Shown here: one piece after another, positions 1-48,673 of the stretch
Layout: every line of letters begins with the position of its first letter
Numbering within the stretch: the stretch's first letter is position 1
NCBI GenBank assembly: GCA_031289615.1
Contig: JAITPD010000063.1
Coordinates: 1-48,673, forward strand
Origin: Lactobacillaceae bacterium
GTDB lineage: Bacteria; Bacillota; Bacilli; Lactobacillales; Lactobacillaceae
DNA: 48,673 nucleotides
Direction: 5' to 3'
Program-made: the position numbers and the translations under genes
The notes under the pieces: generated by a model
What the model was told of the DNA's origin: nothing
Database searches by the model: none
Seen by the model: the letters and a program-made list of their open reading frames with translations, nothing else

Positions 1-264
1 ATCATTGACGTTGACTTAAACAATTATAGATTAGCCATTTGGCTAATCAAAAACAAAAATGGAACCAATGAATAACAAACAAATGTTATTCATCAGTCCC
101 AAATATTATAGAACCTAAATGTTGATATGACGGGGTTTTCTTTTAATTTATATTGAAATGTACAAAAACCATAGACTTTTTAGCATTTAATAGCAATTAT
201 TAGCCGTATTTTGCTGCAATGTTATACTTAAATAGACAGATTAAACGAATAGGAGAATTTCAAC
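1..264. other. Leader region upstream of copB with two hairpins
   Basis: No gene is visible. Two perfect 8-bp inverted repeats stand out: GATTAGCC/GGCTAATC at 29-48 and TGAATAAC/GTTATTCA at 69-92. The first could be a weak terminator of a gene before the window, but it has no clean T-run. A possible -10 TATACT lies at 223-228 without a convincing -35. I looked for a CopY-type operator (TACAnnTGTA) and did not find one. Confidence 0.35.
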
Positions 265-2445
265 ATGGCACATGAACATAATCACGAACAATCAGATGAA
301 AACACTGAGATTCACCAGGCAATGGATCACCAGCATATGAATCACGAACATATGGAACACGAGATGACTGGGATGGACATGAACGAACGCGATATGCCAG
401 CAATGGACCACGATATGGCTAATATGCAAATGCCCGAGATGGATCACTCAAGCCACTCAATGCACATGAACCACGGCGACATGGACATGATGGAGCACGG
501 TGGACATATGATGCATATGGGAAATATGCGCCAAAAGCTTGTAGTTGCTTTGATTTTGACCGTGCCAATTATTTTAATGTCACCCATGATGGGGCTCGAT
601 ACGCCGTTTATGCTGAGCGACATTCCCTTTCAACCATGGCTCGTGATGACCTTTGGAGCGATTATCCTGCTGTACGGTGGATCGCCATTTTACCAAGGCG
701 CTTGGGGCGAATTGCAAGCTAAGAAGCCAGCCATGATGACTTTGATTGCTATGGGAATTACGGTTGCTTTTGGCTATAGCCTTTACGGGACAATCTATAA
801 CGCCATGCATCCCCACGCCATGATCATGAGTTTCATGTGGGAGCTGGCGACGTTGATCGATATTATGCTGGTTGGGCACATCATTGAAATGCAAGCGATT
901 ATGCGCGCTGGTTCTGCAGTGGACGCCTTGACTGAACTAATACCCGATGTTGCACATATGCAAATGGCGACGATGGTGCACGATGTTCCGGTCGGTTCGT
1001 TGAAGGAGCATGATCAAGTTTTGGTAAAAGAAAATGAACGAATTCCTTTGGATGGTACAATTTTGGAAGGTTCGCCAGCATTGGATGAATCGCTATTAAC
1101 GGGTGAAGCAGTTCTAGTTCAAAAGAAGCCCGGCGATGATGTAGTTGGTGGATCGTTGAATGGAAATTCGGCGTTTACGATGACGGTGGCTAAAACTGCG
1201 AGCGAAGGATTTGTTTCGCAAGTCAAGCAGATGGTGACTAAGGCGCAAAGTAATAAGTCCGCAGTTGAGACTAAGGCTGATCGTGTGGCTGGCTGGTTGT
1301 TTTACGCGGCGATTTCGATTGCCCTTGTGGCTTTGATTGTTTGGTCTGCTTTAAAAGGCGTTGGCTATGCGATGCCGATTGTGATTACAGTTTTGATTAT
1401 TGCTTGTCCGCATGCATTGGGTCTCGCCGTTCCACTCGTAATTGCGCGATTGACAGGTATTTCTGCTAAGAATGGTCTTTTGATTCAAAATCGAACGGCG
1501 CTTGAACATATTAACAAAATTAAATATGCAGTACTTGATAAGACTGGAACCTTGACTGAAGGAGTCTTTAAGGTGCAACAAGTGCTTACAACGGATGGCT
1601 TTGATGAAAGTGAAGCGGTGGGAATCATGGCGGCGCTTGAAACTGGTAGTTCGCATCCGTTAGCTAGTGGTGTGTTAAAATATGTTGCAGAAAAGCAGAT
1701 TGAAGTTCCAACGGCCGAACAAATCACTGGAATTCCTGGTGCAGGGGTCTCTGGTGTGGTGAACGGGATTAAGTATTCATTGCTCAGTCGGGCTGCAGTT
1801 AACGATATGCATCTGACAGAGATTGTTAAAATCAAGGGGTACACGATGAGCTACTTGGTTAAAAATGATACAGAAGTCTTGGCAGCCATTGCGCAAGGTG
1901 ATCAAATTAAGCCAGAAGCGCATGATTTGGTTAAATACTTGCAAAGCGAAAACATTGTGACGATTATGGCGACTGGTGATAATGATAGTGTGGCACATGA
2001 GGTGGGGCAAAAGCTTGGGATTGATGTGATTACTGCTGATTTAAAGCCGGCTGATAAGCTAAATATGATGCACGAATACAAAAAGAATGGTGGCGTGATG
2101 TTCATTGGCGATGGTGTCAATGATGGTCCGTCACTAGCTGCGGCTGATCTCTCGATTGCGATCGGCTCTGGAACGGATGTCGCTGTGAGCGTGGCGGATG
2201 TTGTGTTGATGCGTTCAAACCCAATTGACGTCATTGCGTTGCTGAAAATTGCGCGTCGTTCAAATGCTAAGATTACGCAGAATCTTTGGTGGGGAGCTGG
2301 CTACAATGTGATTGCATTACCACTGGCTGCTGGAATTCTGATTCCATTTGGCTTTACGTTGAGTCCAATGGTTGGAGCAATTGTGATGTCACTATCAACG
2401 GTGATTGTGGCGATTAACGCGATGTTGCTACGATTAAAAAATTAA
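265..2445 (+). CDS. copB: CopB-type P1B copper-exporting ATPase
   Basis: Membrane ATPase that exports copper (Cu+/Ag+, possibly Cu2+) from the cytoplasm. Residues 1-88 form a His/Met-rich tail with many HxxM and MxxM-like pairs instead of a CxxC heavy-metal domain. The transmembrane metal site is C381-P382-H383, the CPH signature of the CopB group (P1B-3), not CPC. Catalytic motifs are intact: TGEA 279-282, phosphorylated D425 in DKTGTLT, H464-P465 and GDGVND at 615-620. Length 726 is normal. AGGAGAA precedes the ATG at good spacing. No copY, copZ or copA is in view, so regulation is unknown. Substrate preference within the CPH group is family knowledge, not visible here. Confidence 0.9.
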   Translation: MAHEHNHEQSDENTEIHQAMDHQHMNHEHMEHEMTGMDMNERDMPAMDHDMANMQMPEMDHSSHSMHMNHGDMDMMEHGGHMMHMGNMRQKLVVALILTVPIILMSPMMGLDTPFMLSDIPFQPWLVMTFGAIILLYGGSPFYQGAWGELQAKKPAMMTLIAMGITVAFGYSLYGTIYNAMHPHAMIMSFMWELATLIDIMLVGHIIEMQAIMRAGSAVDALTELIPDVAHMQMATMVHDVPVGSLKEHDQVLVKENERIPLDGTILEGSPALDESLLTGEAVLVQKKPGDDVVGGSLNGNSAFTMTVAKTASEGFVSQVKQMVTKAQSNKSAVETKADRVAGWLFYAAISIALVALIVWSALKGVGYAMPIVITVLIIACPHALGLAVPLVIARLTGISAKNGLLIQNRTALEHINKIKYAVLDKTGTLTEGVFKVQQVLTTDGFDESEAVGIMAALETGSSHPLASGVLKYVAEKQIEVPTAEQITGIPGAGVSGVVNGIKYSLLSRAAVNDMHLTEIVKIKGYTMSYLVKNDTEVLAAIAQGDQIKPEAHDLVKYLQSENIVTIMATGDNDSVAHEVGQKLGIDVITADLKPADKLNMMHEYKKNGGVMFIGDGVNDGPSLAAADLSIAIGSGTDVAVSVADVVLMRSNPIDVIALLKIARRSNAKITQNLWWGAGYNVIALPLAAGILIPFGFTLSPMVGAIVMSLSTVIVAINAMLLRLKN

Positions 2446-2501
2446 TTTTAAGTGCTAGTGTCAACTCGAAATGAGAGTGGCGCTGGCATTTTTAATTACG
2501 G

Positions 2502-2807
2502 GTAACGCGGATTGCTAGTTATGTAATATTGTTCTAGGGTTGATCAGCTTCGCTAAAGATTCTTTACGTTTCGGATGGCCCTGCACGAGTCACGACGAAT
2601 GGCAAAATAATTTACCATTTTCACGGCGCTAAAGCCCGCGTGAAAAAGTTCGCCTAGATTCGGCAAGGGCTGGTTATCCGACGACAGAATCGCTACGCTG
2701 ATCAATCAAATAGAAAATTACCAAGATGTTCAGAAAAATATTGGACTTTACTTTAGCGAAGCCAGTCAAACAAAGCCCAATATTACACAACTAGCACAAC
2801 GCGTTAC
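2502..2807. repeat. Palindromic repeat, module A with long terminal inverted repeats (copy A1)
   Basis: A MITE-like unit between copB and mae. The outer arms 2502-2531 and 2778-2807 are 30-bp near-perfect inverted repeats containing GCTAGTT and GTAATATTG. The inverted match continues inward to GCTTCGCTAAAG near 2548-2559 and its complement near 2750-2762, giving arms of about 57 bp. The core module A lies at 2541-2706. Inside it are hairpins built on GGCAAAATAATTTACC (2601-2616) and TTCACG/CGTGAA (2619-2644). After the core, ACCAAGATGTT (2720-2730) matches the right end of module B, as if B had been deleted internally. No transposase is nearby. Confidence 0.85.
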
Positions 2808-2829
2808 TGTTTAGTAACAGGTTCTTTGC

Positions 2830-2850
2830 AACGTTAGGTAAGTTAACGTT
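2830..2850. promoter_or_regulatory. Inverted repeat upstream of the malic enzyme gene
   Basis: AACGTTA and TAACGTT form a perfect 7-bp inverted repeat separated by 7 bp, ending 67 bp before the mae start. A separate small hairpin, CTGTT..AACAG, precedes it at 2807-2820. The symmetry and position suit an operator for a malate- or redox-responsive regulator, but no regulator gene is adjacent, so the function is inferred. Confidence 0.3.
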
Positions 2851-2917
2851 ATGCATAAAAAATTCAAAAACGTATGCTATTCTATGGTTAATTTAAATAC
2901 ATTTGGAGGGTCCCATC

Positions 2918-4081
2918 GTGGATTATAATCAACGTGCATTAGAGGTACATCAAGCGTACCCAGGAAAGTTCGTGGTAAACAGTACAGTGAAATGTGAAAA
3001 TGCGGATGATTTAGCAACCGTTTATTCGCCAGGAGTCGCACAACCATGTCGAGAAATTTTGAAGAATCCCGCTGACGTTAACAAATACACAAGTCGCGCG
3101 CATACCGTTGCGGTGATTTCAGATGGTTCAGCCGTTTTGGGACTTGGGAATATTGGTGCATCAGCTAGTTTGCCAGTAATGGAAGGAAAGGCGATTCTCT
3201 TTAAGACGTTTGGAAACGTTGACGCGGTGCCTTTAGCATTGGACACGCAAGATGTTGACGAATTGGCGCAAACGATTATTAATTTGGCTCCAGCTTTTGG
3301 TGGAATTAATTTAGAAGACATTGCTTCACCAAAATGTTTTGAGTTAGAAGAACGCCTTGATGAAAAATTGGATATTCCTGTTTTCCACGATGATCAACAT
3401 GGAACGGCAATCGTTGTGGCTGCCGGACTCACGAACGCGTTGAAGGTTGTTGGTAAAGAATTTTCTGATATTAAAGTCGTCTTGAACGGTCCGGGAGCTG
3501 CTGGCACGGCGATTATTAAGATGCTCCAAGCGCTTGGCGTGACAAATATTATTGCAGTTGACGAATTTGGAATTCTATTTCCAGGGCGTGACAATCTAGT
3601 AGCGCAAAAAGTTGATCTGGCGCAAACGACGAATGCACAACAGTTGCAGGGGGATTTGGCACTTGCTGTCCAAGATGCAGACGTGTTCATTGGCGTTTCG
3701 ATTAAGAATGTTTTGACACCAGCAATGATTAAAAGCATGGCGGCTCAACCAATTGTTTTTGCCATGGCGAATCCTGAGCCTGAAATAGCTTATGATTTGG
3801 CGATGACAAGTGGAGTGGCAGTGATGGCGACTGGACGTTCAGATTATCCAAATCAAGTTAATAACGTGCTTGCATTTCCTGGAATATTTAAGGGTGCCTT
3901 GTCAGTGCAAGCGACTTCTATCACTACAGCGATGAAGTTAGCAGCCATTCGTGCAATTGCAGAGACAATTCCAGCAGAACAAGTTGATGCAAAAAATATT
4001 ATTCCTTCAGCGTTTGACGAAAATGTTGCTGATAATGTTGCGCATGCAGTTGCCAAAGCCTGGCTAAATGGAGAAAATTAA
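2918..4081 (+). CDS. mae: NAD(P)-dependent malic enzyme, short form
   Basis: Oxidative decarboxylation of malate to pyruvate with reduction of NAD(P)+; CitM-type members of the same family decarboxylate oxaloacetate, and I cannot exclude that. The N-terminal malic domain shows TVYSPGVA (catalytic Tyr region), KAILFK and the metal site FHDDQHGTA. The Rossmann domain follows with NGPGAAGTA. About 387 residues is the short bacterial form, unlike the roughly 540-residue malolactic enzyme. The reading frame is open further upstream from a TTG at 2903, but that TTG lies in the Shine-Dalgarno sequence TTGGAGGG; the GTG at 2918 sits 7 nt after it and is the better start. The stop codon abuts fumC, so the two genes are co-transcribed. 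Confidence 0.85.
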   Translation: MDYNQRALEVHQAYPGKFVVNSTVKCENADDLATVYSPGVAQPCREILKNPADVNKYTSRAHTVAVISDGSAVLGLGNIGASASLPVMEGKAILFKTFGNVDAVPLALDTQDVDELAQTIINLAPAFGGINLEDIASPKCFELEERLDEKLDIPVFHDDQHGTAIVVAAGLTNALKVVGKEFSDIKVVLNGPGAAGTAIIKMLQALGVTNIIAVDEFGILFPGRDNLVAQKVDLAQTTNAQQLQGDLALAVQDADVFIGVSIKNVLTPAMIKSMAAQPIVFAMANPEPEIAYDLAMTSGVAVMATGRSDYPNQVNNVLAFPGIFKGALSVQATSITTAMKLAAIRAIAETIPAEQVDAKNIIPSAFDENVADNVAHAVAKAWLNGEN

Positions 4082-5449
4082 ATGACGACTGAATATCGAA
4101 CAGAACGGGATTCTATGGGCGAAATCCAAGTTCCTAGCACAGCTAAGTGGGGTGCTCAAACTGAGCGAAGCCGACAAAATTTTAAAATTGGTAGTCAAAA
4201 GATGCCACTTGAATTAATTCATGCAATTGCTGCAATCAAGCAGGCGGCAGCAAAGGCGAATCAAGAAATTGGCAAGCTATCTGAGGACCGCGCCACGTCA
4301 ATTCAAAATGCTGCAGCGGCAATTGTGCGTGGAGAACACGATGATCAATTTCCGTTGGTGATCTGGCAAACTGGTTCTGGAACGCAAACCAACATGAACG
4401 TCAATGAAGTGATTGCGAACTTAACTCCGGATTCAGTTGCAGTTCATCCTAATGATCACGTGAACATGAGTCAGAGTTCAAATGACGTTTTCCCAAGTGC
4501 GATTCATGTAGCTGGGACATTGGTGATTGAACAGCAGTTGTTACCTGTGATGAAAAAAGTCATCACAACGTTACACCATCTAGAAGAGCAAAATTTTGAT
4601 TGTATTAAAATTGGGCGAACGCATTTACAAGATGCTACTCCAGTCCGGTTTAGCCAGGAAATCTCGGGTTGGCGCAGCGGGATTGAACACTCTTATCATC
4701 AACTAGAACTTGGTCTGACCGAGCTAAAACAATTACCATTGGGCGGAACAGCTGTTGGAACAGGCCTGAATGCTTCCCCAGCGTATACTAAGGCTGTGTT
4801 GGTAGCGTTAAGTGAAATTACGGACACATCATTTATTTCTGATGCGAACACGTTTCATGGTCTAGCCAATAAGGATGCGTTGGTGTTTGTGCATGGTGCG
4901 CTCAAGGGTTTGGCGGGTAATGCAATGAAGATGGCTAATGATATTCGCTGGATGGCGTCGGGACCACGTTCTGGCTTGGGTGAAATCACAATTCCGGCCA
5001 ATGAACCCGGTAGCTCGATCATGCCTGGAAAAGTCAATCCGACGCAATGTGAGGCGCTGACAATGGTGGCGGCTCAAGTCATGGGCAACGATTCGACTAT
5101 TGGGTTTGCGGCTAGTCAGGGTAATTTTGAGCTAAATGTTTTCTTGCCAGTCTTGGGATATAATTTTTTGCAGTCGATTCAATTGCTGAGCGAGGCTTTG
5201 GTTTCATTTGAAGAAAATTGTCTACAAGGTTTGCAGGCCAATGAAGCACGTATGCAAGAATTGGTTGACCAGTCATTGATGTTGGTGACAGCTTTGAATC
5301 AACATATTGGGTACGATAACGGTGCAAAGATTGCTAAGACAGCCTTTGCGCAAAACATCACGCTCATGGAGGCTGCGATTGATTCTGGTTTGGTGACGGA
5401 TGAACAATATGATGAATGGGTTCGACCAGTTGCGATGGTTGATAATTAA
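4082..5449 (+). CDS. fumC: Class II fumarate hydratase
   Basis: Interconverts fumarate and malate in the cytoplasm by the iron-independent class II mechanism. The signature GSSIMPGKVNP of the fumarase/aspartase superfamily is present, as are TGSGTQTNMNVNEV and GRTHLQDATP. Length 455 fits FumC. The ATG follows the mae stop directly, with GGAGA inside the end of mae as ribosome site, so translation is probably coupled. Together with mae it links fumarate, malate and pyruvate, presumably to use malate/fumarate or to handle redox balance in a bacterium with no full TCA cycle. Aspartase would lack this exact context but shares the fold. Confidence 0.92.
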   Translation: MTTEYRTERDSMGEIQVPSTAKWGAQTERSRQNFKIGSQKMPLELIHAIAAIKQAAAKANQEIGKLSEDRATSIQNAAAAIVRGEHDDQFPLVIWQTGSGTQTNMNVNEVIANLTPDSVAVHPNDHVNMSQSSNDVFPSAIHVAGTLVIEQQLLPVMKKVITTLHHLEEQNFDCIKIGRTHLQDATPVRFSQEISGWRSGIEHSYHQLELGLTELKQLPLGGTAVGTGLNASPAYTKAVLVALSEITDTSFISDANTFHGLANKDALVFVHGALKGLAGNAMKMANDIRWMASGPRSGLGEITIPANEPGSSIMPGKVNPTQCEALTMVAAQVMGNDSTIGFAASQGNFELNVFLPVLGYNFLQSIQLLSEALVSFEENCLQGLQANEARMQELVDQSLMLVTALNQHIGYDNGAKIAKTAFAQNITLMEAAIDSGLVTDEQYDEWVRPVAMVDN

Positions 5450-5473
5450 TAGATTTAGAAAGAAGAAAATATT

Positions 5474-5947
5474 ATGGCAGAAGTAGAAAGCTTTCAATTA
5501 GATCACACAAAGGTTAAGGCACCATATGTTCGCCGTATCGCTGAGGAAGTTGGTCAAAACGGCGATGTTATCACAAATTTTGATATTCGTTTGGTTCAGC
5601 CGAATGAAGATGCAATGCCAACAGCAGCTTTGCACACAATCGAGCATCTCCTTGCATCTTTGATTCGCGATCGCATGGATGGAATGATTGATTGTTCACC
5701 GTTTGGTTGTCGCACAGGCTTTCACATGATTGTTTGGGGTAAGCATACGACAGAAGAAGTCGCCCCTGTTATCAAATCATCACTTGAGGCAATCGCAGAC
5801 GTGGTAACTTGGGAGGATGTGCCGGGTACAACCATCGAGAGCTGTGGTAATTACCGCGATCATTCCCTGTTTTCAGCAAAAGAATGGAGCAAAAAAATTC
5901 TTACCGAGGGGATTTCAACGGATGCCTTTGTGCGAAAAGTAATATAA
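5474..5947 (+). CDS. luxS: S-ribosylhomocysteine lyase
   Basis: Cleaves S-ribosylhomocysteine to homocysteine and DPD, the precursor of autoinducer-2; part of the activated methyl cycle. The metal-binding HTIEH motif gives H54, E57 and H58. C79 in SPFGCRTGF is the catalytic cysteine, and the cysteine in ESCGNYRDH is the third metal ligand. Length 157 is typical. It begins 24 nt after fumC behind a purine-rich AGAAAGAAGA, and no promoter is visible in the gap, so it probably rides on the mae-fumC transcript. A terminator follows. Confidence 0.95.
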
Positions 5948-5974
5948 AAGGCGCTCCTAGATATAGATTAAATC

Positions 5975-6007
5975 AATGCTTACGGTTGAACGTGAGCATT
6001 TTTATTT
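5975..6007 (+). terminator. Terminator after luxS
   Basis: AATGCTTACG and CGTGAGCATT form a hairpin followed by TTTATTTAT. It closes the mae-fumC-luxS unit. Confidence 0.75.
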
Positions 6008-6013
6008 ATATTC

Positions 6014-6049
6014 ATAAAAAAAGATACCTAAGCACAGAATGCCGGTATC
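6014..6049 (-). terminator. Terminator of the tRNA-Ser/tRNA-fMet transcript
   Basis: On the minus strand GATACC and GGTATC pair around a loop and are followed by TTTTTTT. It lies 49 nt beyond the tRNA-fMet 3' end. A second hairpin, TGTCTC/GAGACA, lies between. Confidence 0.75.
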
Positions 6050-6097
6050 ATGAGTAATTTTTAACGTGTGTCTCAGCTAATTTTTGATGAGACATGA

Positions 6098-6171
<74 letters not shown>

Positions 6172-6182
6172 ATAATATAAAA

Positions 6183-6271
6183 GGAGAATGTGGGATTCGA
6201 ACCCACGCGCCGGTTTCCCGACCTGACGGTTTTCAAGACCGTTCCCTTCAGCCAGACTTGGGTAATTCTCC
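6183..6271 (-). tRNA. tRNA-Ser (TGA)
   Basis: An 89-nt class II tRNA with a long variable arm. The acceptor GGAGAAT pairs with ATTCTCC and the anticodon loop reads CTTGAAA, giving TGA. The T arm is GGGTTCGAATCCC. CCA is not encoded. The base after the acceptor stem, position 73, reads T on the tRNA strand, whereas bacterial tRNA-Ser usually has G73; see the findings. Confidence 0.95.
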
Positions 6272-6296
6272 ATAAGTTGTTTAACCAACCTACACA

Positions 6297-6325
6297 ATGA
6301 TAGATTATTTTGGAGTAAATGTCAA
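6297..6325 (-). promoter_or_regulatory. Promoter of the tRNA-Ser/tRNA-fMet unit
   Basis: On the minus strand a perfect -35 TTGACA (6320-6325) is followed after 17 bp by -10 TATCAT (6297-6302), 25 bp before the first tRNA. Confidence 0.8.
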
Positions 6326-6441
6326 ATTTTTCAATCAATAAATGAGCTGGGCAACCAAGACACAATATTTTATATTTTTTAAGATTTATTCATACTTTAT
6401 GTAAGGTTTAATTAAAGAAAGCCCCTTTGCATTGCCTTTTT

Positions 6442-6449
6442 GCTATAAT
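6442..6449 (+). promoter_or_regulatory. Extended -10 promoter of the pseudo-ATPase gene
   Basis: TGCTATAAT is a full extended -10 element. No good -35 lies 17 bp upstream. It stands 69 bp before the start codon. Confidence 0.5.
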
Positions 6450-6517
6450 CAATTTAAAGATAAAATTCTGCAGAAAGTAAATTTTGCTATGAATTTTTTA
6501 GGACAGGGGAAACAAAG

Positions 6518-8080
6518 ATGAAAGTTAATTATTTAGGCTATGCTGGAATTGCATTATTTTTAGCAGTTATCACGGGTCTGATGTTACCAGTGATGGCGAA
6601 TAATCCGAATGAAGCGACAATGTTTGAAATTGACTCACCATACGTTAAGATCGGAATCGAGATTGTGCTCGGGCTTTTGACAGTGGGGCTAAGTTTGCTA
6701 TTATTTCAAAATCGGCATTCAAAAAATCAAGAAGTCGACCACGTAAACCTGGTCATGGTACCACTTGCGCTCCTTCTTTGGTTTGGATTAGTAATTTATT
6801 TAGACATCAAGCCTGAAACGCATAATGTGTTGATGACCATTCCAGTTATGCTGCTTGGATTCGGAGCTTTATTAACTGCGGTTAGCTTGGATCAAAAACA
6901 AAATGTTGATCAGAGGACCTCTAAGGATAAGAACAGCGATATGAGTCTAGGCTTCATCGCAACCTTGGTAGCCATCTATGCAGTTATTTTTTATGGATTG
7001 ACGATTAGCGTAATCTCTGGCTTGCTAGTTGCATTGTCAGTTCTTGTGATTGGGGATGTCAACTGGCCAACCAATGTCACACGCTTGCGCCGGAAAATTA
7101 TCAAGGACAAGTTGCTGAAGTCTGATGTGGTTGTGAAGGATTGGGCGATTTTAAATGAGCTTGGCAACGTAAAAAATATCGTGATTGAAAAGTCAGGAAT
7201 CTTAACTGAGCCGGTTGCTAAAATTTATTCTGTTAAAAGCGTGGATGAGCGCTACAGTGATAATGATGTGATTGGAATTGCTGCCGGTTTGATGGCGAAC
7301 TTTGCTAGTCCACTGTCACAAGGCTTTTTGGCATATGCAGAATCGCAAGGGGTCGTGCCTAGCCAAGTTTCTGAGCCAGAGAAGAATTTGCTGGTTGGAA
7401 TTTCTGGCGTGATTCATCAGGAACGTTTTTCAATTGTTTCAGCCGAAGAAGCTTTGTCGCATTACGATGTTAGTGCTGATTATTTGGCAACATTCGCGCA
7501 AATTGGTAACTCAGTTGTTTATATTATCGATAGCTTGCAGGTTGTAGGTGTTTTGAATTATAGTACGCCATGGAGTTACGAAGTGATTGGTTTTGACCGT
7601 AGTTTGGCGCGCCGCAAGATTCATACGCAGGTGCTTTCAACGGATAACAATGGATCAATGCAAGACCTCGCTAATCTCTTAAAAACTGCGAATGTCTTGA
7701 AATCTGGGTTGAGTCCAGAAGAAAAGCTGGCTGCTCAGCTGGAAATCCTTGATGATGAGCATTCGTTGTTGATTACTAATCAGCAGATTCCAAAAGGGAT
7801 GCCCAATCGTCCGGTGATTGAGTTGGGAGATAGTTTGCCAAACGCAGATATTCAAATTAAACACCTCAGTCAAGTTGAGCTTCTATTCAAGACTGCAGAT
7901 CAATTACGGCGCACGAATGGCTGGAAGCTTCGTTGGCAGATGTTCTGGGTTGGCTTGTTATTTATTTTGACGGCCGCACTGGGAGCATTTGCTGGTAAAT
8001 ACATCTTTTTTGCGCCATTGGTTGCTGTGGCGATTCGTCTGGCCCTTTCAACGTGGTTCTCAAGGCAAATTAAGAAGTAA
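6518..8080 (+). CDS. Degenerate P-type ATPase-like membrane protein (pseudo-ATPase)
   Basis: About 520 residues with roughly five N-terminal membrane helices (within 1-185), a soluble domain (about 190-465) and two C-terminal helices. The soluble part follows the phosphorylation and nucleotide-binding domains of P1B ATPases. The phosphorylation loop DKTGTLT reads EKSGILT, with E224 in place of the essential aspartate. The HP motif reads S264-P265. GDGxND is absent, the TGE-bearing actuator domain is missing between the helices, and the CPx metal site is lost. From 190 to 300 it matches CopB of this window in order and spacing. It cannot pump by the normal E1-E2 cycle; a regulatory, binding or partner role is only a guess. 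The frame is intact, so it is not a simple pseudogene. Confidence 0.7.
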   Translation: MKVNYLGYAGIALFLAVITGLMLPVMANNPNEATMFEIDSPYVKIGIEIVLGLLTVGLSLLLFQNRHSKNQEVDHVNLVMVPLALLLWFGLVIYLDIKPETHNVLMTIPVMLLGFGALLTAVSLDQKQNVDQRTSKDKNSDMSLGFIATLVAIYAVIFYGLTISVISGLLVALSVLVIGDVNWPTNVTRLRRKIIKDKLLKSDVVVKDWAILNELGNVKNIVIEKSGILTEPVAKIYSVKSVDERYSDNDVIGIAAGLMANFASPLSQGFLAYAESQGVVPSQVSEPEKNLLVGISGVIHQERFSIVSAEEALSHYDVSADYLATFAQIGNSVVYIIDSLQVVGVLNYSTPWSYEVIGFDRSLARRKIHTQVLSTDNNGSMQDLANLLKTANVLKSGLSPEEKLAAQLEILDDEHSLLITNQQIPKGMPNRPVIELGDSLPNADIQIKHLSQVELLFKTADQLRRTNGWKLRWQMFWVGLLFILTAALGAFAGKYIFFAPLVAVAIRLALSTWFSRQIKK

Positions 8081-8106
8081 GGTGTTGAATAAATGATGTC
8101 GCTTTG

Positions 8107-8173
8107 GTTGATCAGCTTTGCTAAAGATTCTTTACGTTCGGATTAGCATTATGCAAGTGAAAAATGACCAAGC
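8107..8173. repeat. Remnant of the A-B palindromic repeat
   Basis: The left half of module A (8107-8142, ending in TTTACGTTCGGAT) is joined directly to the right end of module B (AAGTGAAAAATGACCAAG, near 8154-8171). Everything between is missing, so it cannot fold like intact copies. The rest of the 281-bp gap between the pseudo-ATPase and rny holds no convincing gene; an open frame across it is an artefact of the remnant. Confidence 0.75.
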
Positions 8174-8361
8174 TCTTTTTGCAACCAACACCATACGTAA
8201 GCCAACGTTAAGCTACACGTATTTTCTTATGAATCCGTTCACATCACTTTCATTGACACAATTGCGTAAAACGTCTAAAATTAAAAACGTGTTAATAAGC
8301 GCAAAATAAATTATTAGACTACTAAGTTGACTGAAATTAACTTATTAGACAGGAGACAAAG

Positions 8362-9924
8362 ATGAACTTCACTATAGTCATCCTTGCGTCGCTTGTCGCA
8401 ATCGTAATCGGCTATGTTGCTGGAATGATTCTCACTAAAACTAAGATTGAGAATAACTTAAAGCAAACACGCCAAACTGCAACAGACATCACAAATCAAG
8501 CACGGACAGATGCCGAGGCACTTAAAAAGAGTGCTTTGGTAGAGGCTCGTGATGAAAGCCAACAATACCAAGCTAAAATTGAGCATGAACTTCAAGATCG
8601 TCGTCAAGAAGTAAAAGTGCAAGAAGAACGTTTGGTAAGTCGTGAATCTGTTTTGGATCGGAAGGACGCTTCTTTGCAAAAACGCGAAGAAAGTATTTCT
8701 GAAAAAGAAACTAAAGTCGATCAACAAAAACAAAGTGTGAAGGATAAGCAAGCACGGGCGGACGAATTAGTTGCCGAACGTGAAGCAAAACTTGTTGAGG
8801 TGGCCGGAATGGGTCGCGTCGATGCGCAAGAACTAATCCTTGCAGAGACCAAGGATGAATTGGTTTCTGAACGCGCAATGTTGATTAAAGAGAGTGAAGA
8901 AACTGCAGCAACTGAAGCTGACAAACGTGCTAAGAACTTGGTTGTTCAAGCAATTCAACGTTCAGCAGCAGACATGGTTGCAGAAACAACGGTATCCGTT
9001 GTTGCATTGCCAAATGATGATATGAAGGGCCGCATTATCGGTCGTGAAGGACGTAATATCCGCGCGATTGAAACGGTCACAGGAATTGACTTAATCATTG
9101 ACGACACTCCTGAAGCAGTTGTGTTGAGCGGATTTGATCCCGTTCGTCGTGAAATTGCTAAGCGAGCTTTGGAGTCATTGATTTCAGACGGTCGAATTCA
9201 CCCAGCTCGAATTGAAGAGATGGTTGAAAAGGCCCGTAAAGAGATGGATGAGCATATTCGAGAAGTCGGAGAACAAACGGTCTTTGATCTTGGATTGCAC
9301 AATCTCCATCCTGATTTGGTTAAAACCATTGGTCGGATGAATTATCGGACTAGTTATGGACAAAATGTTTTGGTTCACTCAGTTGAAGTTGCTAAACTAA
9401 CAGGCATGTTGGCTGCCGAGTTAGGTGAAGATGTTACGCTTGCGAAGCGCGCAGGATTATTACACGATATTGGTAAGGCGATTGATCATGAAGTTGATGG
9501 TTCACACGTGGAATTGGGAGTCGAATTGGCAACCAAGTATCACGAACGATCAACTGTGATTAACGCAATTGCTTCCCATCACGGAGATGTTGAGCCAGAA
9601 TCGATTATTGCGGTTTTGGTGGCAGCAGCGGATTCTATTTCAGCTGCTCGTCCAGGAGCTCGTTCAGAATCTCTTGAAAATTACGTTCAACGATTGCAAC
9701 AACTTGAAGGCATTGCTAATGGCTTTAATGGAGTTGAAAAGTCGTTTGCCATCCAGGCAGGACGTGAAGTTCGAGTTATGGTTGAACCAGCTGCTCTCTC
9801 TGACGTTGAAGCTACGGTTTTGGCACGTGACATTAAAAATCAAATTGAACACGATTTGGATTATCCAGGACACATTAAAGTCACGGTTATTCGCGAATCA
9901 CGTTCGGTTGAATATGCTAAGTAG
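8362..9924 (+). CDS. rny: Ribonuclease Y
   Basis: Membrane-anchored endoribonuclease that starts mRNA decay in many Firmicutes. An N-terminal helix (about 4-24) is followed by a long charged coiled coil (about 30-190). The KH domain carries [15 protein letters not shown] and the HD domain carries [10 protein letters not shown] with downstream ASHHGD metal ligands. Length 520 is standard. The start ATG has AGGAGA 6 nt upstream. The gene stands alone here; the usual neighbours cinA-recA are not in view. A terminator follows. Confidence 0.95.
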
Positions 9925-9985
9925 TTTATGGATTTAAACACTTAAGTAGATTGATCAATAATCGAAAATGACAAAACAAAACATG

Positions 9986-10016
9986 AAGTCAAATCATTTA
10001 AATGGTTTGGCTTTTT
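9986..10016 (+). terminator. Terminator after rny
   Basis: AAGTCAAATCATTT pairs with AAATGGTTTGGCTT and runs into TTTTT. Confidence 0.8.
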
Positions 10017-10074
10017 GATTGTCCTTGAATAAGGTATGATATAAGAAGATATTATATTTTAGGGGGAAGAGCCA

Positions 10075-11226
10075 ATGAAGATAGTGATTGCACCTGATTC
10101 ATTTAAAGGAAGCCTAGACGCGATTGAGGTGGCCGACGCGATCGCACAGGGTGTTAAAATGATTTGGGACCAAGCTGAAATCGTTAAAGTTCCACTAGCC
10201 GATGGTGGTGAAGGAACTGTTGTGGCACTTGTCACAGCTGAGGATGCCGAATATGCCCAGCAGAAAGTGGCTGGACCTGATGGAATCGAAGTGACGGCGC
10301 AATATGGAATTTCAAATGATGGAACACAGGCTGTCGTTGAAATGGCTGCAGCAAGTGGAATGCAGTATATTGATGAAAATAGCGCAGATCCATTTCAATA
10401 CAATACCTATGGAACGGGGCAACTAATTCGTTCAATTTTAGATCAAGGAATTAAAGACATCATTATCGGGCTAGGTGGTTCTGCCACTAATGATGCTGGA
10501 CTTGGAATGGCTGCTGCATTGGGCGCTAAGTTTCTAGATTCTCGCCATGATGAATTAGATCCATTGCCAGTCAACATGCAAGATATTCAGTATGTCGATT
10601 TGAGTGGCTTAGAGCCGCGCTTGAGTGATGTTAAGCTAAGGATTGCTGCGGATGTACGAAATACTCTAACTGGAGATAGTGGAGCAACTTTTACATTTGG
10701 TCGACAAAAGGGCTTGAAGACTTATAACCAAATGTTGCGAATGGAATTGGGCGTTAAACATTATGCTGAAAAGCTGGTGAATGCAACAGGTAAGGATGAG
10801 CGTGAAACTGCTGGAGCTGGAGCGGCAGGAGGACTTGGCTTTGGGCTGTTGAGTCTATTCCCAAGTAGCGAAATTGTTTCTGGTGGTAAATTGGTGATTC
10901 AAGCAGTTGGATTTGAAAAAGTGGTTCAAGATGCTAATTTATTGTTTGTCGGTGAAGGTTCGATGGACAGCCAGACTAGTTACGGCAAGAGCCCACTTGT
11001 CGCAGCCAGGACTGCCAAACAAGTTAATCCAAATATTACGGTGGTTGGATTGGCCGGACACATTGGTGAAATTGATCGGCTTTACGAAGAGGGAATTGAT
11101 GCTGTCTTCTCCGTTGTTCCTGGTTTAACAACAAAGGAACAGGCAATGACACACGCAGCCCATATTGTTACAGCAACGGCGCGCGATGTGACTCGTTTGG
11201 TTAAAGCAATCATTGAAAGGAACTAA
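10075..11226 (+). CDS. garK: Glycerate kinase (GarK/GlxK family)
   Basis: Phosphorylates D-glycerate with ATP, feeding it into lower glycolysis; the family makes 2- or 3-phosphoglycerate depending on the member. The N-terminus MKIVIAPDSFKGSL is the family hallmark, and GLGGSATNDAGLGMAAALG and AGAAGGLGFG are the other glycine-rich motifs. Length 383 is typical. The start follows AGGGGGAAGAG. The PBP gene begins 2 nt after its stop, so both are in one transcript despite unrelated roles. Candidate -10 hexamers near 10035-10045 lack a well spaced -35. Confidence 0.92.
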   Translation: MKIVIAPDSFKGSLDAIEVADAIAQGVKMIWDQAEIVKVPLADGGEGTVVALVTAEDAEYAQQKVAGPDGIEVTAQYGISNDGTQAVVEMAAASGMQYIDENSADPFQYNTYGTGQLIRSILDQGIKDIIIGLGGSATNDAGLGMAAALGAKFLDSRHDELDPLPVNMQDIQYVDLSGLEPRLSDVKLRIAADVRNTLTGDSGATFTFGRQKGLKTYNQMLRMELGVKHYAEKLVNATGKDERETAGAGAAGGLGFGLLSLFPSSEIVSGGKLVIQAVGFEKVVQDANLLFVGEGSMDSQTSYGKSPLVAARTAKQVNPNITVVGLAGHIGEIDRLYEEGIDAVFSVVPGLTTKEQAMTHAAHIVTATARDVTRLVKAIIERN

Positions 11227-11228
11227 AA

Positions 11229-13220
11229 ATGGAAAAGAAAACAATCATTATCATCAGTAGTGTTGCGGCGGCAGTTGTTATCTTGGGTGGGGGAGCTGCA
11301 ACTTACTATACGATGACTCAGACTGATGCTGGAAAAGCAAAACGAGTTGCAAAGAATTACGTTGCAAATTTTAAGGTGCAAAAGTTTGACCAAGTGTTAA
11401 AAAATGCAGAAGCTAAAACAGTGAAGGCCTATAAGTTAAAGGCTAGCCAACCAGCAGCGGATATGAAAGCTGATTTCAAGTATTTTGATGTGACTAAGAT
11501 TGATGTTGGTGCGCTTAAGACTAAGAAAAACAGTCTCGGGAATTATACTTTCCAATTTACAGCAACTCTCACAACTCCAATTGGCAAGATCAAGGATCAA
11601 ACGTATTCAATTCCAGTGAAGATTGTTGATGGTAAGGCTAAGATTCAATATTCTCCAAGTTTAATTTTGCCTGATTTGAAAAAGGGTACTGACGTTTATA
11701 TCGCAAAAGATGGTGGCGAACGGGGCCAAATTTTAGACCGTAATGGCGAGGTTTTGGCTGGTTCGGTTGAGACTAAGGAACTCCAAATTGTGCCAAAGTA
11801 TTTCTTAGATGATCAAGGCAATATTGATGAGACAAAGGTCGATGCAATTGCTACCAAGTATAATGCTAGCGCCGACGATATTAAGAAGGGGATTGAAGAT
11901 TATAAGGATCATCCTGATTGGGGTTATCCAGTTAAGACGCTGGGAGCTGACGATTATCAAGGCGATGACGATGGTGATGGTGCGACAGTTGTTGCTAATT
12001 ATCAACGCAATTATCCACTTGGGGCGGCTGCGGCTCAATTGATTGGCTACACAGGAGCTGTGACTAAAGAAGATATTGATAAGGATCCACTTCTAGGCAG
12101 CAATGACATTATTGGGCGAGATGGTCTGGAGTTGACGCTTGATTCGAAGCTCCGTGGTAAGGAAGCCATCAAGTATCAAATTATTGATAAAAACGGTACC
12201 GTTATCAAAAACCTGGTCGAACAAAAGTTTGTGAAGGGCCAAGATATTAAGCTAACAATTGATGCAAACGTGCAAAAAAATGCGTATGAAGGATTCAACA
12301 ATGTGCCGGGATCAGGAGTAATTGAGACTCCGGGAACGGGTGAGTTGCTAGCATTGGTATCATCACCTTCATATGATCCAAATACGTTATCAGAGAACTA
12401 TAACTCAATTTCAAGTAACCCAGATGCGCCATTTATCGCGCGCTATGCGAAAGGATATGCACCTGCTTCAACATTTAAGCAGGTCACAGCTGCGATTGGC
12501 TTGGACAACGGAACTCTTAATCCAAGTGAAGCGTTGACGATTGAAGGCAAAAAGTGGGCCGAATACAGTGTGACGCGGGTTAACTCAGATACGAGCGTCA
12601 ATTTACAAACGGCGCTTTGGCATTCTGACAACATTTATTTTGCCAAGCAAGCGCTAAAGATCGGGCGCGAAACATTCCAAGATGCATTGTTGAAGAAGTT
12701 TACTTTTGGCAAGGATTACGATTTGCCAATTGCGATGAAAGCTCCGTCGTTTAGTAATGACGGCAAGCTGGATAGTGATAAACAGCTAGCAGACACAGCG
12801 TACGGTCAGGGCCAAATGTCGGTGAACCCGATTGAAATGGTAACGATGTACAATTTCTTAGACAATGATGGAACGATTGTGATGCCAAAGTTGTTGCTAG
12901 ACGCGAAGACTACTAAGATTGAGAATGCGGTCAAGCCTGAAAACGCTAAGATTATCTTGGATGATGAAGTTGGTGTCGTTGAGAATTCTGATGGTTACGC
13001 GCACAATTTGTATAACGCAAATTATAAGATTGGTGCCAAAACTGGAACGGCCGAAGTCGGGAATGGGAATCAAAATTCGTTAGTTTCGGTGCATGATATT
13101 CAAAACAAGAAGTTTAGTGCTTTGTTCATTGTTGAAAATTCAGTAGTGGATGGGAATGATCATAATCCATTGGCTGATCACGTGTCAAAGCAAGTAGTGG
13201 ATTACTTGGAAAATAATTAA
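11229..13220 (+). CDS. Class B penicillin-binding protein with MecA-like N-terminal domain
   Basis: Peptidoglycan D,D-transpeptidase outside the membrane, anchored by one helix (about 5-27). Residues 30-145 resemble the NTF2-like MecA_N domain found in MecA, enterococcal PBP5 and B. subtilis PBP3. A dimerisation region with GGERGQILDRNG follows, then the transpeptidase domain with S414-T-F-K417, S466-D-N468 and K604-T-G606. Length 663 fits that subgroup, whose members often bind beta-lactams weakly; whether this one does cannot be read from sequence alone. Its start lies in the ribosome-binding region formed by GAAAGGAAC at the end of garK. A palindromic repeat follows the stop. Confidence 0.88.
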   Translation: MEKKTIIIISSVAAAVVILGGGAATYYTMTQTDAGKAKRVAKNYVANFKVQKFDQVLKNAEAKTVKAYKLKASQPAADMKADFKYFDVTKIDVGALKTKKNSLGNYTFQFTATLTTPIGKIKDQTYSIPVKIVDGKAKIQYSPSLILPDLKKGTDVYIAKDGGERGQILDRNGEVLAGSVETKELQIVPKYFLDDQGNIDETKVDAIATKYNASADDIKKGIEDYKDHPDWGYPVKTLGADDYQGDDDGDGATVVANYQRNYPLGAAAAQLIGYTGAVTKEDIDKDPLLGSNDIIGRDGLELTLDSKLRGKEAIKYQIIDKNGTVIKNLVEQKFVKGQDIKLTIDANVQKNAYEGFNNVPGSGVIETPGTGELLALVSSPSYDPNTLSENYNSISSNPDAPFIARYAKGYAPASTFKQVTAAIGLDNGTLNPSEALTIEGKKWAEYSVTRVNSDTSVNLQTALWHSDNIYFAKQALKIGRETFQDALLKKFTFGKDYDLPIAMKAPSFSNDGKLDSDKQLADTAYGQGQMSVNPIEMVTMYNFLDNDGTIVMPKLLLDAKTTKIENAVKPENAKIILDDEVGVVENSDGYAHNLYNANYKIGAKTGTAEVGNGNQNSLVSVHDIQNKKFSALFIVENSVVDGNDHNPLADHVSKQVVDYLENN

Positions 13221-13420
13221 CGCACTGTACTTTGTTGTTCAGCTTCGCAATAGATTCTTTACGTTCGGATGGCCCTACACGAATCTGAATGAAAGGCGAA
13301 ATAATTCGCCAATTCCACTAACTGTTAGGTCCTGATGTTAGTATCATGGTTCATCCAGATTCGGCAGGGACTGGTCATCCGACGACAGAATCGCTTCGCA
13401 GATCAAGCAAAGTGCGTAAC
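13218..13420. repeat. Palindromic repeat module A, copy A2 (variant hairpin)
   Basis: Starts within the stop region of the PBP gene. The outer ends TAACGCACT and AGTGCGTAA are inverted repeats. The shared arms TTCAGCTTCGC..GATTCTTTACGTTCGGAT and ATCCGACGACAGAATCGC bracket two hairpins. Here hairpin 1 is GGCGAAATAATTCGCC and hairpin 2 is a CACTAAC/GTTAGT type, both different from A1 yet still pairing. Confidence 0.85.
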
Positions 13421-13603
13421 CCCTTGTCATTTTAGTAAAAGCGTGGTGGATTGAGATGATGATAGTAGGTGGAAACGCGAGGTTGCGGCACCAATTCGAC
13501 TAAATTTCGGCCTGCCGAAATTAAAAGTTGAATGGGACCGTGTCGCCACTTACTATCTTTATCGAAAAGTCACCACGCAAGTGAAAAATGACCAAGGTGT
13601 TTC
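13420..13603. repeat. Palindromic repeat module B, copy B1
   Basis: One long imperfect hairpin. Outer ends are CCTTGTCATTTTAG and AAAAATGACCAAGG. The arms GCGTGGTGG and CACCACGC, then GATAGTAGGTGG and CCACTTACTATC, then ATTCGACT and AGTTGAAT, close on the apex TTTCGG-CCTG-CCGAAA. It follows A2 directly. The rest of the gap to 13835 (about 13604-13835) shows no convincing gene; a 60-residue open frame there overlaps the repeat end. Confidence 0.85.
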
Positions 13604-13835
13604 GTGGCCATAGTAAGGCGTTTCCAACAGAGTATGTAAAAACGGTTTTGCTAAAAGAGTCGTGGACAAATAGTGTTCGCGCCTTTTTTGCTATTTGCTT
13701 AAATTATTGGCCCGAAGCAACCAAACTTTGGAACAAGCTTCTTTTAAGGTGCATAATGTTAAATAATTAATAGAATGTTATGGACGTAACAGTAGAATGA
13801 GACGCAACAATAGAAGAAAGTAGTGGGGATTAAAA

Positions 13836-14822
13836 ATGAAAATTCAAAAAAGTTTAGCAAATATCATGATTGTTACAGCATTAGCAGGAAGTTTTGTCAC
13901 AGTCGCAAACGTCATTACGCCAACAATGCAGGTTGTCTCAGCTGATAGTTCAACCACCAAGGCACTTTCAAAGGCATATGTAGTCTATGGGGCGGGTTCG
14001 TCAAATCAATCACAAATTGCCTCAACGTTAGGGGTCACGGACACGTATACGAAATTGACGACAACTGGAGCGGATGCCAGTTATATTGGGCTCAGCGGAA
14101 TTGCAGATAGCGCAATGATTAGTTCGGTTGCATTGGCACCAGCAGAACCTGGAACGGGAACATTGGTCAACATCAAGGATTTTAATGGTGCAAATAACAT
14201 CACAAAGATTACCTCGCAACAATATGCGATGGCAGCCACGATGGCGGGAGTGCAAGATGTCATTATCACGGTGACGGCAAACCAACCTGTCTCAGGGGAA
14301 GCAGCATTGGCAGGGGTCTATAAAGCCTTAGATGCTGACGGGATTCAAGTTGATTCGCAAAATACGCAAGCCGCCAACTCTGTCATGGATGCCACTTCTG
14401 GCGCAATTGATGCAAACAAGGATGACTCAAGTTATGCTGGAAAATTGACTTCAGCAGTAACAACCACGTCTGGTCAAATTGCAGAGAAGAAGCAAGGCGG
14501 TCAAAATATTACAATTAACGTGATTATTAATCAACTAAATATTAACTTGGAAAAGCAAGGCATTGATGACCAAACGACGACTGCGCAAACACAAAAGATT
14601 GCAACGGCCTTGAAGGATGTGAGTGATGCACCGATTTCAAGTTCTGCGGCATATGTTAAAAATGCTAAAAATTTGGGGAATAAGTTAAAAAATTCAGTTG
14701 GCGATATTATGGCGAAGGCTGAAAATTTTGCCAATTCAGCGGATGCTAAGAAGGCAGCTAATTGGTTTATGGAAAACATTTGGAACCCAGTTGTCAATTG
14801 GGTGAAGGGAATTATTGGATAG
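13836..14822 (+). CDS. Secreted DUF1002 family protein (YpuA-like)
   Basis: A Sec signal peptide (about 1-36, ending VVSADS) precedes a mature domain of about 290 residues. It has the DUF1002 pattern YVVYGAG..QIASTLGV, IGLSGIADSAMISSVALAPA and TAQTQKIATAL. The family is widespread in Firmicutes with no established biochemical function. The C-terminus is Lys/Ala rich and ends with a tryptophan-rich segment WFMENIWNPVVNW. There is no LPXTG, lipobox or obvious wall-binding repeat. The 11 bp before the start contain only the weak site GTGGGG. It is a monocistronic gene with a strong bidirectional terminator after it. Confidence 0.75.
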   Translation: MKIQKSLANIMIVTALAGSFVTVANVITPTMQVVSADSSTTKALSKAYVVYGAGSSNQSQIASTLGVTDTYTKLTTTGADASYIGLSGIADSAMISSVALAPAEPGTGTLVNIKDFNGANNITKITSQQYAMAATMAGVQDVIITVTANQPVSGEAALAGVYKALDADGIQVDSQNTQAANSVMDATSGAIDANKDDSSYAGKLTSAVTTTSGQIAEKKQGGQNITINVIINQLNINLEKQGIDDQTTTAQTQKIATALKDVSDAPISSSAAYVKNAKNLGNKLKNSVGDIMAKAENFANSADAKKAANWFMENIWNPVVNWVKGIIG

Positions 14823-14907
14823 AGCATGGAGGAACGGTTTTGCTGAAAGCGAAATATTTTTAACGAGCTAAGTCCGTGTAACTATTTCAAACTTCAAACT
14901 TAACGTA

Positions 14908-14953
14908 AAAAATACCGTTGTATCAGGCCAGACTTGATACAACGGTATTTTTT
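14908..14953. terminator. Bidirectional terminator between the DUF1002 gene and tmRNA
   Basis: A near-perfect hairpin: AAATACCGTTGTATCA pairs with TGATACAACGGTATTT, with an A-run before and a T-run after. It serves the + strand gene and the convergent tmRNA. Confidence 0.9.
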
Positions 14954-14965
14954 CACATAATACTA

Positions 14966-15322
14966 TGGAGCCGAGGGGAGTTGAACCCCTGTCCTAACAT
15001 CTCGGCACTAACACATCTACGTTCATAGTCGATTGTTTTGAGTTTCGCATTATGCACGCCAATCAACAAGGCGATCATTTCTGCTAATCTGATTATCCTC
15101 TTCGCAACCACTTCAGATGGGAGGGTTACGCGCAGGTCACAATCTGATGACTAGTCGACGCTTGTGACTACAGCTACAACTAGTTAGGCACGCTGGTTTT
15201 TAAGCAGCGAAAGCCATATTGTTTGAATTTTTTGCAGTTAATTCGTCTGAGTGGATTATAGGGCCACAACCCCTAAACGCAGTGCTAGCTCGAACAATAT
15301 CAGTCGATTCCGTAACGACCCC
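14966..15322 (-). ncRNA. ssrA: Transfer-messenger RNA
   Basis: Rescues stalled ribosomes by adding a degradation tag. The 5' end GGGGTCG pairs with CGGCTCC at the 3' end, closing the tRNA-like acceptor. The T arm with GGGGTTCAACTCCCC is clear, and position 73 is A with no encoded CCA. The tag frame lies at 15200-15235 (minus) and reads AKNSNNMAFAA followed by TAA; the AFAA end suits ClpXP-type recognition. Several pseudoknot-like palindromes follow the tag. A -10 TATACT (minus, near 15337-15342) lies upstream with a poor -35. Confidence 0.95.
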
Positions 15323-15483
15323 GATACGGTACCTTCTAGTATAGAGTAAAAACGTTGTAATTTCCAGTAATTTTAAACCTGACATCCTTTTTCATGAAAG
15401 CACCGATTTTGTGAGATAATAAATGTATAACAAAGACTCTCAAAATTCAACATTGGCGAGCCTAAGAGTTCAGGAGATAATAA

Positions 15484-16503
15484 ATGTTTCAAACAATTAA
15501 GACTTGGTGGTCAACTGATAAAGCACAATTATACATGACGTTAATCTTTTTAATCGTGGTGGTATATTTGTCACGTAGTTTTATGCCCATGATTTTATTA
15601 ATCATCATTTTTGCATCACTAGGAATTGCTGGCGGTAAGTTCATCAACAAATACACTAAAATTCCGTATGCGTTTGCTGTTACTATTTTTTACGTTGTTG
15701 TTTTGCTAATTTTGGCAGGCATCATCTCGTTTGTTGCGCCAATGTTTTATCAGGAAGGGGAAGCCCTGATTAAGGCAATGTTGCACGGCCTAGAAAAGTA
15801 TCCTAAGTTGGCTGGACAAGTGAGTGACTATCTGGCTAAGTCGCAGTTGGACGATAAGATCACGAATGGCTTAACAACGGTTTTGCATACTAGCTTGGCA
15901 ACTTTGCTAACCATTTGGGGTGCCGCAACAGAATTTTTGCTGGCTCTGATTTTGAGTTTCGTCTATGCTGTATCACTAAATCCAATCAAAAAATTTGGCG
16001 CTCAATTTAAGCACTCTGATTTTCCAGAATTTTTCAAGAACGTTTATACTTTGGGTGACAAGTTCATCTATATTCTTGGGCAAATTATCCGCGTGCAGTT
16101 GGTAATTGACTTGATTAATACGATTATTTCGGTCATTGGCTTTAGCTTGTTAGGAATGCCATCTCCCCTTGTTTTGGGAAGCTTGGTAATTGTTCTTGGC
16201 TTGATTCCAGTTGCCGGCGTATTGATTTCAATGGTGCCATTAACTATCATCGCGTTTTCAGCCGGTGGAATTTGGTTGGCTGTTGAATTATTGGCCTTCA
16301 TATTGATTATCCACACATTTGAGGCTTATTTCCTCCATCCCAAGTTAATGGCAACCCGTTCAGAGTTACCAATTTTTGTCACGTTTGCATCCTTAATTGT
16401 GATGGAACGTTTGCTTGGCGCATGGGGCTTGATATTAGGAGTTCCAATCGTGTCATTCTTCCTAGATGTGTTAAATGTCCATAAATTTTCACGACTTGAG
16501 TAA
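15484..16503 (+). CDS. AI-2E family transporter (PerM/YtvI-like)
   Basis: A polytopic membrane protein of 339 residues with helices near 20-36, 38-50, 60-85, 150-172 and 210-310. The hydrophobic pairs and a central soluble stretch (about 90-145) are characteristic of PF01594. Family members include TqsA, exporters of small molecules and sodium antiporters, so the substrate is not known; AI-2 is possible given luxS but not shown. AGGAGAT lies 6 nt before the ATG. The string GAGATAATAAATGT occurs both at the start site and about 60 bp earlier, so the start region is partly duplicated. Confidence 0.8.
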   Translation: MFQTIKTWWSTDKAQLYMTLIFLIVVVYLSRSFMPMILLIIIFASLGIAGGKFINKYTKIPYAFAVTIFYVVVLLILAGIISFVAPMFYQEGEALIKAMLHGLEKYPKLAGQVSDYLAKSQLDDKITNGLTTVLHTSLATLLTIWGAATEFLLALILSFVYAVSLNPIKKFGAQFKHSDFPEFFKNVYTLGDKFIYILGQIIRVQLVIDLINTIISVIGFSLLGMPSPLVLGSLVIVLGLIPVAGVLISMVPLTIIAFSAGGIWLAVELLAFILIIHTFEAYFLHPKLMATRSELPIFVTFASLIVMERLLGAWGLILGVPIVSFFLDVLNVHKFSRLE

Positions 16504-16559
16504 TTTAAACTATAATTCACATTGACTCCCACTTAAAAAATAAAAAAGCGAGAAAAACA

Positions 16560-17708
16560 ATGACTTATCAATTTTTAGAACCTTTGAAATTAGCTAACGG
16601 TGTCGTTTTGAAGAATCGGATTGTATTTCCGCCAACAACGCTTCGTTCATCATTTGCAACCGGCGTAGTAACCGACGAAGAGGTCGAATACTATCGCTTG
16701 CGTGCGGGTGGTCCAGGAATGGTGATTGTTGAGATGGCCTATGTTTCCGAACAAGGGAAGTCTTACATCGGGCAACTTGGCGCAGATTCAGACGATAAAA
16801 TTGCTGGCTTAAAGAAAATTGCCGATGTGATTAAAGAACGTGGCTCTGTGCCAGTTCTGCAAATTTCCTTTGGTGGTCGAATCGCGCAAGAAGAAGCCGT
16901 GCCAAATGGCGAAATCGTGGCGCCATCTAATTTACCGGGCCATCATTTGGAAACGCATATTCCACGTGCTTTGACCCACGAAGAAATTGAACAGAGCATT
17001 CAGGATTTTGCTTCAGCTACTCGGCGCGCAATTGAAGCTGGATATGCGGGCGTTGAGATTCATGGTGCAAATATGTACATGATTCAACAATTCTTTTCAG
17101 AGCACGCCAACGATCGTACGGATCAATGGGGTGGTAGCATCGAAAAGCGGATGACTTATGGCTTGCGAGTTTTGGATGCGATTGTAGCGACTCGGGACGA
17201 ATTTGCTGATGAAAATTTTATTATTGGTTATCGCCAATCACCAGAGGAACCAACTACGCCAGGGATTCGTTATCCAGATGCATTGTTGATGGCAGCTGAG
17301 ATTGCAAAGCGGCCGATTAGTTATTTCCATTTGTCTATTAAGTATGCCAATCAATCACCGTTTATGGATAAAGAAGACAATGAACCACTTTATGCTAAAT
17401 ATAAAGCGGTTTTGGGTGCTGTCCCATTGATTATCGTTGGATTGGTACGCACGCCACAGCAAGCTGAAACTTTGATCCAAGCAGGTGTTGATGCTGTTGC
17501 GATTGGGCGCGAATTAATTATTGATCCAAATTGGGTGCAAAAAGTTCGGACCCATGATGAGGTTGGAATTCGTTATGCGATTTCGCCATCTGATTTTGAG
17601 TTGTTGAAAATTCCTGAGCCACTGAGACAATGGTTGTTGACCCGCTTTAAAAAAGGCCTGGTGGTGACGACGGATGAGGATTTCAATCCAAACGAGCCAT
17701 GGAAATAA
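16560..17708 (+). CDS. NADH:flavin oxidoreductase, old yellow enzyme family
   Basis: An FMN-binding TIM-barrel oxidoreductase of 382 residues that typically reduces activated C=C bonds. Visible features are the N-terminal LANGVVLKNRIV, the substrate/FMN segment GVEIHGANMYMIQQFFS and the signature NDRTDQWGGSIEKR. The phosphate-binding region is GLVRTPQQAE followed by VDAVAIGRELIIDPNW. No C-terminal FAD/NADH domain is present, so it is the single-domain type like YqiG/YqjM. The ribosome site is weak (GCGAGAAAA). The physiological substrate is unknown. A large palindromic repeat follows. Confidence 0.88.
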   Translation: MTYQFLEPLKLANGVVLKNRIVFPPTTLRSSFATGVVTDEEVEYYRLRAGGPGMVIVEMAYVSEQGKSYIGQLGADSDDKIAGLKKIADVIKERGSVPVLQISFGGRIAQEEAVPNGEIVAPSNLPGHHLETHIPRALTHEEIEQSIQDFASATRRAIEAGYAGVEIHGANMYMIQQFFSEHANDRTDQWGGSIEKRMTYGLRVLDAIVATRDEFADENFIIGYRQSPEEPTTPGIRYPDALLMAAEIAKRPISYFHLSIKYANQSPFMDKEDNEPLYAKYKAVLGAVPLIIVGLVRTPQQAETLIQAGVDAVAIGRELIIDPNWVQKVRTHDEVGIRYAISPSDFELLKIPEPLRQWLLTRFKKGLVVTTDEDFNPNEPWK

Positions 17709-17720
17709 AATATCTTAATA

Positions 17721-17984
17721 GTTGGTCAGCTACGCTAAAGATTATTTACGTTCGGATGGCCCTGCACGATTCATTATGCGGTTTGTTAGCGATTTATCGC
17801 TTACCAAAACACGATCCGAAGTACTAAGTCGCTCAGCTGTGTCATACAGCTGAGCGACTTAGTAACGGAGGTGGTTCGAATGGCAAATTAATTTGCCATT
17901 TTCACGGCGCTAAAGCTCACGTGAAAAGGTTCGCCTAGATTCGGCAAGGGATGGCCATCCGACGACAGAATCGCTTCGCTGAAT
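17721..17984. repeat. Palindromic repeat module A, copy A3, carrying module C
   Basis: Same arms as A1, ending with ATCCGACGACAGAATCGC. Hairpin 1 is GGCAAATTAATTTGCC and hairpin 2 is TTCACGGCGCTAAAGC with CACGTGAA. About 100 bp of module C (17776-17872) interrupt the left arm after CCTGCACGATTC. Confidence 0.85.
17776..17872. repeat. Module C insertion in copy A3
   Basis: Contains a small hairpin AGCGATTTATCGCT and a very strong one, CTAAGTCGCTCAGCTGT paired with ACAGCTGAGCGACTTAG over a 5-base loop. A diverged copy lies in reverse at 26249-26346. Confidence 0.8.
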
Positions 17985-17993
17985 GCACTAGTA

Positions 17994-18180
17994 AACATCT
18001 TAGCCATTTTATTCAAAGCGTGGTGGATTGAGATGATGATAGTAGGTGACCAAGCGAGGTAGCGGCACCAATTCGACTAAATTTCGGTTCGCCGAAATTA
18101 AAAGTCGAATGGGACCGTGTCGCCACTTACTATTATTATTGAAAAGCCACCACGCAAGTGAAAAATGACTAAGTTGTTTC
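17994..18180. repeat. Palindromic repeat module B, copy B2
   Basis: Same hairpin as B1 with apex TTTCGG-TTCG-CCGAAA. The outer ends are CATCTTAGCCATTTT and AAAAATGACTAAGTTG. The central stem is the C-G form ATTCGACT/AGTCGAAT where B1 has a G-T pair. Confidence 0.85.
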
Positions 18181-18203
18181 ATGTATATAATGATTTAATT
18201 ATT

Positions 18204-18237
18204 AAATCTTCGCCATCATATGAGCGGAGATTTTTTT
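18204..18237 (+). terminator. Terminator after the OYE gene and A3-B2 repeat
   Basis: AAATCTTCGC pairs with GCGGAGATTT, followed by TTTTTT. Confidence 0.75.
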
Positions 18238-18294
18238 CTTTTCCATGAGCATGTTAAAATGAACTAAAGATAACTACAGGCAAAGGGGCTTCGC

Positions 18295-19530
18295 ATGTTA
18301 ATCAAACAAGTATCAATTGAGAATAAACCAGAATTGCAAGACATTCAGATTGTCGACGGAATAATTACAAAAATTTCTGCTCATATTCAGCCAAACGGTG
18401 ACGAGCAAGTTATTGATGCAACCGGAAAAATTGTCATTCCGCCATTTGTTGATCCGCACGTGCATCTGGATTCAACGCAAACTGCTGGTGACCCAGAGTG
18501 GAATGAGAGCGGAACCTTATTTGATGGGATTCGCATTTGGTCGGAACGTAAGAAAACGCTGACGTATACTGATGCAAAGGAGCGGGCAATTAAAACTTTG
18601 CGTTTGCAGGCCGAACACGGGTTACAGTTTGTTCGTTCGCATGTTGACGTGACTGATCCGAATCTTACAGCCTTAAAAGCTTTAATTGAGGTTCGAGAAG
18701 AAGTTAAGCCGTGGATGGAGTTGCAGTTGGTGGCTTTCCCGCAAGAAGGCATTTGTTCGTTTCCACAAGGTCGGGAGCTGATGGAAGAGGCTGCAAAGCT
18801 AGGTGTTGACGCTTTAGGCGCGATTCCTCATTTCGAATTCACACGCGAATACGGTGTTGAATCATTGCATTTTGTGTTTGATTTGGCACAGAAATATAAC
18901 TTGTTGATTGATGCACATACTGATGAAATTGACGATCCGGCTTCTCGTGGCTTAGAAACGATGGCGACGCTCGCATTGGAAACGGGTTTAAAGCAACGAG
19001 TGACAGCTTCTCATACTACGGCGATGGGTTCATATAATGATGCTTATATGTATAAACTGATGCGCCTGCTCAAGATGGCGGACCTGAATTTCATTGCGAA
19101 CCCTCTGATTAATATGTATTTAGGTGGGCGTTTTGATACGTACCCCAAGCGCCGAGGGTTGACCCGAGTTAAGGAACTCGATGCTGAAGGAATCAATGTT
19201 GCATTTGGCGAGGACGACATCAAGGATCCGTGGTATCCAATGGGTAACGGCAATATGATGGATGCTTTACACATGGGACTGCACGCAACGCAAATCATGG
19301 GTTATAGCGAAATCATGAATTCATACCGCTTTATCACGTATAACGGAGCTCGTTCGCTGCAAGTTGAGGATCATTACGGAATTGAAGTTGGAAAGCCTGC
19401 TTCATTTTTGATTTTGAACGCGGATAATTTCTTCAATGCGTTGAATGAGCGAGCGGAGTTACTGTACTCGATTCATAATGGGAAAGTGTTGGTAGAAACG
19501 ACGCCAGCGAAAACGAAGACTAATTTTTAA
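18295..19530 (+). CDS. codA: Cytosine deaminase
   Basis: Amidohydrolase that converts cytosine to uracil and ammonia for pyrimidine salvage. Metal ligands appear as DPHVHLD, HTDEIDD and ASHTTAM. GEDDIKDPWYPMGNGNM matches the CodA active-site segment. Length 411 is normal. A -10-like TGTTAAAAT stands near 18253-18261. The start follows AAAGGGGCTTCGC. The usual cytosine permease codB is not adjacent; the next gene is a sugar porter behind its own regulatory region. Related N-substituted cytosine or isoguanine deaminases share the fold, but motif spacing favours CodA. Confidence 0.88.
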   Translation: MLIKQVSIENKPELQDIQIVDGIITKISAHIQPNGDEQVIDATGKIVIPPFVDPHVHLDSTQTAGDPEWNESGTLFDGIRIWSERKKTLTYTDAKERAIKTLRLQAEHGLQFVRSHVDVTDPNLTALKALIEVREEVKPWMELQLVAFPQEGICSFPQGRELMEEAAKLGVDALGAIPHFEFTREYGVESLHFVFDLAQKYNLLIDAHTDEIDDPASRGLETMATLALETGLKQRVTASHTTAMGSYNDAYMYKLMRLLKMADLNFIANPLINMYLGGRFDTYPKRRGLTRVKELDAEGINVAFGEDDIKDPWYPMGNGNMMDALHMGLHATQIMGYSEIMNSYRFITYNGARSLQVEDHYGIEVGKPASFLILNADNFFNALNERAELLYSIHNGKVLVETTPAKTKTNF

Positions 19531-19621
19531 AACTGGTTTATTAAAAAAATCATCTTAAATCTAAAAAGTACGAAAAAACGGAATAAATACCGTGTTAAAA
19601 CCATGCAAATAAAACAAATAG

Positions 19622-19662
19622 CGGCTGATTGTGGAATTATTCACGAGCCGTTTTTGTTTTTT
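19622..19662 (+). terminator. Terminator after codA
   Basis: CGGCT pairs with AGCCG around an inner GTGGAAT/ATTCAC hairpin, then TTTTTGTTTTTT. Confidence 0.75.
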
Positions 19663-19751
19663 GAGTGACCATTTTACGAATAAAATATGAATATCACAAA
19701 AAGTTGGTTGCGTGAACCAACTAACTGGAGTAATATGAATATTGTAAGTAA

Positions 19752-19765
19752 TGGAAACGTTTTCA
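19752..19765. promoter_or_regulatory. CcpA cre site upstream of the sugar porter
   Basis: TGGAAACGTTTTCA matches the cre consensus TGNNANCGNTNNCA at every fixed position, inside a wider palindrome TAATG..CATTA. It lies 85 bp before the start and next to a possible promoter (TTACGA 19766-19771, 18 bp, TATTAT 19790-19795). The position implies catabolite control through CcpA and HPr-Ser-P, whose kinase hprK is in this window. Confidence 0.8.
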
Positions 19766-19836
19766 TTACGATTGAAATTTTTGTAGCATTATTATTTCGC
19801 ACGTTTTATAACGTCGCACTCGGGAGGAAGAGAGTC

Positions 19837-21288
19837 ATGGCTAATAAAAAGCACATGTCGACTAATTTGATTTATTTCTTTGGTGCCTTAGGTGGACTTT
19901 TGTTCGGTTACGATACAGGAGTTATCTCAGGAGCCATGTTGTTCATTGGAAAGGAACTGGGCATCAAGGCCGGTTCGTTTGAAGATGGATTTATCACCGC
20001 TTCAGTTTTGTTGGGGGCCATTTTGGGAGCTGCAATTATCGGGCCAATGTCTGATAAGTTCGGCCGTAAGAAGTTGCTCTTGACTGCATCAATTATTTTC
20101 TTCATCGGAGCTTTAGGTTCTGGTATTGGAATTAACTATGAAGTGTTGGTTTCATCACGTGTCTTGCTTGGAATTGCCGTTGGAGCTGCTTCAGCTTTGA
20201 TTCCAACATATTTGGCTGAATTATCACCAGCCGATAAGCGTGGTGGCGTTGGAACATTATTCCAATTGATGATCATGACTGGTATCTTCCTTGCTTATGT
20301 CTCAAATGAATGGCTTTCACCACACGGTTTGATTGGTTTGGGTGAAAACATTGGCTGGCACTGGATGCTTGGATTGGCAGCAATTCCAGCAGCTATCTTG
20401 TTCTTAGGTGGATTGACTTTGCCAGAATCACCACGTTTCTTGGTTAAGAAGGGTCAAATTGACGAAGCCCACAGCGTTTTGTCACAATTTAATTCAGATG
20501 AAAAGCTGGTTGAAGAAGAATTGCACGACATTAAGTTGCAAGCTTCAATTCCATCAGGTGGATTTAAAGAATTGTTTGGAGTAATGGCTCGTCCAGTGTT
20601 GATCATGGCACTTGGTTTGGCTGTCTTCCAACAAGTTATGGGATGTAATACGGTTTTGTACTATGCCCCAAAGATTTTCATCTCAGCTGGATTTAGCGAA
20701 CACTTTGCATTGCAATCTCACATTGTTATCGGAATCTTTAACGTGTTGGTAACGGTTGTTGCTGTTAAGATTATGGATAAAATCGATCGTAAGAAGATGT
20801 TGACTTATGGTGCCATCGGAATGGGTGTGTCACTGTTATTGATGTCAACTGCTATGCTTGTTTTGAAGGCCGGAGACGGAAACACGGGATCATGGATCTG
20901 TGTTATCGCTTTGACTTTGTATATTGCCTTCTTCTCAGCAACTTGGGGACCAGTTATGTGGGTTATGATCGGTGAAGCCTTCCCATTGAACATTCGTGGA
21001 TTGGGTAACTCATTTGGAGCCGTGATGAACTGGACTGCTAACTTTGCGGTCTCACAATCATTCCCAATGCTGTTGATTGCCTTTACTCCAAATCATGCAA
21101 CAAATGCTGAAGGACAAGGAATTGCTAAGTTGTTTGTGATTTACGGAGTACTTTGTTTCGTGGCAATCTGGTTCATTGCTAAGTTTACTTTTGAAACTCG
21201 TAACCGGACTTTGGAATCTTTGGAAGCAGACTTGCGTTCAAAGGCTCATGCAAAGGGTTATAAGGAAGAGGGAGAACCAACTGTCTAA
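19837..21288 (+). CDS. MFS sugar:proton symporter (sugar porter family)
   Basis: Twelve-helix permease of 483 residues. Sugar porter marks are GYDTGVISGA in helix 1, DKFGRKK in the 2-3 loop, PESPRFL after helix 6 and ETRNRTLE at the end. The closest well-known types are xylose, arabinose and galactose permeases; the exact sugar cannot be told. The frame is open from 19687, but that stretch contains the cre site and promoter. GGGAGGAAG sits 9 nt before the ATG at 19837, which starts MANKKHMS, so I place the start there. Downstream is a terminator. Confidence 0.88.
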   Translation: MANKKHMSTNLIYFFGALGGLLFGYDTGVISGAMLFIGKELGIKAGSFEDGFITASVLLGAILGAAIIGPMSDKFGRKKLLLTASIIFFIGALGSGIGINYEVLVSSRVLLGIAVGAASALIPTYLAELSPADKRGGVGTLFQLMIMTGIFLAYVSNEWLSPHGLIGLGENIGWHWMLGLAAIPAAILFLGGLTLPESPRFLVKKGQIDEAHSVLSQFNSDEKLVEEELHDIKLQASIPSGGFKELFGVMARPVLIMALGLAVFQQVMGCNTVLYYAPKIFISAGFSEHFALQSHIVIGIFNVLVTVVAVKIMDKIDRKKMLTYGAIGMGVSLLLMSTAMLVLKAGDGNTGSWICVIALTLYIAFFSATWGPVMWVMIGEAFPLNIRGLGNSFGAVMNWTANFAVSQSFPMLLIAFTPNHATNAEGQGIAKLFVIYGVLCFVAIWFIAKFTFETRNRTLESLEADLRSKAHAKGYKEEGEPTV

Positions 21289-21318
21289 ACGGTTGGCACT
21301 ACTTTAATTTAAAAATTA

Positions 21319-21349
21319 GGTCGGGACAAAATTTGTTCGGGCCTTTTTT
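21319..21349 (+). terminator. Terminator after the sugar porter
   Basis: GGTCGGGACAAA pairs with TTTGTTCGGGCC, then TTTTTT. Confidence 0.8.
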
Positions 21350-21390
21350 ATGATTTTAATATTTAGACAAATTATGAATTATTTAAAACA

Positions 21391-21568
21391 CATTGGTCAT
21401 TTTTAACTTGTGTGGTGGTCTTTCAATAATGATAGTAAGTGGCGACACAGTCCCATTCGACTTTTAATTTCGGTAGCCCGAAATTTAGTCGAATTGGTGC
21501 CGCTACCTCGCTTGATCACCTACTATCATCATTTCAATCCACCACGCTTTGAATAAAATGACCAATTT
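21391..21568. repeat. Palindromic repeat module B, copy B3 (reverse orientation)
   Basis: Reverse complement of the B1/B2 arrangement. The apex on the element strand is TTTCGG-GCTA-CCGAAA. Outer ends are ATTGGTCATTTT and AAAATGACCAAT, a 12-bp perfect inverted repeat. Confidence 0.85.
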
Positions 21569-21570
21569 TG

Positions 21571-21746
21571 CTGTTCAGCGCAGCGATTCTGTCGTCGGAT
21601 GACTAAGCCCTTGCCGAATCTAGGCGAAAATTTTTTCACGCGCGCTTTAGTGCCGTGAAATTGGCAAATTATTTTGCCATTCGGCATGAATCGTGCAGGG
21701 TAAATCCGAACGTAAAGAATCTTTAGCGAAGCTGATTAAATAAACT
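21571..21746. repeat. Palindromic repeat module A, copy A4 (reverse orientation)
   Basis: Complete module A without C. On the element strand hairpin 1 is GGCAAAATAATTTGCC and hairpin 2 is TTCACGGCACTAAAGC with GCGCGTGAA. It follows B3 directly, so the pair is an inverted A-B composite. Confidence 0.85.
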
Positions 21747-21817
21747 ATATTAACTACGCAAACATACATTATAGAATCTATTACGGTTAGGTGAACGAAA
21801 ATAACTAGATAAGATAA

Positions 21818-21873
21818 TTTTTATGCAACTAAAACTAATTTTATGCATTTTTAACAAAACTATTGCATAAAAT
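21818..21873. promoter_or_regulatory. Three TTTTATGCA operator-like repeats
   Basis: TTTTATGCA occurs at 21818-21826 and 21839-21847, spaced 21 bp (two helical turns), and inverted as TGCATAAAA at 21864-21872. The third copy overlaps the -35 hexamer of the next gene. The pattern resembles weak ArgR/AhrC boxes; identity is inferred. Confidence 0.45.
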
Positions 21874-21891
21874 TACATTTAGGCATATACT
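21863..21891 (+). promoter_or_regulatory. Promoter of the amino-acid ABC transporter gene
   Basis: -35 TTGCAT (21863-21868), 17-bp spacer, -10 TATACT (21886-21891), 37 bp before the start. Confidence 0.75.
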
Positions 21892-21928
21892 CATAAACAT
21901 GATTTCAAGAAGAGAGTAGGATAGTAAA

Positions 21929-23413
21929 ATGAAGATAAAGTTGATGAAAAAAGTCTTTACTGTCATTGCAATTAGCATGATGATGGTTGGAAGTCTCGTG
22001 GCAGAGCTTGGTGCATTTAGCTCAGTTAATGCTGCAGAAAAAACTGACCCGGCGTGGACTAAGATTAAAAAGAGCGGTCAATTAGTTGTTGGTACTTCGG
22101 CAGACTATGCGCCATATGAGTTCCACACGAATATTAATGGTAAAGATAAAATCGTGGGCTTCGATATTTCAATGGCTCAAGAGATTGCCAAGAAGCTCGG
22201 CGTGAAGTTGGTTGTCAAAGATATGAGCTTCGACGCTTTGCTGGGCGCTGTTACGACTGGCAAGGTAGACATGGTCATTGCCGGAATGACAAATACTCCA
22301 GAGCGGGCCGAGGAAGTTGATTTTTCAATTCCTTATTTTTCAGACAACAATGTCTTGATGGTCCGCAAGGCTGATGCAAATAAGTACAACAAGTTATCTG
22401 ATATTAAAGGGCACAAGGTTGCCGCTCAAGTTGCTTCAACGCAATATGATGATGCAGAAAAGATCAACGGTGCTAAAGTTGTGGCTCTCAAAAAGATTCC
22501 TGACATGGCAACCCAATTGACGCAAAAGAAATTGGACGGAGTGGTGGTTGCTTCTACAACTGCTGAATCGTACGTGCAACAGAGCCCAGCGTTTGCAATT
22601 GCTCAGGTTTCATTAGGTAAAGCTGCTGGTTCTTCAATTGTAATGCCAAAGAATTCACCGGTGTTGAAGGCAAAAGTCAACAAGATTATCAAAAAAGATG
22701 TTCTTGGCGCACCATTTAAAGCTTGGAAGGCTCAAGCAATCAAGATCATGAACAAAAAGGAAGGCTTCTTCCAAAAGTACTGGCCTTATTTCGTACAAGG
22801 AACGTTATACACACTTGGCTTGGCTGCGATTGGCGTGTTCTTTGGAGCCGTCATTGGAACGTTGTTGGCATTAATGAAGACGTCAACGGTGTGGGTGCTT
22901 AAAGCAATTGCCAATGTTTATATCGAATTCGTCCGTGGAACTCCCTTGCTGATCCAAGTATTTATTGTCTTCTTTGGAACGCAAATTATCGGGTTAAATG
23001 TTGCTGGGTTCTTAGCTGGTGCAATTGCCATGTCACTGAACTCTGCTGCGTATGTTGCAGAAATCATTCGTTCTGGAATCAACTCAATTGCTGAAGGACA
23101 GGCTGAAGCAGCTCGTTCGCTCGGATTGTCTAAGAAGCAAACGATGCGCTTTGTGGTCTTGCCCCAAGCAGTTAAAAACATTTTACCAGCGCTTGGAAAT
23201 GAATTCGTGACGGTTATTAAGGAAGGATCAGTCGTTTCTGTGATCGGAGTTGGTGAATTAACCTTCCAAACTTCATTGGTGCAAGGATCATCATTTAAGC
23301 CATTCTTGCCATTGATGATTACCGCATTAATCTATTTTGTCCTGACATTTGGAATTTCACGTCTGTTAGGCCTGGCAGAACGTCGGATGGCGCAATCTGA
23401 GCGGCAAATCTAG
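21929..23413 (+). CDS. Polar amino-acid ABC transporter, fused binding protein and permease
   Basis: Residues 1-36 are a signal sequence, 37-275 a type-3 solute-binding domain (GTSADYAPYEF, GFDISMAQEIAKKLG, IAGMTNTPERAEEVDFS) and 285-494 a permease domain with the EAA-type loop EGQAEAARSLGLSKKQTMRFVVLPQA. The architecture is that of GlnP of lactic acid bacteria, which moves glutamine or related polar amino acids. No lipobox cysteine is present, as expected when the binding domain is fused to the membrane part. An ATPase (GlnQ) is normally next to it; here the next gene is a response regulator, so the ATPase must be encoded elsewhere. Substrate undetermined. Confidence 0.9.
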   Translation: MKIKLMKKVFTVIAISMMMVGSLVAELGAFSSVNAAEKTDPAWTKIKKSGQLVVGTSADYAPYEFHTNINGKDKIVGFDISMAQEIAKKLGVKLVVKDMSFDALLGAVTTGKVDMVIAGMTNTPERAEEVDFSIPYFSDNNVLMVRKADANKYNKLSDIKGHKVAAQVASTQYDDAEKINGAKVVALKKIPDMATQLTQKKLDGVVVASTTAESYVQQSPAFAIAQVSLGKAAGSSIVMPKNSPVLKAKVNKIIKKDVLGAPFKAWKAQAIKIMNKKEGFFQKYWPYFVQGTLYTLGLAAIGVFFGAVIGTLLALMKTSTVWVLKAIANVYIEFVRGTPLLIQVFIVFFGTQIIGLNVAGFLAGAIAMSLNSAAYVAEIIRSGINSIAEGQAEAARSLGLSKKQTMRFVVLPQAVKNILPALGNEFVTVIKEGSVVSVIGVGELTFQTSLVQGSSFKPFLPLMITALIYFVLTFGISRLLGLAERRMAQSERQI

Positions 23414-23580
23414 GATAAACGTTTCGACTTGTAAGAAGTTTATGAACATTTCATGAATGAATTAGTAGAAAAGTAAACATTGTATGAAAAAACTGTTCAT
23501 TTACCTGATTATCATGTATATTTATATATGTACAAACTAAGAGTATAAATTGACTTTTAATTAAAGAGGCGAGTGGAATT

Positions 23581-24318
23581 ATGAAAATATTGATGGTTGA
23601 AGATAACACTTCTGTATCAGAAATGATGGGAATGTTCTTTAAGAAGGAAGGTTGGGATGCTGAGTACTCAGCTGACGGCCTTGACGCTGTAAAGGTGTTT
23701 AATGAAGCTCCACAATCATGGGATTTGATTATCCTTGATTTGAACTTGCCAGGTTTGGATGGAATGCAAGTAGCTGTGAAGATTCGTGAAGTATCTGCGA
23801 CTGTTCCGATTATTATGCTAACTGCACGTGATTCTGAATCAGATCAAGTTTTGGGATTGGAAATGGGAGCTGACGACTATGTTACGAAGCCTTTCTCACC
23901 AATCACGTTGATTGCTCGTATTAAAGCTTTGCACCGTCGTTCTGAAGTAAGTAGTGCTGCTGCAGCTCCTGATACTAATCTAGTCCACGAAGACTTTGAT
24001 GTAGTAACACGGACGTTCAAGTTGAATTCTAATACTCGTGAAGCATACTTGAATGGTAAGTTGATTCAAGACTTGACGCCAAAGGAATTTGACTTGTTGC
24101 GTGCATTGGCTAAGAAGCAACGCCAAGTCTTCTCTCGTGAACAATTATTGCAATTGGTTTGGGATTACGAATACTTTGGAGACGAGCGAACTGTTGATGC
24201 GCACGTTAAAAAGTTGCGTCAAAAGATTGAAAAAATTGGACCTCAAGTTATTCAAACTGTTTGGGGTGTTGGTTACAAGTTTGATGATTCAAACGTGATT
24301 GCTGACGACGAAGTTTAA
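23581..24318 (+). CDS. OmpR/PhoB-family response regulator
   Basis: Receiver domain 1-120 with acidic pair E7-D8, phosphorylation site D53 in ILDLNLPG, the conserved Thr in MLTARD and Lys in YVTKPF. A winged-helix DNA-binding domain follows (about 140-235) with TPKEFDLL and DERTVDAHVKKLRQKI. Length 245 is normal. The likely partner is the histidine kinase 126 bp downstream, but a strong terminator separates them. Several ATGAA/TTCAT repeats in 23450-23505 could be autoregulatory sites. Confidence 0.92.
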   Translation: MKILMVEDNTSVSEMMGMFFKKEGWDAEYSADGLDAVKVFNEAPQSWDLIILDLNLPGLDGMQVAVKIREVSATVPIIMLTARDSESDQVLGLEMGADDYVTKPFSPITLIARIKALHRRSEVSSAAAAPDTNLVHEDFDVVTRTFKLNSNTREAYLNGKLIQDLTPKEFDLLRALAKKQRQVFSREQLLQLVWDYEYFGDERTVDAHVKKLRQKIEKIGPQVIQTVWGVGYKFDDSNVIADDEV

Positions 24319-24334
24319 ATTATGCGTAAAAGTT

Positions 24335-24372
24335 GGAGTAAAATACAATAATTTGTATTTTGCTCCCTTTTT
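24335..24372 (+). terminator. Strong terminator between response regulator and kinase
   Basis: GGAGTAAAATACAA pairs with TTTGTATTTTGCTCC around a very short loop and is followed by CTTTTT. It is strong enough to separate the two genes into independent transcripts. Confidence 0.85.
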
Positions 24373-24389
24373 AATCACAAAGTTGAAAC

Positions 24390-24398
24390 TGGTATAAT
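24390..24398 (+). promoter_or_regulatory. Extended -10 promoter of the histidine kinase
   Basis: TGGTATAAT at 24390-24398 lies after the terminator and 46 bp before the kinase start. A -35 is poor. The same TGGTATAAT-type element occurs before several genes here. Confidence 0.6.
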
Positions 24399-24444
24399 TA
24401 AGAAGCAATAGTGATGAAATCCCGAAGTTTAGGAAATTAAAAAG

Positions 24445-25899
24445 ATGAAAATGATGTATCAACAAATGCTCGCGTTTTTTACCGTCATCATGGCGGCATT
24501 ATTAATCGTGGGTGTATTGTTCACGCAATTTACAACTAAAATGGTTGAAGATAACACGTATAAGCAATTGAATCGTTTTGCTGTGGCGATTGCGGAGGAA
24601 GCAATGCGGTACAAGGCAGGCAACGGTGATTTTGCTTATTTTGACACGCGCGGTCTTGATATCGATTTATCTTTATTAGAAGAACAAAATATGTCATTTA
24701 CGCTCTATGATGGCAGCGAGAAGGTCATTTACCCTACTTCTGGCAGCTCAGTTCGTGCAAATATTACAGCAAATCAATGGAAAAAGTTAAATGACCATAA
24801 GATTGTGCACACGCGCGTGGATGCTTCGGATAAGGCTAACAAAGAAGATTCAAATACGATGGGTGTGATGAAGCCGTTCTTCGACAATAAAGATCAACTG
24901 ATTGCCGTCGTAGTTACTCGTGCAAATGTTTCGACTGTGGATGATAATATGGATATGCTGCGCCGAAACTTAGCAATTGCCTTTTTGGTGGCCGGAATTG
25001 TCGCTGTTATGCTGAGCTTTATCGTGTCACAGCTGATTGTTAATCGTTTGCGTTTGATTCAGTTAGTGACGAGACAGGTTGCTTCGGGTGATTACAAGGC
25101 GATGGTTGAGACGACCACAAATGACGAAATCGGTGCATTGGCAGTCGACGTTAACACGATGACGCGGGCGTTGGATGATCAAGAACAAGAGATTAAGCGC
25201 CAAGAAGAACGCCGGAAGGAATTCATGGCAAATGCGTCTCATGAAATGCGGACGCCTTTGACGACCATCTCTGGAATTGTTGAAGGTTTGCAATATGATG
25301 TGATTCCTGAAGATGAAAAGATGCATTCGTACGACATGATTAAAAACGAAGCAGATCGTCTGACCCGTTTGGTAAAAGATAATTTGGACTATGAACGCCT
25401 CCGTCAAAATAAGGTTGTTTTGAGTAAGAAGGAGTTTAATGTTTTGCCGGTGATTGATAATTTGGTCGAACAGCTGTCGGGTAAGGCGGAAGTCGCGGGT
25501 GATCAGTTGATTTTTGAAAGCCATGGGACTGAACCAGTGATTGCTTTGGCAGATCAGGATCGCTTCATTCAAATTGTCTTTAACATCATTAACAACGCCA
25601 TTCAGTTTACTGAAAACGGCACAATTAAGATTAAGGCTTGGCGCGAAGACGGATTTGCAGCCTTTAGTGTGGCAGATTCTGGAATTGGAATGACTGCTGA
25701 CCAAGTTAAAAATATTTGGGAACGTTATTATAAAGCAGATGAGTCGCGGACGGTGAAGGGTGAATCTGGATTGGGAATGGCGATTATTCGTCAACTGATT
25801 GAGGTGCATGATGGAACGATTGATGTCCATTCTGAGTATGGTCACGGAACAACATTTACTGTGCGAATCCCGGATGTGCAAAAGGACGTGAACGATTAG
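24445..25899 (+). CDS. Membrane sensor histidine kinase
   Basis: Two membrane helices (about 10-30 and 172-197) bracket an extracellular sensor of about 140 residues with no obvious known motif. A HAMP domain (about 198-250) is followed by a short coiled coil, the HisKA box with H266 in ASHEMRTPLTT, then the ATPase domain with NIINNAIQFT (N box), DSGIGMT (G1) and GESGLGMAI (G2). Length 484. The presumed partner is the upstream regulator. The signal is unknown. A long reverse-strand open frame under it is a codon-pattern shadow. Confidence 0.92.
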   Translation: MKMMYQQMLAFFTVIMAALLIVGVLFTQFTTKMVEDNTYKQLNRFAVAIAEEAMRYKAGNGDFAYFDTRGLDIDLSLLEEQNMSFTLYDGSEKVIYPTSGSSVRANITANQWKKLNDHKIVHTRVDASDKANKEDSNTMGVMKPFFDNKDQLIAVVVTRANVSTVDDNMDMLRRNLAIAFLVAGIVAVMLSFIVSQLIVNRLRLIQLVTRQVASGDYKAMVETTTNDEIGALAVDVNTMTRALDDQEQEIKRQEERRKEFMANASHEMRTPLTTISGIVEGLQYDVIPEDEKMHSYDMIKNEADRLTRLVKDNLDYERLRQNKVVLSKKEFNVLPVIDNLVEQLSGKAEVAGDQLIFESHGTEPVIALADQDRFIQIVFNIINNAIQFTENGTIKIKAWREDGFAAFSVADSGIGMTADQVKNIWERYYKADESRTVKGESGLGMAIIRQLIEVHDGTIDVHSEYGHGTTFTVRIPDVQKDVND

Positions 25900-25910
25900 T
25901 GGGTCTGGCG

Positions 25911-26110
25911 GTGTGTTAGTTGTGAAACAGATTGCTCATTTTTCACTGGCGCGGTGACTTTTCGATAAAGATAGTAAGTGGCGACATGGTCCCATTCAAC
26001 TTTTAATTTCGGCAGGCCGAAATTTAGTCGAATTGGTGCCGCTACCTCGCGTTTCCACCTACTATCATCATCTCAATCCACCACGCTTTTACTAAAATGA
26101 CAAGGTGTTA
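25911..26110. repeat. Palindromic repeat module B, copy B4 (reverse), with outer end
   Basis: Begins 11 bp after the kinase stop with GTGTTAGTTGTGAAACA, an outer end also found at 41.12 kb. The hairpin matches B1 almost base for base, with apex TTTCGG-CCTG-CCGAAA on the element strand. Confidence 0.85.
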
Positions 26111-26390
26111 CGCACTTTGCTTGATCTGCGAAGCGATTCTGTCGTCGGATGACCAGTCCCTGCCGAATCTAGGCGAACCTTTTCACGCGTGCTTTAGCGC
26201 CGTGAAATTGGCAAATTATTTTGCCATTCGACATGAATCGAGCAGGGAGCTTCGTTACTAAGCAGTTCAGCCGGTTTCACCGTCTGACCAGCAAAGTACT
26301 GCGCATCGTGTTCTGATAAGCGATGAATCGCAAACAGAACGCATAAATCCGAACGTAAAGAATCTTTTGCGAAGCTGATTAAACAAACGC
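26107..26390. repeat. Palindromic repeat module A, copy A5 (reverse), carrying module C
   Basis: Starts TGTTACGCACTTTGCTTGATC, the same outer end as A2. Arms and both hairpins are present. Module C (26249-26346) lies between the left arm and CCCTGC on the element strand, a different junction from A3. Confidence 0.82.
26249..26346. repeat. Module C insertion in copy A5
   Basis: Reverse complement matches 17776-17872 with substitutions: TTATGCG, ATCGCTTA, AACACGAT, AGTAC and CTTAGTAACG are shared. The strong central hairpin of the other copy is diverged here. Confidence 0.7.
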
Positions 26391-26404
26391 CAAGCTTTTA
26401 ATGT

Positions 26405-26462
26405 AACGCCTTTATCATTTTATTGACAAACCGCCACGCCAGTGAAAAATGGCTAAGGCGTT
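26405..26462. repeat. Mini module B (ends only)
   Basis: A 58-bp unit with inverted ends AACGCCTTTATCATTTT and AAAAATGGCTAAGGCGTT. It keeps the CCACGCcAGTG inner end of B but has lost the hairpin core. It lies beyond A5, close to the galM promoter region. Confidence 0.7.
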
Positions 26463-26512
26463 CCATAATTCACGCGTTAGTGGTATACCAATTTCATGAT
26501 AAAACCATCTTT

Positions 26513-26526
26513 GAAAGCGCTTAATC
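26513..26526. promoter_or_regulatory. Possible partial cre site upstream of galM
   Basis: TGAAAGCGCTTAAT matches the 5' part of a cre box but not the final CA. A -10-like TAAAAT follows at 26531-26536. Also nearby is the perfect palindrome TGGTATACCA (26481-26490). Weak evidence. Confidence 0.3.
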
Positions 26527-26578
26527 ATGTTAAAATAGAAGATGTAGATATGAATTTTTTTAAGGAAGGATTTACGCA

Positions 26579-27613
26579 ATGACAATTAAAGTGACTGACT
26601 TTGGTGCAATGCCAAACGGAGAACAAATCCAACATGTCGTGATTCAAAACGCCAATGGCCATCAACTTGGCTTGGTTTCTTTTGGAGCTTCATGGCAATC
26701 ATTTATCACAGCTGAAGGCAAGGAACTGGTCTTAGGGTTTAATGACGCTGCTGGCTATCTTAACAACGGCTATTATTTAGGGAATGCAGTTGGCCGGGTC
26801 GCAGGGCGCCTTGATTCAGCAACATTTGATTTAAATGGAAAAACGTATAAGTTGGATGCAAACGAAGGCAAGAACACTCTTCATGGCGGACAAAACAACT
26901 TTTCACATAAGAACTGGGATATTGCCAACCTTGACGAAGCAAAAAACAGTGTAACGTTTGCCACAACGATGACTGAAGATGAAGATCATTTTCCAGGAAC
27001 GATGGGGACAACAGTGACTTATACTTTGACTGATGATAATCAAGTGCGGATTGATTTCAGTGCAACTTCAGATCAAGATACGTTGTACAATCCAACTTCA
27101 CACGTGTACTTCAACGTGGCCGGGTTAAATACTGACGCGCGCGAACTTGAGTTAAAGTTAAATTCACCACGGCACCTAGAATTCCGTGATGATCAAATTC
27201 CAACTGGGAAGCGTTTGGAGACAGCTGGAACGCCATTTGACTTCCAAACTGCAATCAAGATTGGTGACAATATCGCAAAGATTGATTCAGATGCTTTTGA
27301 TAAGAAGTTTGATGATGCCTTTGAAATTGTGCACCAAGCTGGAGAACCTGATGCGATTTTGAAGGATCTAAAGTCTGGTCGGGCTGTTGAGATGACGACG
27401 GATCGTAATGCAGTGATCTTCTTTATCACCAACCCAGAAGTTGATCTACACGATGACCAAGAGGCTTTTCTTGCTGAGCATCCATTTAACGGAGTCGCTT
27501 TGGAAGCGCAAACTTTGTCAGATGCCATTCACAATCCTGAGTTTGGTGACATTGTTTTGCCAGCAAACCAAAATCAACACTATACAACAACGTACGCATT
27601 TAAGAATATTTAG
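26579..27613 (+). CDS. galM: Aldose 1-epimerase (galactose mutarotase)
   Basis: Interconverts alpha and beta anomers of glucose/galactose in the cytoplasm. The active-site histidines appear in NTLHGG and NPTSHVYFN, and the catalytic glutamate in VALEAQTLSDA near the C-terminus. Length 344 is typical. AAGGAAGGA precedes the ATG. pgi starts 19 nt downstream, so the two sugar-isomer enzymes form an operon that feeds hexoses into glycolysis or the phosphoketolase route. Confidence 0.92.
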   Translation: MTIKVTDFGAMPNGEQIQHVVIQNANGHQLGLVSFGASWQSFITAEGKELVLGFNDAAGYLNNGYYLGNAVGRVAGRLDSATFDLNGKTYKLDANEGKNTLHGGQNNFSHKNWDIANLDEAKNSVTFATTMTEDEDHFPGTMGTTVTYTLTDDNQVRIDFSATSDQDTLYNPTSHVYFNVAGLNTDARELELKLNSPRHLEFRDDQIPTGKRLETAGTPFDFQTAIKIGDNIAKIDSDAFDKKFDDAFEIVHQAGEPDAILKDLKSGRAVEMTTDRNAVIFFITNPEVDLHDDQEAFLAEHPFNGVALEAQTLSDAIHNPEFGDIVLPANQNQHYTTTYAFKNI

Positions 27614-27632
27614 AAATGGGGAATAAATTAAC

Positions 27633-28976
27633 ATGACTGCACTTTCATTTGATACAAGTAAACTGTCAACCTTCGTCAACGAGGGCGAACTAGCAATGAT
27701 GCAACCAATGGTCAATGTTGCTGATGAATTGCTACGGACTGGAACTGGAGCCGGAGCTGATTATCTTGATTGGATCAAGTTGCCAACAGAATACGACAAG
27801 GCAGAATTTGCCCGTATTCAAGCAGCTGCGAAAAAGATTCAAGCTGACTCAAAGGTTTTGGTTGTCATCGGAATTGGTGGATCATATCTTGGAGCACGAG
27901 CAGCAGTTGACTTTTTGAATGATTACTTTAACTCATCATATGCTGACGAACAACGCACTGCGCCACAAGTGATTTTTGCTGGGAACAATATTTCTGGGCA
28001 ATATTTAAATTCAGTAATCAAGTTGATTGGTGATCGTGATTTCTCAGTTAACGTGATTTCAAAGTCTGGAACAACAACCGAACCAGCGATTGCCTTCCGG
28101 GTCTTCAAGCAATTATTGGAGGCCAAGTATGGTGTCGACGGAGCCAAGGAACGCATCTATGCTACAACTGATGCCAAGAAGGGTGCCTTAAAGACTCTTG
28201 CTGACGAAGAAGGTTATGAAGAATTCGTTGTGCCTGATGGAGTTGGTGGACGTTTCTCAGTTTTGACAGCTGTCGGACTTTTGTCAATTGCAGTTGGTGG
28301 CGGAAACATTGAACAGTTGATGGCCGGAGCAGCAGCGGGTCAAGCTGAATTTGCAGAGGCAGACTTGTCAAAAAACTTGGCTTATCAATATGCAGCTTAC
28401 CGGAATATTTTGTATCGGAAGGGTTACACGACAGAATTGTTAATCAATTACGAACCAACGCTAGTCCAATTTGGTGAGTGGTGGAAGCAATTGCAAGGTG
28501 AGTCAGAGGGTAAGGATGGCAAGGGGATCTTCCCAGCGACCGGAAACTTCTCAACTGATTTGCATTCATTTGGACAATACATTCAAGAAGGTCGTCGTAA
28601 CCTCTTTGAGACGTTGGTCCGCGTGACTGAACCAGTGACGGACATTACAATTCCAACCACTGATGCAGATGATGGTTTGGAATATTTGCAAGGTGAGACA
28701 ATGAGCTACGTTAATCGCATGGCTTCTGATGGAACTTTACTAGCTCACGTCGACGGTGGTGTGCCAAATATGGTCGTTGAACTTGAAAAGCAAGACGAAT
28801 TCCATTTGGGATACATGATTTACTTCTTTGAGATTGCTGTTGGAATTTCTGGTTACCTAAATGGCGTTAATCCATTTAACCAACCAGGAGTTGAGGCTTA
28901 CAAGAAAAACATGTTTGGTTTGCTTGGTAAGCCTGGCTTTGAAGAGTTGACGGCTGCCTTACGTGCTCGCCTATAA
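27633..28976 (+). CDS. pgi: Glucose-6-phosphate isomerase
   Basis: Interconverts glucose 6-phosphate and fructose 6-phosphate. Visible family motifs: [23 protein letters not shown] for phosphate binding, [13 protein letters not shown] with the catalytic residues, and a C-terminal segment with [18 protein letters not shown] holding the active-site Lys. Length 447 matches Firmicute Pgi. It shares a transcript with galM and is followed by a terminator. Confidence 0.96.
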
Positions 28977-28994
28977 TTTAAATTAAGATGAATG

Positions 28995-29018
28995 AGGTTA
29001 TCTGCGGATAGCCTTTTT
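28995..29018 (+). terminator. Terminator after galM-pgi
   Basis: AGGTTATC pairs with GATAGCCT, then TTTTT. Confidence 0.8.
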
Positions 29019-29103
29019 ATCTGGAAAAATTGAGCGTAAATGAACAGAAATTTGCTATTTAAATAATAAAAAACCGCCTTTCCTAGTTTTTTACGCTTAT
29101 TTC

Positions 29104-29112
29104 TGGTATTAT
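29104..29112 (+). promoter_or_regulatory. Extended -10 promoter of efp
   Basis: TGGTATTAT, 40 bp before efp. The -35 is poor. Confidence 0.5.
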
Positions 29113-29152
29113 TTATAAGTATAAAAGTTAATTTTTTAGGAGATTATTAATC

Positions 29153-29716
29153 ATGGCCATCGGAATGAATGATTTAAAGACTGGTTTGACTATTGAATAT
29201 TCAAACTCAATCTGGCGCGTATTGGAATTCCAACACGTTAAGCCTGGTAAGGGAGCTGCCTTCGTGCGTTCAAAGTTGAAGAACTTGCGTAGTGGAGCGG
29301 TGAACGAGGTTACTTTCCGACCTGGTGACAAGTTCGAAAATGCCAACATTGAAACTTCACCAATGCAATTCTCTTATGCTGATGGAGACAGTCGTGTCTT
29401 CATGAATATGGAAACTTACGATCAAATTGCGATCCCAGTTGACAAGATTCAAGATGAAATGAAGTTCTTGCTTGAAGGAACTGATGTTAAGGTGACTTAC
29501 TATAATAGTGAATTGCTTGGAATTGAAGTGCCAAAGACTGTTGAATTGACAGTTACTGAGACACAACCTGGAATCAAGGGTGCTACTGCTAACGGTGGTG
29601 GTAAGCCTGCAACAATGGAAACTGGATTGGTAATTACTGTTCCTGATTTCATTAACGCTGGTGAGAAATTAATTGTTAATACTGATAATGGTGGGTCATA
29701 TTCATCACGTGCATAA
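29153..29716 (+). CDS. efp: Translation elongation factor P
   Basis: Relieves ribosome stalling at polyproline. Three beta-barrel domains in 187 residues; K33 in [10 protein letters not shown] is the tip lysine of the KOW-like domain 1. The C-terminal [27 protein letters not shown] is the family signature. AGGAGAT lies 7-8 nt before the ATG. No modification enzyme gene (epmA, ymfI, earP) is next to it. A hairpin with a T-run follows, before asp23. Confidence 0.96.
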
Positions 29717-29734
29717 TGTGATTGGTCCAATTCT

Positions 29735-29776
29735 TGAAGCGCCTGCCAAGGAAATTGTGGTGGGCGCTTCAGTTTT
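29735..29776 (+). terminator. Terminator between efp and asp23
   Basis: TGAAGCGCC pairs with GGGCGCTTCA, followed by GTTTTC. The T-run is short, so readthrough to asp23-nusB is possible. Confidence 0.65.
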
Positions 29777-29806
29777 CTAAGAATCCTAATTGAGGAGGAA
29801 AACAAA

Positions 29807-30247
29807 ATGGCAACAGAAGAAACGATTTTATTAACTCAAGCAACAGAGCAAGGGGAGACGCGCGTCAATATTCGTGTGATCGATATTATTGCTGGCCTCG
29901 CAACTAAAGAAGTTGAGGGTGTTGCTAAATTACGAGGAACTTTTGGCGAACGTGCTAAGGAAGTTCTTGGTAAAAAGGTTCAGCATAGTAAAGGGATTTA
30001 CACCAAAGAAAACGAAGCTGGTGAAATTTCGATTGAAGTTTATGTTGAATTGAATTATGGAGTGAGTGTGCCAAAGGTTGCGCATTCGATTCAAGAACAT
30101 GTAAAGACGCAAATCAGTGCGATGATGGACCTTGATGTGAAAGTTGTTGATGTTCACGTCACTGGTATTGTTTCTGAAAAAACGACGACTGACATTGATC
30201 CCAATAATCTCTTTGGGGAAGCTGTGCAAGATGAGGAGACAAAGTAA
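29807..30247 (+). CDS. Asp23/Gls24 family protein (YqhY-like)
   Basis: A 146-residue member of the Asp23/Gls24 family, with IRVIDIIAGLATKEVEGVAKLRG at the N-terminus and EISIEVYVELNYGVSVPKVAHSIQEHVK in the centre. In Firmicutes the efp-yqhY-nusB order is common and YqhY has been linked to control of acetyl-CoA carboxylase; that role is family knowledge. GAGGAGGAAAAC provides a strong ribosome site. The last base overlaps nusB (TAATG). Confidence 0.9.
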   Translation: MATEETILLTQATEQGETRVNIRVIDIIAGLATKEVEGVAKLRGTFGERAKEVLGKKVQHSKGIYTKENEAGEISIEVYVELNYGVSVPKVAHSIQEHVKTQISAMMDLDVKVVDVHVTGIVSEKTTTDIDPNNLFGEAVQDEETK

Positions 30248-30663
30248 TGGCAGAGTTAAACCGTCATGCGTTGCGCCAAACTGCATTTCAAGCTTTGTTT
30301 GGGTTGTCAGCTAATCCAGATGCAGATGTTAAAGAAATCATTGCGCAGATTTTAGCTGGTGATCCAGAAATTGAGTGGACCGGCGAAGTTCCAGCTGAAG
30401 TGATTGAGTTGGTTGAAAACGTTCAAGCCCACGTTGATGAAGAAGATCTGTTGATTTCTGAAAATCTTGCGACTGGTTGGACAATCGACCGGCTGAGCCA
30501 CGTTGATTTAGAGTTGATGCGGTTGGCCATTTATGAAGCTAAGTTCGGGGATGTTCCGGCAAAGATTGCTGTCAACGAAGCCTTGAACTTGGCAAAAGAC
30601 TTTACAGATGAATCATCAAGTAAGTTTATTAACGGTGTTTTGTCAAAAGTCTTGACTTTTTAG
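30247..30663 (+). CDS. nusB: Transcription antitermination factor NusB
   Basis: A small all-helical RNA-binding protein that joins NusE/S10 on boxA RNA in rRNA antitermination. 138 residues, with the N-terminal RHALRQTAFQALF arginine-rich motif and C-terminal AINEAL-type sequence AVNEALNLAKDF and FINGVLSKV. The start codon overlaps the asp23 stop by one base, so translation is coupled. It is followed by the infC leader. Confidence 0.95.
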   Translation: MAELNRHALRQTAFQALFGLSANPDADVKEIIAQILAGDPEIEWTGEVPAEVIELVENVQAHVDEEDLLISENLATGWTIDRLSHVDLELMRLAIYEAKFGDVPAKIAVNEALNLAKDFTDESSSKFINGVLSKVLTF

Positions 30664-30689
30664 GAACAATCGAGTAAAGTTAATGTTTG

Positions 30690-30830
30690 TTAGAAAACAA
30701 AGCAATGGCAGCCCGCTGTTCACCTAGAGGAATCAATTCCCCGGGTCAATCGATTTCATTAATTATTGAATGAATGGCGGGTTATCGTATTGTGCGGTAA
30801 TCCGCTTTTACTTTGTTTCGGAAGAATTTT
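30690..30830 (+). promoter_or_regulatory. Attenuator-like leader of infC-rpmI-rplT
   Basis: A terminator-shaped hairpin, GCGGGTTATCG with CGGTAATCCGC (30777-30805), runs into TTTTA. Upstream GCCCGC (30711-30716) can pair with GCGGGT of the terminator as an antiterminator. This matches the logic of the Firmicute L20 leader, in which L20 represses its own operon. The pairing scheme is read by eye; its operation is inferred. Confidence 0.65.
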
Positions 30831-30844
30831 GGGAGGTAAGTACC

Positions 30845-31381
30845 ATAGCAGCTAATGTACGTCAACCACAACAGCAACCTGATCTTATTAATGATCACAT
30901 TCGTGCACGTGAAGTTCGTTTGATTACTGATGACGGTGATCAAGGAGTCATGTCAAAAGATGATGCGCAAAAGATTGCCGACGATGCTGAACTTGATTTA
31001 GTATTGGTCCAAGCAACCGCTAAGCCACCAGTTGCCAAAATCATGGATTATGGCAAGTTTAAATTTGACAGTCAAAAGAAAGTTCGCGAGCAACGAAAGA
31101 ATCAAAAGATCGTTACTGTTAAGGAAATTCGTTTAAGTCCAACTATCGACGCAGGTGACTTTACTACTAAGAAGAACAATGCAACAAAGTTCTTGCAAAA
31201 GGGAAATAAAGTTAAAGTTTCAATTCGTTTCCGTGGACGTGCGATTACGCACAAAGAAATCGGCCGCGAAGTGATGGATCGTTTTGCTAGCGAGCTTGAT
31301 GATATTGCAAAAATCGAAGCCCGCGCTAAGATGGAGGGACGTAGCATGTTTATGGTGCTCGCCCCTAAGGACGCTAAGTAA
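30845..31381 (+). CDS. infC: Translation initiation factor IF-3, non-AUG start
   Basis: Prevents premature 50S joining and proofreads start codons. The IF3 core is clear: [25 protein letters not shown] at the start, a KY-rich linker and a C-terminal domain with [20 protein letters not shown]. No ATG, GTG or TTG lies in frame near the correct N-terminus. GGGAGG (30831-30836) stands 8 nt before an ATA codon at 30845, giving a 178-residue protein beginning (M)[10 protein letters not shown]. Longer reading through the leader would add residues from the terminator hairpin and is unlikely. A non-AUG start fits the known self-control of IF3, which disfavours such codons. Confidence 0.85.
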
Positions 31382-31410
31382 CCTATAATCAGTTTTTGGA
31401 GGAGTAACTC

Positions 31411-31608
31411 ATGCCTAAGTTTAAGACACACCGCGCTTCAGCAAAGCGTTTTAAGAAGACCGCCAATGGTGGATTGAAGTCAGCCAACGCTTATACTTCA
31501 CACCGTTTCCACGGTAAGACTAAGAAGCAACGTCGTCAATTGCGTGGAACTTCAATGATGAACCACACAACTTTGAAGACATACAAGCACTTGTTGAGCC
31601 GCATCTAA
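31411..31608 (+). CDS. rpmI: 50S ribosomal protein L35
   Basis: A short basic protein of 65 residues with the L35 signature [16 protein letters not shown] and conserved C-terminal segments. TTGGAGGAG stands 9 nt before the ATG. It is the second gene of infC-rpmI-rplT, separated by 29 bp from infC. Confidence 0.97.
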
Positions 31609-31661
31609 TTTAAATTAGAACAGCTCTCGTTGAATTTTAGAAAATATCGGAGGATTAACCC

Positions 31662-32285
31662 ATGCGAGTAAAGGGTGGTACAGTTTCACGTGCACGTCGT
31701 AAGAAGATGATCAAGTTGGCCAAGGGATACCGTGGTCAACGTCACATCAACTATAAAGTAGCAAAGCAACAAGTTTGGAAGGGTTGGGTTTATGCCTTCC
31801 GTGATCGTAAGACAACTAAGCGTAATTTCCGCAAGTTGTGGATCACTCGTATCAATGCGGCTGCCCGTATGAACGGTTTGTCATATTCACGCTTCATGAA
31901 CGGATTGGCTTTGATGGGATCAAAGTTGAACCGTAAGATGCTTGCTGACTTGGCAATTACTGATTCATCAGCATTTGCTGCATTGGCTGAAGCTTCAAAG
32001 AAGGCTTTGGATGCAAACGGTCAAGTTTACCGTACTGCTACTCCTGCAACTTTGGAAACTGAAGTAACAATTACTGTTGCTGAAGCAAAGCCTGTTGCAG
32101 AAAAGAAGGCAGAAACAAAGCCAGCTGTTAAGGCAGAAGCTAAAACAGAAGCAAAGCCAGCTGAAACTTCTTCAGCTAAGCCAACAGAAAAGAACACAGT
32201 TGCTGAAATTAAAGCTTATTTGGATGCAGAAAGCATTGAATACGCTGCTTCAGCAAAAAAGGCTGATTTATTAGCATTAGTTTAA
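31662..32285 (+). CDS. rplT: 50S ribosomal protein L20 with C-terminal HeH-like extension
   Basis: Residues 1-117 are a complete L20, needed early in 50S assembly and for feedback on the leader: [28 protein letters not shown] and [12 protein letters not shown]. The usual length is about 117-119; here the frame continues to 207. Residues 118-176 are an Ala/Lys/Glu/Pro-rich linker. Residues 177-207 read [17 protein letters not shown] and KKADLLALV, a helix-extension-helix motif like the HeH/SAP and Rho N-terminal modules that bind nucleic acid. The extension uses the same codon style as L20 and ends just before the operon terminator. Function of the tail is unknown. Confidence 0.9.
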
Positions 32286-32291
32286 TCAAAA

Positions 32292-32316
32292 GATCGGGCA
32301 ACTGCTCGGTTTTTTT
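32292..32316 (+). terminator. Terminator after rplT
   Basis: GATCGGGCA and TGCTCGGTT form the hairpin, then TTTTTT. It ends at the 3' end of the convergent peptidase gene. Confidence 0.8.
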
Positions 32317-32317
32317 G

Positions 32318-32701
32318 TTATACATAGTACGCCCAGATCGTCTGTAGGATAAAGCCAGTTGTAAGAAAAGGGACAAATGGAATGACTTTATTTGATAATA
32401 GTGGATACAAAGCTAGGACAATCAGACAGCTAATGGTCAGCCAGCCCAACCAATGGTGAAATGAAAGATATAGACTACCGACGAAGAGAATATCCAAATC
32501 GCCGTTACCGATGATTGGTTGGATGAATGCGTTGATTAAAAGGGCAATGATGTATATTAGCAAGCTAAATAATAGATAGCTCGCATTATATTGCAAGCCG
32601 GCATACCAAATGAACGGAATTAGTAACCATGCTGAGATTTGCTTAGTGCGCCAATCCTGCCAACTTAATAGAAGTAAAATAATCATTAATAGAAATAGCA
32701 T
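32318..32701 (-). CDS. Stand-alone type IV prepilin peptidase domain (A24)
   Basis: About 127 residues, highly hydrophobic with four or five helices. The two aspartates of A24 aspartic proteases appear: one in SWQDWRTKQIS and one in GNGDLDILF, the GxGD motif. The N-terminal methyltransferase/zinc part of ComC/PilD is absent, so it would only cleave. The frame is open further upstream, but TTGAGGAGGAAG lies 9 nt before the ATG at 32701, which begins MLFLLMI. No pilin-like genes are in the window. A minus promoter TTGATT-16-TATATT lies about 40 bp upstream. Role in competence pilus maturation is an inference. Confidence 0.75.
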   Translation of the reverse strand: MLFLLMIILLLLSWQDWRTKQISAWLLIPFIWYAGLQYNASYLLFSLLIYIIALLINAFIQPIIGNGDLDILFVGSLYLSFHHWLGWLTISCLIVLALYPLLSNKVIPFVPFLTTGFILQTIWAYYV

Positions 32702-32850
32702 GCCTGACTTCCTCCTCAACATAAGAAGGACCAATATAAACTTGAAGTGTGACAAATCAATAAGTATCGTGGTTGAACCATTTTATGACACGCCCGGAAA
32801 TGTTTGCAAATCGAATGCCCGCCTAGACCGTTTTAATTTGAATAAAACTC

Positions 32851-32879
32851 TTGCAATGATTTGGCATAGATGGTATTAT
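32851..32879 (+). promoter_or_regulatory. Promoter of rpsL-rpsG
   Basis: -35 TTGCAA (32851-32856), 17 bp, -10 TATTAT (32874-32879) with an extended TGG. The transcript would have a leader of about 155 nt before rpsL. Confidence 0.8.
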
Positions 32880-32913
32880 ATTATTTGTGCTTAAAACAAG
32901 TTGGTGTCCGTGT

Positions 32914-32937
32914 TAGTTCACGCGACGTGCTGAACTG
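32914..32937 (+). promoter_or_regulatory. Hairpin in the rpsL leader
   Basis: AGTTCA and TGAACT pair around an inner CACG/CGTG stem in the long 5' leader of the S12-S7 operon. It could be a binding site for a ribosomal protein repressor such as S7; not shown. Confidence 0.4.
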
Positions 32938-33042
32938 GCTGTGGAAAGTGCCAATCAGCTGCAATTTCGGATTTATTTATTAACGATACACCCGGTATTG
33001 TGGACTATACAATACAGAAATTTGAAAGGAGCCTCTAAGACA

Positions 33043-33459
33043 ATGCCTACAATTAATCAATTGGTTCGTAAGCCTCGTAAGTCAAAGAGCACAAAGTCAA
33101 ACTCTCCAGCTTTGAACTTTGGATATAACTCACAATCAAAGAAGACCACACTTACTCCTGCGCCTCAAAAGCGTGGAGTTGCAACTCGTGTGGGAACTAT
33201 GACTCCTAAGAAGCCTAACTCAGCTTTGCGGAAATACGCCCGTGTGCGTCTTTCTAACTTGATCGAAGTTACGGCATACATTCCTGGAATCGGTCACAAC
33301 CTTCAAGAACACTCAGTTGTCTTGATCCGTGGTGGTCGTGTTAAGGACTTGCCTGGAGTTCGTTACCACATCATTCGTGGTGCTTTGGATACTGCCGGTG
33401 TCGATGGACGGATGCAATCTCGTTCAAAGTACGGTGCAAAGCGCCCTAAGAAGAAGTAA
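33043..33459 (+). CDS. rpsL: 30S ribosomal protein S12
   Basis: Decoding-centre protein, 138 residues from the ATG at 33043: [33 protein letters not shown] and the conserved [14 protein letters not shown]. The KPNSALRK and PGVRY positions linked to streptomycin resistance look wild type. The frame is open from 32941, but that stretch is leader RNA; AAAGGAG lies 11 nt upstream of the chosen start. rpsG follows after 19 bp. Confidence 0.97.
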
Positions 33460-33478
33460 TTAAGGGAGGACATTAATA

Positions 33479-33949
33479 ATGCCACGTAAGGGTTACACTA
33501 AACAGGCTGAAGTTCTGCCTGATCCAATTTATAATTCAAAGCTTGTTTCACGTTTGATTAACCGTTTGATGCTTGACGGTAAGCGCGGAACTGCTTCAAC
33601 AATTTTGTACAATGCCTTTGATCGTATCAAGGAAACTACTGGTAACGAACCACTTTCAGTCTTTGAGGAAGCTATGAATAACATCATGCCTGTTCTTGAA
33701 GTTCGCGCACGTCGAGTTGGTGGATCTAATTATCAAGTTCCCGTTGAAGTTCGTCCAGAGCGTCGTGTTACGCTTGGTCTTCGTTGGCTCGTATCTTACT
33801 CACGTTTGCGTGGAGAACATACGATGGAAGAACGTTTGGCAAAGGAAATTATGGATGCTGCTAATAACAGTGGTGCTTCTGTAAAGAAGCGCGAAGATAC
33901 GCACAAAATGGCAGAAGCCAACCGTGCCTTCGCTCACTATCGCTGGTAA
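33479..33949 (+). CDS. rpsG: 30S ribosomal protein S7
   Basis: Primary 16S rRNA-binding protein of the 30S head, 156 residues, with [37 protein letters not shown] and the C-terminal [19 protein letters not shown] lies upstream of the ATG. In the str operon S7 often represses translation of its own mRNA. A terminator-like hairpin separates it from fusA. Confidence 0.97.
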
Positions 33950-33972
33950 GCTTCAAATATCGTATCAAAATT

Positions 33973-34015
33973 GGAAGTGTTCGCATATATTTATATGTGG
34001 TCACTTCCTTTAATT
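33973..34015 (+). terminator. Terminator between rpsG and fusA
   Basis: GGAAGTG and CACTTCC pair with an inner CATATatttATATG stem; the T-rich tail TTTAATTT is imperfect. Confidence 0.65.
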
Positions 34016-34026
34016 TGCGGTATAAT
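33998..34026 (+). promoter_or_regulatory. Promoter of fusA overlapping the rpsG terminator
   Basis: -10 TATAAT (34021-34026) is 17 bp from TGGTCA (33998-34003). A small hairpin CAGCATtttATGCTG (34037-34051) follows in the fusA leader. Confidence 0.6.
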
Positions 34027-34078
34027 TTAAGATAAGCAGCATTTTATGCTGAATTAATTTACAGGAGAATTTTTCACA

Positions 34079-36202
34079 ATGGCTAACAAGCGTGAATACC
34101 CACTGGACCGTACCCGTAACATCGGTATCATGGCCCACATCGACGCCGGTAAGACAACAACTACCGAACGTATTTTGTACTATACAGGAAAGATCCACAA
34201 GATTGGTGAGACTCATGATGGAGCTTCACAAATGGACTTTATGGATCAAGAAAAGGAACGTGGAATCACGATCCAATCAGCCGCTACTACAGCTGTTTGG
34301 CATGGTTTCCATGACCAATTTAAGGACGAGCCTTACCGTGTCAACATCATTGACACACCAGGCCACGTGGACTTCACAATCGAAGTTGAACGTTCATTGC
34401 GTGTTCTTGACGGAGCAGTTGCCGTTCTTGACGGAGCTGCTGGAGTTGAACCACAAACTGAAACGGTTTGGCGTCAAGCTGAAACGTATCAAGTACCTCG
34501 TGTTGTGTTTGTTAACAAGATGGACAAGATGGGAGCCGACTTCCAAATGTCAGTTGACTCAATCAAGTCACGCTTGGGAGCAAATGCAAAGGCTATTCAA
34601 TGGCCAATTGGTGCCGAAGACGACTTTGAAGCCGTGATCGACTTGATTACAAAAGAAGCTTTGTACCCAGTTGATGAATTGGGTGAAAAGTGGGAACCTC
34701 GTGAAATCCCTGATGACTACAAGGATCTTGTTGAAGAAAAGTACAATGAATTGGTTGAAGCCATCGCAGACGTTGATGATGATATCATGGAGAAGTACTT
34801 GGGCGGAGAAGAAATTTCACAAGCTGACTTGAAGGCAGGAATCCGTCGTGGAGTTTTGTCATTGCAATTCTATCCAGTGTTGGCAGGATCTGCCTACAAG
34901 GATAAGGGTGTGCAAATGATGCTTGACGCGGTTGTTGACTACTTGCCATCACCATTGGACGTTAAGCCTTATATCGCCAACGATCCTGATACTGATGAAG
35001 AAGTTGACTTGAAGGCAAACGATGACGAACCATTCGCAGCTTTGGCCTTTAAGGTTATGACTGACCCATTCGTTGGACGTTTGACGTTCTTGCGTGTTTA
35101 TACTGGTACTTTGGAAGCCGGTTCATACGTGCAAAACACTTCAAAGGGAAAGCGTGAACGTGTTGGACGTTTGCTCCAAATGCACGCCACTAACCGTACT
35201 GAAATTGATGAAGTCTTCTCAGGTGACATCGCTGCAGCCATTGGATTGAAGGATACTACTACTGGAGATTCATTGACTGCTGTTGATCGTCCGTTGATTT
35301 TGGAATCAATGGAGTTCCCTGAGCCAGTTATCCAATTGGCCATCGAACCTAAGACCAAGGCTGACCAAGACAAGATGTCAACTGCTTTGCAAAAGTTGGC
35401 TGAAGAAGATCCTTCATTCCGTGCCGAAACTAACCCTGAAACTGGGGATACCTTGATTTCTGGAATGGGTGAATTGCACTTGGACATCATTGTTGACCGT
35501 ATGAAGCGTGAATTCAACGTTGAAGCCACTGTTGGTGCGCCTCAAGTTGCCTATCGTGAAGCCTTTACTAAGACTGTTCAAGCGCGTGGATACTTCAAGC
35601 GTCAATCAGGTGGTAAGGGTCAATACGGTGACGTTTGGATTGAATTCACACCAAACGAAGAAGGAGCTGGATTCGAGTTCGAAGACGCCATCGTTGGTGG
35701 AGTTGTTCCTCGTGAATACATCCCTTCTGTTGAAGCTGGATTGAAGGATTCATTGAACAATGGACCACTTGCTGGATTCCCATTGGTTGACTTGAAGGCC
35801 AAGTTGTATGATGGATCATATCACGATGTCGACTCATCTGAAGCTGCATTTAAGATCGCTGCCTCATTGGCTTTGCGTGAAGCTGCTAAGACTGCCGGTG
35901 CTGTTATTTTGGAACCAATCATGAAGGTTGATATCGTTGTCCCAGAAGACAACCTTGGAGACGTCATGGGTCACATCTCAGCCCGTCGTGGAATGATTGA
36001 AGGACAAGAACAACGTGGAAACTCATTGATGGTCCACGGTAAGGTTCCTTTGTCAGAAATGTTTGGATATGCAACGACTTTGCGTTCATCAACGCAAGGA
36101 CGTGGAACTTTCCAAATGGCATTCGATCACTACGAAGCTGTGCCTAAGAACGTTCAAGAAGAGATCGTTAAGAAGTATGGCCGTGGAAACACTGAAGACT
36201 AA
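34079..36202 (+). CDS. fusA: Elongation factor G
   Basis: GTPase that drives ribosomal translocation. The G domain has [12 protein letters not shown] (P loop), the GITI switch, DTPGHVDF and NKMDK; domains II-V follow with [14 protein letters not shown] and [13 protein letters not shown]. Length 707 is slightly long: between TTAVW and [11 protein letters not shown] a short insert (about residues 74-85, [10 protein letters not shown]) lengthens the loop before switch II, as I recall for related lactobacilli. AGGAG precedes the ATG. The tuf gene does not follow. Confidence 0.97.
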
Positions 36203-36212
36203 TATCTAAATT

Positions 36213-36249
36213 AAGAACCTGATTGGCATTTTGCTGATCGGGTTCTTTT
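36213..36249 (+). terminator. Terminator after fusA
   Basis: AAGAACC pairs with GGTTCTT, with extra GAT/ATC pairs inside, followed by TTG. Confidence 0.75.
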
Positions 36250-36261
36250 GTTGTTGGACTG

Positions 36262-36424
36262 CACACAAAAACGTTCCACCATGCTCTATAAAAACGCCTT
36301 CTAGAACTTTGAACCAGGTGATTCTAAGTACACCTCTTATTGTCACGTTGCACGCAACAAACGAGTTGCCCTTAGCTCACTGGTTCAATTTTGTGCTTCA
36401 CACAAAAACGTTCCACCATGCTCT
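36262..36424. repeat. 26-bp direct repeat flanking a hairpin upstream of potA
   Basis: The identical 26-bp sequence beginning CACACAAAAACGTTCCACC occurs at 36262-36287 and 36399-36424. Between them, TTGAACCAG and CTGGTTCAA-like arms (near 36309-36388) form an inverted repeat, with GTTGCACGCAAC inside. The second copy contains the -35 hexamer of the potA promoter, so the repeat may be a regulator site or a duplicated promoter region. Confidence 0.75.
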
Positions 36425-36440
36425 CTAAACGTGGTACAAT
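36411..36440 (+). promoter_or_regulatory. Promoter of potABCD
   Basis: TTCCAC (36411-36416), 18 bp, TACAAT (36435-36440) preceded by TGG, 30 bp before the start codon. Confidence 0.55.
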
Positions 36441-36470
36441 TTTTATATTATGTGAAAGGTGGGTCTGGTA

Positions 36471-37568
36471 GTGACACAACCGATTATTGAATTTAAACAA
36501 GTCGTGAAGGCTTATGATGAAAACGTAATTTTAAACGCCGTCGATTTAGAAATTGAGGCTGGAAAATTTTATACGTTGCTTGGCCCTTCTGGATCTGGTA
36601 AAACAACAATTTTGCGCTTGATTGCCGGCTTTTTGGAAGCAACGAGTGGTGATATTTTATTTGATGGAAAACGAATTAATGAAGTGCCAGCAGAAAAGCG
36701 GGAAGTCAACACCGTTTTTCAAAATTATGCGCTTTTCCCAAATATGAACGTGTTTGAAAACGTGGCATTTGGAATGACCATTAAAGGTAAATCAAAGTCA
36801 GAAATTAAAACTAAGGTTGCTGAAATGCTGGAACTAGTTAAGTTGAGTGGCTACCAGAATCGTGAAATCAGCGAGCTTTCTGGTGGACAACAACAAAGAG
36901 TGGCGATTGCGCGTGCTTTGGCAAATGAGCCAAAAGTTTTGTTGCTAGACGAACCGCTCTCTGCCTTAGATTATAAGCTTCGTAAAGATATGCAATACGA
37001 ATTGCGTGACATCCAACAACGCTTGGGAATTACGTTTATTTTCGTGACCCATGACCAAGAAGAAGCGTTGGCAATGTCAGACTGGATTTTTGTAATTAAT
37101 GATGGCGATGTTGTCCAGAATGGTGATCCAATTGATATTTACGATGAGCCAATCAATCACTTTGTCGCGGACTTTATCGGGGAAGCCAATATCGTTCCGG
37201 GTGTCATGGTGGAAGATTATCTCGTGCATTTTAACGGGCAAGATTTTGAAAACGTCGACGGTGGAATGCGGCCAAACGAGCAAGTTGAGGTTGTGATTCG
37301 GCCAGAAGATGTGGACATTGTGTCAGAAGAACAAGGGAAAGTGGTCGTGACAATTGATGCAACTTCTTTTAGAGGTGATTATTTTGAAATCACGGCGTAT
37401 GATGATGATCAACATGAATGGCAGATTCAATCAACAAATGGGGTCGATGTTGGAACGCGTGTCGGATTGACGTTTGATCCAGAAGACATTCACATTATGC
37501 GTCTGAACGAAACGGAAGAGGACTTCGATGCACGAATGGAGGCCTATGATGATGAAGACGAGCAATAA
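36471..37568 (+). CDS. potA: Spermidine/putrescine ABC transporter ATPase
   Basis: Nucleotide-binding subunit powering polyamine import. Walker A GPSGSGKT at 38-45, signature LSGGQQQR, Walker [13 protein letters not shown] and the switch histidine in FVTHDQEEA are all present; the C-terminal 100 residues form a TOBE domain. The frame opens at a GTG at 36459, but AAAGGTGGG overlaps that codon; the GTG at 36471 (MTQPIIEF) lies 8 nt after it and gives 365 residues. The gene overlaps potB by about 20 bp. Confidence 0.93.
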
Positions 37569-38370
37569 GCGCACCATTGGCTATATGGTGCCGTACGTTT
37601 TGTGGCTGGGCTTATTTGTCATTTTGCCATTAGCGCTGATGATCTATCAGTCATTTCAAAATTTATACCATCAGCCAACCTTAGCTAACTATACTGATTT
37701 TTTTAAGTCGGGCACATATTTAAGAATGACTGTGAATTCAGTCTTTTACGCTGCGATTGTCACTATCATTACTCTGCTAATTAGCTATCCAATGGCATAT
37801 ATTTTAAGTCGGCTAAAGAACAGTCAATTCTGGCTGCTACTAGTAATCCTACCAACGTGGGTAAACTTACTACTCAAAGCTTATGCCTTTATCGGGTTGC
37901 TTTCAAAAGAGGGAACGGTCAATCAGTTTTTAGGCTTCATGGGGATCGCACCACAACAACTGCTCTTTACGGATGCCAGTTTTCTTTTAGTGGCCGCGTA
38001 TATTGAAATCCCATTTATGATCTTGCCGATATACAATAGCTTAGTTGAGTTAGATCCGAGCTTGACGAATGCCGCGAAGGATTTAGGTGCTTCAAGTTGG
38101 CAAACGTTGCGACAGGTGATTTTTCCTTTGACAATGGGTGGCGTTAAATCAGGCGTGCAAGCGGTTTTTATTCCGACCCTTTCATTATTCATGATTACCC
38201 GCTTGATTGGTGGAAACCGCGTTATTACGCTTGGTACTGCGATTGAAGAGCATTTCATGGTGACACAAAATTGGGGAATGGGTTCAACCATCGGAATTGT
38301 CTTGGTGATTGCAATGGCGATTACAATGTACTTCACCCGTGACAGGAAACGTAAAGGAGGCCGTGACTAA
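37549..38370 (+). CDS. potB: Spermidine/putrescine ABC transporter permease PotB
   Basis: One of two permease subunits: six membrane helices starting near 10-32, with the EAA loop [24 protein letters not shown]. Three ATG codons in a row lie at 37546-37554; GGAGG (37538-37542) gives best spacing to the second or third, so I use 37549. The frame extends to 37528 without a ribosome site. It overlaps potA and ends in the potC start (TAATG). Confidence 0.9.
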
Positions 38371-39209
38371 TGAATAAAAAGCATCGTTGGGGCCGAATTT
38401 ACTTGGTCTTTGTGTTTATTTTGATGTATGCACCGATATTTTATATGATTTTCTTTGCCTTCAACAAGGGCGATTATATGACCGAATTCACTGGTTTCTC
38501 TTTGAAACATTTTGCAAATATGTTTGCAGATTTGCGGTTGATGGGCATTTTGCTTAATACATTTATTATTGCTTTCTTGTCATCGCTCTTGGCAACTCTG
38601 ATTGGAACGTTTGGCGCTTTAGGCATTTATCAGACAAAACGAGCCGGAATGCGCAATTTCATGTTGTCGCTCAATAATATCTTGCTTGTCTCGCCTGACG
38701 TTATTATCGGTGCCTCATTCTTGATTTTGTTCACAATGTTAGGACTGACACTGGGGTTCGGCTCAGTTTTGATAGCACACGTAGCCTTTTCAATTCCAAT
38801 CGTTGTCTTGATGGTTTTGCCACGTCTAAACGAAATGGATTCTGCTTTGATTCGGGCGGCCCAAGACTTGGGGGCAAATTCTTGGCAAGTGTTGAGCCGA
38901 GTCATTTTGCCATATACATGGCCAGGAATTTTGGCTGGTTTCTTTATGGCGATTACGTATTCGCTAGATGACTTTGCGGTCACGTTCTTTGTCACTGGAA
39001 ATGGCTTCTCAACGCTTTCTGTTGAAATTTATGCCCGAGCTCGCCACGGAATTGACCTCTCGATTAACGCGCTGTCAGCATTGATGTTTGGTGTGTCATT
39101 GATTTTGGTTATGATCTATTATTACATCACAAATCGGACAGGGCGAAGTGCCTTAACTAAGCATGAAGAAGCAGTGGTAGAATCTTCAGAAATGGTGGTG
39201 CACCGATGA
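38370..39209 (+). CDS. potC: Spermidine/putrescine ABC transporter permease PotC
   Basis: Second permease subunit, 279 residues, six helices, with the EAA loop LIRAAQDLGANSWQVLSRVILPYT and the PotC-type SLDDFAVTFFVTGNG. AAAGGAGG is 9-10 nt before the ATG. It ends overlapping the potD start by four bases (ATGA), so all four genes are translated in tight coupling. Confidence 0.93.
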   Translation: MNKKHRWGRIYLVFVFILMYAPIFYMIFFAFNKGDYMTEFTGFSLKHFANMFADLRLMGILLNTFIIAFLSSLLATLIGTFGALGIYQTKRAGMRNFMLSLNNILLVSPDVIIGASFLILFTMLGLTLGFGSVLIAHVAFSIPIVVLMVLPRLNEMDSALIRAAQDLGANSWQVLSRVILPYTWPGILAGFFMAITYSLDDFAVTFFVTGNGFSTLSVEIYARARHGIDLSINALSALMFGVSLILVMIYYYITNRTGRSALTKHEEAVVESSEMVVHR

Positions 39210-40294
39210 AAAGATTAGCATGGTTTTCAGGAATAATTTTATTGATTGTGGTGATTTTGGCAGGGCTAAACCTTGTGATTTTTAAAGCAAATCAGCCTAA
39301 GAGCGATGTGCAAGGAAATAAAACCCTCATCATTTTTAACTGGGGCGATTATATTGATCCTGAATTGCTCACTAAATTTGAAAAGCAAACAGGTTATTCT
39401 GTGGATTACGAAACTTTCGATTCAAATGAGGCAATGTTTACTAAGATTAAGCAGGGCGGAACCCATTATGATTTGGCAATTCCGTCTGACTATATGATTC
39501 AAAAAATGAAGAAGGCAAATCTTTTGGTACCGTTGGATCATGCCAAGTTAACGGGTCTCAAAAACTATGATCCACAATTTATGAACTTGGATTTTGATAA
39601 AGGCAATAAGTATTCAGTGCCTTATTTCTGGGGAACGCTGGGAATTGTTTATAATGATAAGTACGTGAAGCCCGGTGAAATTAAGACGTGGGATGATTTG
39701 TGGAATCCAAAGTGGCAAAATTCGATTATGTTGATTGATTCGGCGCGTGATGTGATGGCGGTTGGATTAGCTTCAAACAATGATTCGATTAACACTAAAA
39801 ATGCGGGTGAACTTGCCGCAGCTAAGGGACGATTGGATGCTCTGATGCCAAATGTCAAGGCAATTGTTGGGGATGAAATCAAGATGTACATGGCCCAAGA
39901 TGAAGCTAAGATTGCGTTGGATTTCTCTGGTGATGCTTCTCAGATGATTGCCGAAAATTCGCATCTGCATTATGTGGTGCCACAAGGAAAAGGTAATCTG
40001 TGGTTTGATAACATTGTGATGCCAAAGACGGTCAAAAATAAAAAGGCTGCCTATGCGTTTATCAATTTCATTTCTGAACCAAAGAATGCGGCGCAAAATG
40101 CAGAATACAACGGCTATGCAACACCGAATGAGGCTGCTAAGGCATTGCTGCCAAAATCAATTCGAGATGATCCACAATTTTATCCATCGCAAAGTGTGAT
40201 TAAGCAGTTGCGCGTTTATAAAGATTTGGGTTTGTATTGGACGGAAGAATATAATGACTTGTTCTTGGAATTTAAGATGAGTACGAAGCGGTAA
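39206..40294 (+). CDS. potD: Spermidine/putrescine-binding protein PotD, membrane anchored
   Basis: Extracytoplasmic polyamine receptor, 362 residues. The type I/PotD binding domain is seen in LIIFNWGDYIDPELL, YDLAIPSDYMIQKM, VPYFWGTLGIVYN and NLWFDNIVMPKTVKN. The N-terminal helix (about 4-27) is followed by FKANQPKSD with no lipobox cysteine and no clear signal-peptidase I site, so it is probably held by an uncleaved anchor. Most Gram-positive PotD homologues are lipoproteins, so this is a variation worth noting. Confidence 0.92.
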   Translation: MKRLAWFSGIILLIVVILAGLNLVIFKANQPKSDVQGNKTLIIFNWGDYIDPELLTKFEKQTGYSVDYETFDSNEAMFTKIKQGGTHYDLAIPSDYMIQKMKKANLLVPLDHAKLTGLKNYDPQFMNLDFDKGNKYSVPYFWGTLGIVYNDKYVKPGEIKTWDDLWNPKWQNSIMLIDSARDVMAVGLASNNDSINTKNAGELAAAKGRLDALMPNVKAIVGDEIKMYMAQDEAKIALDFSGDASQMIAENSHLHYVVPQGKGNLWFDNIVMPKTVKNKKAAYAFINFISEPKNAAQNAEYNGYATPNEAAKALLPKSIRDDPQFYPSQSVIKQLRVYKDLGLYWTEEYNDLFLEFKMSTKR

Positions 40295-40310
40295 AATAAA
40301 GGAGACACAA

Positions 40311-40409
40311 ATGTCAAAGCGAAAGATTATCTTTATTATCGAAATGGTATTTTTGGGCGGATTTGCGCTGGCTGTGATTTTAGGTTTGATTTCTGAAATG
40401 CTACATTAA
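40311..40409 (+). CDS. Small single-pass membrane peptide (32 residues)
   Basis: ATG at 40311 behind AAAGGAGA (40298-40305) opens a frame for 32 residues, MSKRKIIFIIEM then a hydrophobic helix FLGGFALAVILGLI and SEMLH. The short basic head and single helix are typical of real small membrane proteins. It starts 16 bp after potD and ends 44 bp before yktB, so it belongs to the pot transcript. I do not recognise a family; a role with the transporter is only suggested by position. Confidence 0.6.
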   Translation: MSKRKIIFIIEMVFLGGFALAVILGLISEMLH

Positions 40410-40453
40410 AAGAGAGTGTGCAAAAAGACGATTGGCGAAATGGAGGAGCAAAA

Positions 40454-41050
40454 ATGTTTAAGGAGCAAGATTTTGATATTTTTTTAGACGAAACGCTTGA
40501 CGGGCGCATGGATAAAATTAGAAATATTATTGATCCAGAGTTTATGGAATTTGCCCAGACAGCTTTGCCGATTTTAGAGCAAGACGGACAAAAGTGGTAC
40601 GCGCATGTGGCAAAGCATTTACGTCGCACGGTTTACGCTCCTGATAGCACGTGGATTGCATTTGCCCCAAACAAACGCGGTTATAAGATGGTTCCGCATT
40701 TTGAATTGACAATTTGGGATGATAATATTTTTTTGAGCCTTTCAATGTTGGAAAATTTAAAGACCAGCCAAAGCGCGCGTGATGAATGGACAGCTAAATT
40801 GCAAAAGGTCGCGAAGGATTACAAGAAATTGCCAGCTGAGTTTGTTCTCAGTCCAGACCATATGGAAAATCAAGTGCAGAGTTTGGAAATCGAGAGCGCA
40901 ATTCAACATTATCATGACGTCAAGAAGGCCGAGTTGATTGTTGGGTTACAGATTAAACGTGGTGATGCACGTATTGGAACAGCCGAACTAAATCAGGATT
41001 TATTAGCTGCCTTAAAAATACTCTTGCCGATTTATGAAAAGTTAAAGTAG
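40454..41050 (+). CDS. yktB: UPF0637/DUF1054 family protein (YktB-like)
   Basis: A cytoplasmic protein of 198 residues matching the UPF0637 pattern: FKEQDFDIFLDETLDGRM, IDPEFMEFAQ, HVAKHLRRTVYAPDSTW and PHFELTIWDDNIFL. The family is common in Firmicutes and has no established function. The frame is open from a GTG at 40418 but GGAGGA (40442-40447) points to the ATG at 40454. It is last in the polyamine operon region. Confidence 0.85.
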   Translation: MFKEQDFDIFLDETLDGRMDKIRNIIDPEFMEFAQTALPILEQDGQKWYAHVAKHLRRTVYAPDSTWIAFAPNKRGYKMVPHFELTIWDDNIFLSLSMLENLKTSQSARDEWTAKLQKVAKDYKKLPAEFVLSPDHMENQVQSLEIESAIQHYHDVKKAELIVGLQIKRGDARIGTAELNQDLLAALKILLPIYEKLK

Positions 41051-41112
41051 CGATTATACTTACTTTAAGTTGACTATCAAATCAGTGAACGAATCGGTAT
41101 AATGAAGATACT

Positions 41113-41181
41113 ACGCGTTATGCTAGTTGTGAAACATCTTGGTCAAGCAAAGCCCAATATTACACAACTAACACTATGCGT
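41113..41181. repeat. Minimal palindromic repeat (ends of A-B only)
   Basis: A 69-bp element. ACGCGTTATGCTAGTTGTG (41113-41131) and its inverted partner CACAACTAACACTATGCGT (41163-41181) match at 15 of 19 positions. The middle GAAACATCTTGGTCA equals the outer end of B and AAGCCCAATATTACACAAC equals the right end of A1 at 2.78 kb. It lies between a TATAAT (41098-41103) and the cyclophilin start, so it would be transcribed in the leader. Confidence 0.8.
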
Positions 41182-41207
41182 TTACTATATAAATTACGGA
41201 GACGGAC

Positions 41208-42050
41208 ATGAGCAAAGAAAATAAAGTTGGATTGATTATTGGTGGAGTTGTAGTCGTATTGGTGACAATCTTGGCAGTTGTTGGATTGATGATGAAGCCT
41301 GCAGACACAACGAGCACTGACCAGAGCAGCAGTACTTCGGAAACGACTCGCAAGACTGAAAGCAAGGCCAAGCTAAATAAAGAAGCGTTGCCACAGTTGT
41401 CAAATGATGTTTCAGCTGACGAATCTGAAGTTAAGATGAATACTTCTGAAGGAGCAATTACGATTAAGTTGTTCAATAAGTATGCACCATTGGCAGTTGA
41501 AAATTTCTTAACGCATGCTAAGGAAGGTTATTATAACAACACAACTTTCCACCGCGTTTTGAAAGATTTCATGATTCAAGGTGGGGATCCAAAGTCGGCT
41601 GAGGATGCAAATGCAGCTGATCTTGGGACTGGTGGTAAGTCAATCTGGGCTTCTGGTGCTCATAAAGACAAGAAAATCGATTCTGGGAACGGCTTTAAAA
41701 ATGAAGTTAACTTCAATTTGTACAACTTGCGTGGAGCCCTTTCAATGGCAAACGCCGGAGCTGATACAAATGGTTCACAATTCTTCATCAACCAAAATCC
41801 AAACGATGTAAGTTCACAACTTGATGCAAAGCTTTACCCTGATAAGATTGTTGAAGCGTACAAGAATGGTGGAAATCCAAGTCTTGATGGTAGCTACACT
41901 GTCTTTGGGCAAGTGATTGATGGGATGGACGTTGTCGATAAGATTGCCAATGCTGAAGTTGAGACAACGGATTCAGGTGAGACATCAAAGGCCAAGAATC
42001 CGGTTAAGATTGATTCAATTGAGATTGTAAAAGAAGCAACAACGAAATAA
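41208..42050 (+). CDS. Membrane-anchored cyclophilin-type peptidyl-prolyl isomerase
   Basis: Accelerates proline isomerisation in proteins outside the membrane. One N-terminal helix (about 8-28) is followed by a Ser/Thr-rich spacer (30-60) and a cyclophilin domain (about 75-278) with TTFHRVLKDFMIQGGDP, GALSMANAGADTNGSQFFI and YTVFGQVIDGMDVVDKI. The FHRV, GSQFFI and VFG motifs match the active site. No lipobox cysteine is present. Length 280. The leader contains the minimal palindromic repeat. Confidence 0.9.
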   Translation: MSKENKVGLIIGGVVVVLVTILAVVGLMMKPADTTSTDQSSSTSETTRKTESKAKLNKEALPQLSNDVSADESEVKMNTSEGAITIKLFNKYAPLAVENFLTHAKEGYYNNTTFHRVLKDFMIQGGDPKSAEDANAADLGTGGKSIWASGAHKDKKIDSGNGFKNEVNFNLYNLRGALSMANAGADTNGSQFFINQNPNDVSSQLDAKLYPDKIVEAYKNGGNPSLDGSYTVFGQVIDGMDVVDKIANAEVETTDSGETSKAKNPVKIDSIEIVKEATTK

Positions 42051-42060
42051 TAATCTAATT

Positions 42061-42093
42061 AGTAGCTGAACGCATGCGTTTGGTTGCTTTTTT
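42061..42093 (+). terminator. Terminator after the cyclophilin gene
   Basis: AGTAGCTGAACGC pairs imperfectly with GCGTTTGGTTGCT, then TTTTTT. Confidence 0.7.
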
Positions 42094-42108
42094 GATTCTA
42101 AGCTCAAC

Positions 42109-42139
42109 AAAAAAAGTAGCAACCATTACAGTTACTACC
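42109..42139 (-). terminator. Terminator of the usp-hypothetical unit
   Basis: On the minus strand GGTAGTAAC pairs with GTTGCTAC, followed by TTTTTTT. Confidence 0.8.
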
Positions 42140-42153
42140 ATTAATTGTTTTTC

Positions 42154-42516
42154 TTAACCGATCTGCGTCGAAATACCTTCATGCGACTCGGCAGTATTGT
42201 TAATTAAGATTTGGAAATAATTGTCAAATCCCTTTGCAGCATAGCTTTTAATCAAGGCAACAAGATCGGCAGGACTCCATTCATGGACAACAATCGCCCC
42301 ATCTTTATACATCAATGAGTGTGCCATTGATGTAGTATTCTCAACTAGATAAAAGGTATCGTTAGTATCAAGATATAATAATTGCAGCCGGTGAATGTTA
42401 TTGACCGTTGTTAAGCTGGCGAGAGGGCCGAGGAATGAATCGTTAACAGCACGGTCGCTTACGTTTTCATGCCTGAATTTGTGAATTGTTTCTAGTTGAT
42501 TGCCAATAATTTTCAT
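42154..42516 (-). CDS. Hypothetical protein, 120 residues
   Basis: Cytoplasmic by sequence, no signal peptide or membrane helix, mixed alpha/beta look (LQLLYLDTNDTFYLVEN, SPADLVALIKSYAAKGFDNYFQILINN). I do not recognise the family. GAGG lies 7 nt before the ATG. It follows the universal stress gene by 75 bp on the same strand and is closed by a terminator, so both are probably one operon. The pairing suggests a stress-linked role, nothing more specific. Confidence 0.65.
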   Translation of the reverse strand: MKIIGNQLETIHKFRHENVSDRAVNDSFLGPLASLTTVNNIHRLQLLYLDTNDTFYLVENTTSMAHSLMYKDGAIVVHEWSPADLVALIKSYAAKGFDNYFQILINNTAESHEGISTQIG

Positions 42517-42591
42517 AATTGAACCTCGTGTTCAAATTGAGTGAAGCGGTCAAAGAGAGCGCTGATTATGACTAGATTTCAACAAATGAGC

Positions 42592-43041
42592 TTAGTCTTG
42601 CACGATTAGGACATCTGTTTTTGAGTTTTGAACCACAAAGCTAGCGACTGAACCAACAATTAAGCGTTCAAGACGGCTAAGGCCAGACTTACCAATCACT
42701 GTTAAATCAATGTCGTGGTCATTAGGGAACTCAGCAGCAATGACCTTTTTAGGTGAACCAAACCGCATGTGAATATCAACATCAACATTTGGGAAAATGG
42801 TCAAAACGTGGTCGCGATAGTTTTCCAACTTTTCTTGTGAATCTTGAACGAGGTGATATACGACATCACCAGTGATAGACATTCCTGCTACACCTGACAG
42901 CGAATTAGTATCGATGACATATAGCAAATCCAAGTGTGAATGGTTGCGGTCGGCCACTGATGCAGCCTTTTCTGCAACAATTGTCGAAATATCAGAACCA
43001 TCAATTGGGGCCAAAATCTTTTCGTATTTATCCTCACTCAT
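42592..43041 (-). CDS. Universal stress protein (UspA family)
   Basis: 149 residues forming one Usp domain. The N-terminal KILAPIDGSD strand-loop and the C-terminal GKSGLSRLERLIVGSVAS give the G-2X-G-9X-G-S motif of ATP-binding members. The frame extends upstream to 43143, but GAAAGAGG lies 7 nt before the ATG at 43041 (MSEDKYEK), and the promoter lies inside the longer version. Expected to respond to starvation or acid stress by family knowledge. Confidence 0.9.
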   Translation of the reverse strand: MSEDKYEKILAPIDGSDISTIVAEKAASVADRNHSHLDLLYVIDTNSLSGVAGMSITGDVVYHLVQDSQEKLENYRDHVLTIFPNVDVDIHMRFGSPKKVIAAEFPNDHDIDLTVIGKSGLSRLERLIVGSVASFVVQNSKTDVLIVQD

Positions 43042-43075
43042 AACAAAACCTCTTTCAAAACATATTTGTAACTTC

Positions 43076-43104
43076 ATTATACATTGAAAAACGTGTTCAT
43101 GTAA
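43076..43104 (-). promoter_or_regulatory. Promoter of the usp gene
   Basis: On the minus strand -35 TTACAT (43099-43104), 17 bp, -10 TATAAT (43076-43081), 35 bp before the start codon. Confidence 0.75.
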
Positions 43105-43143
43105 GGGGTTACACCGAGGAAAAAGTGAATGTTTTTTGAACAC
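43093..43143. promoter_or_regulatory. Operator-like inverted repeat between usp and the exporter
   Basis: GTGTTCA (43093-43099) and TGAACAC (43137-43143) are a perfect 7-bp inverted repeat. The left arm overlaps the usp -35 edge and the right arm overlaps TTGAAC, a candidate -35 for the divergent exporter. GTAAggggTTAC lies just inside the left arm. A shared regulator is possible. Confidence 0.35.
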
Positions 43144-43231
43144 TCAGCGAAACTAAGGTGTTAAAATTGTTAATAGTTAGTAAATGCACTTATTTAAATT
43201 CATATTTATCACGAAAGAAGGAATATTTATC

Positions 43232-44659
43232 ATGGCTGAAAATGCACCGCTATCAACTCGACGAATGTGGTTAGTGTTGGTTGCAATTGGCATGTTTACA
43301 TTTATGTCAACCCTTGACTCATCAATTATCAACATTGCTTTGCCGGTCATCTCAAAGGATTTGGCAATTCCAATGAACCAGACAACATGGGCTGTTTCGA
43401 TTTACCTGATTGTTATTTCTGGATTGTTAGCCTTATTTGGTAATCTAGGTGATCAACTTGGGAAGATCAAAGTTTTCCGCTGGGGAACTTATATTTTTAC
43501 ATTTGGGTCACTTTTGGCCGGAATTAATTTAGGACTGTACTTTTTGCTTTTTGCCCGGGTGGTTCAAGCAGTCGGTGCGGCAATGACAATGAGTAATTCA
43601 TTTGGAATATCAACGACAATCGCACCCGTTAAACTGCGTGCGCGTGCTATGGCAACCATTGCAATGTTCGTCTCGCTTGGCGCAATTGCTGGTCCTGCAG
43701 TTGGTGGTTTGATTCTTTCGATATTGCCATGGTCATATATTTTCTGGATTAACGTACCATTAGGAATCTTTACAATCATCATGGGCGCATTCTTGTTCCC
43801 AGCATCACACAGTTCTGGCAAGAAAGTTTCCATTGATTGGCTGGGTGTAATCTTATTTTTCGCATTGATTTCAGTATTCTTTGTGGGAATCAATATTGGA
43901 CAAGAGAGTGGCTTCTTAACACTAATTCCAGTGTTAAGTTATGTCTTGTCGATTGCTTTGTTCCTTGGTTTTGTCAAATGGGAGCAGACTGTCGAATTTC
44001 CTTTGCTGGACCTATCAATTTTTAAAATTAAATTATTTACCCTTTCGATTTCGACATCTTTCCTAGTCTTTGCATCAGGTTTCTTCATCAACATGTTGTT
44101 GCCATTTTACCTGCAAAACTTGCGGGGCGTTCATCCAGGTGAGGCTGGAATTTATATGATGGCGTATCCAGCTGCGATGTTAATTGGAGCACCGATTTCT
44201 GGAACGGTTGCAGATCATTTTGACCGTGAATTTGTCACGCTATTTGCATTGACTGGGATTACGCTTGGAATGGTGGGCTGGATGTTGATCGGACAAACGA
44301 CGCCATTGTTTGTAATTTTGTTGTTGGGCGCATGGACTGGGTTTACAACGTCATTCTTTAATTCGCCAAATAATGCCATTACGATGTCAAACGCTCCTGT
44401 CAATCAACTGGGCGTGGCTGGATCATTAAACGCATTAGCACGAAACTTGGGAATGATTTCTGGAACGACTGCTGTAACGACAGCTTTGTATATCTCAATG
44501 TCTAACCAAATGGGGAAGCAAGTAGTCGCATTTCCAACTGGGCATCCGCAAGTCTTCGTGAATGGACTACATTTTGCAATGTTCTTTGGAGTGTTGTTAG
44601 TTGTGATTGCATGGCTGTTGACTGGTTATCGGGTCCTCTTACGCTTGCAAAAGAAGTAG
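43232..44659 (+). CDS. DHA2-family MFS multidrug exporter
   Basis: About 475 residues and fourteen predicted helices. MFS/DHA2 marks include MSTLDSSIINIALPVISKDL in helix 1, GNLGDQLGKIKVF in the 2-3 loop and AIAGPAVGGLILSILPWSYIFWINVPLG (motif C region). Such EmrB/QacA-like proteins export drugs, bile acids or other amphiphiles by proton exchange; the substrate here is unknown. The frame opens at 43184, but GAAAGAAGG lies 8-9 nt before the ATG at 43232 (MAENAPL). It is divergent from usp. Its last codons contain the promoter of the RNA unit that follows. Confidence 0.87.
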   Translation: MAENAPLSTRRMWLVLVAIGMFTFMSTLDSSIINIALPVISKDLAIPMNQTTWAVSIYLIVISGLLALFGNLGDQLGKIKVFRWGTYIFTFGSLLAGINLGLYFLLFARVVQAVGAAMTMSNSFGISTTIAPVKLRARAMATIAMFVSLGAIAGPAVGGLILSILPWSYIFWINVPLGIFTIIMGAFLFPASHSSGKKVSIDWLGVILFFALISVFFVGINIGQESGFLTLIPVLSYVLSIALFLGFVKWEQTVEFPLLDLSIFKIKLFTLSISTSFLVFASGFFINMLLPFYLQNLRGVHPGEAGIYMMAYPAAMLIGAPISGTVADHFDREFVTLFALTGITLGMVGWMLIGQTTPLFVILLLGAWTGFTTSFFNSPNNAITMSNAPVNQLGVAGSLNALARNLGMISGTTAVTTALYISMSNQMGKQVVAFPTGHPQVFVNGLHFAMFFGVLLVVIAWLLTGYRVLLRLQKK

Positions 44660-44673
44660 AAACGGCGTATAGT
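44645..44673 (+). promoter_or_regulatory. Promoter of the candidate ncRNA
   Basis: TTGCAA (44645-44650), exactly 17 bp, TATAGT (44668-44673). It straddles the exporter stop codon, so it drives the downstream RNA rather than a protein. Confidence 0.65.
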
Positions 44674-44679
44674 AGTTTT

Positions 44680-44917
44680 CATGCGATGAGTCGAGAAGAT
44701 CTTTCTTAGATCTTTCATTAAACGGCCGACATAGACACCCGCATTGGTGGTCGGTGCAAGGAACGTTGTGGAACCGAACTTGCTGCACATGACTAACTTC
44801 CAGTAATGGAATGGTGTACGTTGACTGATTGGGTAAAACCAATCACCTGAGTTAACGCAGGTCTTACGTTAACATGCCAAATATAAAACCTCGTGATATT
44901 TATATTGCGGGGTTTTT
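44680..44917 (+). ncRNA. Candidate structured small RNA, unassigned
   Basis: A non-coding stretch of about 240 nt from a 17-bp-spaced promoter to a terminator (AAAACCTCG with CGGGGTTTTT, 44885-44917). It contains AGATC/AGATCT (44697-44713), CCGAC..CACC with GGTG..CGG (about 44723-44747), TTCCA/TGGAA (near 44801-44814), TGATTGG/CCAATCA (near 44824-44843) enclosed by CGTTGAC/GAGTTAACG, and CCTG/CAGG. It does not look like RNase P, SRP, 6S, tmRNA or T-box RNA: GAGGAAAGTCC, GGAAG, and AGGGTGGTACCGCG type marks are missing. No frame with a ribosome site is present. Function unknown; some divergent 6S or Lacto-usp-type RNA cannot be excluded. Confidence 0.5.
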
Positions 44918-44929
44918 GTTAGCCGTTTT

Positions 44930-44938
44930 TGGTATAAT
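44930..44938 (+). promoter_or_regulatory. Extended -10 promoter upstream of yvlD-hprK
   Basis: TGGTATAAT lies 14 bp after the RNA terminator. Transcripts from here would carry the whole A6 palindromic repeat in their leader. Confidence 0.55.
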
Positions 44939-44960
44939 TGAGAGATAATAATACGTGTGA

Positions 44961-45186
44961 GGCTGGTTGTTTTAATATTGTTCTACGGTTGATCAGAGTA
45001 GCGATTCTGTCGTCGGATGTAATTTCCTGACGAATCGGGTGCACCATTTCACTAACACCAGGAGCCAACAGTTAGTGAAATTGGCGAATTATTTCGCCTT
45101 GTACCTCGATTCGTGTAGGGAAATCCGAACGTAAAGAATCTTTAGCGAAACTGATCAATCAAATGACAATATTTTAACTAACCATC
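44961..45186. repeat. Palindromic repeat module A, copy A6 (reverse), with terminal repeats
   Basis: Outer ends GGCTGGTTGTTTTAATATTG (44961-44980) and CAATATTTTAACTAACC (from 45167) are inverted repeats related to those of A1. The core has the arms GATTCTGTCGTCGGATG and ATCCGAACGTAAAGAATC. The hairpins are TTTCACTAAC/GTTAGTGAAA and GGCGAATTATTTCGCC, the same variant type as A2. It lies in the leader of yvlD. Confidence 0.82.
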
Positions 45187-45219
45187 ACAACGAATAAAAC
45201 TTTACGAAGGAGCTGGGCG

Positions 45220-45582
45220 ATGACATTCAAACGCTTTTCATATCTGCAACGACTCGTGATTAACACAATTATGTTATTAGCATTAGCAGGTTTATTTTCA
45301 CAAGGTCTATACATTCAAAACATTTGGACGGCAATTTTGGCAGCACTAGTTTTAGGATTCTTAAATGCCTTTGTACGGCCAGTGCTCCATTTCTTAAGCT
45401 TGCCATTAACGATTATTTCAATGGGACTATTTGCTTTTGTGATTAATGCCTTTGTATTGTGGTTAACAAGCTGGGTCATCGGGCCGGGCTTTCAATTTGC
45501 AAGTTTCTGGTGGGCGCTCTTAATCTCAATCATCATGTCACTAGTCAATGCAATATTATCAAGTTACTTCAGTCGTAGCTAA
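45220..45582 (+). CDS. yvlD: Phage-holin-4-2/YvlD family membrane protein
   Basis: 120 residues with four helices (about 12-28, 35-50, 57-80 and 93-115) and the family motif LGFLNAFVRPVLHFLSLPLT. PF04020 members are small membrane proteins of unknown function, sometimes linked to envelope stress. GAAGGAG precedes the ATG. hprK starts 11 bp later, so they are co-transcribed; in other lactobacilli this gene is also often near hprK. Confidence 0.82.
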   Translation: MTFKRFSYLQRLVINTIMLLALAGLFSQGLYIQNIWTAILAALVLGFLNAFVRPVLHFLSLPLTIISMGLFAFVINAFVLWLTSWVIGPGFQFASFWWALLISIIMSLVNAILSSYFSRS

Positions 45583-45593
45583 CGGAGAAAATC

Positions 45594-46526
45594 ATGGCAA
45601 ATAAAATTACTGTAAAAGATTTAGTCGAACACACTAGAATTCAAGTCGTGACTGGGGCAGAATATCTTGATCGCGACATTGTGACAGCTGATATTTCACG
45701 TCCGGGGCTGGAAATGACTGGCTATTTTGATTATTACGCTCCTGAACGAATCCAATTGATGGGAATTACTGAAACGTCATTTGCGCAACGCATGAATCAC
45801 GATGAATTGTTGATGATCGCTCGTAAGATGATGGGCAAGACAACTCCAGGCTTTGTAGTTTCAACTGGTCGCGAATTGCCACCAGAGTTTATGCAAGCTG
45901 CAGAAGAAGCAAAAATTCCAGTGATGGCGACAGAACTAACATCATCGCAAATTCTTTCAAATATGACCTATTATTTGTCAGGCAAGCTGGCTGAACGTCA
46001 ATCAGTGCACGGAGTTTTAGTTGATATTTACGGGTTGGGGATTCTGATTACCGGAGATTCAGGTGTTGGTAAGTCAGAAACGGCTTTGGAATTAGTTCAA
46101 CGAGGACACCGTTTGATTGCGGATGATCGTGTGGACATTTATCAACAAGACGAAGAAAATTTGGTCGGAGAAGCACCGGCGATTCTAAAGAATTTGATGG
46201 AATTGCGTGGTGTTGGAATTATCGACGTCCTAAATCTTTTCGGAGCTGGTGCCGTTCGCGAACATGCGACTGTGGCATTTAATTTGCATCTGGCTAAGTG
46301 GGAAAAGGATTCAGAATTTGATCGTCTCGGAAATGGTGAAGACAAGATCACAATTCAAGGAGTCGACTTGCCACGCATGGTCTTGCCAGTTCAAACTGGA
46401 CGAAACTTGGCGGTCTTGATTGAAACGGCTGCCAAGAATTTCCGTGCCAAGCGGATGGGCTTTGACGCAACAGAAACTTTCAATAAAAATTTAAATAGTT
46501 TGATTGAAGAAAATTCACATGCCTAG
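45594..46526 (+). CDS. hprK: HPr kinase/phosphorylase
   Basis: Phosphorylates HPr on Ser46 and reverses it, so it sets carbon catabolite control with CcpA. The P loop GDSGVGKS is at 154-161 and the family signature is LMELRGVGIIDVLNLFGAGAV. Length 310 is standard. CGGAGAAA precedes the ATG. In many lactobacilli lgt follows hprK; here gpsA follows after 124 bp with its own promoter. Target cre sites are seen upstream of the sugar porter in this window. Confidence 0.96.
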   Translation: MANKITVKDLVEHTRIQVVTGAEYLDRDIVTADISRPGLEMTGYFDYYAPERIQLMGITETSFAQRMNHDELLMIARKMMGKTTPGFVVSTGRELPPEFMQAAEEAKIPVMATELTSSQILSNMTYYLSGKLAERQSVHGVLVDIYGLGILITGDSGVGKSETALELVQRGHRLIADDRVDIYQQDEENLVGEAPAILKNLMELRGVGIIDVLNLFGAGAVREHATVAFNLHLAKWEKDSEFDRLGNGEDKITIQGVDLPRMVLPVQTGRNLAVLIETAAKNFRAKRMGFDATETFNKNLNSLIEENSHA

Positions 46527-46589
46527 CCAAGTTTAGACTTCGGAGATTTTAAGAATAAAATGTAACCGCTTTATTTATTCATTTAAATC

Positions 46590-46618
46590 TTGGTCAAAAT
46601 GTGATAATCTAGTATAGT
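46590..46618 (+). promoter_or_regulatory. Promoter of gpsA-galU
   Basis: TTGGTC (46590-46595), 17 bp, TATAGT (46613-46618). A small palindrome ATTGGttatCCAAT (46620-46633) lies at the expected transcript start. Upstream, GATTTTAAGAATAAA pairs with TTTATTTATTCATTTAAATC as a loose hairpin after hprK. Confidence 0.7.
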
Positions 46619-46650
46619 GATTGGTTATCCAATTGTAGAGGAGGAAGATC

Positions 46651-47670
46651 GTGAATAAAACGACAATTGCAGTCCTCGGTGCCGGCTCGTGGGGAACTGC
46701 GCTGGCAAACGTTGTGGCTGAAAATGGTCACGATGTTCGCTTATGGGCCCATCGAAAAGAGACTGTCGATGAGATTAATCAGCACCATATGAACAAAAAA
46801 TATCTGGGTGACCGGGTTTTGCAAGCTAGCATTGTCGCAACAGATGATGTCAAGCAAGCTGTTGATGGTGCTGATATTGTTTTGAGTGTTGTGCCAACCA
46901 ATGCAACTCGCGAAGTCGCTGTGAAGCTCAACACTGCTTTGTCTGAATTACAGCAAAAGGTGATTGTGGTTGCTGCAACTAAAGGACTAGAGCCAGGAAC
47001 ATATAAATTAGCTTCTGACATGATTGAAGAAGAAGTTGCTCCTGAGTTCCGTTCCGGAGTTGGTGTGATTGCTGGGCCGTCTCATGCGGAAGGTGTGATT
47101 AAACACGATCCGACGTTGGTAACTGCTGCAAGCGTTGACTTGTCAGTTGCTCAAAAGATCCAAGCAGCGTTTAGCAATTCATCATTTCGTGTGTATACCA
47201 ACGATGATGTGATCGGTTCTGAAATTGGTGGGGCGTTGAAAAACGTCATCGCAATTGCAGCCGGCGCATTACAAAGTCTTGGTTATGATGACAACGCTAA
47301 AGCAGCATTGTTTACCCGTGGATTAGTTGAAATTGCGCGCCTTGGTGAAGCATATGGTGCTAAGCCGGAAACATTTATGGGCTTGGCTGGAGTGGGTGAT
47401 TTATTTGCGACTGCCACATCGATTCATTCGCGTAATTTCCGCGCGGGATTGCAGTTAGGTGCGGGGAAGACCATGGATGAAGTTGTTGCCAATATGGGCA
47501 TGGTCATCGAAGGAATTTCTACCACCAAGGTTGTGCACGATCTTGCATCAGCAAAACAAGTTGAGATGCCAATTTCAGAAGCAGTTTATCAAGTAATTTA
47601 TGAAGGTAAGGCACCAAAAGATGCCATCAAAGAGTTAATGGATCGTCCATTACATCAAGAAGGGAAGTAA
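46651..47670 (+). CDS. gpsA: Glycerol-3-phosphate dehydrogenase [NAD(P)+]
   Basis: Makes sn-glycerol 3-phosphate from dihydroxyacetone phosphate for phospholipids and teichoic acids. Rossmann motif [10 protein letters not shown] at 9-18, GPSHAEG and the C-terminal catalytic Lys region [13 protein letters not shown]. The start is GTG at 46651 behind GAGGAGGAAG. Length 339 is normal. galU starts 8 bp after its stop, so the pair supplies envelope precursors. Confidence 0.96.
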
Positions 47671-47678
47671 TTTTTATC

Positions 47679-48554
47679 ATGAAACCAGTACGTAAAGCCG
47701 TTATTCCTGCAGCAGGACTAGGAACCCGCTTCTTGCCAGCCACAAAGGCCTTGGCTAAAGAAATGTTACCAATCGTTGACAAGCCAACAATTCAATTCAT
47801 CATTGAAGAGGCTTTGGCTTCAGGAATTGAAGACATCGTGATTGTTGACGGAAAGTCAAAGCGTTCAATCGAAGACCACTTTGATTCAAATCCTGAATTG
47901 GAAAACAACTTGAAGGAAAAGGGTAAGGATGAGTTGTTGAAGATTGTCGAAGAGACGACTGACATCAACTTGTACTTTATCCGTCAATCACACCCTCGTG
48001 GATTGGGAGACGCTGTTTTGACAGCTAAGGCCTTTATCGGGGACGAACCTTTCGTTGTAATGTTGGGCGATGATTTGATGACAGATGAAGTTCCTTTGAC
48101 CAAGCAATTGATCGAACGCTACGAACAAACTGGTGATTCAACTCTTGCTGTTATGAAGGTCCCACATGATCAAGTTTCTGAATACGGTGTGATTGACCCT
48201 GAGTCTGAAGTTACACCAGGGTTGCACAAGGTTTCTACATTCGTGGAAAAGCCTAAGCCAGAAGAAGCACCATCAGATTTGGCAATCATCGGTCGTTACT
48301 TGTTGACACCTGAAATCTTTGAAGAACTTGAGAAGACTAAGCCAGGTAAGGGTAACGAAATCCAATTAACGGATGCTATTGATACTTTGAACAAGCGTCA
48401 ACACGTTTACGCGCACGAGTTCAAGGGAAAACGTTATGATATTGGATCAAAGATTGGTTTCTTGACGACTAACATTGAATTTGGTCTTGAGCACCCACAA
48501 ACTGGGGCCGCTTTGAAAGCTTATATCAAGGATTTGGCTAAGACGCTTGATTAA
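47679..48554 (+). CDS. galU: UTP-glucose-1-phosphate uridylyltransferase
   Basis: Makes UDP-glucose for exopolysaccharide, glycolipid and galactose metabolism. The nucleotide-binding [20 protein letters not shown], the LGDDLM metal site and [21 protein letters not shown] are family hallmarks. Length 291 fits GalU. AGAAGGGAAG at the end of gpsA is its ribosome site. A terminator follows. Confidence 0.96.
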
Positions 48555-48615
48555 TTGGTTCTACGTCAAATAGGACTGATGAACAAAAAATCAAGTAAAT
48601 TAACCATTCAAGATC

Positions 48616-48651
48616 AAGCAGCGGAATTTAAAAGTTCTGTTGCTTTTCTTT
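48616..48651 (+). terminator. Terminator after galU
   Basis: AAGCAGCGGAA pairs with TTCTGTTGCTT and is followed by TTCTTTC. A separate perfect 16-bp palindrome, ATTTTTCGCGAAAAAT, ends the window at 48656-48671. Confidence 0.7.
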
Positions 48652-48673
48652 CGTAATTTTTCGCGAAAAATGA

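What the first reader, a model, noticed from the sequence alone, without database searches (positions are those of the whole stretch)
2502..45186. A family of modular, long palindromic intergenic repeats (A, B, C) in nine places
Seen directly: related palindromes occur at 2.5, 8.1, 13.2, 17.7, 21.4, 25.9, 26.4, 41.1 and 45.0 kb, always between genes and often beginning within about 30 bp of a stop codon. They share ends, arms and hairpins, exist as full, composite, mini and remnant forms, and have no transposase. This is denser than usual for a bacterial MITE family and I cannot match it to a named family from memory (BOX, RUP, ERIC and REP have different sequences). It could be a mobile ssDNA-type hairpin element mobilised by a transposase elsewhere, or a recruited RNA element.
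Basis: partly seen in the sequence, partly recalled or inferred. Interest (0 to 1): 0.85.

Follow-up and report, generated by a model that had tools for sequence, protein, structure and literature searches.

The report
Mobile hairpin repeats behind gene ends
A genus of lactic-acid bacteria carries families of small mobile repeats that sit just behind genes and fold into hairpins whose paired arms differ completely between species while a small unpaired core stays the same, which suggests that the folded strand itself does a job that has not been described.

Summary
Full copies have ~19-bp terminal inverted repeats and, in 8 of 20 two-ended copies, an exact 6-bp (once 8-bp) target duplication. 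The syntenic congener G015 lacks them at all seven gaps compared. Between the ends lie two irregular hairpin modules, A and B, whose more stable strands point outward.

A covariance model of B found the same core in seven of 28 species of the genus, in three lineages with otherwise unrelated sequence. Helices turn over by paired changes; the internal loops and a 5-nt bulge persist, and in nine of 57 cores an extra hairpin domain sits exactly in that bulge. No Rfam, phage or plasmid match; five of 397 family genomes match, all of this genus. Copies end at stop codons (window species) or abut terminators in one orientation (sister species). Reverse transcriptase is absent from all seven genomes, Y1 transposase from six; the mobilising enzyme was not found.

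Best reading: a new MITE-type family carrying conserved, strand-specific hairpin modules. RNA rather than ssDNA is inferred; the core's job is unknown.

The parts
2504..2805 (+). A-only copy: terminal repeats 2504-2523 (+) and 2786-2805 (-), A module 2535-2712
   Evidence: two-ended, 302 nt
8103..8178 (+). remnant: left 42 nt of A (8103-8144) fused to the right end of B (8153-8178)
   Evidence: (I10, D8)
13219..13606 (+). composite: A of the divergent subfamily 13234-13411, B 13426-13602; stop codon of the upstream gene (13218-13220) overlaps the left edge
13459..13560 (+). conserved core hairpin of B (R1 match)
17721..18183 (+). composite: A 17721-17773 and 17877-17982 split by a ~103-nt inserted module, B 18005-18181
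18036..18137 (+). conserved core hairpin of B (R1 match)
21386..21744 (-). composite: B 21386-21562, A 21572-21739
21428..21529 (-). conserved core hairpin of B (R1 match)
25905..26485 (-). composite: terminal repeat 25905-25924, B 25925-26101, A 26116-26247 and 26345-26387 split by a ~97-nt inserted module, then a second B-end-like piece 26438-26463
25967..26068 (-). conserved core hairpin of B (R1 match)
41112..41182 (.). mini form: the two terminal repeats with ~30 nt between them
   Evidence: (D10)
44989..45177 (-). A-only copy of the divergent subfamily

Best explanation
A family of non-autonomous, MITE-type DNA elements of one Lactobacillaceae genus. A full copy in the window species is TIR-A-B-TIR, 235-546 nt in the two-ended copies. 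A and B are long irregular hairpins; the better-folding strand of A reads leftward and that of B rightward, so both modules have their 3' ends at the outer edges. An unidentified transposase acting in trans moved the elements with a fixed 6-bp duplication of a target starting with TA (shown: ends and duplications; inferred: the enzyme). They settle directly behind genes, at stop codons in the window species and behind intrinsic terminators in the sister species, with the module's 3' end towards the gene end (shown as a location bias; whether by targeting or selection is open). The core of B (GCGA, internal loop GG(A)YAG x YG, three free base pairs, CA x GA, CCA/UGG, and a 5-nt bulge) is kept in three lineages while its helices are replaced by paired changes; this means that the folded single strand is under selection (strongly indicated). 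I take it to be an RNA that binds a partner needed by the element or tolerated by the host (inferred, weakest step).
For: TIRs: (34 hits in the sample against 4 in one shuffle). Absence from G015 at seven orthologous gaps and genome-wide. Core in 7 of 28 genus genomes: 109, 84, 13, 4, 3, 3 and 2 matches. Paired changes: covariation 0.408 against 0.154 shuffled and at most 0.121 slid, 0.434 against 0.151 and at most 0.117 with the third lineage. Boxes nearly invariant in 57 + 28 copies; CG/CG changed to GA/TC on both sides in the same 9 of 28. Strand: core strand folds better than its complement in 50 of 57 and 28 of 28; for A the complement in 61 of 66. Extra domain exactly in the bulge in 9 of 57, outer helix and core unchanged in the two folded. 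Fixed A-B order in 23 of 24 B copies of the sample; all 7 close opposite-strand core pairs seen in G007 and both in the third lineage are divergent too. Gene ends.
Against: No mobilising enzyme found: DDE_Tnp_1 and IS982-type DDE absent from this genome, other DDE families not tried; the genome is a 65-contig draft. 12 of 20 two-ended copies show no exact duplication. Strand asymmetry is weak in the third lineage (10 of 15, mean -1.8 kcal/mol), where the fitted pairs hold 18 A.C against 1 G.U, mostly one fixed column. Copies within a genome are related, so counts are not independent events. No expression data. In G007 the core is antisense to the adjacent gene, so a simple 3'-UTR role does not fit.
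Confidence: 0.5

Rival explanations
1. Ordinary palindromic MITEs: complementarity of the arms comes from their origin and from inter-arm (quasi-palindrome) correction during replication; the core has no function.
For: Most paired changes are complete on both sides with few G.U intermediates, as templated correction would give; some are shared as whole blocks between copies.
Against: Correction would erase, not preserve, the asymmetric loops; these are near-invariant in three lineages whose helices share no sequence. The folded strand is preferred over its complement in two lineages. The extra domain sits exactly in the bulge.
Confidence: 0.2
2. REP/BIME-like single-stranded DNA elements mobilised by a Y1 (RAYT-type) transposase: asymmetric hairpins in inverted pairs behind genes.
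For: Inverted pairing of asymmetric hairpins, 3' extragenic position, preference for one folded strand.
Against: Y1_Tnp found in 3 of 28 genus genomes and in only one (G023) of the seven with elements; 0 in this genome and in G007. TIRs and 6-bp duplications. Modules are far longer than REPs (recalled).
Confidence: 0.07
3. SINE-like retroelements: the structured RNA is reverse-transcribed into T-runs of terminators, its A-rich 3' end pairing with the T-run.
For: In G007 a terminator faces the 3' side of the core in 20 of 35 and the 5' side in 2 of 30, so that the A-rich 3' edge meets the T-run; conserved RNA-like fold; group IIC introns are known to choose terminators (listing and recall).
Against: RVT_1 is absent from all seven element-bearing genomes (present in 3 of 28, all without elements). 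The window species has TIRs and fixed-length duplications and no A-rich edge. No Rfam group II intron match.
Confidence: 0.08
4. Host-recruited 3' elements: the hairpins end or protect the mRNA of the gene they follow, as BOX, REP or SPRITE repeats are thought to do.
For: Stop-side gap median 41.5 nt against 149 nt on the start side. In the window species only 9 of 42 facing stops have a terminator before the element and 9 beyond it, against 99 of 158 element-free gaps with one, so the element may replace the terminator.
Against: Positions are not conserved. Orientation to co-directional genes is 19:13. In G007 the adjacent gene reads antisense into the core (22 towards, 8 away).
Confidence: 0.15

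Closest known systems
BOX elements of Streptococcus pneumoniae and S. suis (PMC3049150, passages seen)
   Same: Modular composite repeats with variable middle modules, predicted RNA stem-loops, intergenic, probably mobilised in trans, 2-Mb low-GC Gram-positive genome; repeats insert into one another.
   Different: Own modules, ends and core; target duplications visible here, none clear there per the passages seen; core conserved in three species lineages through helix turnover; the two modules fold on opposite strands. BOX letters were not compared directly.
MITEs in general (review PMC10969869, passages seen)
   Same: Short, multi-copy, no ORF, terminal inverted repeats, target duplications, stable stem-loops.
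   Different: A strand-specific hairpin core with conserved internal loops shared by species whose elements have no other similarity; orientation-specific position at terminators in one species.
REP/BIME and RAYT (recalled)
   Same: Asymmetric hairpins in inverted pairs behind genes.
   Different: No Y1 enzyme in six of seven genomes, TIRs and target duplications, modules of 100-180 nt.
Group IIC introns (listing; recalled)
   Same: Structured RNA, position behind terminators.
   Different: No RT in the seven genomes, no group II intron match in Rfam, not spliced as far as can be seen.
SPRITE and RUP of S. pneumoniae (PMC3049150, passages)
   Same: Small interspersed stem-loop repeats, probably mobilised by an IS in trans.
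   Different: Single-module; sequence not compared here.

Membership tests
MITE | short non-coding element with terminal inverted repeats in many copies | tested here: met
   17 two-ended copies of 235-546 nt; 45 groups in 439.6 kb
MITE | target-site duplication of fixed length | tested here: met
   8 of 20 exact (7 at 6 bp, 1 at 8 bp); permuted maximum 4 at 6 bp. Only shown for the window species; not resolved in G007 or the third lineage
MITE | autonomous element with matching ends in the same genome | tested here: inconclusive
   no TIR pair around a transposase in the loci held; PF01609 and PF13612 absent from this genome; other families not tried
BOX element | boxA/boxB/boxC sequence | not tested
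   no BOX sequence was fetched; not an Rfam family that rang
REP/BIME with RAYT | Y1 transposase of the RAYT type in the genome | tested here: not met
   0 in this genome and G007; 1 of 7 element-bearing genomes
group II intron or other retroelement | reverse transcriptase present, group II catalytic RNA | tested here: not met
   RVT_1 0 of 7; no Rfam match
known RNA family | match to a covariance model of Rfam 15 | tested here: not met
   gathering on the whole window: only tmRNA, two tRNAs and Ref68; E-value mode on 21280-26600 and on nine loci: only sub-threshold chance hits
IS982-derived MITE | IS982-type transposase in the genome | tested here: not met
   0 in this genome; one sub-cut-off hit in G007

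The most novel reading that the evidence does not exclude
A mobile structured RNA: the core is a new RNA motif, about 60-110 nt, that binds a conserved partner (host protein, ribosome, RNA polymerase or the mobilising enzyme). The element spreads as a DNA transposon but is selected through its transcript, and each insertion behind a gene end presents one functional hairpin outward on each side, whichever way it lands. Related elements in sister species keep nothing but this RNA core.
Probability: 0.25. Interest if true: 0.85.

Novelty: new variant of a known kind. Interest (0 to 1): 0.62.

Why it matters
MITE hairpins are usually explained as by-products of palindromic DNA. Here the paired arms turn over completely between species while unpaired positions, an asymmetric bulge and the folded strand are kept, so selection on the folded strand can be tested directly. 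If true, it adds a new RNA motif to a genus of lactic-acid bacteria and gives a natural mutagenesis set (57 + 28 core copies collected here, 193 R1 matches in two genomes) to find its partner. It also offers a case where a mobile element sits at gene ends with base-level precision.

Tried and rejected
Retroelement: rejected as the leading view because RVT_1 is absent from the seven genomes. REP/RAYT: rejected on Y1. IS982 and DDE_Tnp_1 as mobilisers of the window species: not found; the idea of IS982 came from recalled end and duplication lengths. TIR pairs flanking a transposase in the loci held: 11 chance-like pairs with ordinary ORFs or other copies, no transposase recognised by eye (no family search made on them). 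Known RNA: no Rfam match. Phages, plasmids and viral contigs: no match. Base-exact empty sites against G015: intergenic DNA too diverged; the 2.5-kb place could not be compared because its downstream gene has no G015 match. A gene-context count for the third lineage failed (pattern matched nothing). First reading of the target duplication as 4-5 bp was replaced by 6 bp after shifting the repeat start by one base. The genus name could not be determined; the named relative is only 'Lactobacillaceae bacterium isolate Pq454_bin64', and a paper search for it gave nothing relevant (listing). The G.U: A.C counts for A (59:4) rest on a structure predicted on that same strand and are not used as evidence.

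Papers: PMC3049150 and PMC10969869 were seen as passages found by terms; all others only as search listings. No paper describing these repeats appeared in those searches.
Full report
What is there. The window is one 48.7-kb contig of a 2.01-Mb, 65-contig draft genome, 95.6% complete. Repeats lie at eight places. Two modules recur. A is about 178 nt (reference 2535-2712) and B about 180-200 nt (reference 21370-21570, read on the minus strand). In the sample, 23 of 24 B copies have A beside them in the same order and orientation; among 96 distinct copies collected, 63 hold both, 30 A only and 3 B only. Outside them lie terminal repeats close to ACGCGTTGTGCTAGTTGTG. Mini forms consist of the terminal repeats alone (41112-41182).

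How many, and where. In 439.6 kb there are 45 element groups, which extrapolates to about 200 per genome; none lies mostly inside an ORF of 100 aa or more. With co-directional genes the A strand agrees with the upstream gene in 19 and disagrees in 13. Measured from the edge of the A/B match, the stop-side gap has median 41.5 nt (n = 42) and the start-side gap 149 nt (n = 36). Of 67 terminal-repeat ends, 15 have an ORF stop within 160 nt upstream, 14 of them within 12 nt. Of 42 stops facing an element, 9 have a terminator before it and 9 beyond it; of 158 element-free gaps of 60 nt or more, 99 have one.

Mobility. Of 20 copies with both ends recognisable, 7 have an exact 6-bp direct repeat in register and one an 8-bp one; none has 3, 4, 5 or 7 bp. 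Permuted right flanks give a mean of 0.59 and a maximum of 4 in 5000 trials at 6 bp. The register was settled after a first pass in which 12 of 20 had at least 4 bp (permuted mean 1.44, maximum 6). Exact duplications all begin with TA. The closest syntenic congener, G015, carries orthologous genes on both sides of seven of the eight places and has no element in any of these gaps, nor any match elsewhere. In the third lineage (G003, G004, G013, G023, G027) three places are occupied in one species and empty or reduced to a remnant in others whose flanks are mostly 92-98% identical (86% for one flank); exact duplications could not be read there.

The conserved core. A DNA search with A finds nothing in the other 59 genomes tried, 27 of them of the genus. 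B finds short matches in one congener, G007 (29 matches at E up to 0.1, best 6e-7; five other congeners have one weak hit each above 0.01). The exact core pattern occurs 89 times in the window genome and 20 times in G007, and in none of the other 395 family genomes drawn. A scan of one genome per species for 84,980 species with a slightly relaxed core found it only in the G007 assembly, 'Lactobacillaceae bacterium isolate Pq454_bin64' (29 stretches; the window's own genome may be left out there). A covariance model from 36 copies (R1) then found the core in seven of 28 genus genomes: 109 in the window genome, 84 in G007, 13, 4, 3, 3 and 2 in five further species (at most 131 candidates scored per genome). 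A second model with the third lineage (R2) matched 5 of 397 family genomes, all of this genus (G004 and G023 were not in the draw and only 9 candidates per genome were scored, so distant weak relatives could be missed).

What the core looks like. From outside in: a helix of about 13 pairs, a 5-nt bulge on the 5' side, GCGA/UCGC, an internal loop GGUAG x UG (GGACAG x CG in the third lineage), three pairs free to change (CGG/CCG, GAG/CUC, GGG/CCC, GGA/UCC), CA x GA, CCA/UGG, and an inner hairpin of free sequence. In 28 G007 copies the same nine carry GA on the 5' side and TC on the 3' side. Pair counts: covariation score 0.408 against 0.154 (shuffles) and at most 0.121 (slid partners) on 36 sequences; 0.434 against 0.151 and 0.117 on 29 sequences of all three lineages. 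In nine of 57 window-species cores an additional hairpin domain of about 130-170 nt replaces the bulge; in the two folded, outer helix and core keep their pairing.

Strand. Folded freely as RNA, the GCGAGG strand of B beats its complement in 50 of 57 window-species and 28 of 28 G007 copies (the nine domain-carrying copies, whose flank is the domain, are among the 57). For A the reverse holds: the complement of A as written is better in 61 of 66. So A and B point away from each other. The third lineage shows little preference (10 of 15, mean -1.8 kcal/mol), and its fitted pairs hold 18 A.C and 1 G.U, 15 rows of it at one fixed column pair. In the first two lineages the fitted pairs hold 34 G.U and 3 A.C, 16 of the G.U from one fixed pair.

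Same architecture elsewhere. Among the G007 matches listed (the list is cut), seven opposite-strand pairs lie within 700 nt and all seven are divergent, with 263-468 nt between cores. Both opposite-strand pairs seen in the third lineage are divergent as well. In G007 an intrinsic terminator faces the 3' side of the core in 20 of 35 copies and the 5' side in 2 of 30; random non-coding positions give 60 of 600. The gene on the 3' side reads towards the core in 22 and away in 8. In the third lineage the 3' flank holds such a terminator in 7 of 18, control 59 of 600.

What it is not. No Rfam family reaches threshold on the repeats. No match in 50,697 phage and 72,556 plasmid records with the window copy or the third-lineage copy, nor in plasmids with a G007 copy, and none in viral contigs by pattern. 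Reverse transcriptase is absent from the seven element-bearing genomes (G004 is only 66% complete), Y1 transposase from six of them, DDE_Tnp_1 and IS982-type transposases from the window genome.

Reading. The ends and duplications are those of a transposase-moved MITE-type element; the enzyme is unknown. What is unusual is inside: a hairpin core that survives complete replacement of its helices in three lineages, with preference for one strand in two of them. Copy-correction between palindrome arms could keep arms paired, but would remove the asymmetric loops rather than keep them. I therefore hold that the folded strand is functional. RNA is more likely than ssDNA because no ssDNA transposase is present in six of seven genomes, but this is inference. 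Why the elements sit at gene ends, by targeting or by selection against other positions, is not settled; the orientation bias in G007 is the best hint of targeting.

Noticed in passing
window 36254-36292 and 36391-36429: Two 39-nt direct repeats, 90% alike, 137 nt apart, between the ORFs ending at 36202 and starting at 36459 (D11). Unrelated to the A/B repeats.
   Followed up: no
window 44682-44774: Rfam match to Ref68 (Lacto-3 RNA) above gathering, directly upstream of the 45.0-kb element.
   Followed up: no
window 14963-15322: tmRNA gene with tag AKNSNNMAFAA.
   Followed up: no
window 8362-9924: RNase Y gene with an element remnant just upstream.
   Followed up: no
L182, L201, L172, L189, L179: Third-lineage elements carry further large structured modules besides the core, and G023 and G027 hold different modules at one orthologous place.
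   Followed up: partly
G007 contig starts and ends: Many G007 cores lie about 300-550 nt from contig ends, as if the assembly broke inside the divergent pairs.
   Followed up: no
L233-L239: The segment between the two cores of G007 pairs differs from pair to pair, so the halves may be independent insertions behind two convergent genes.
   Followed up: partly
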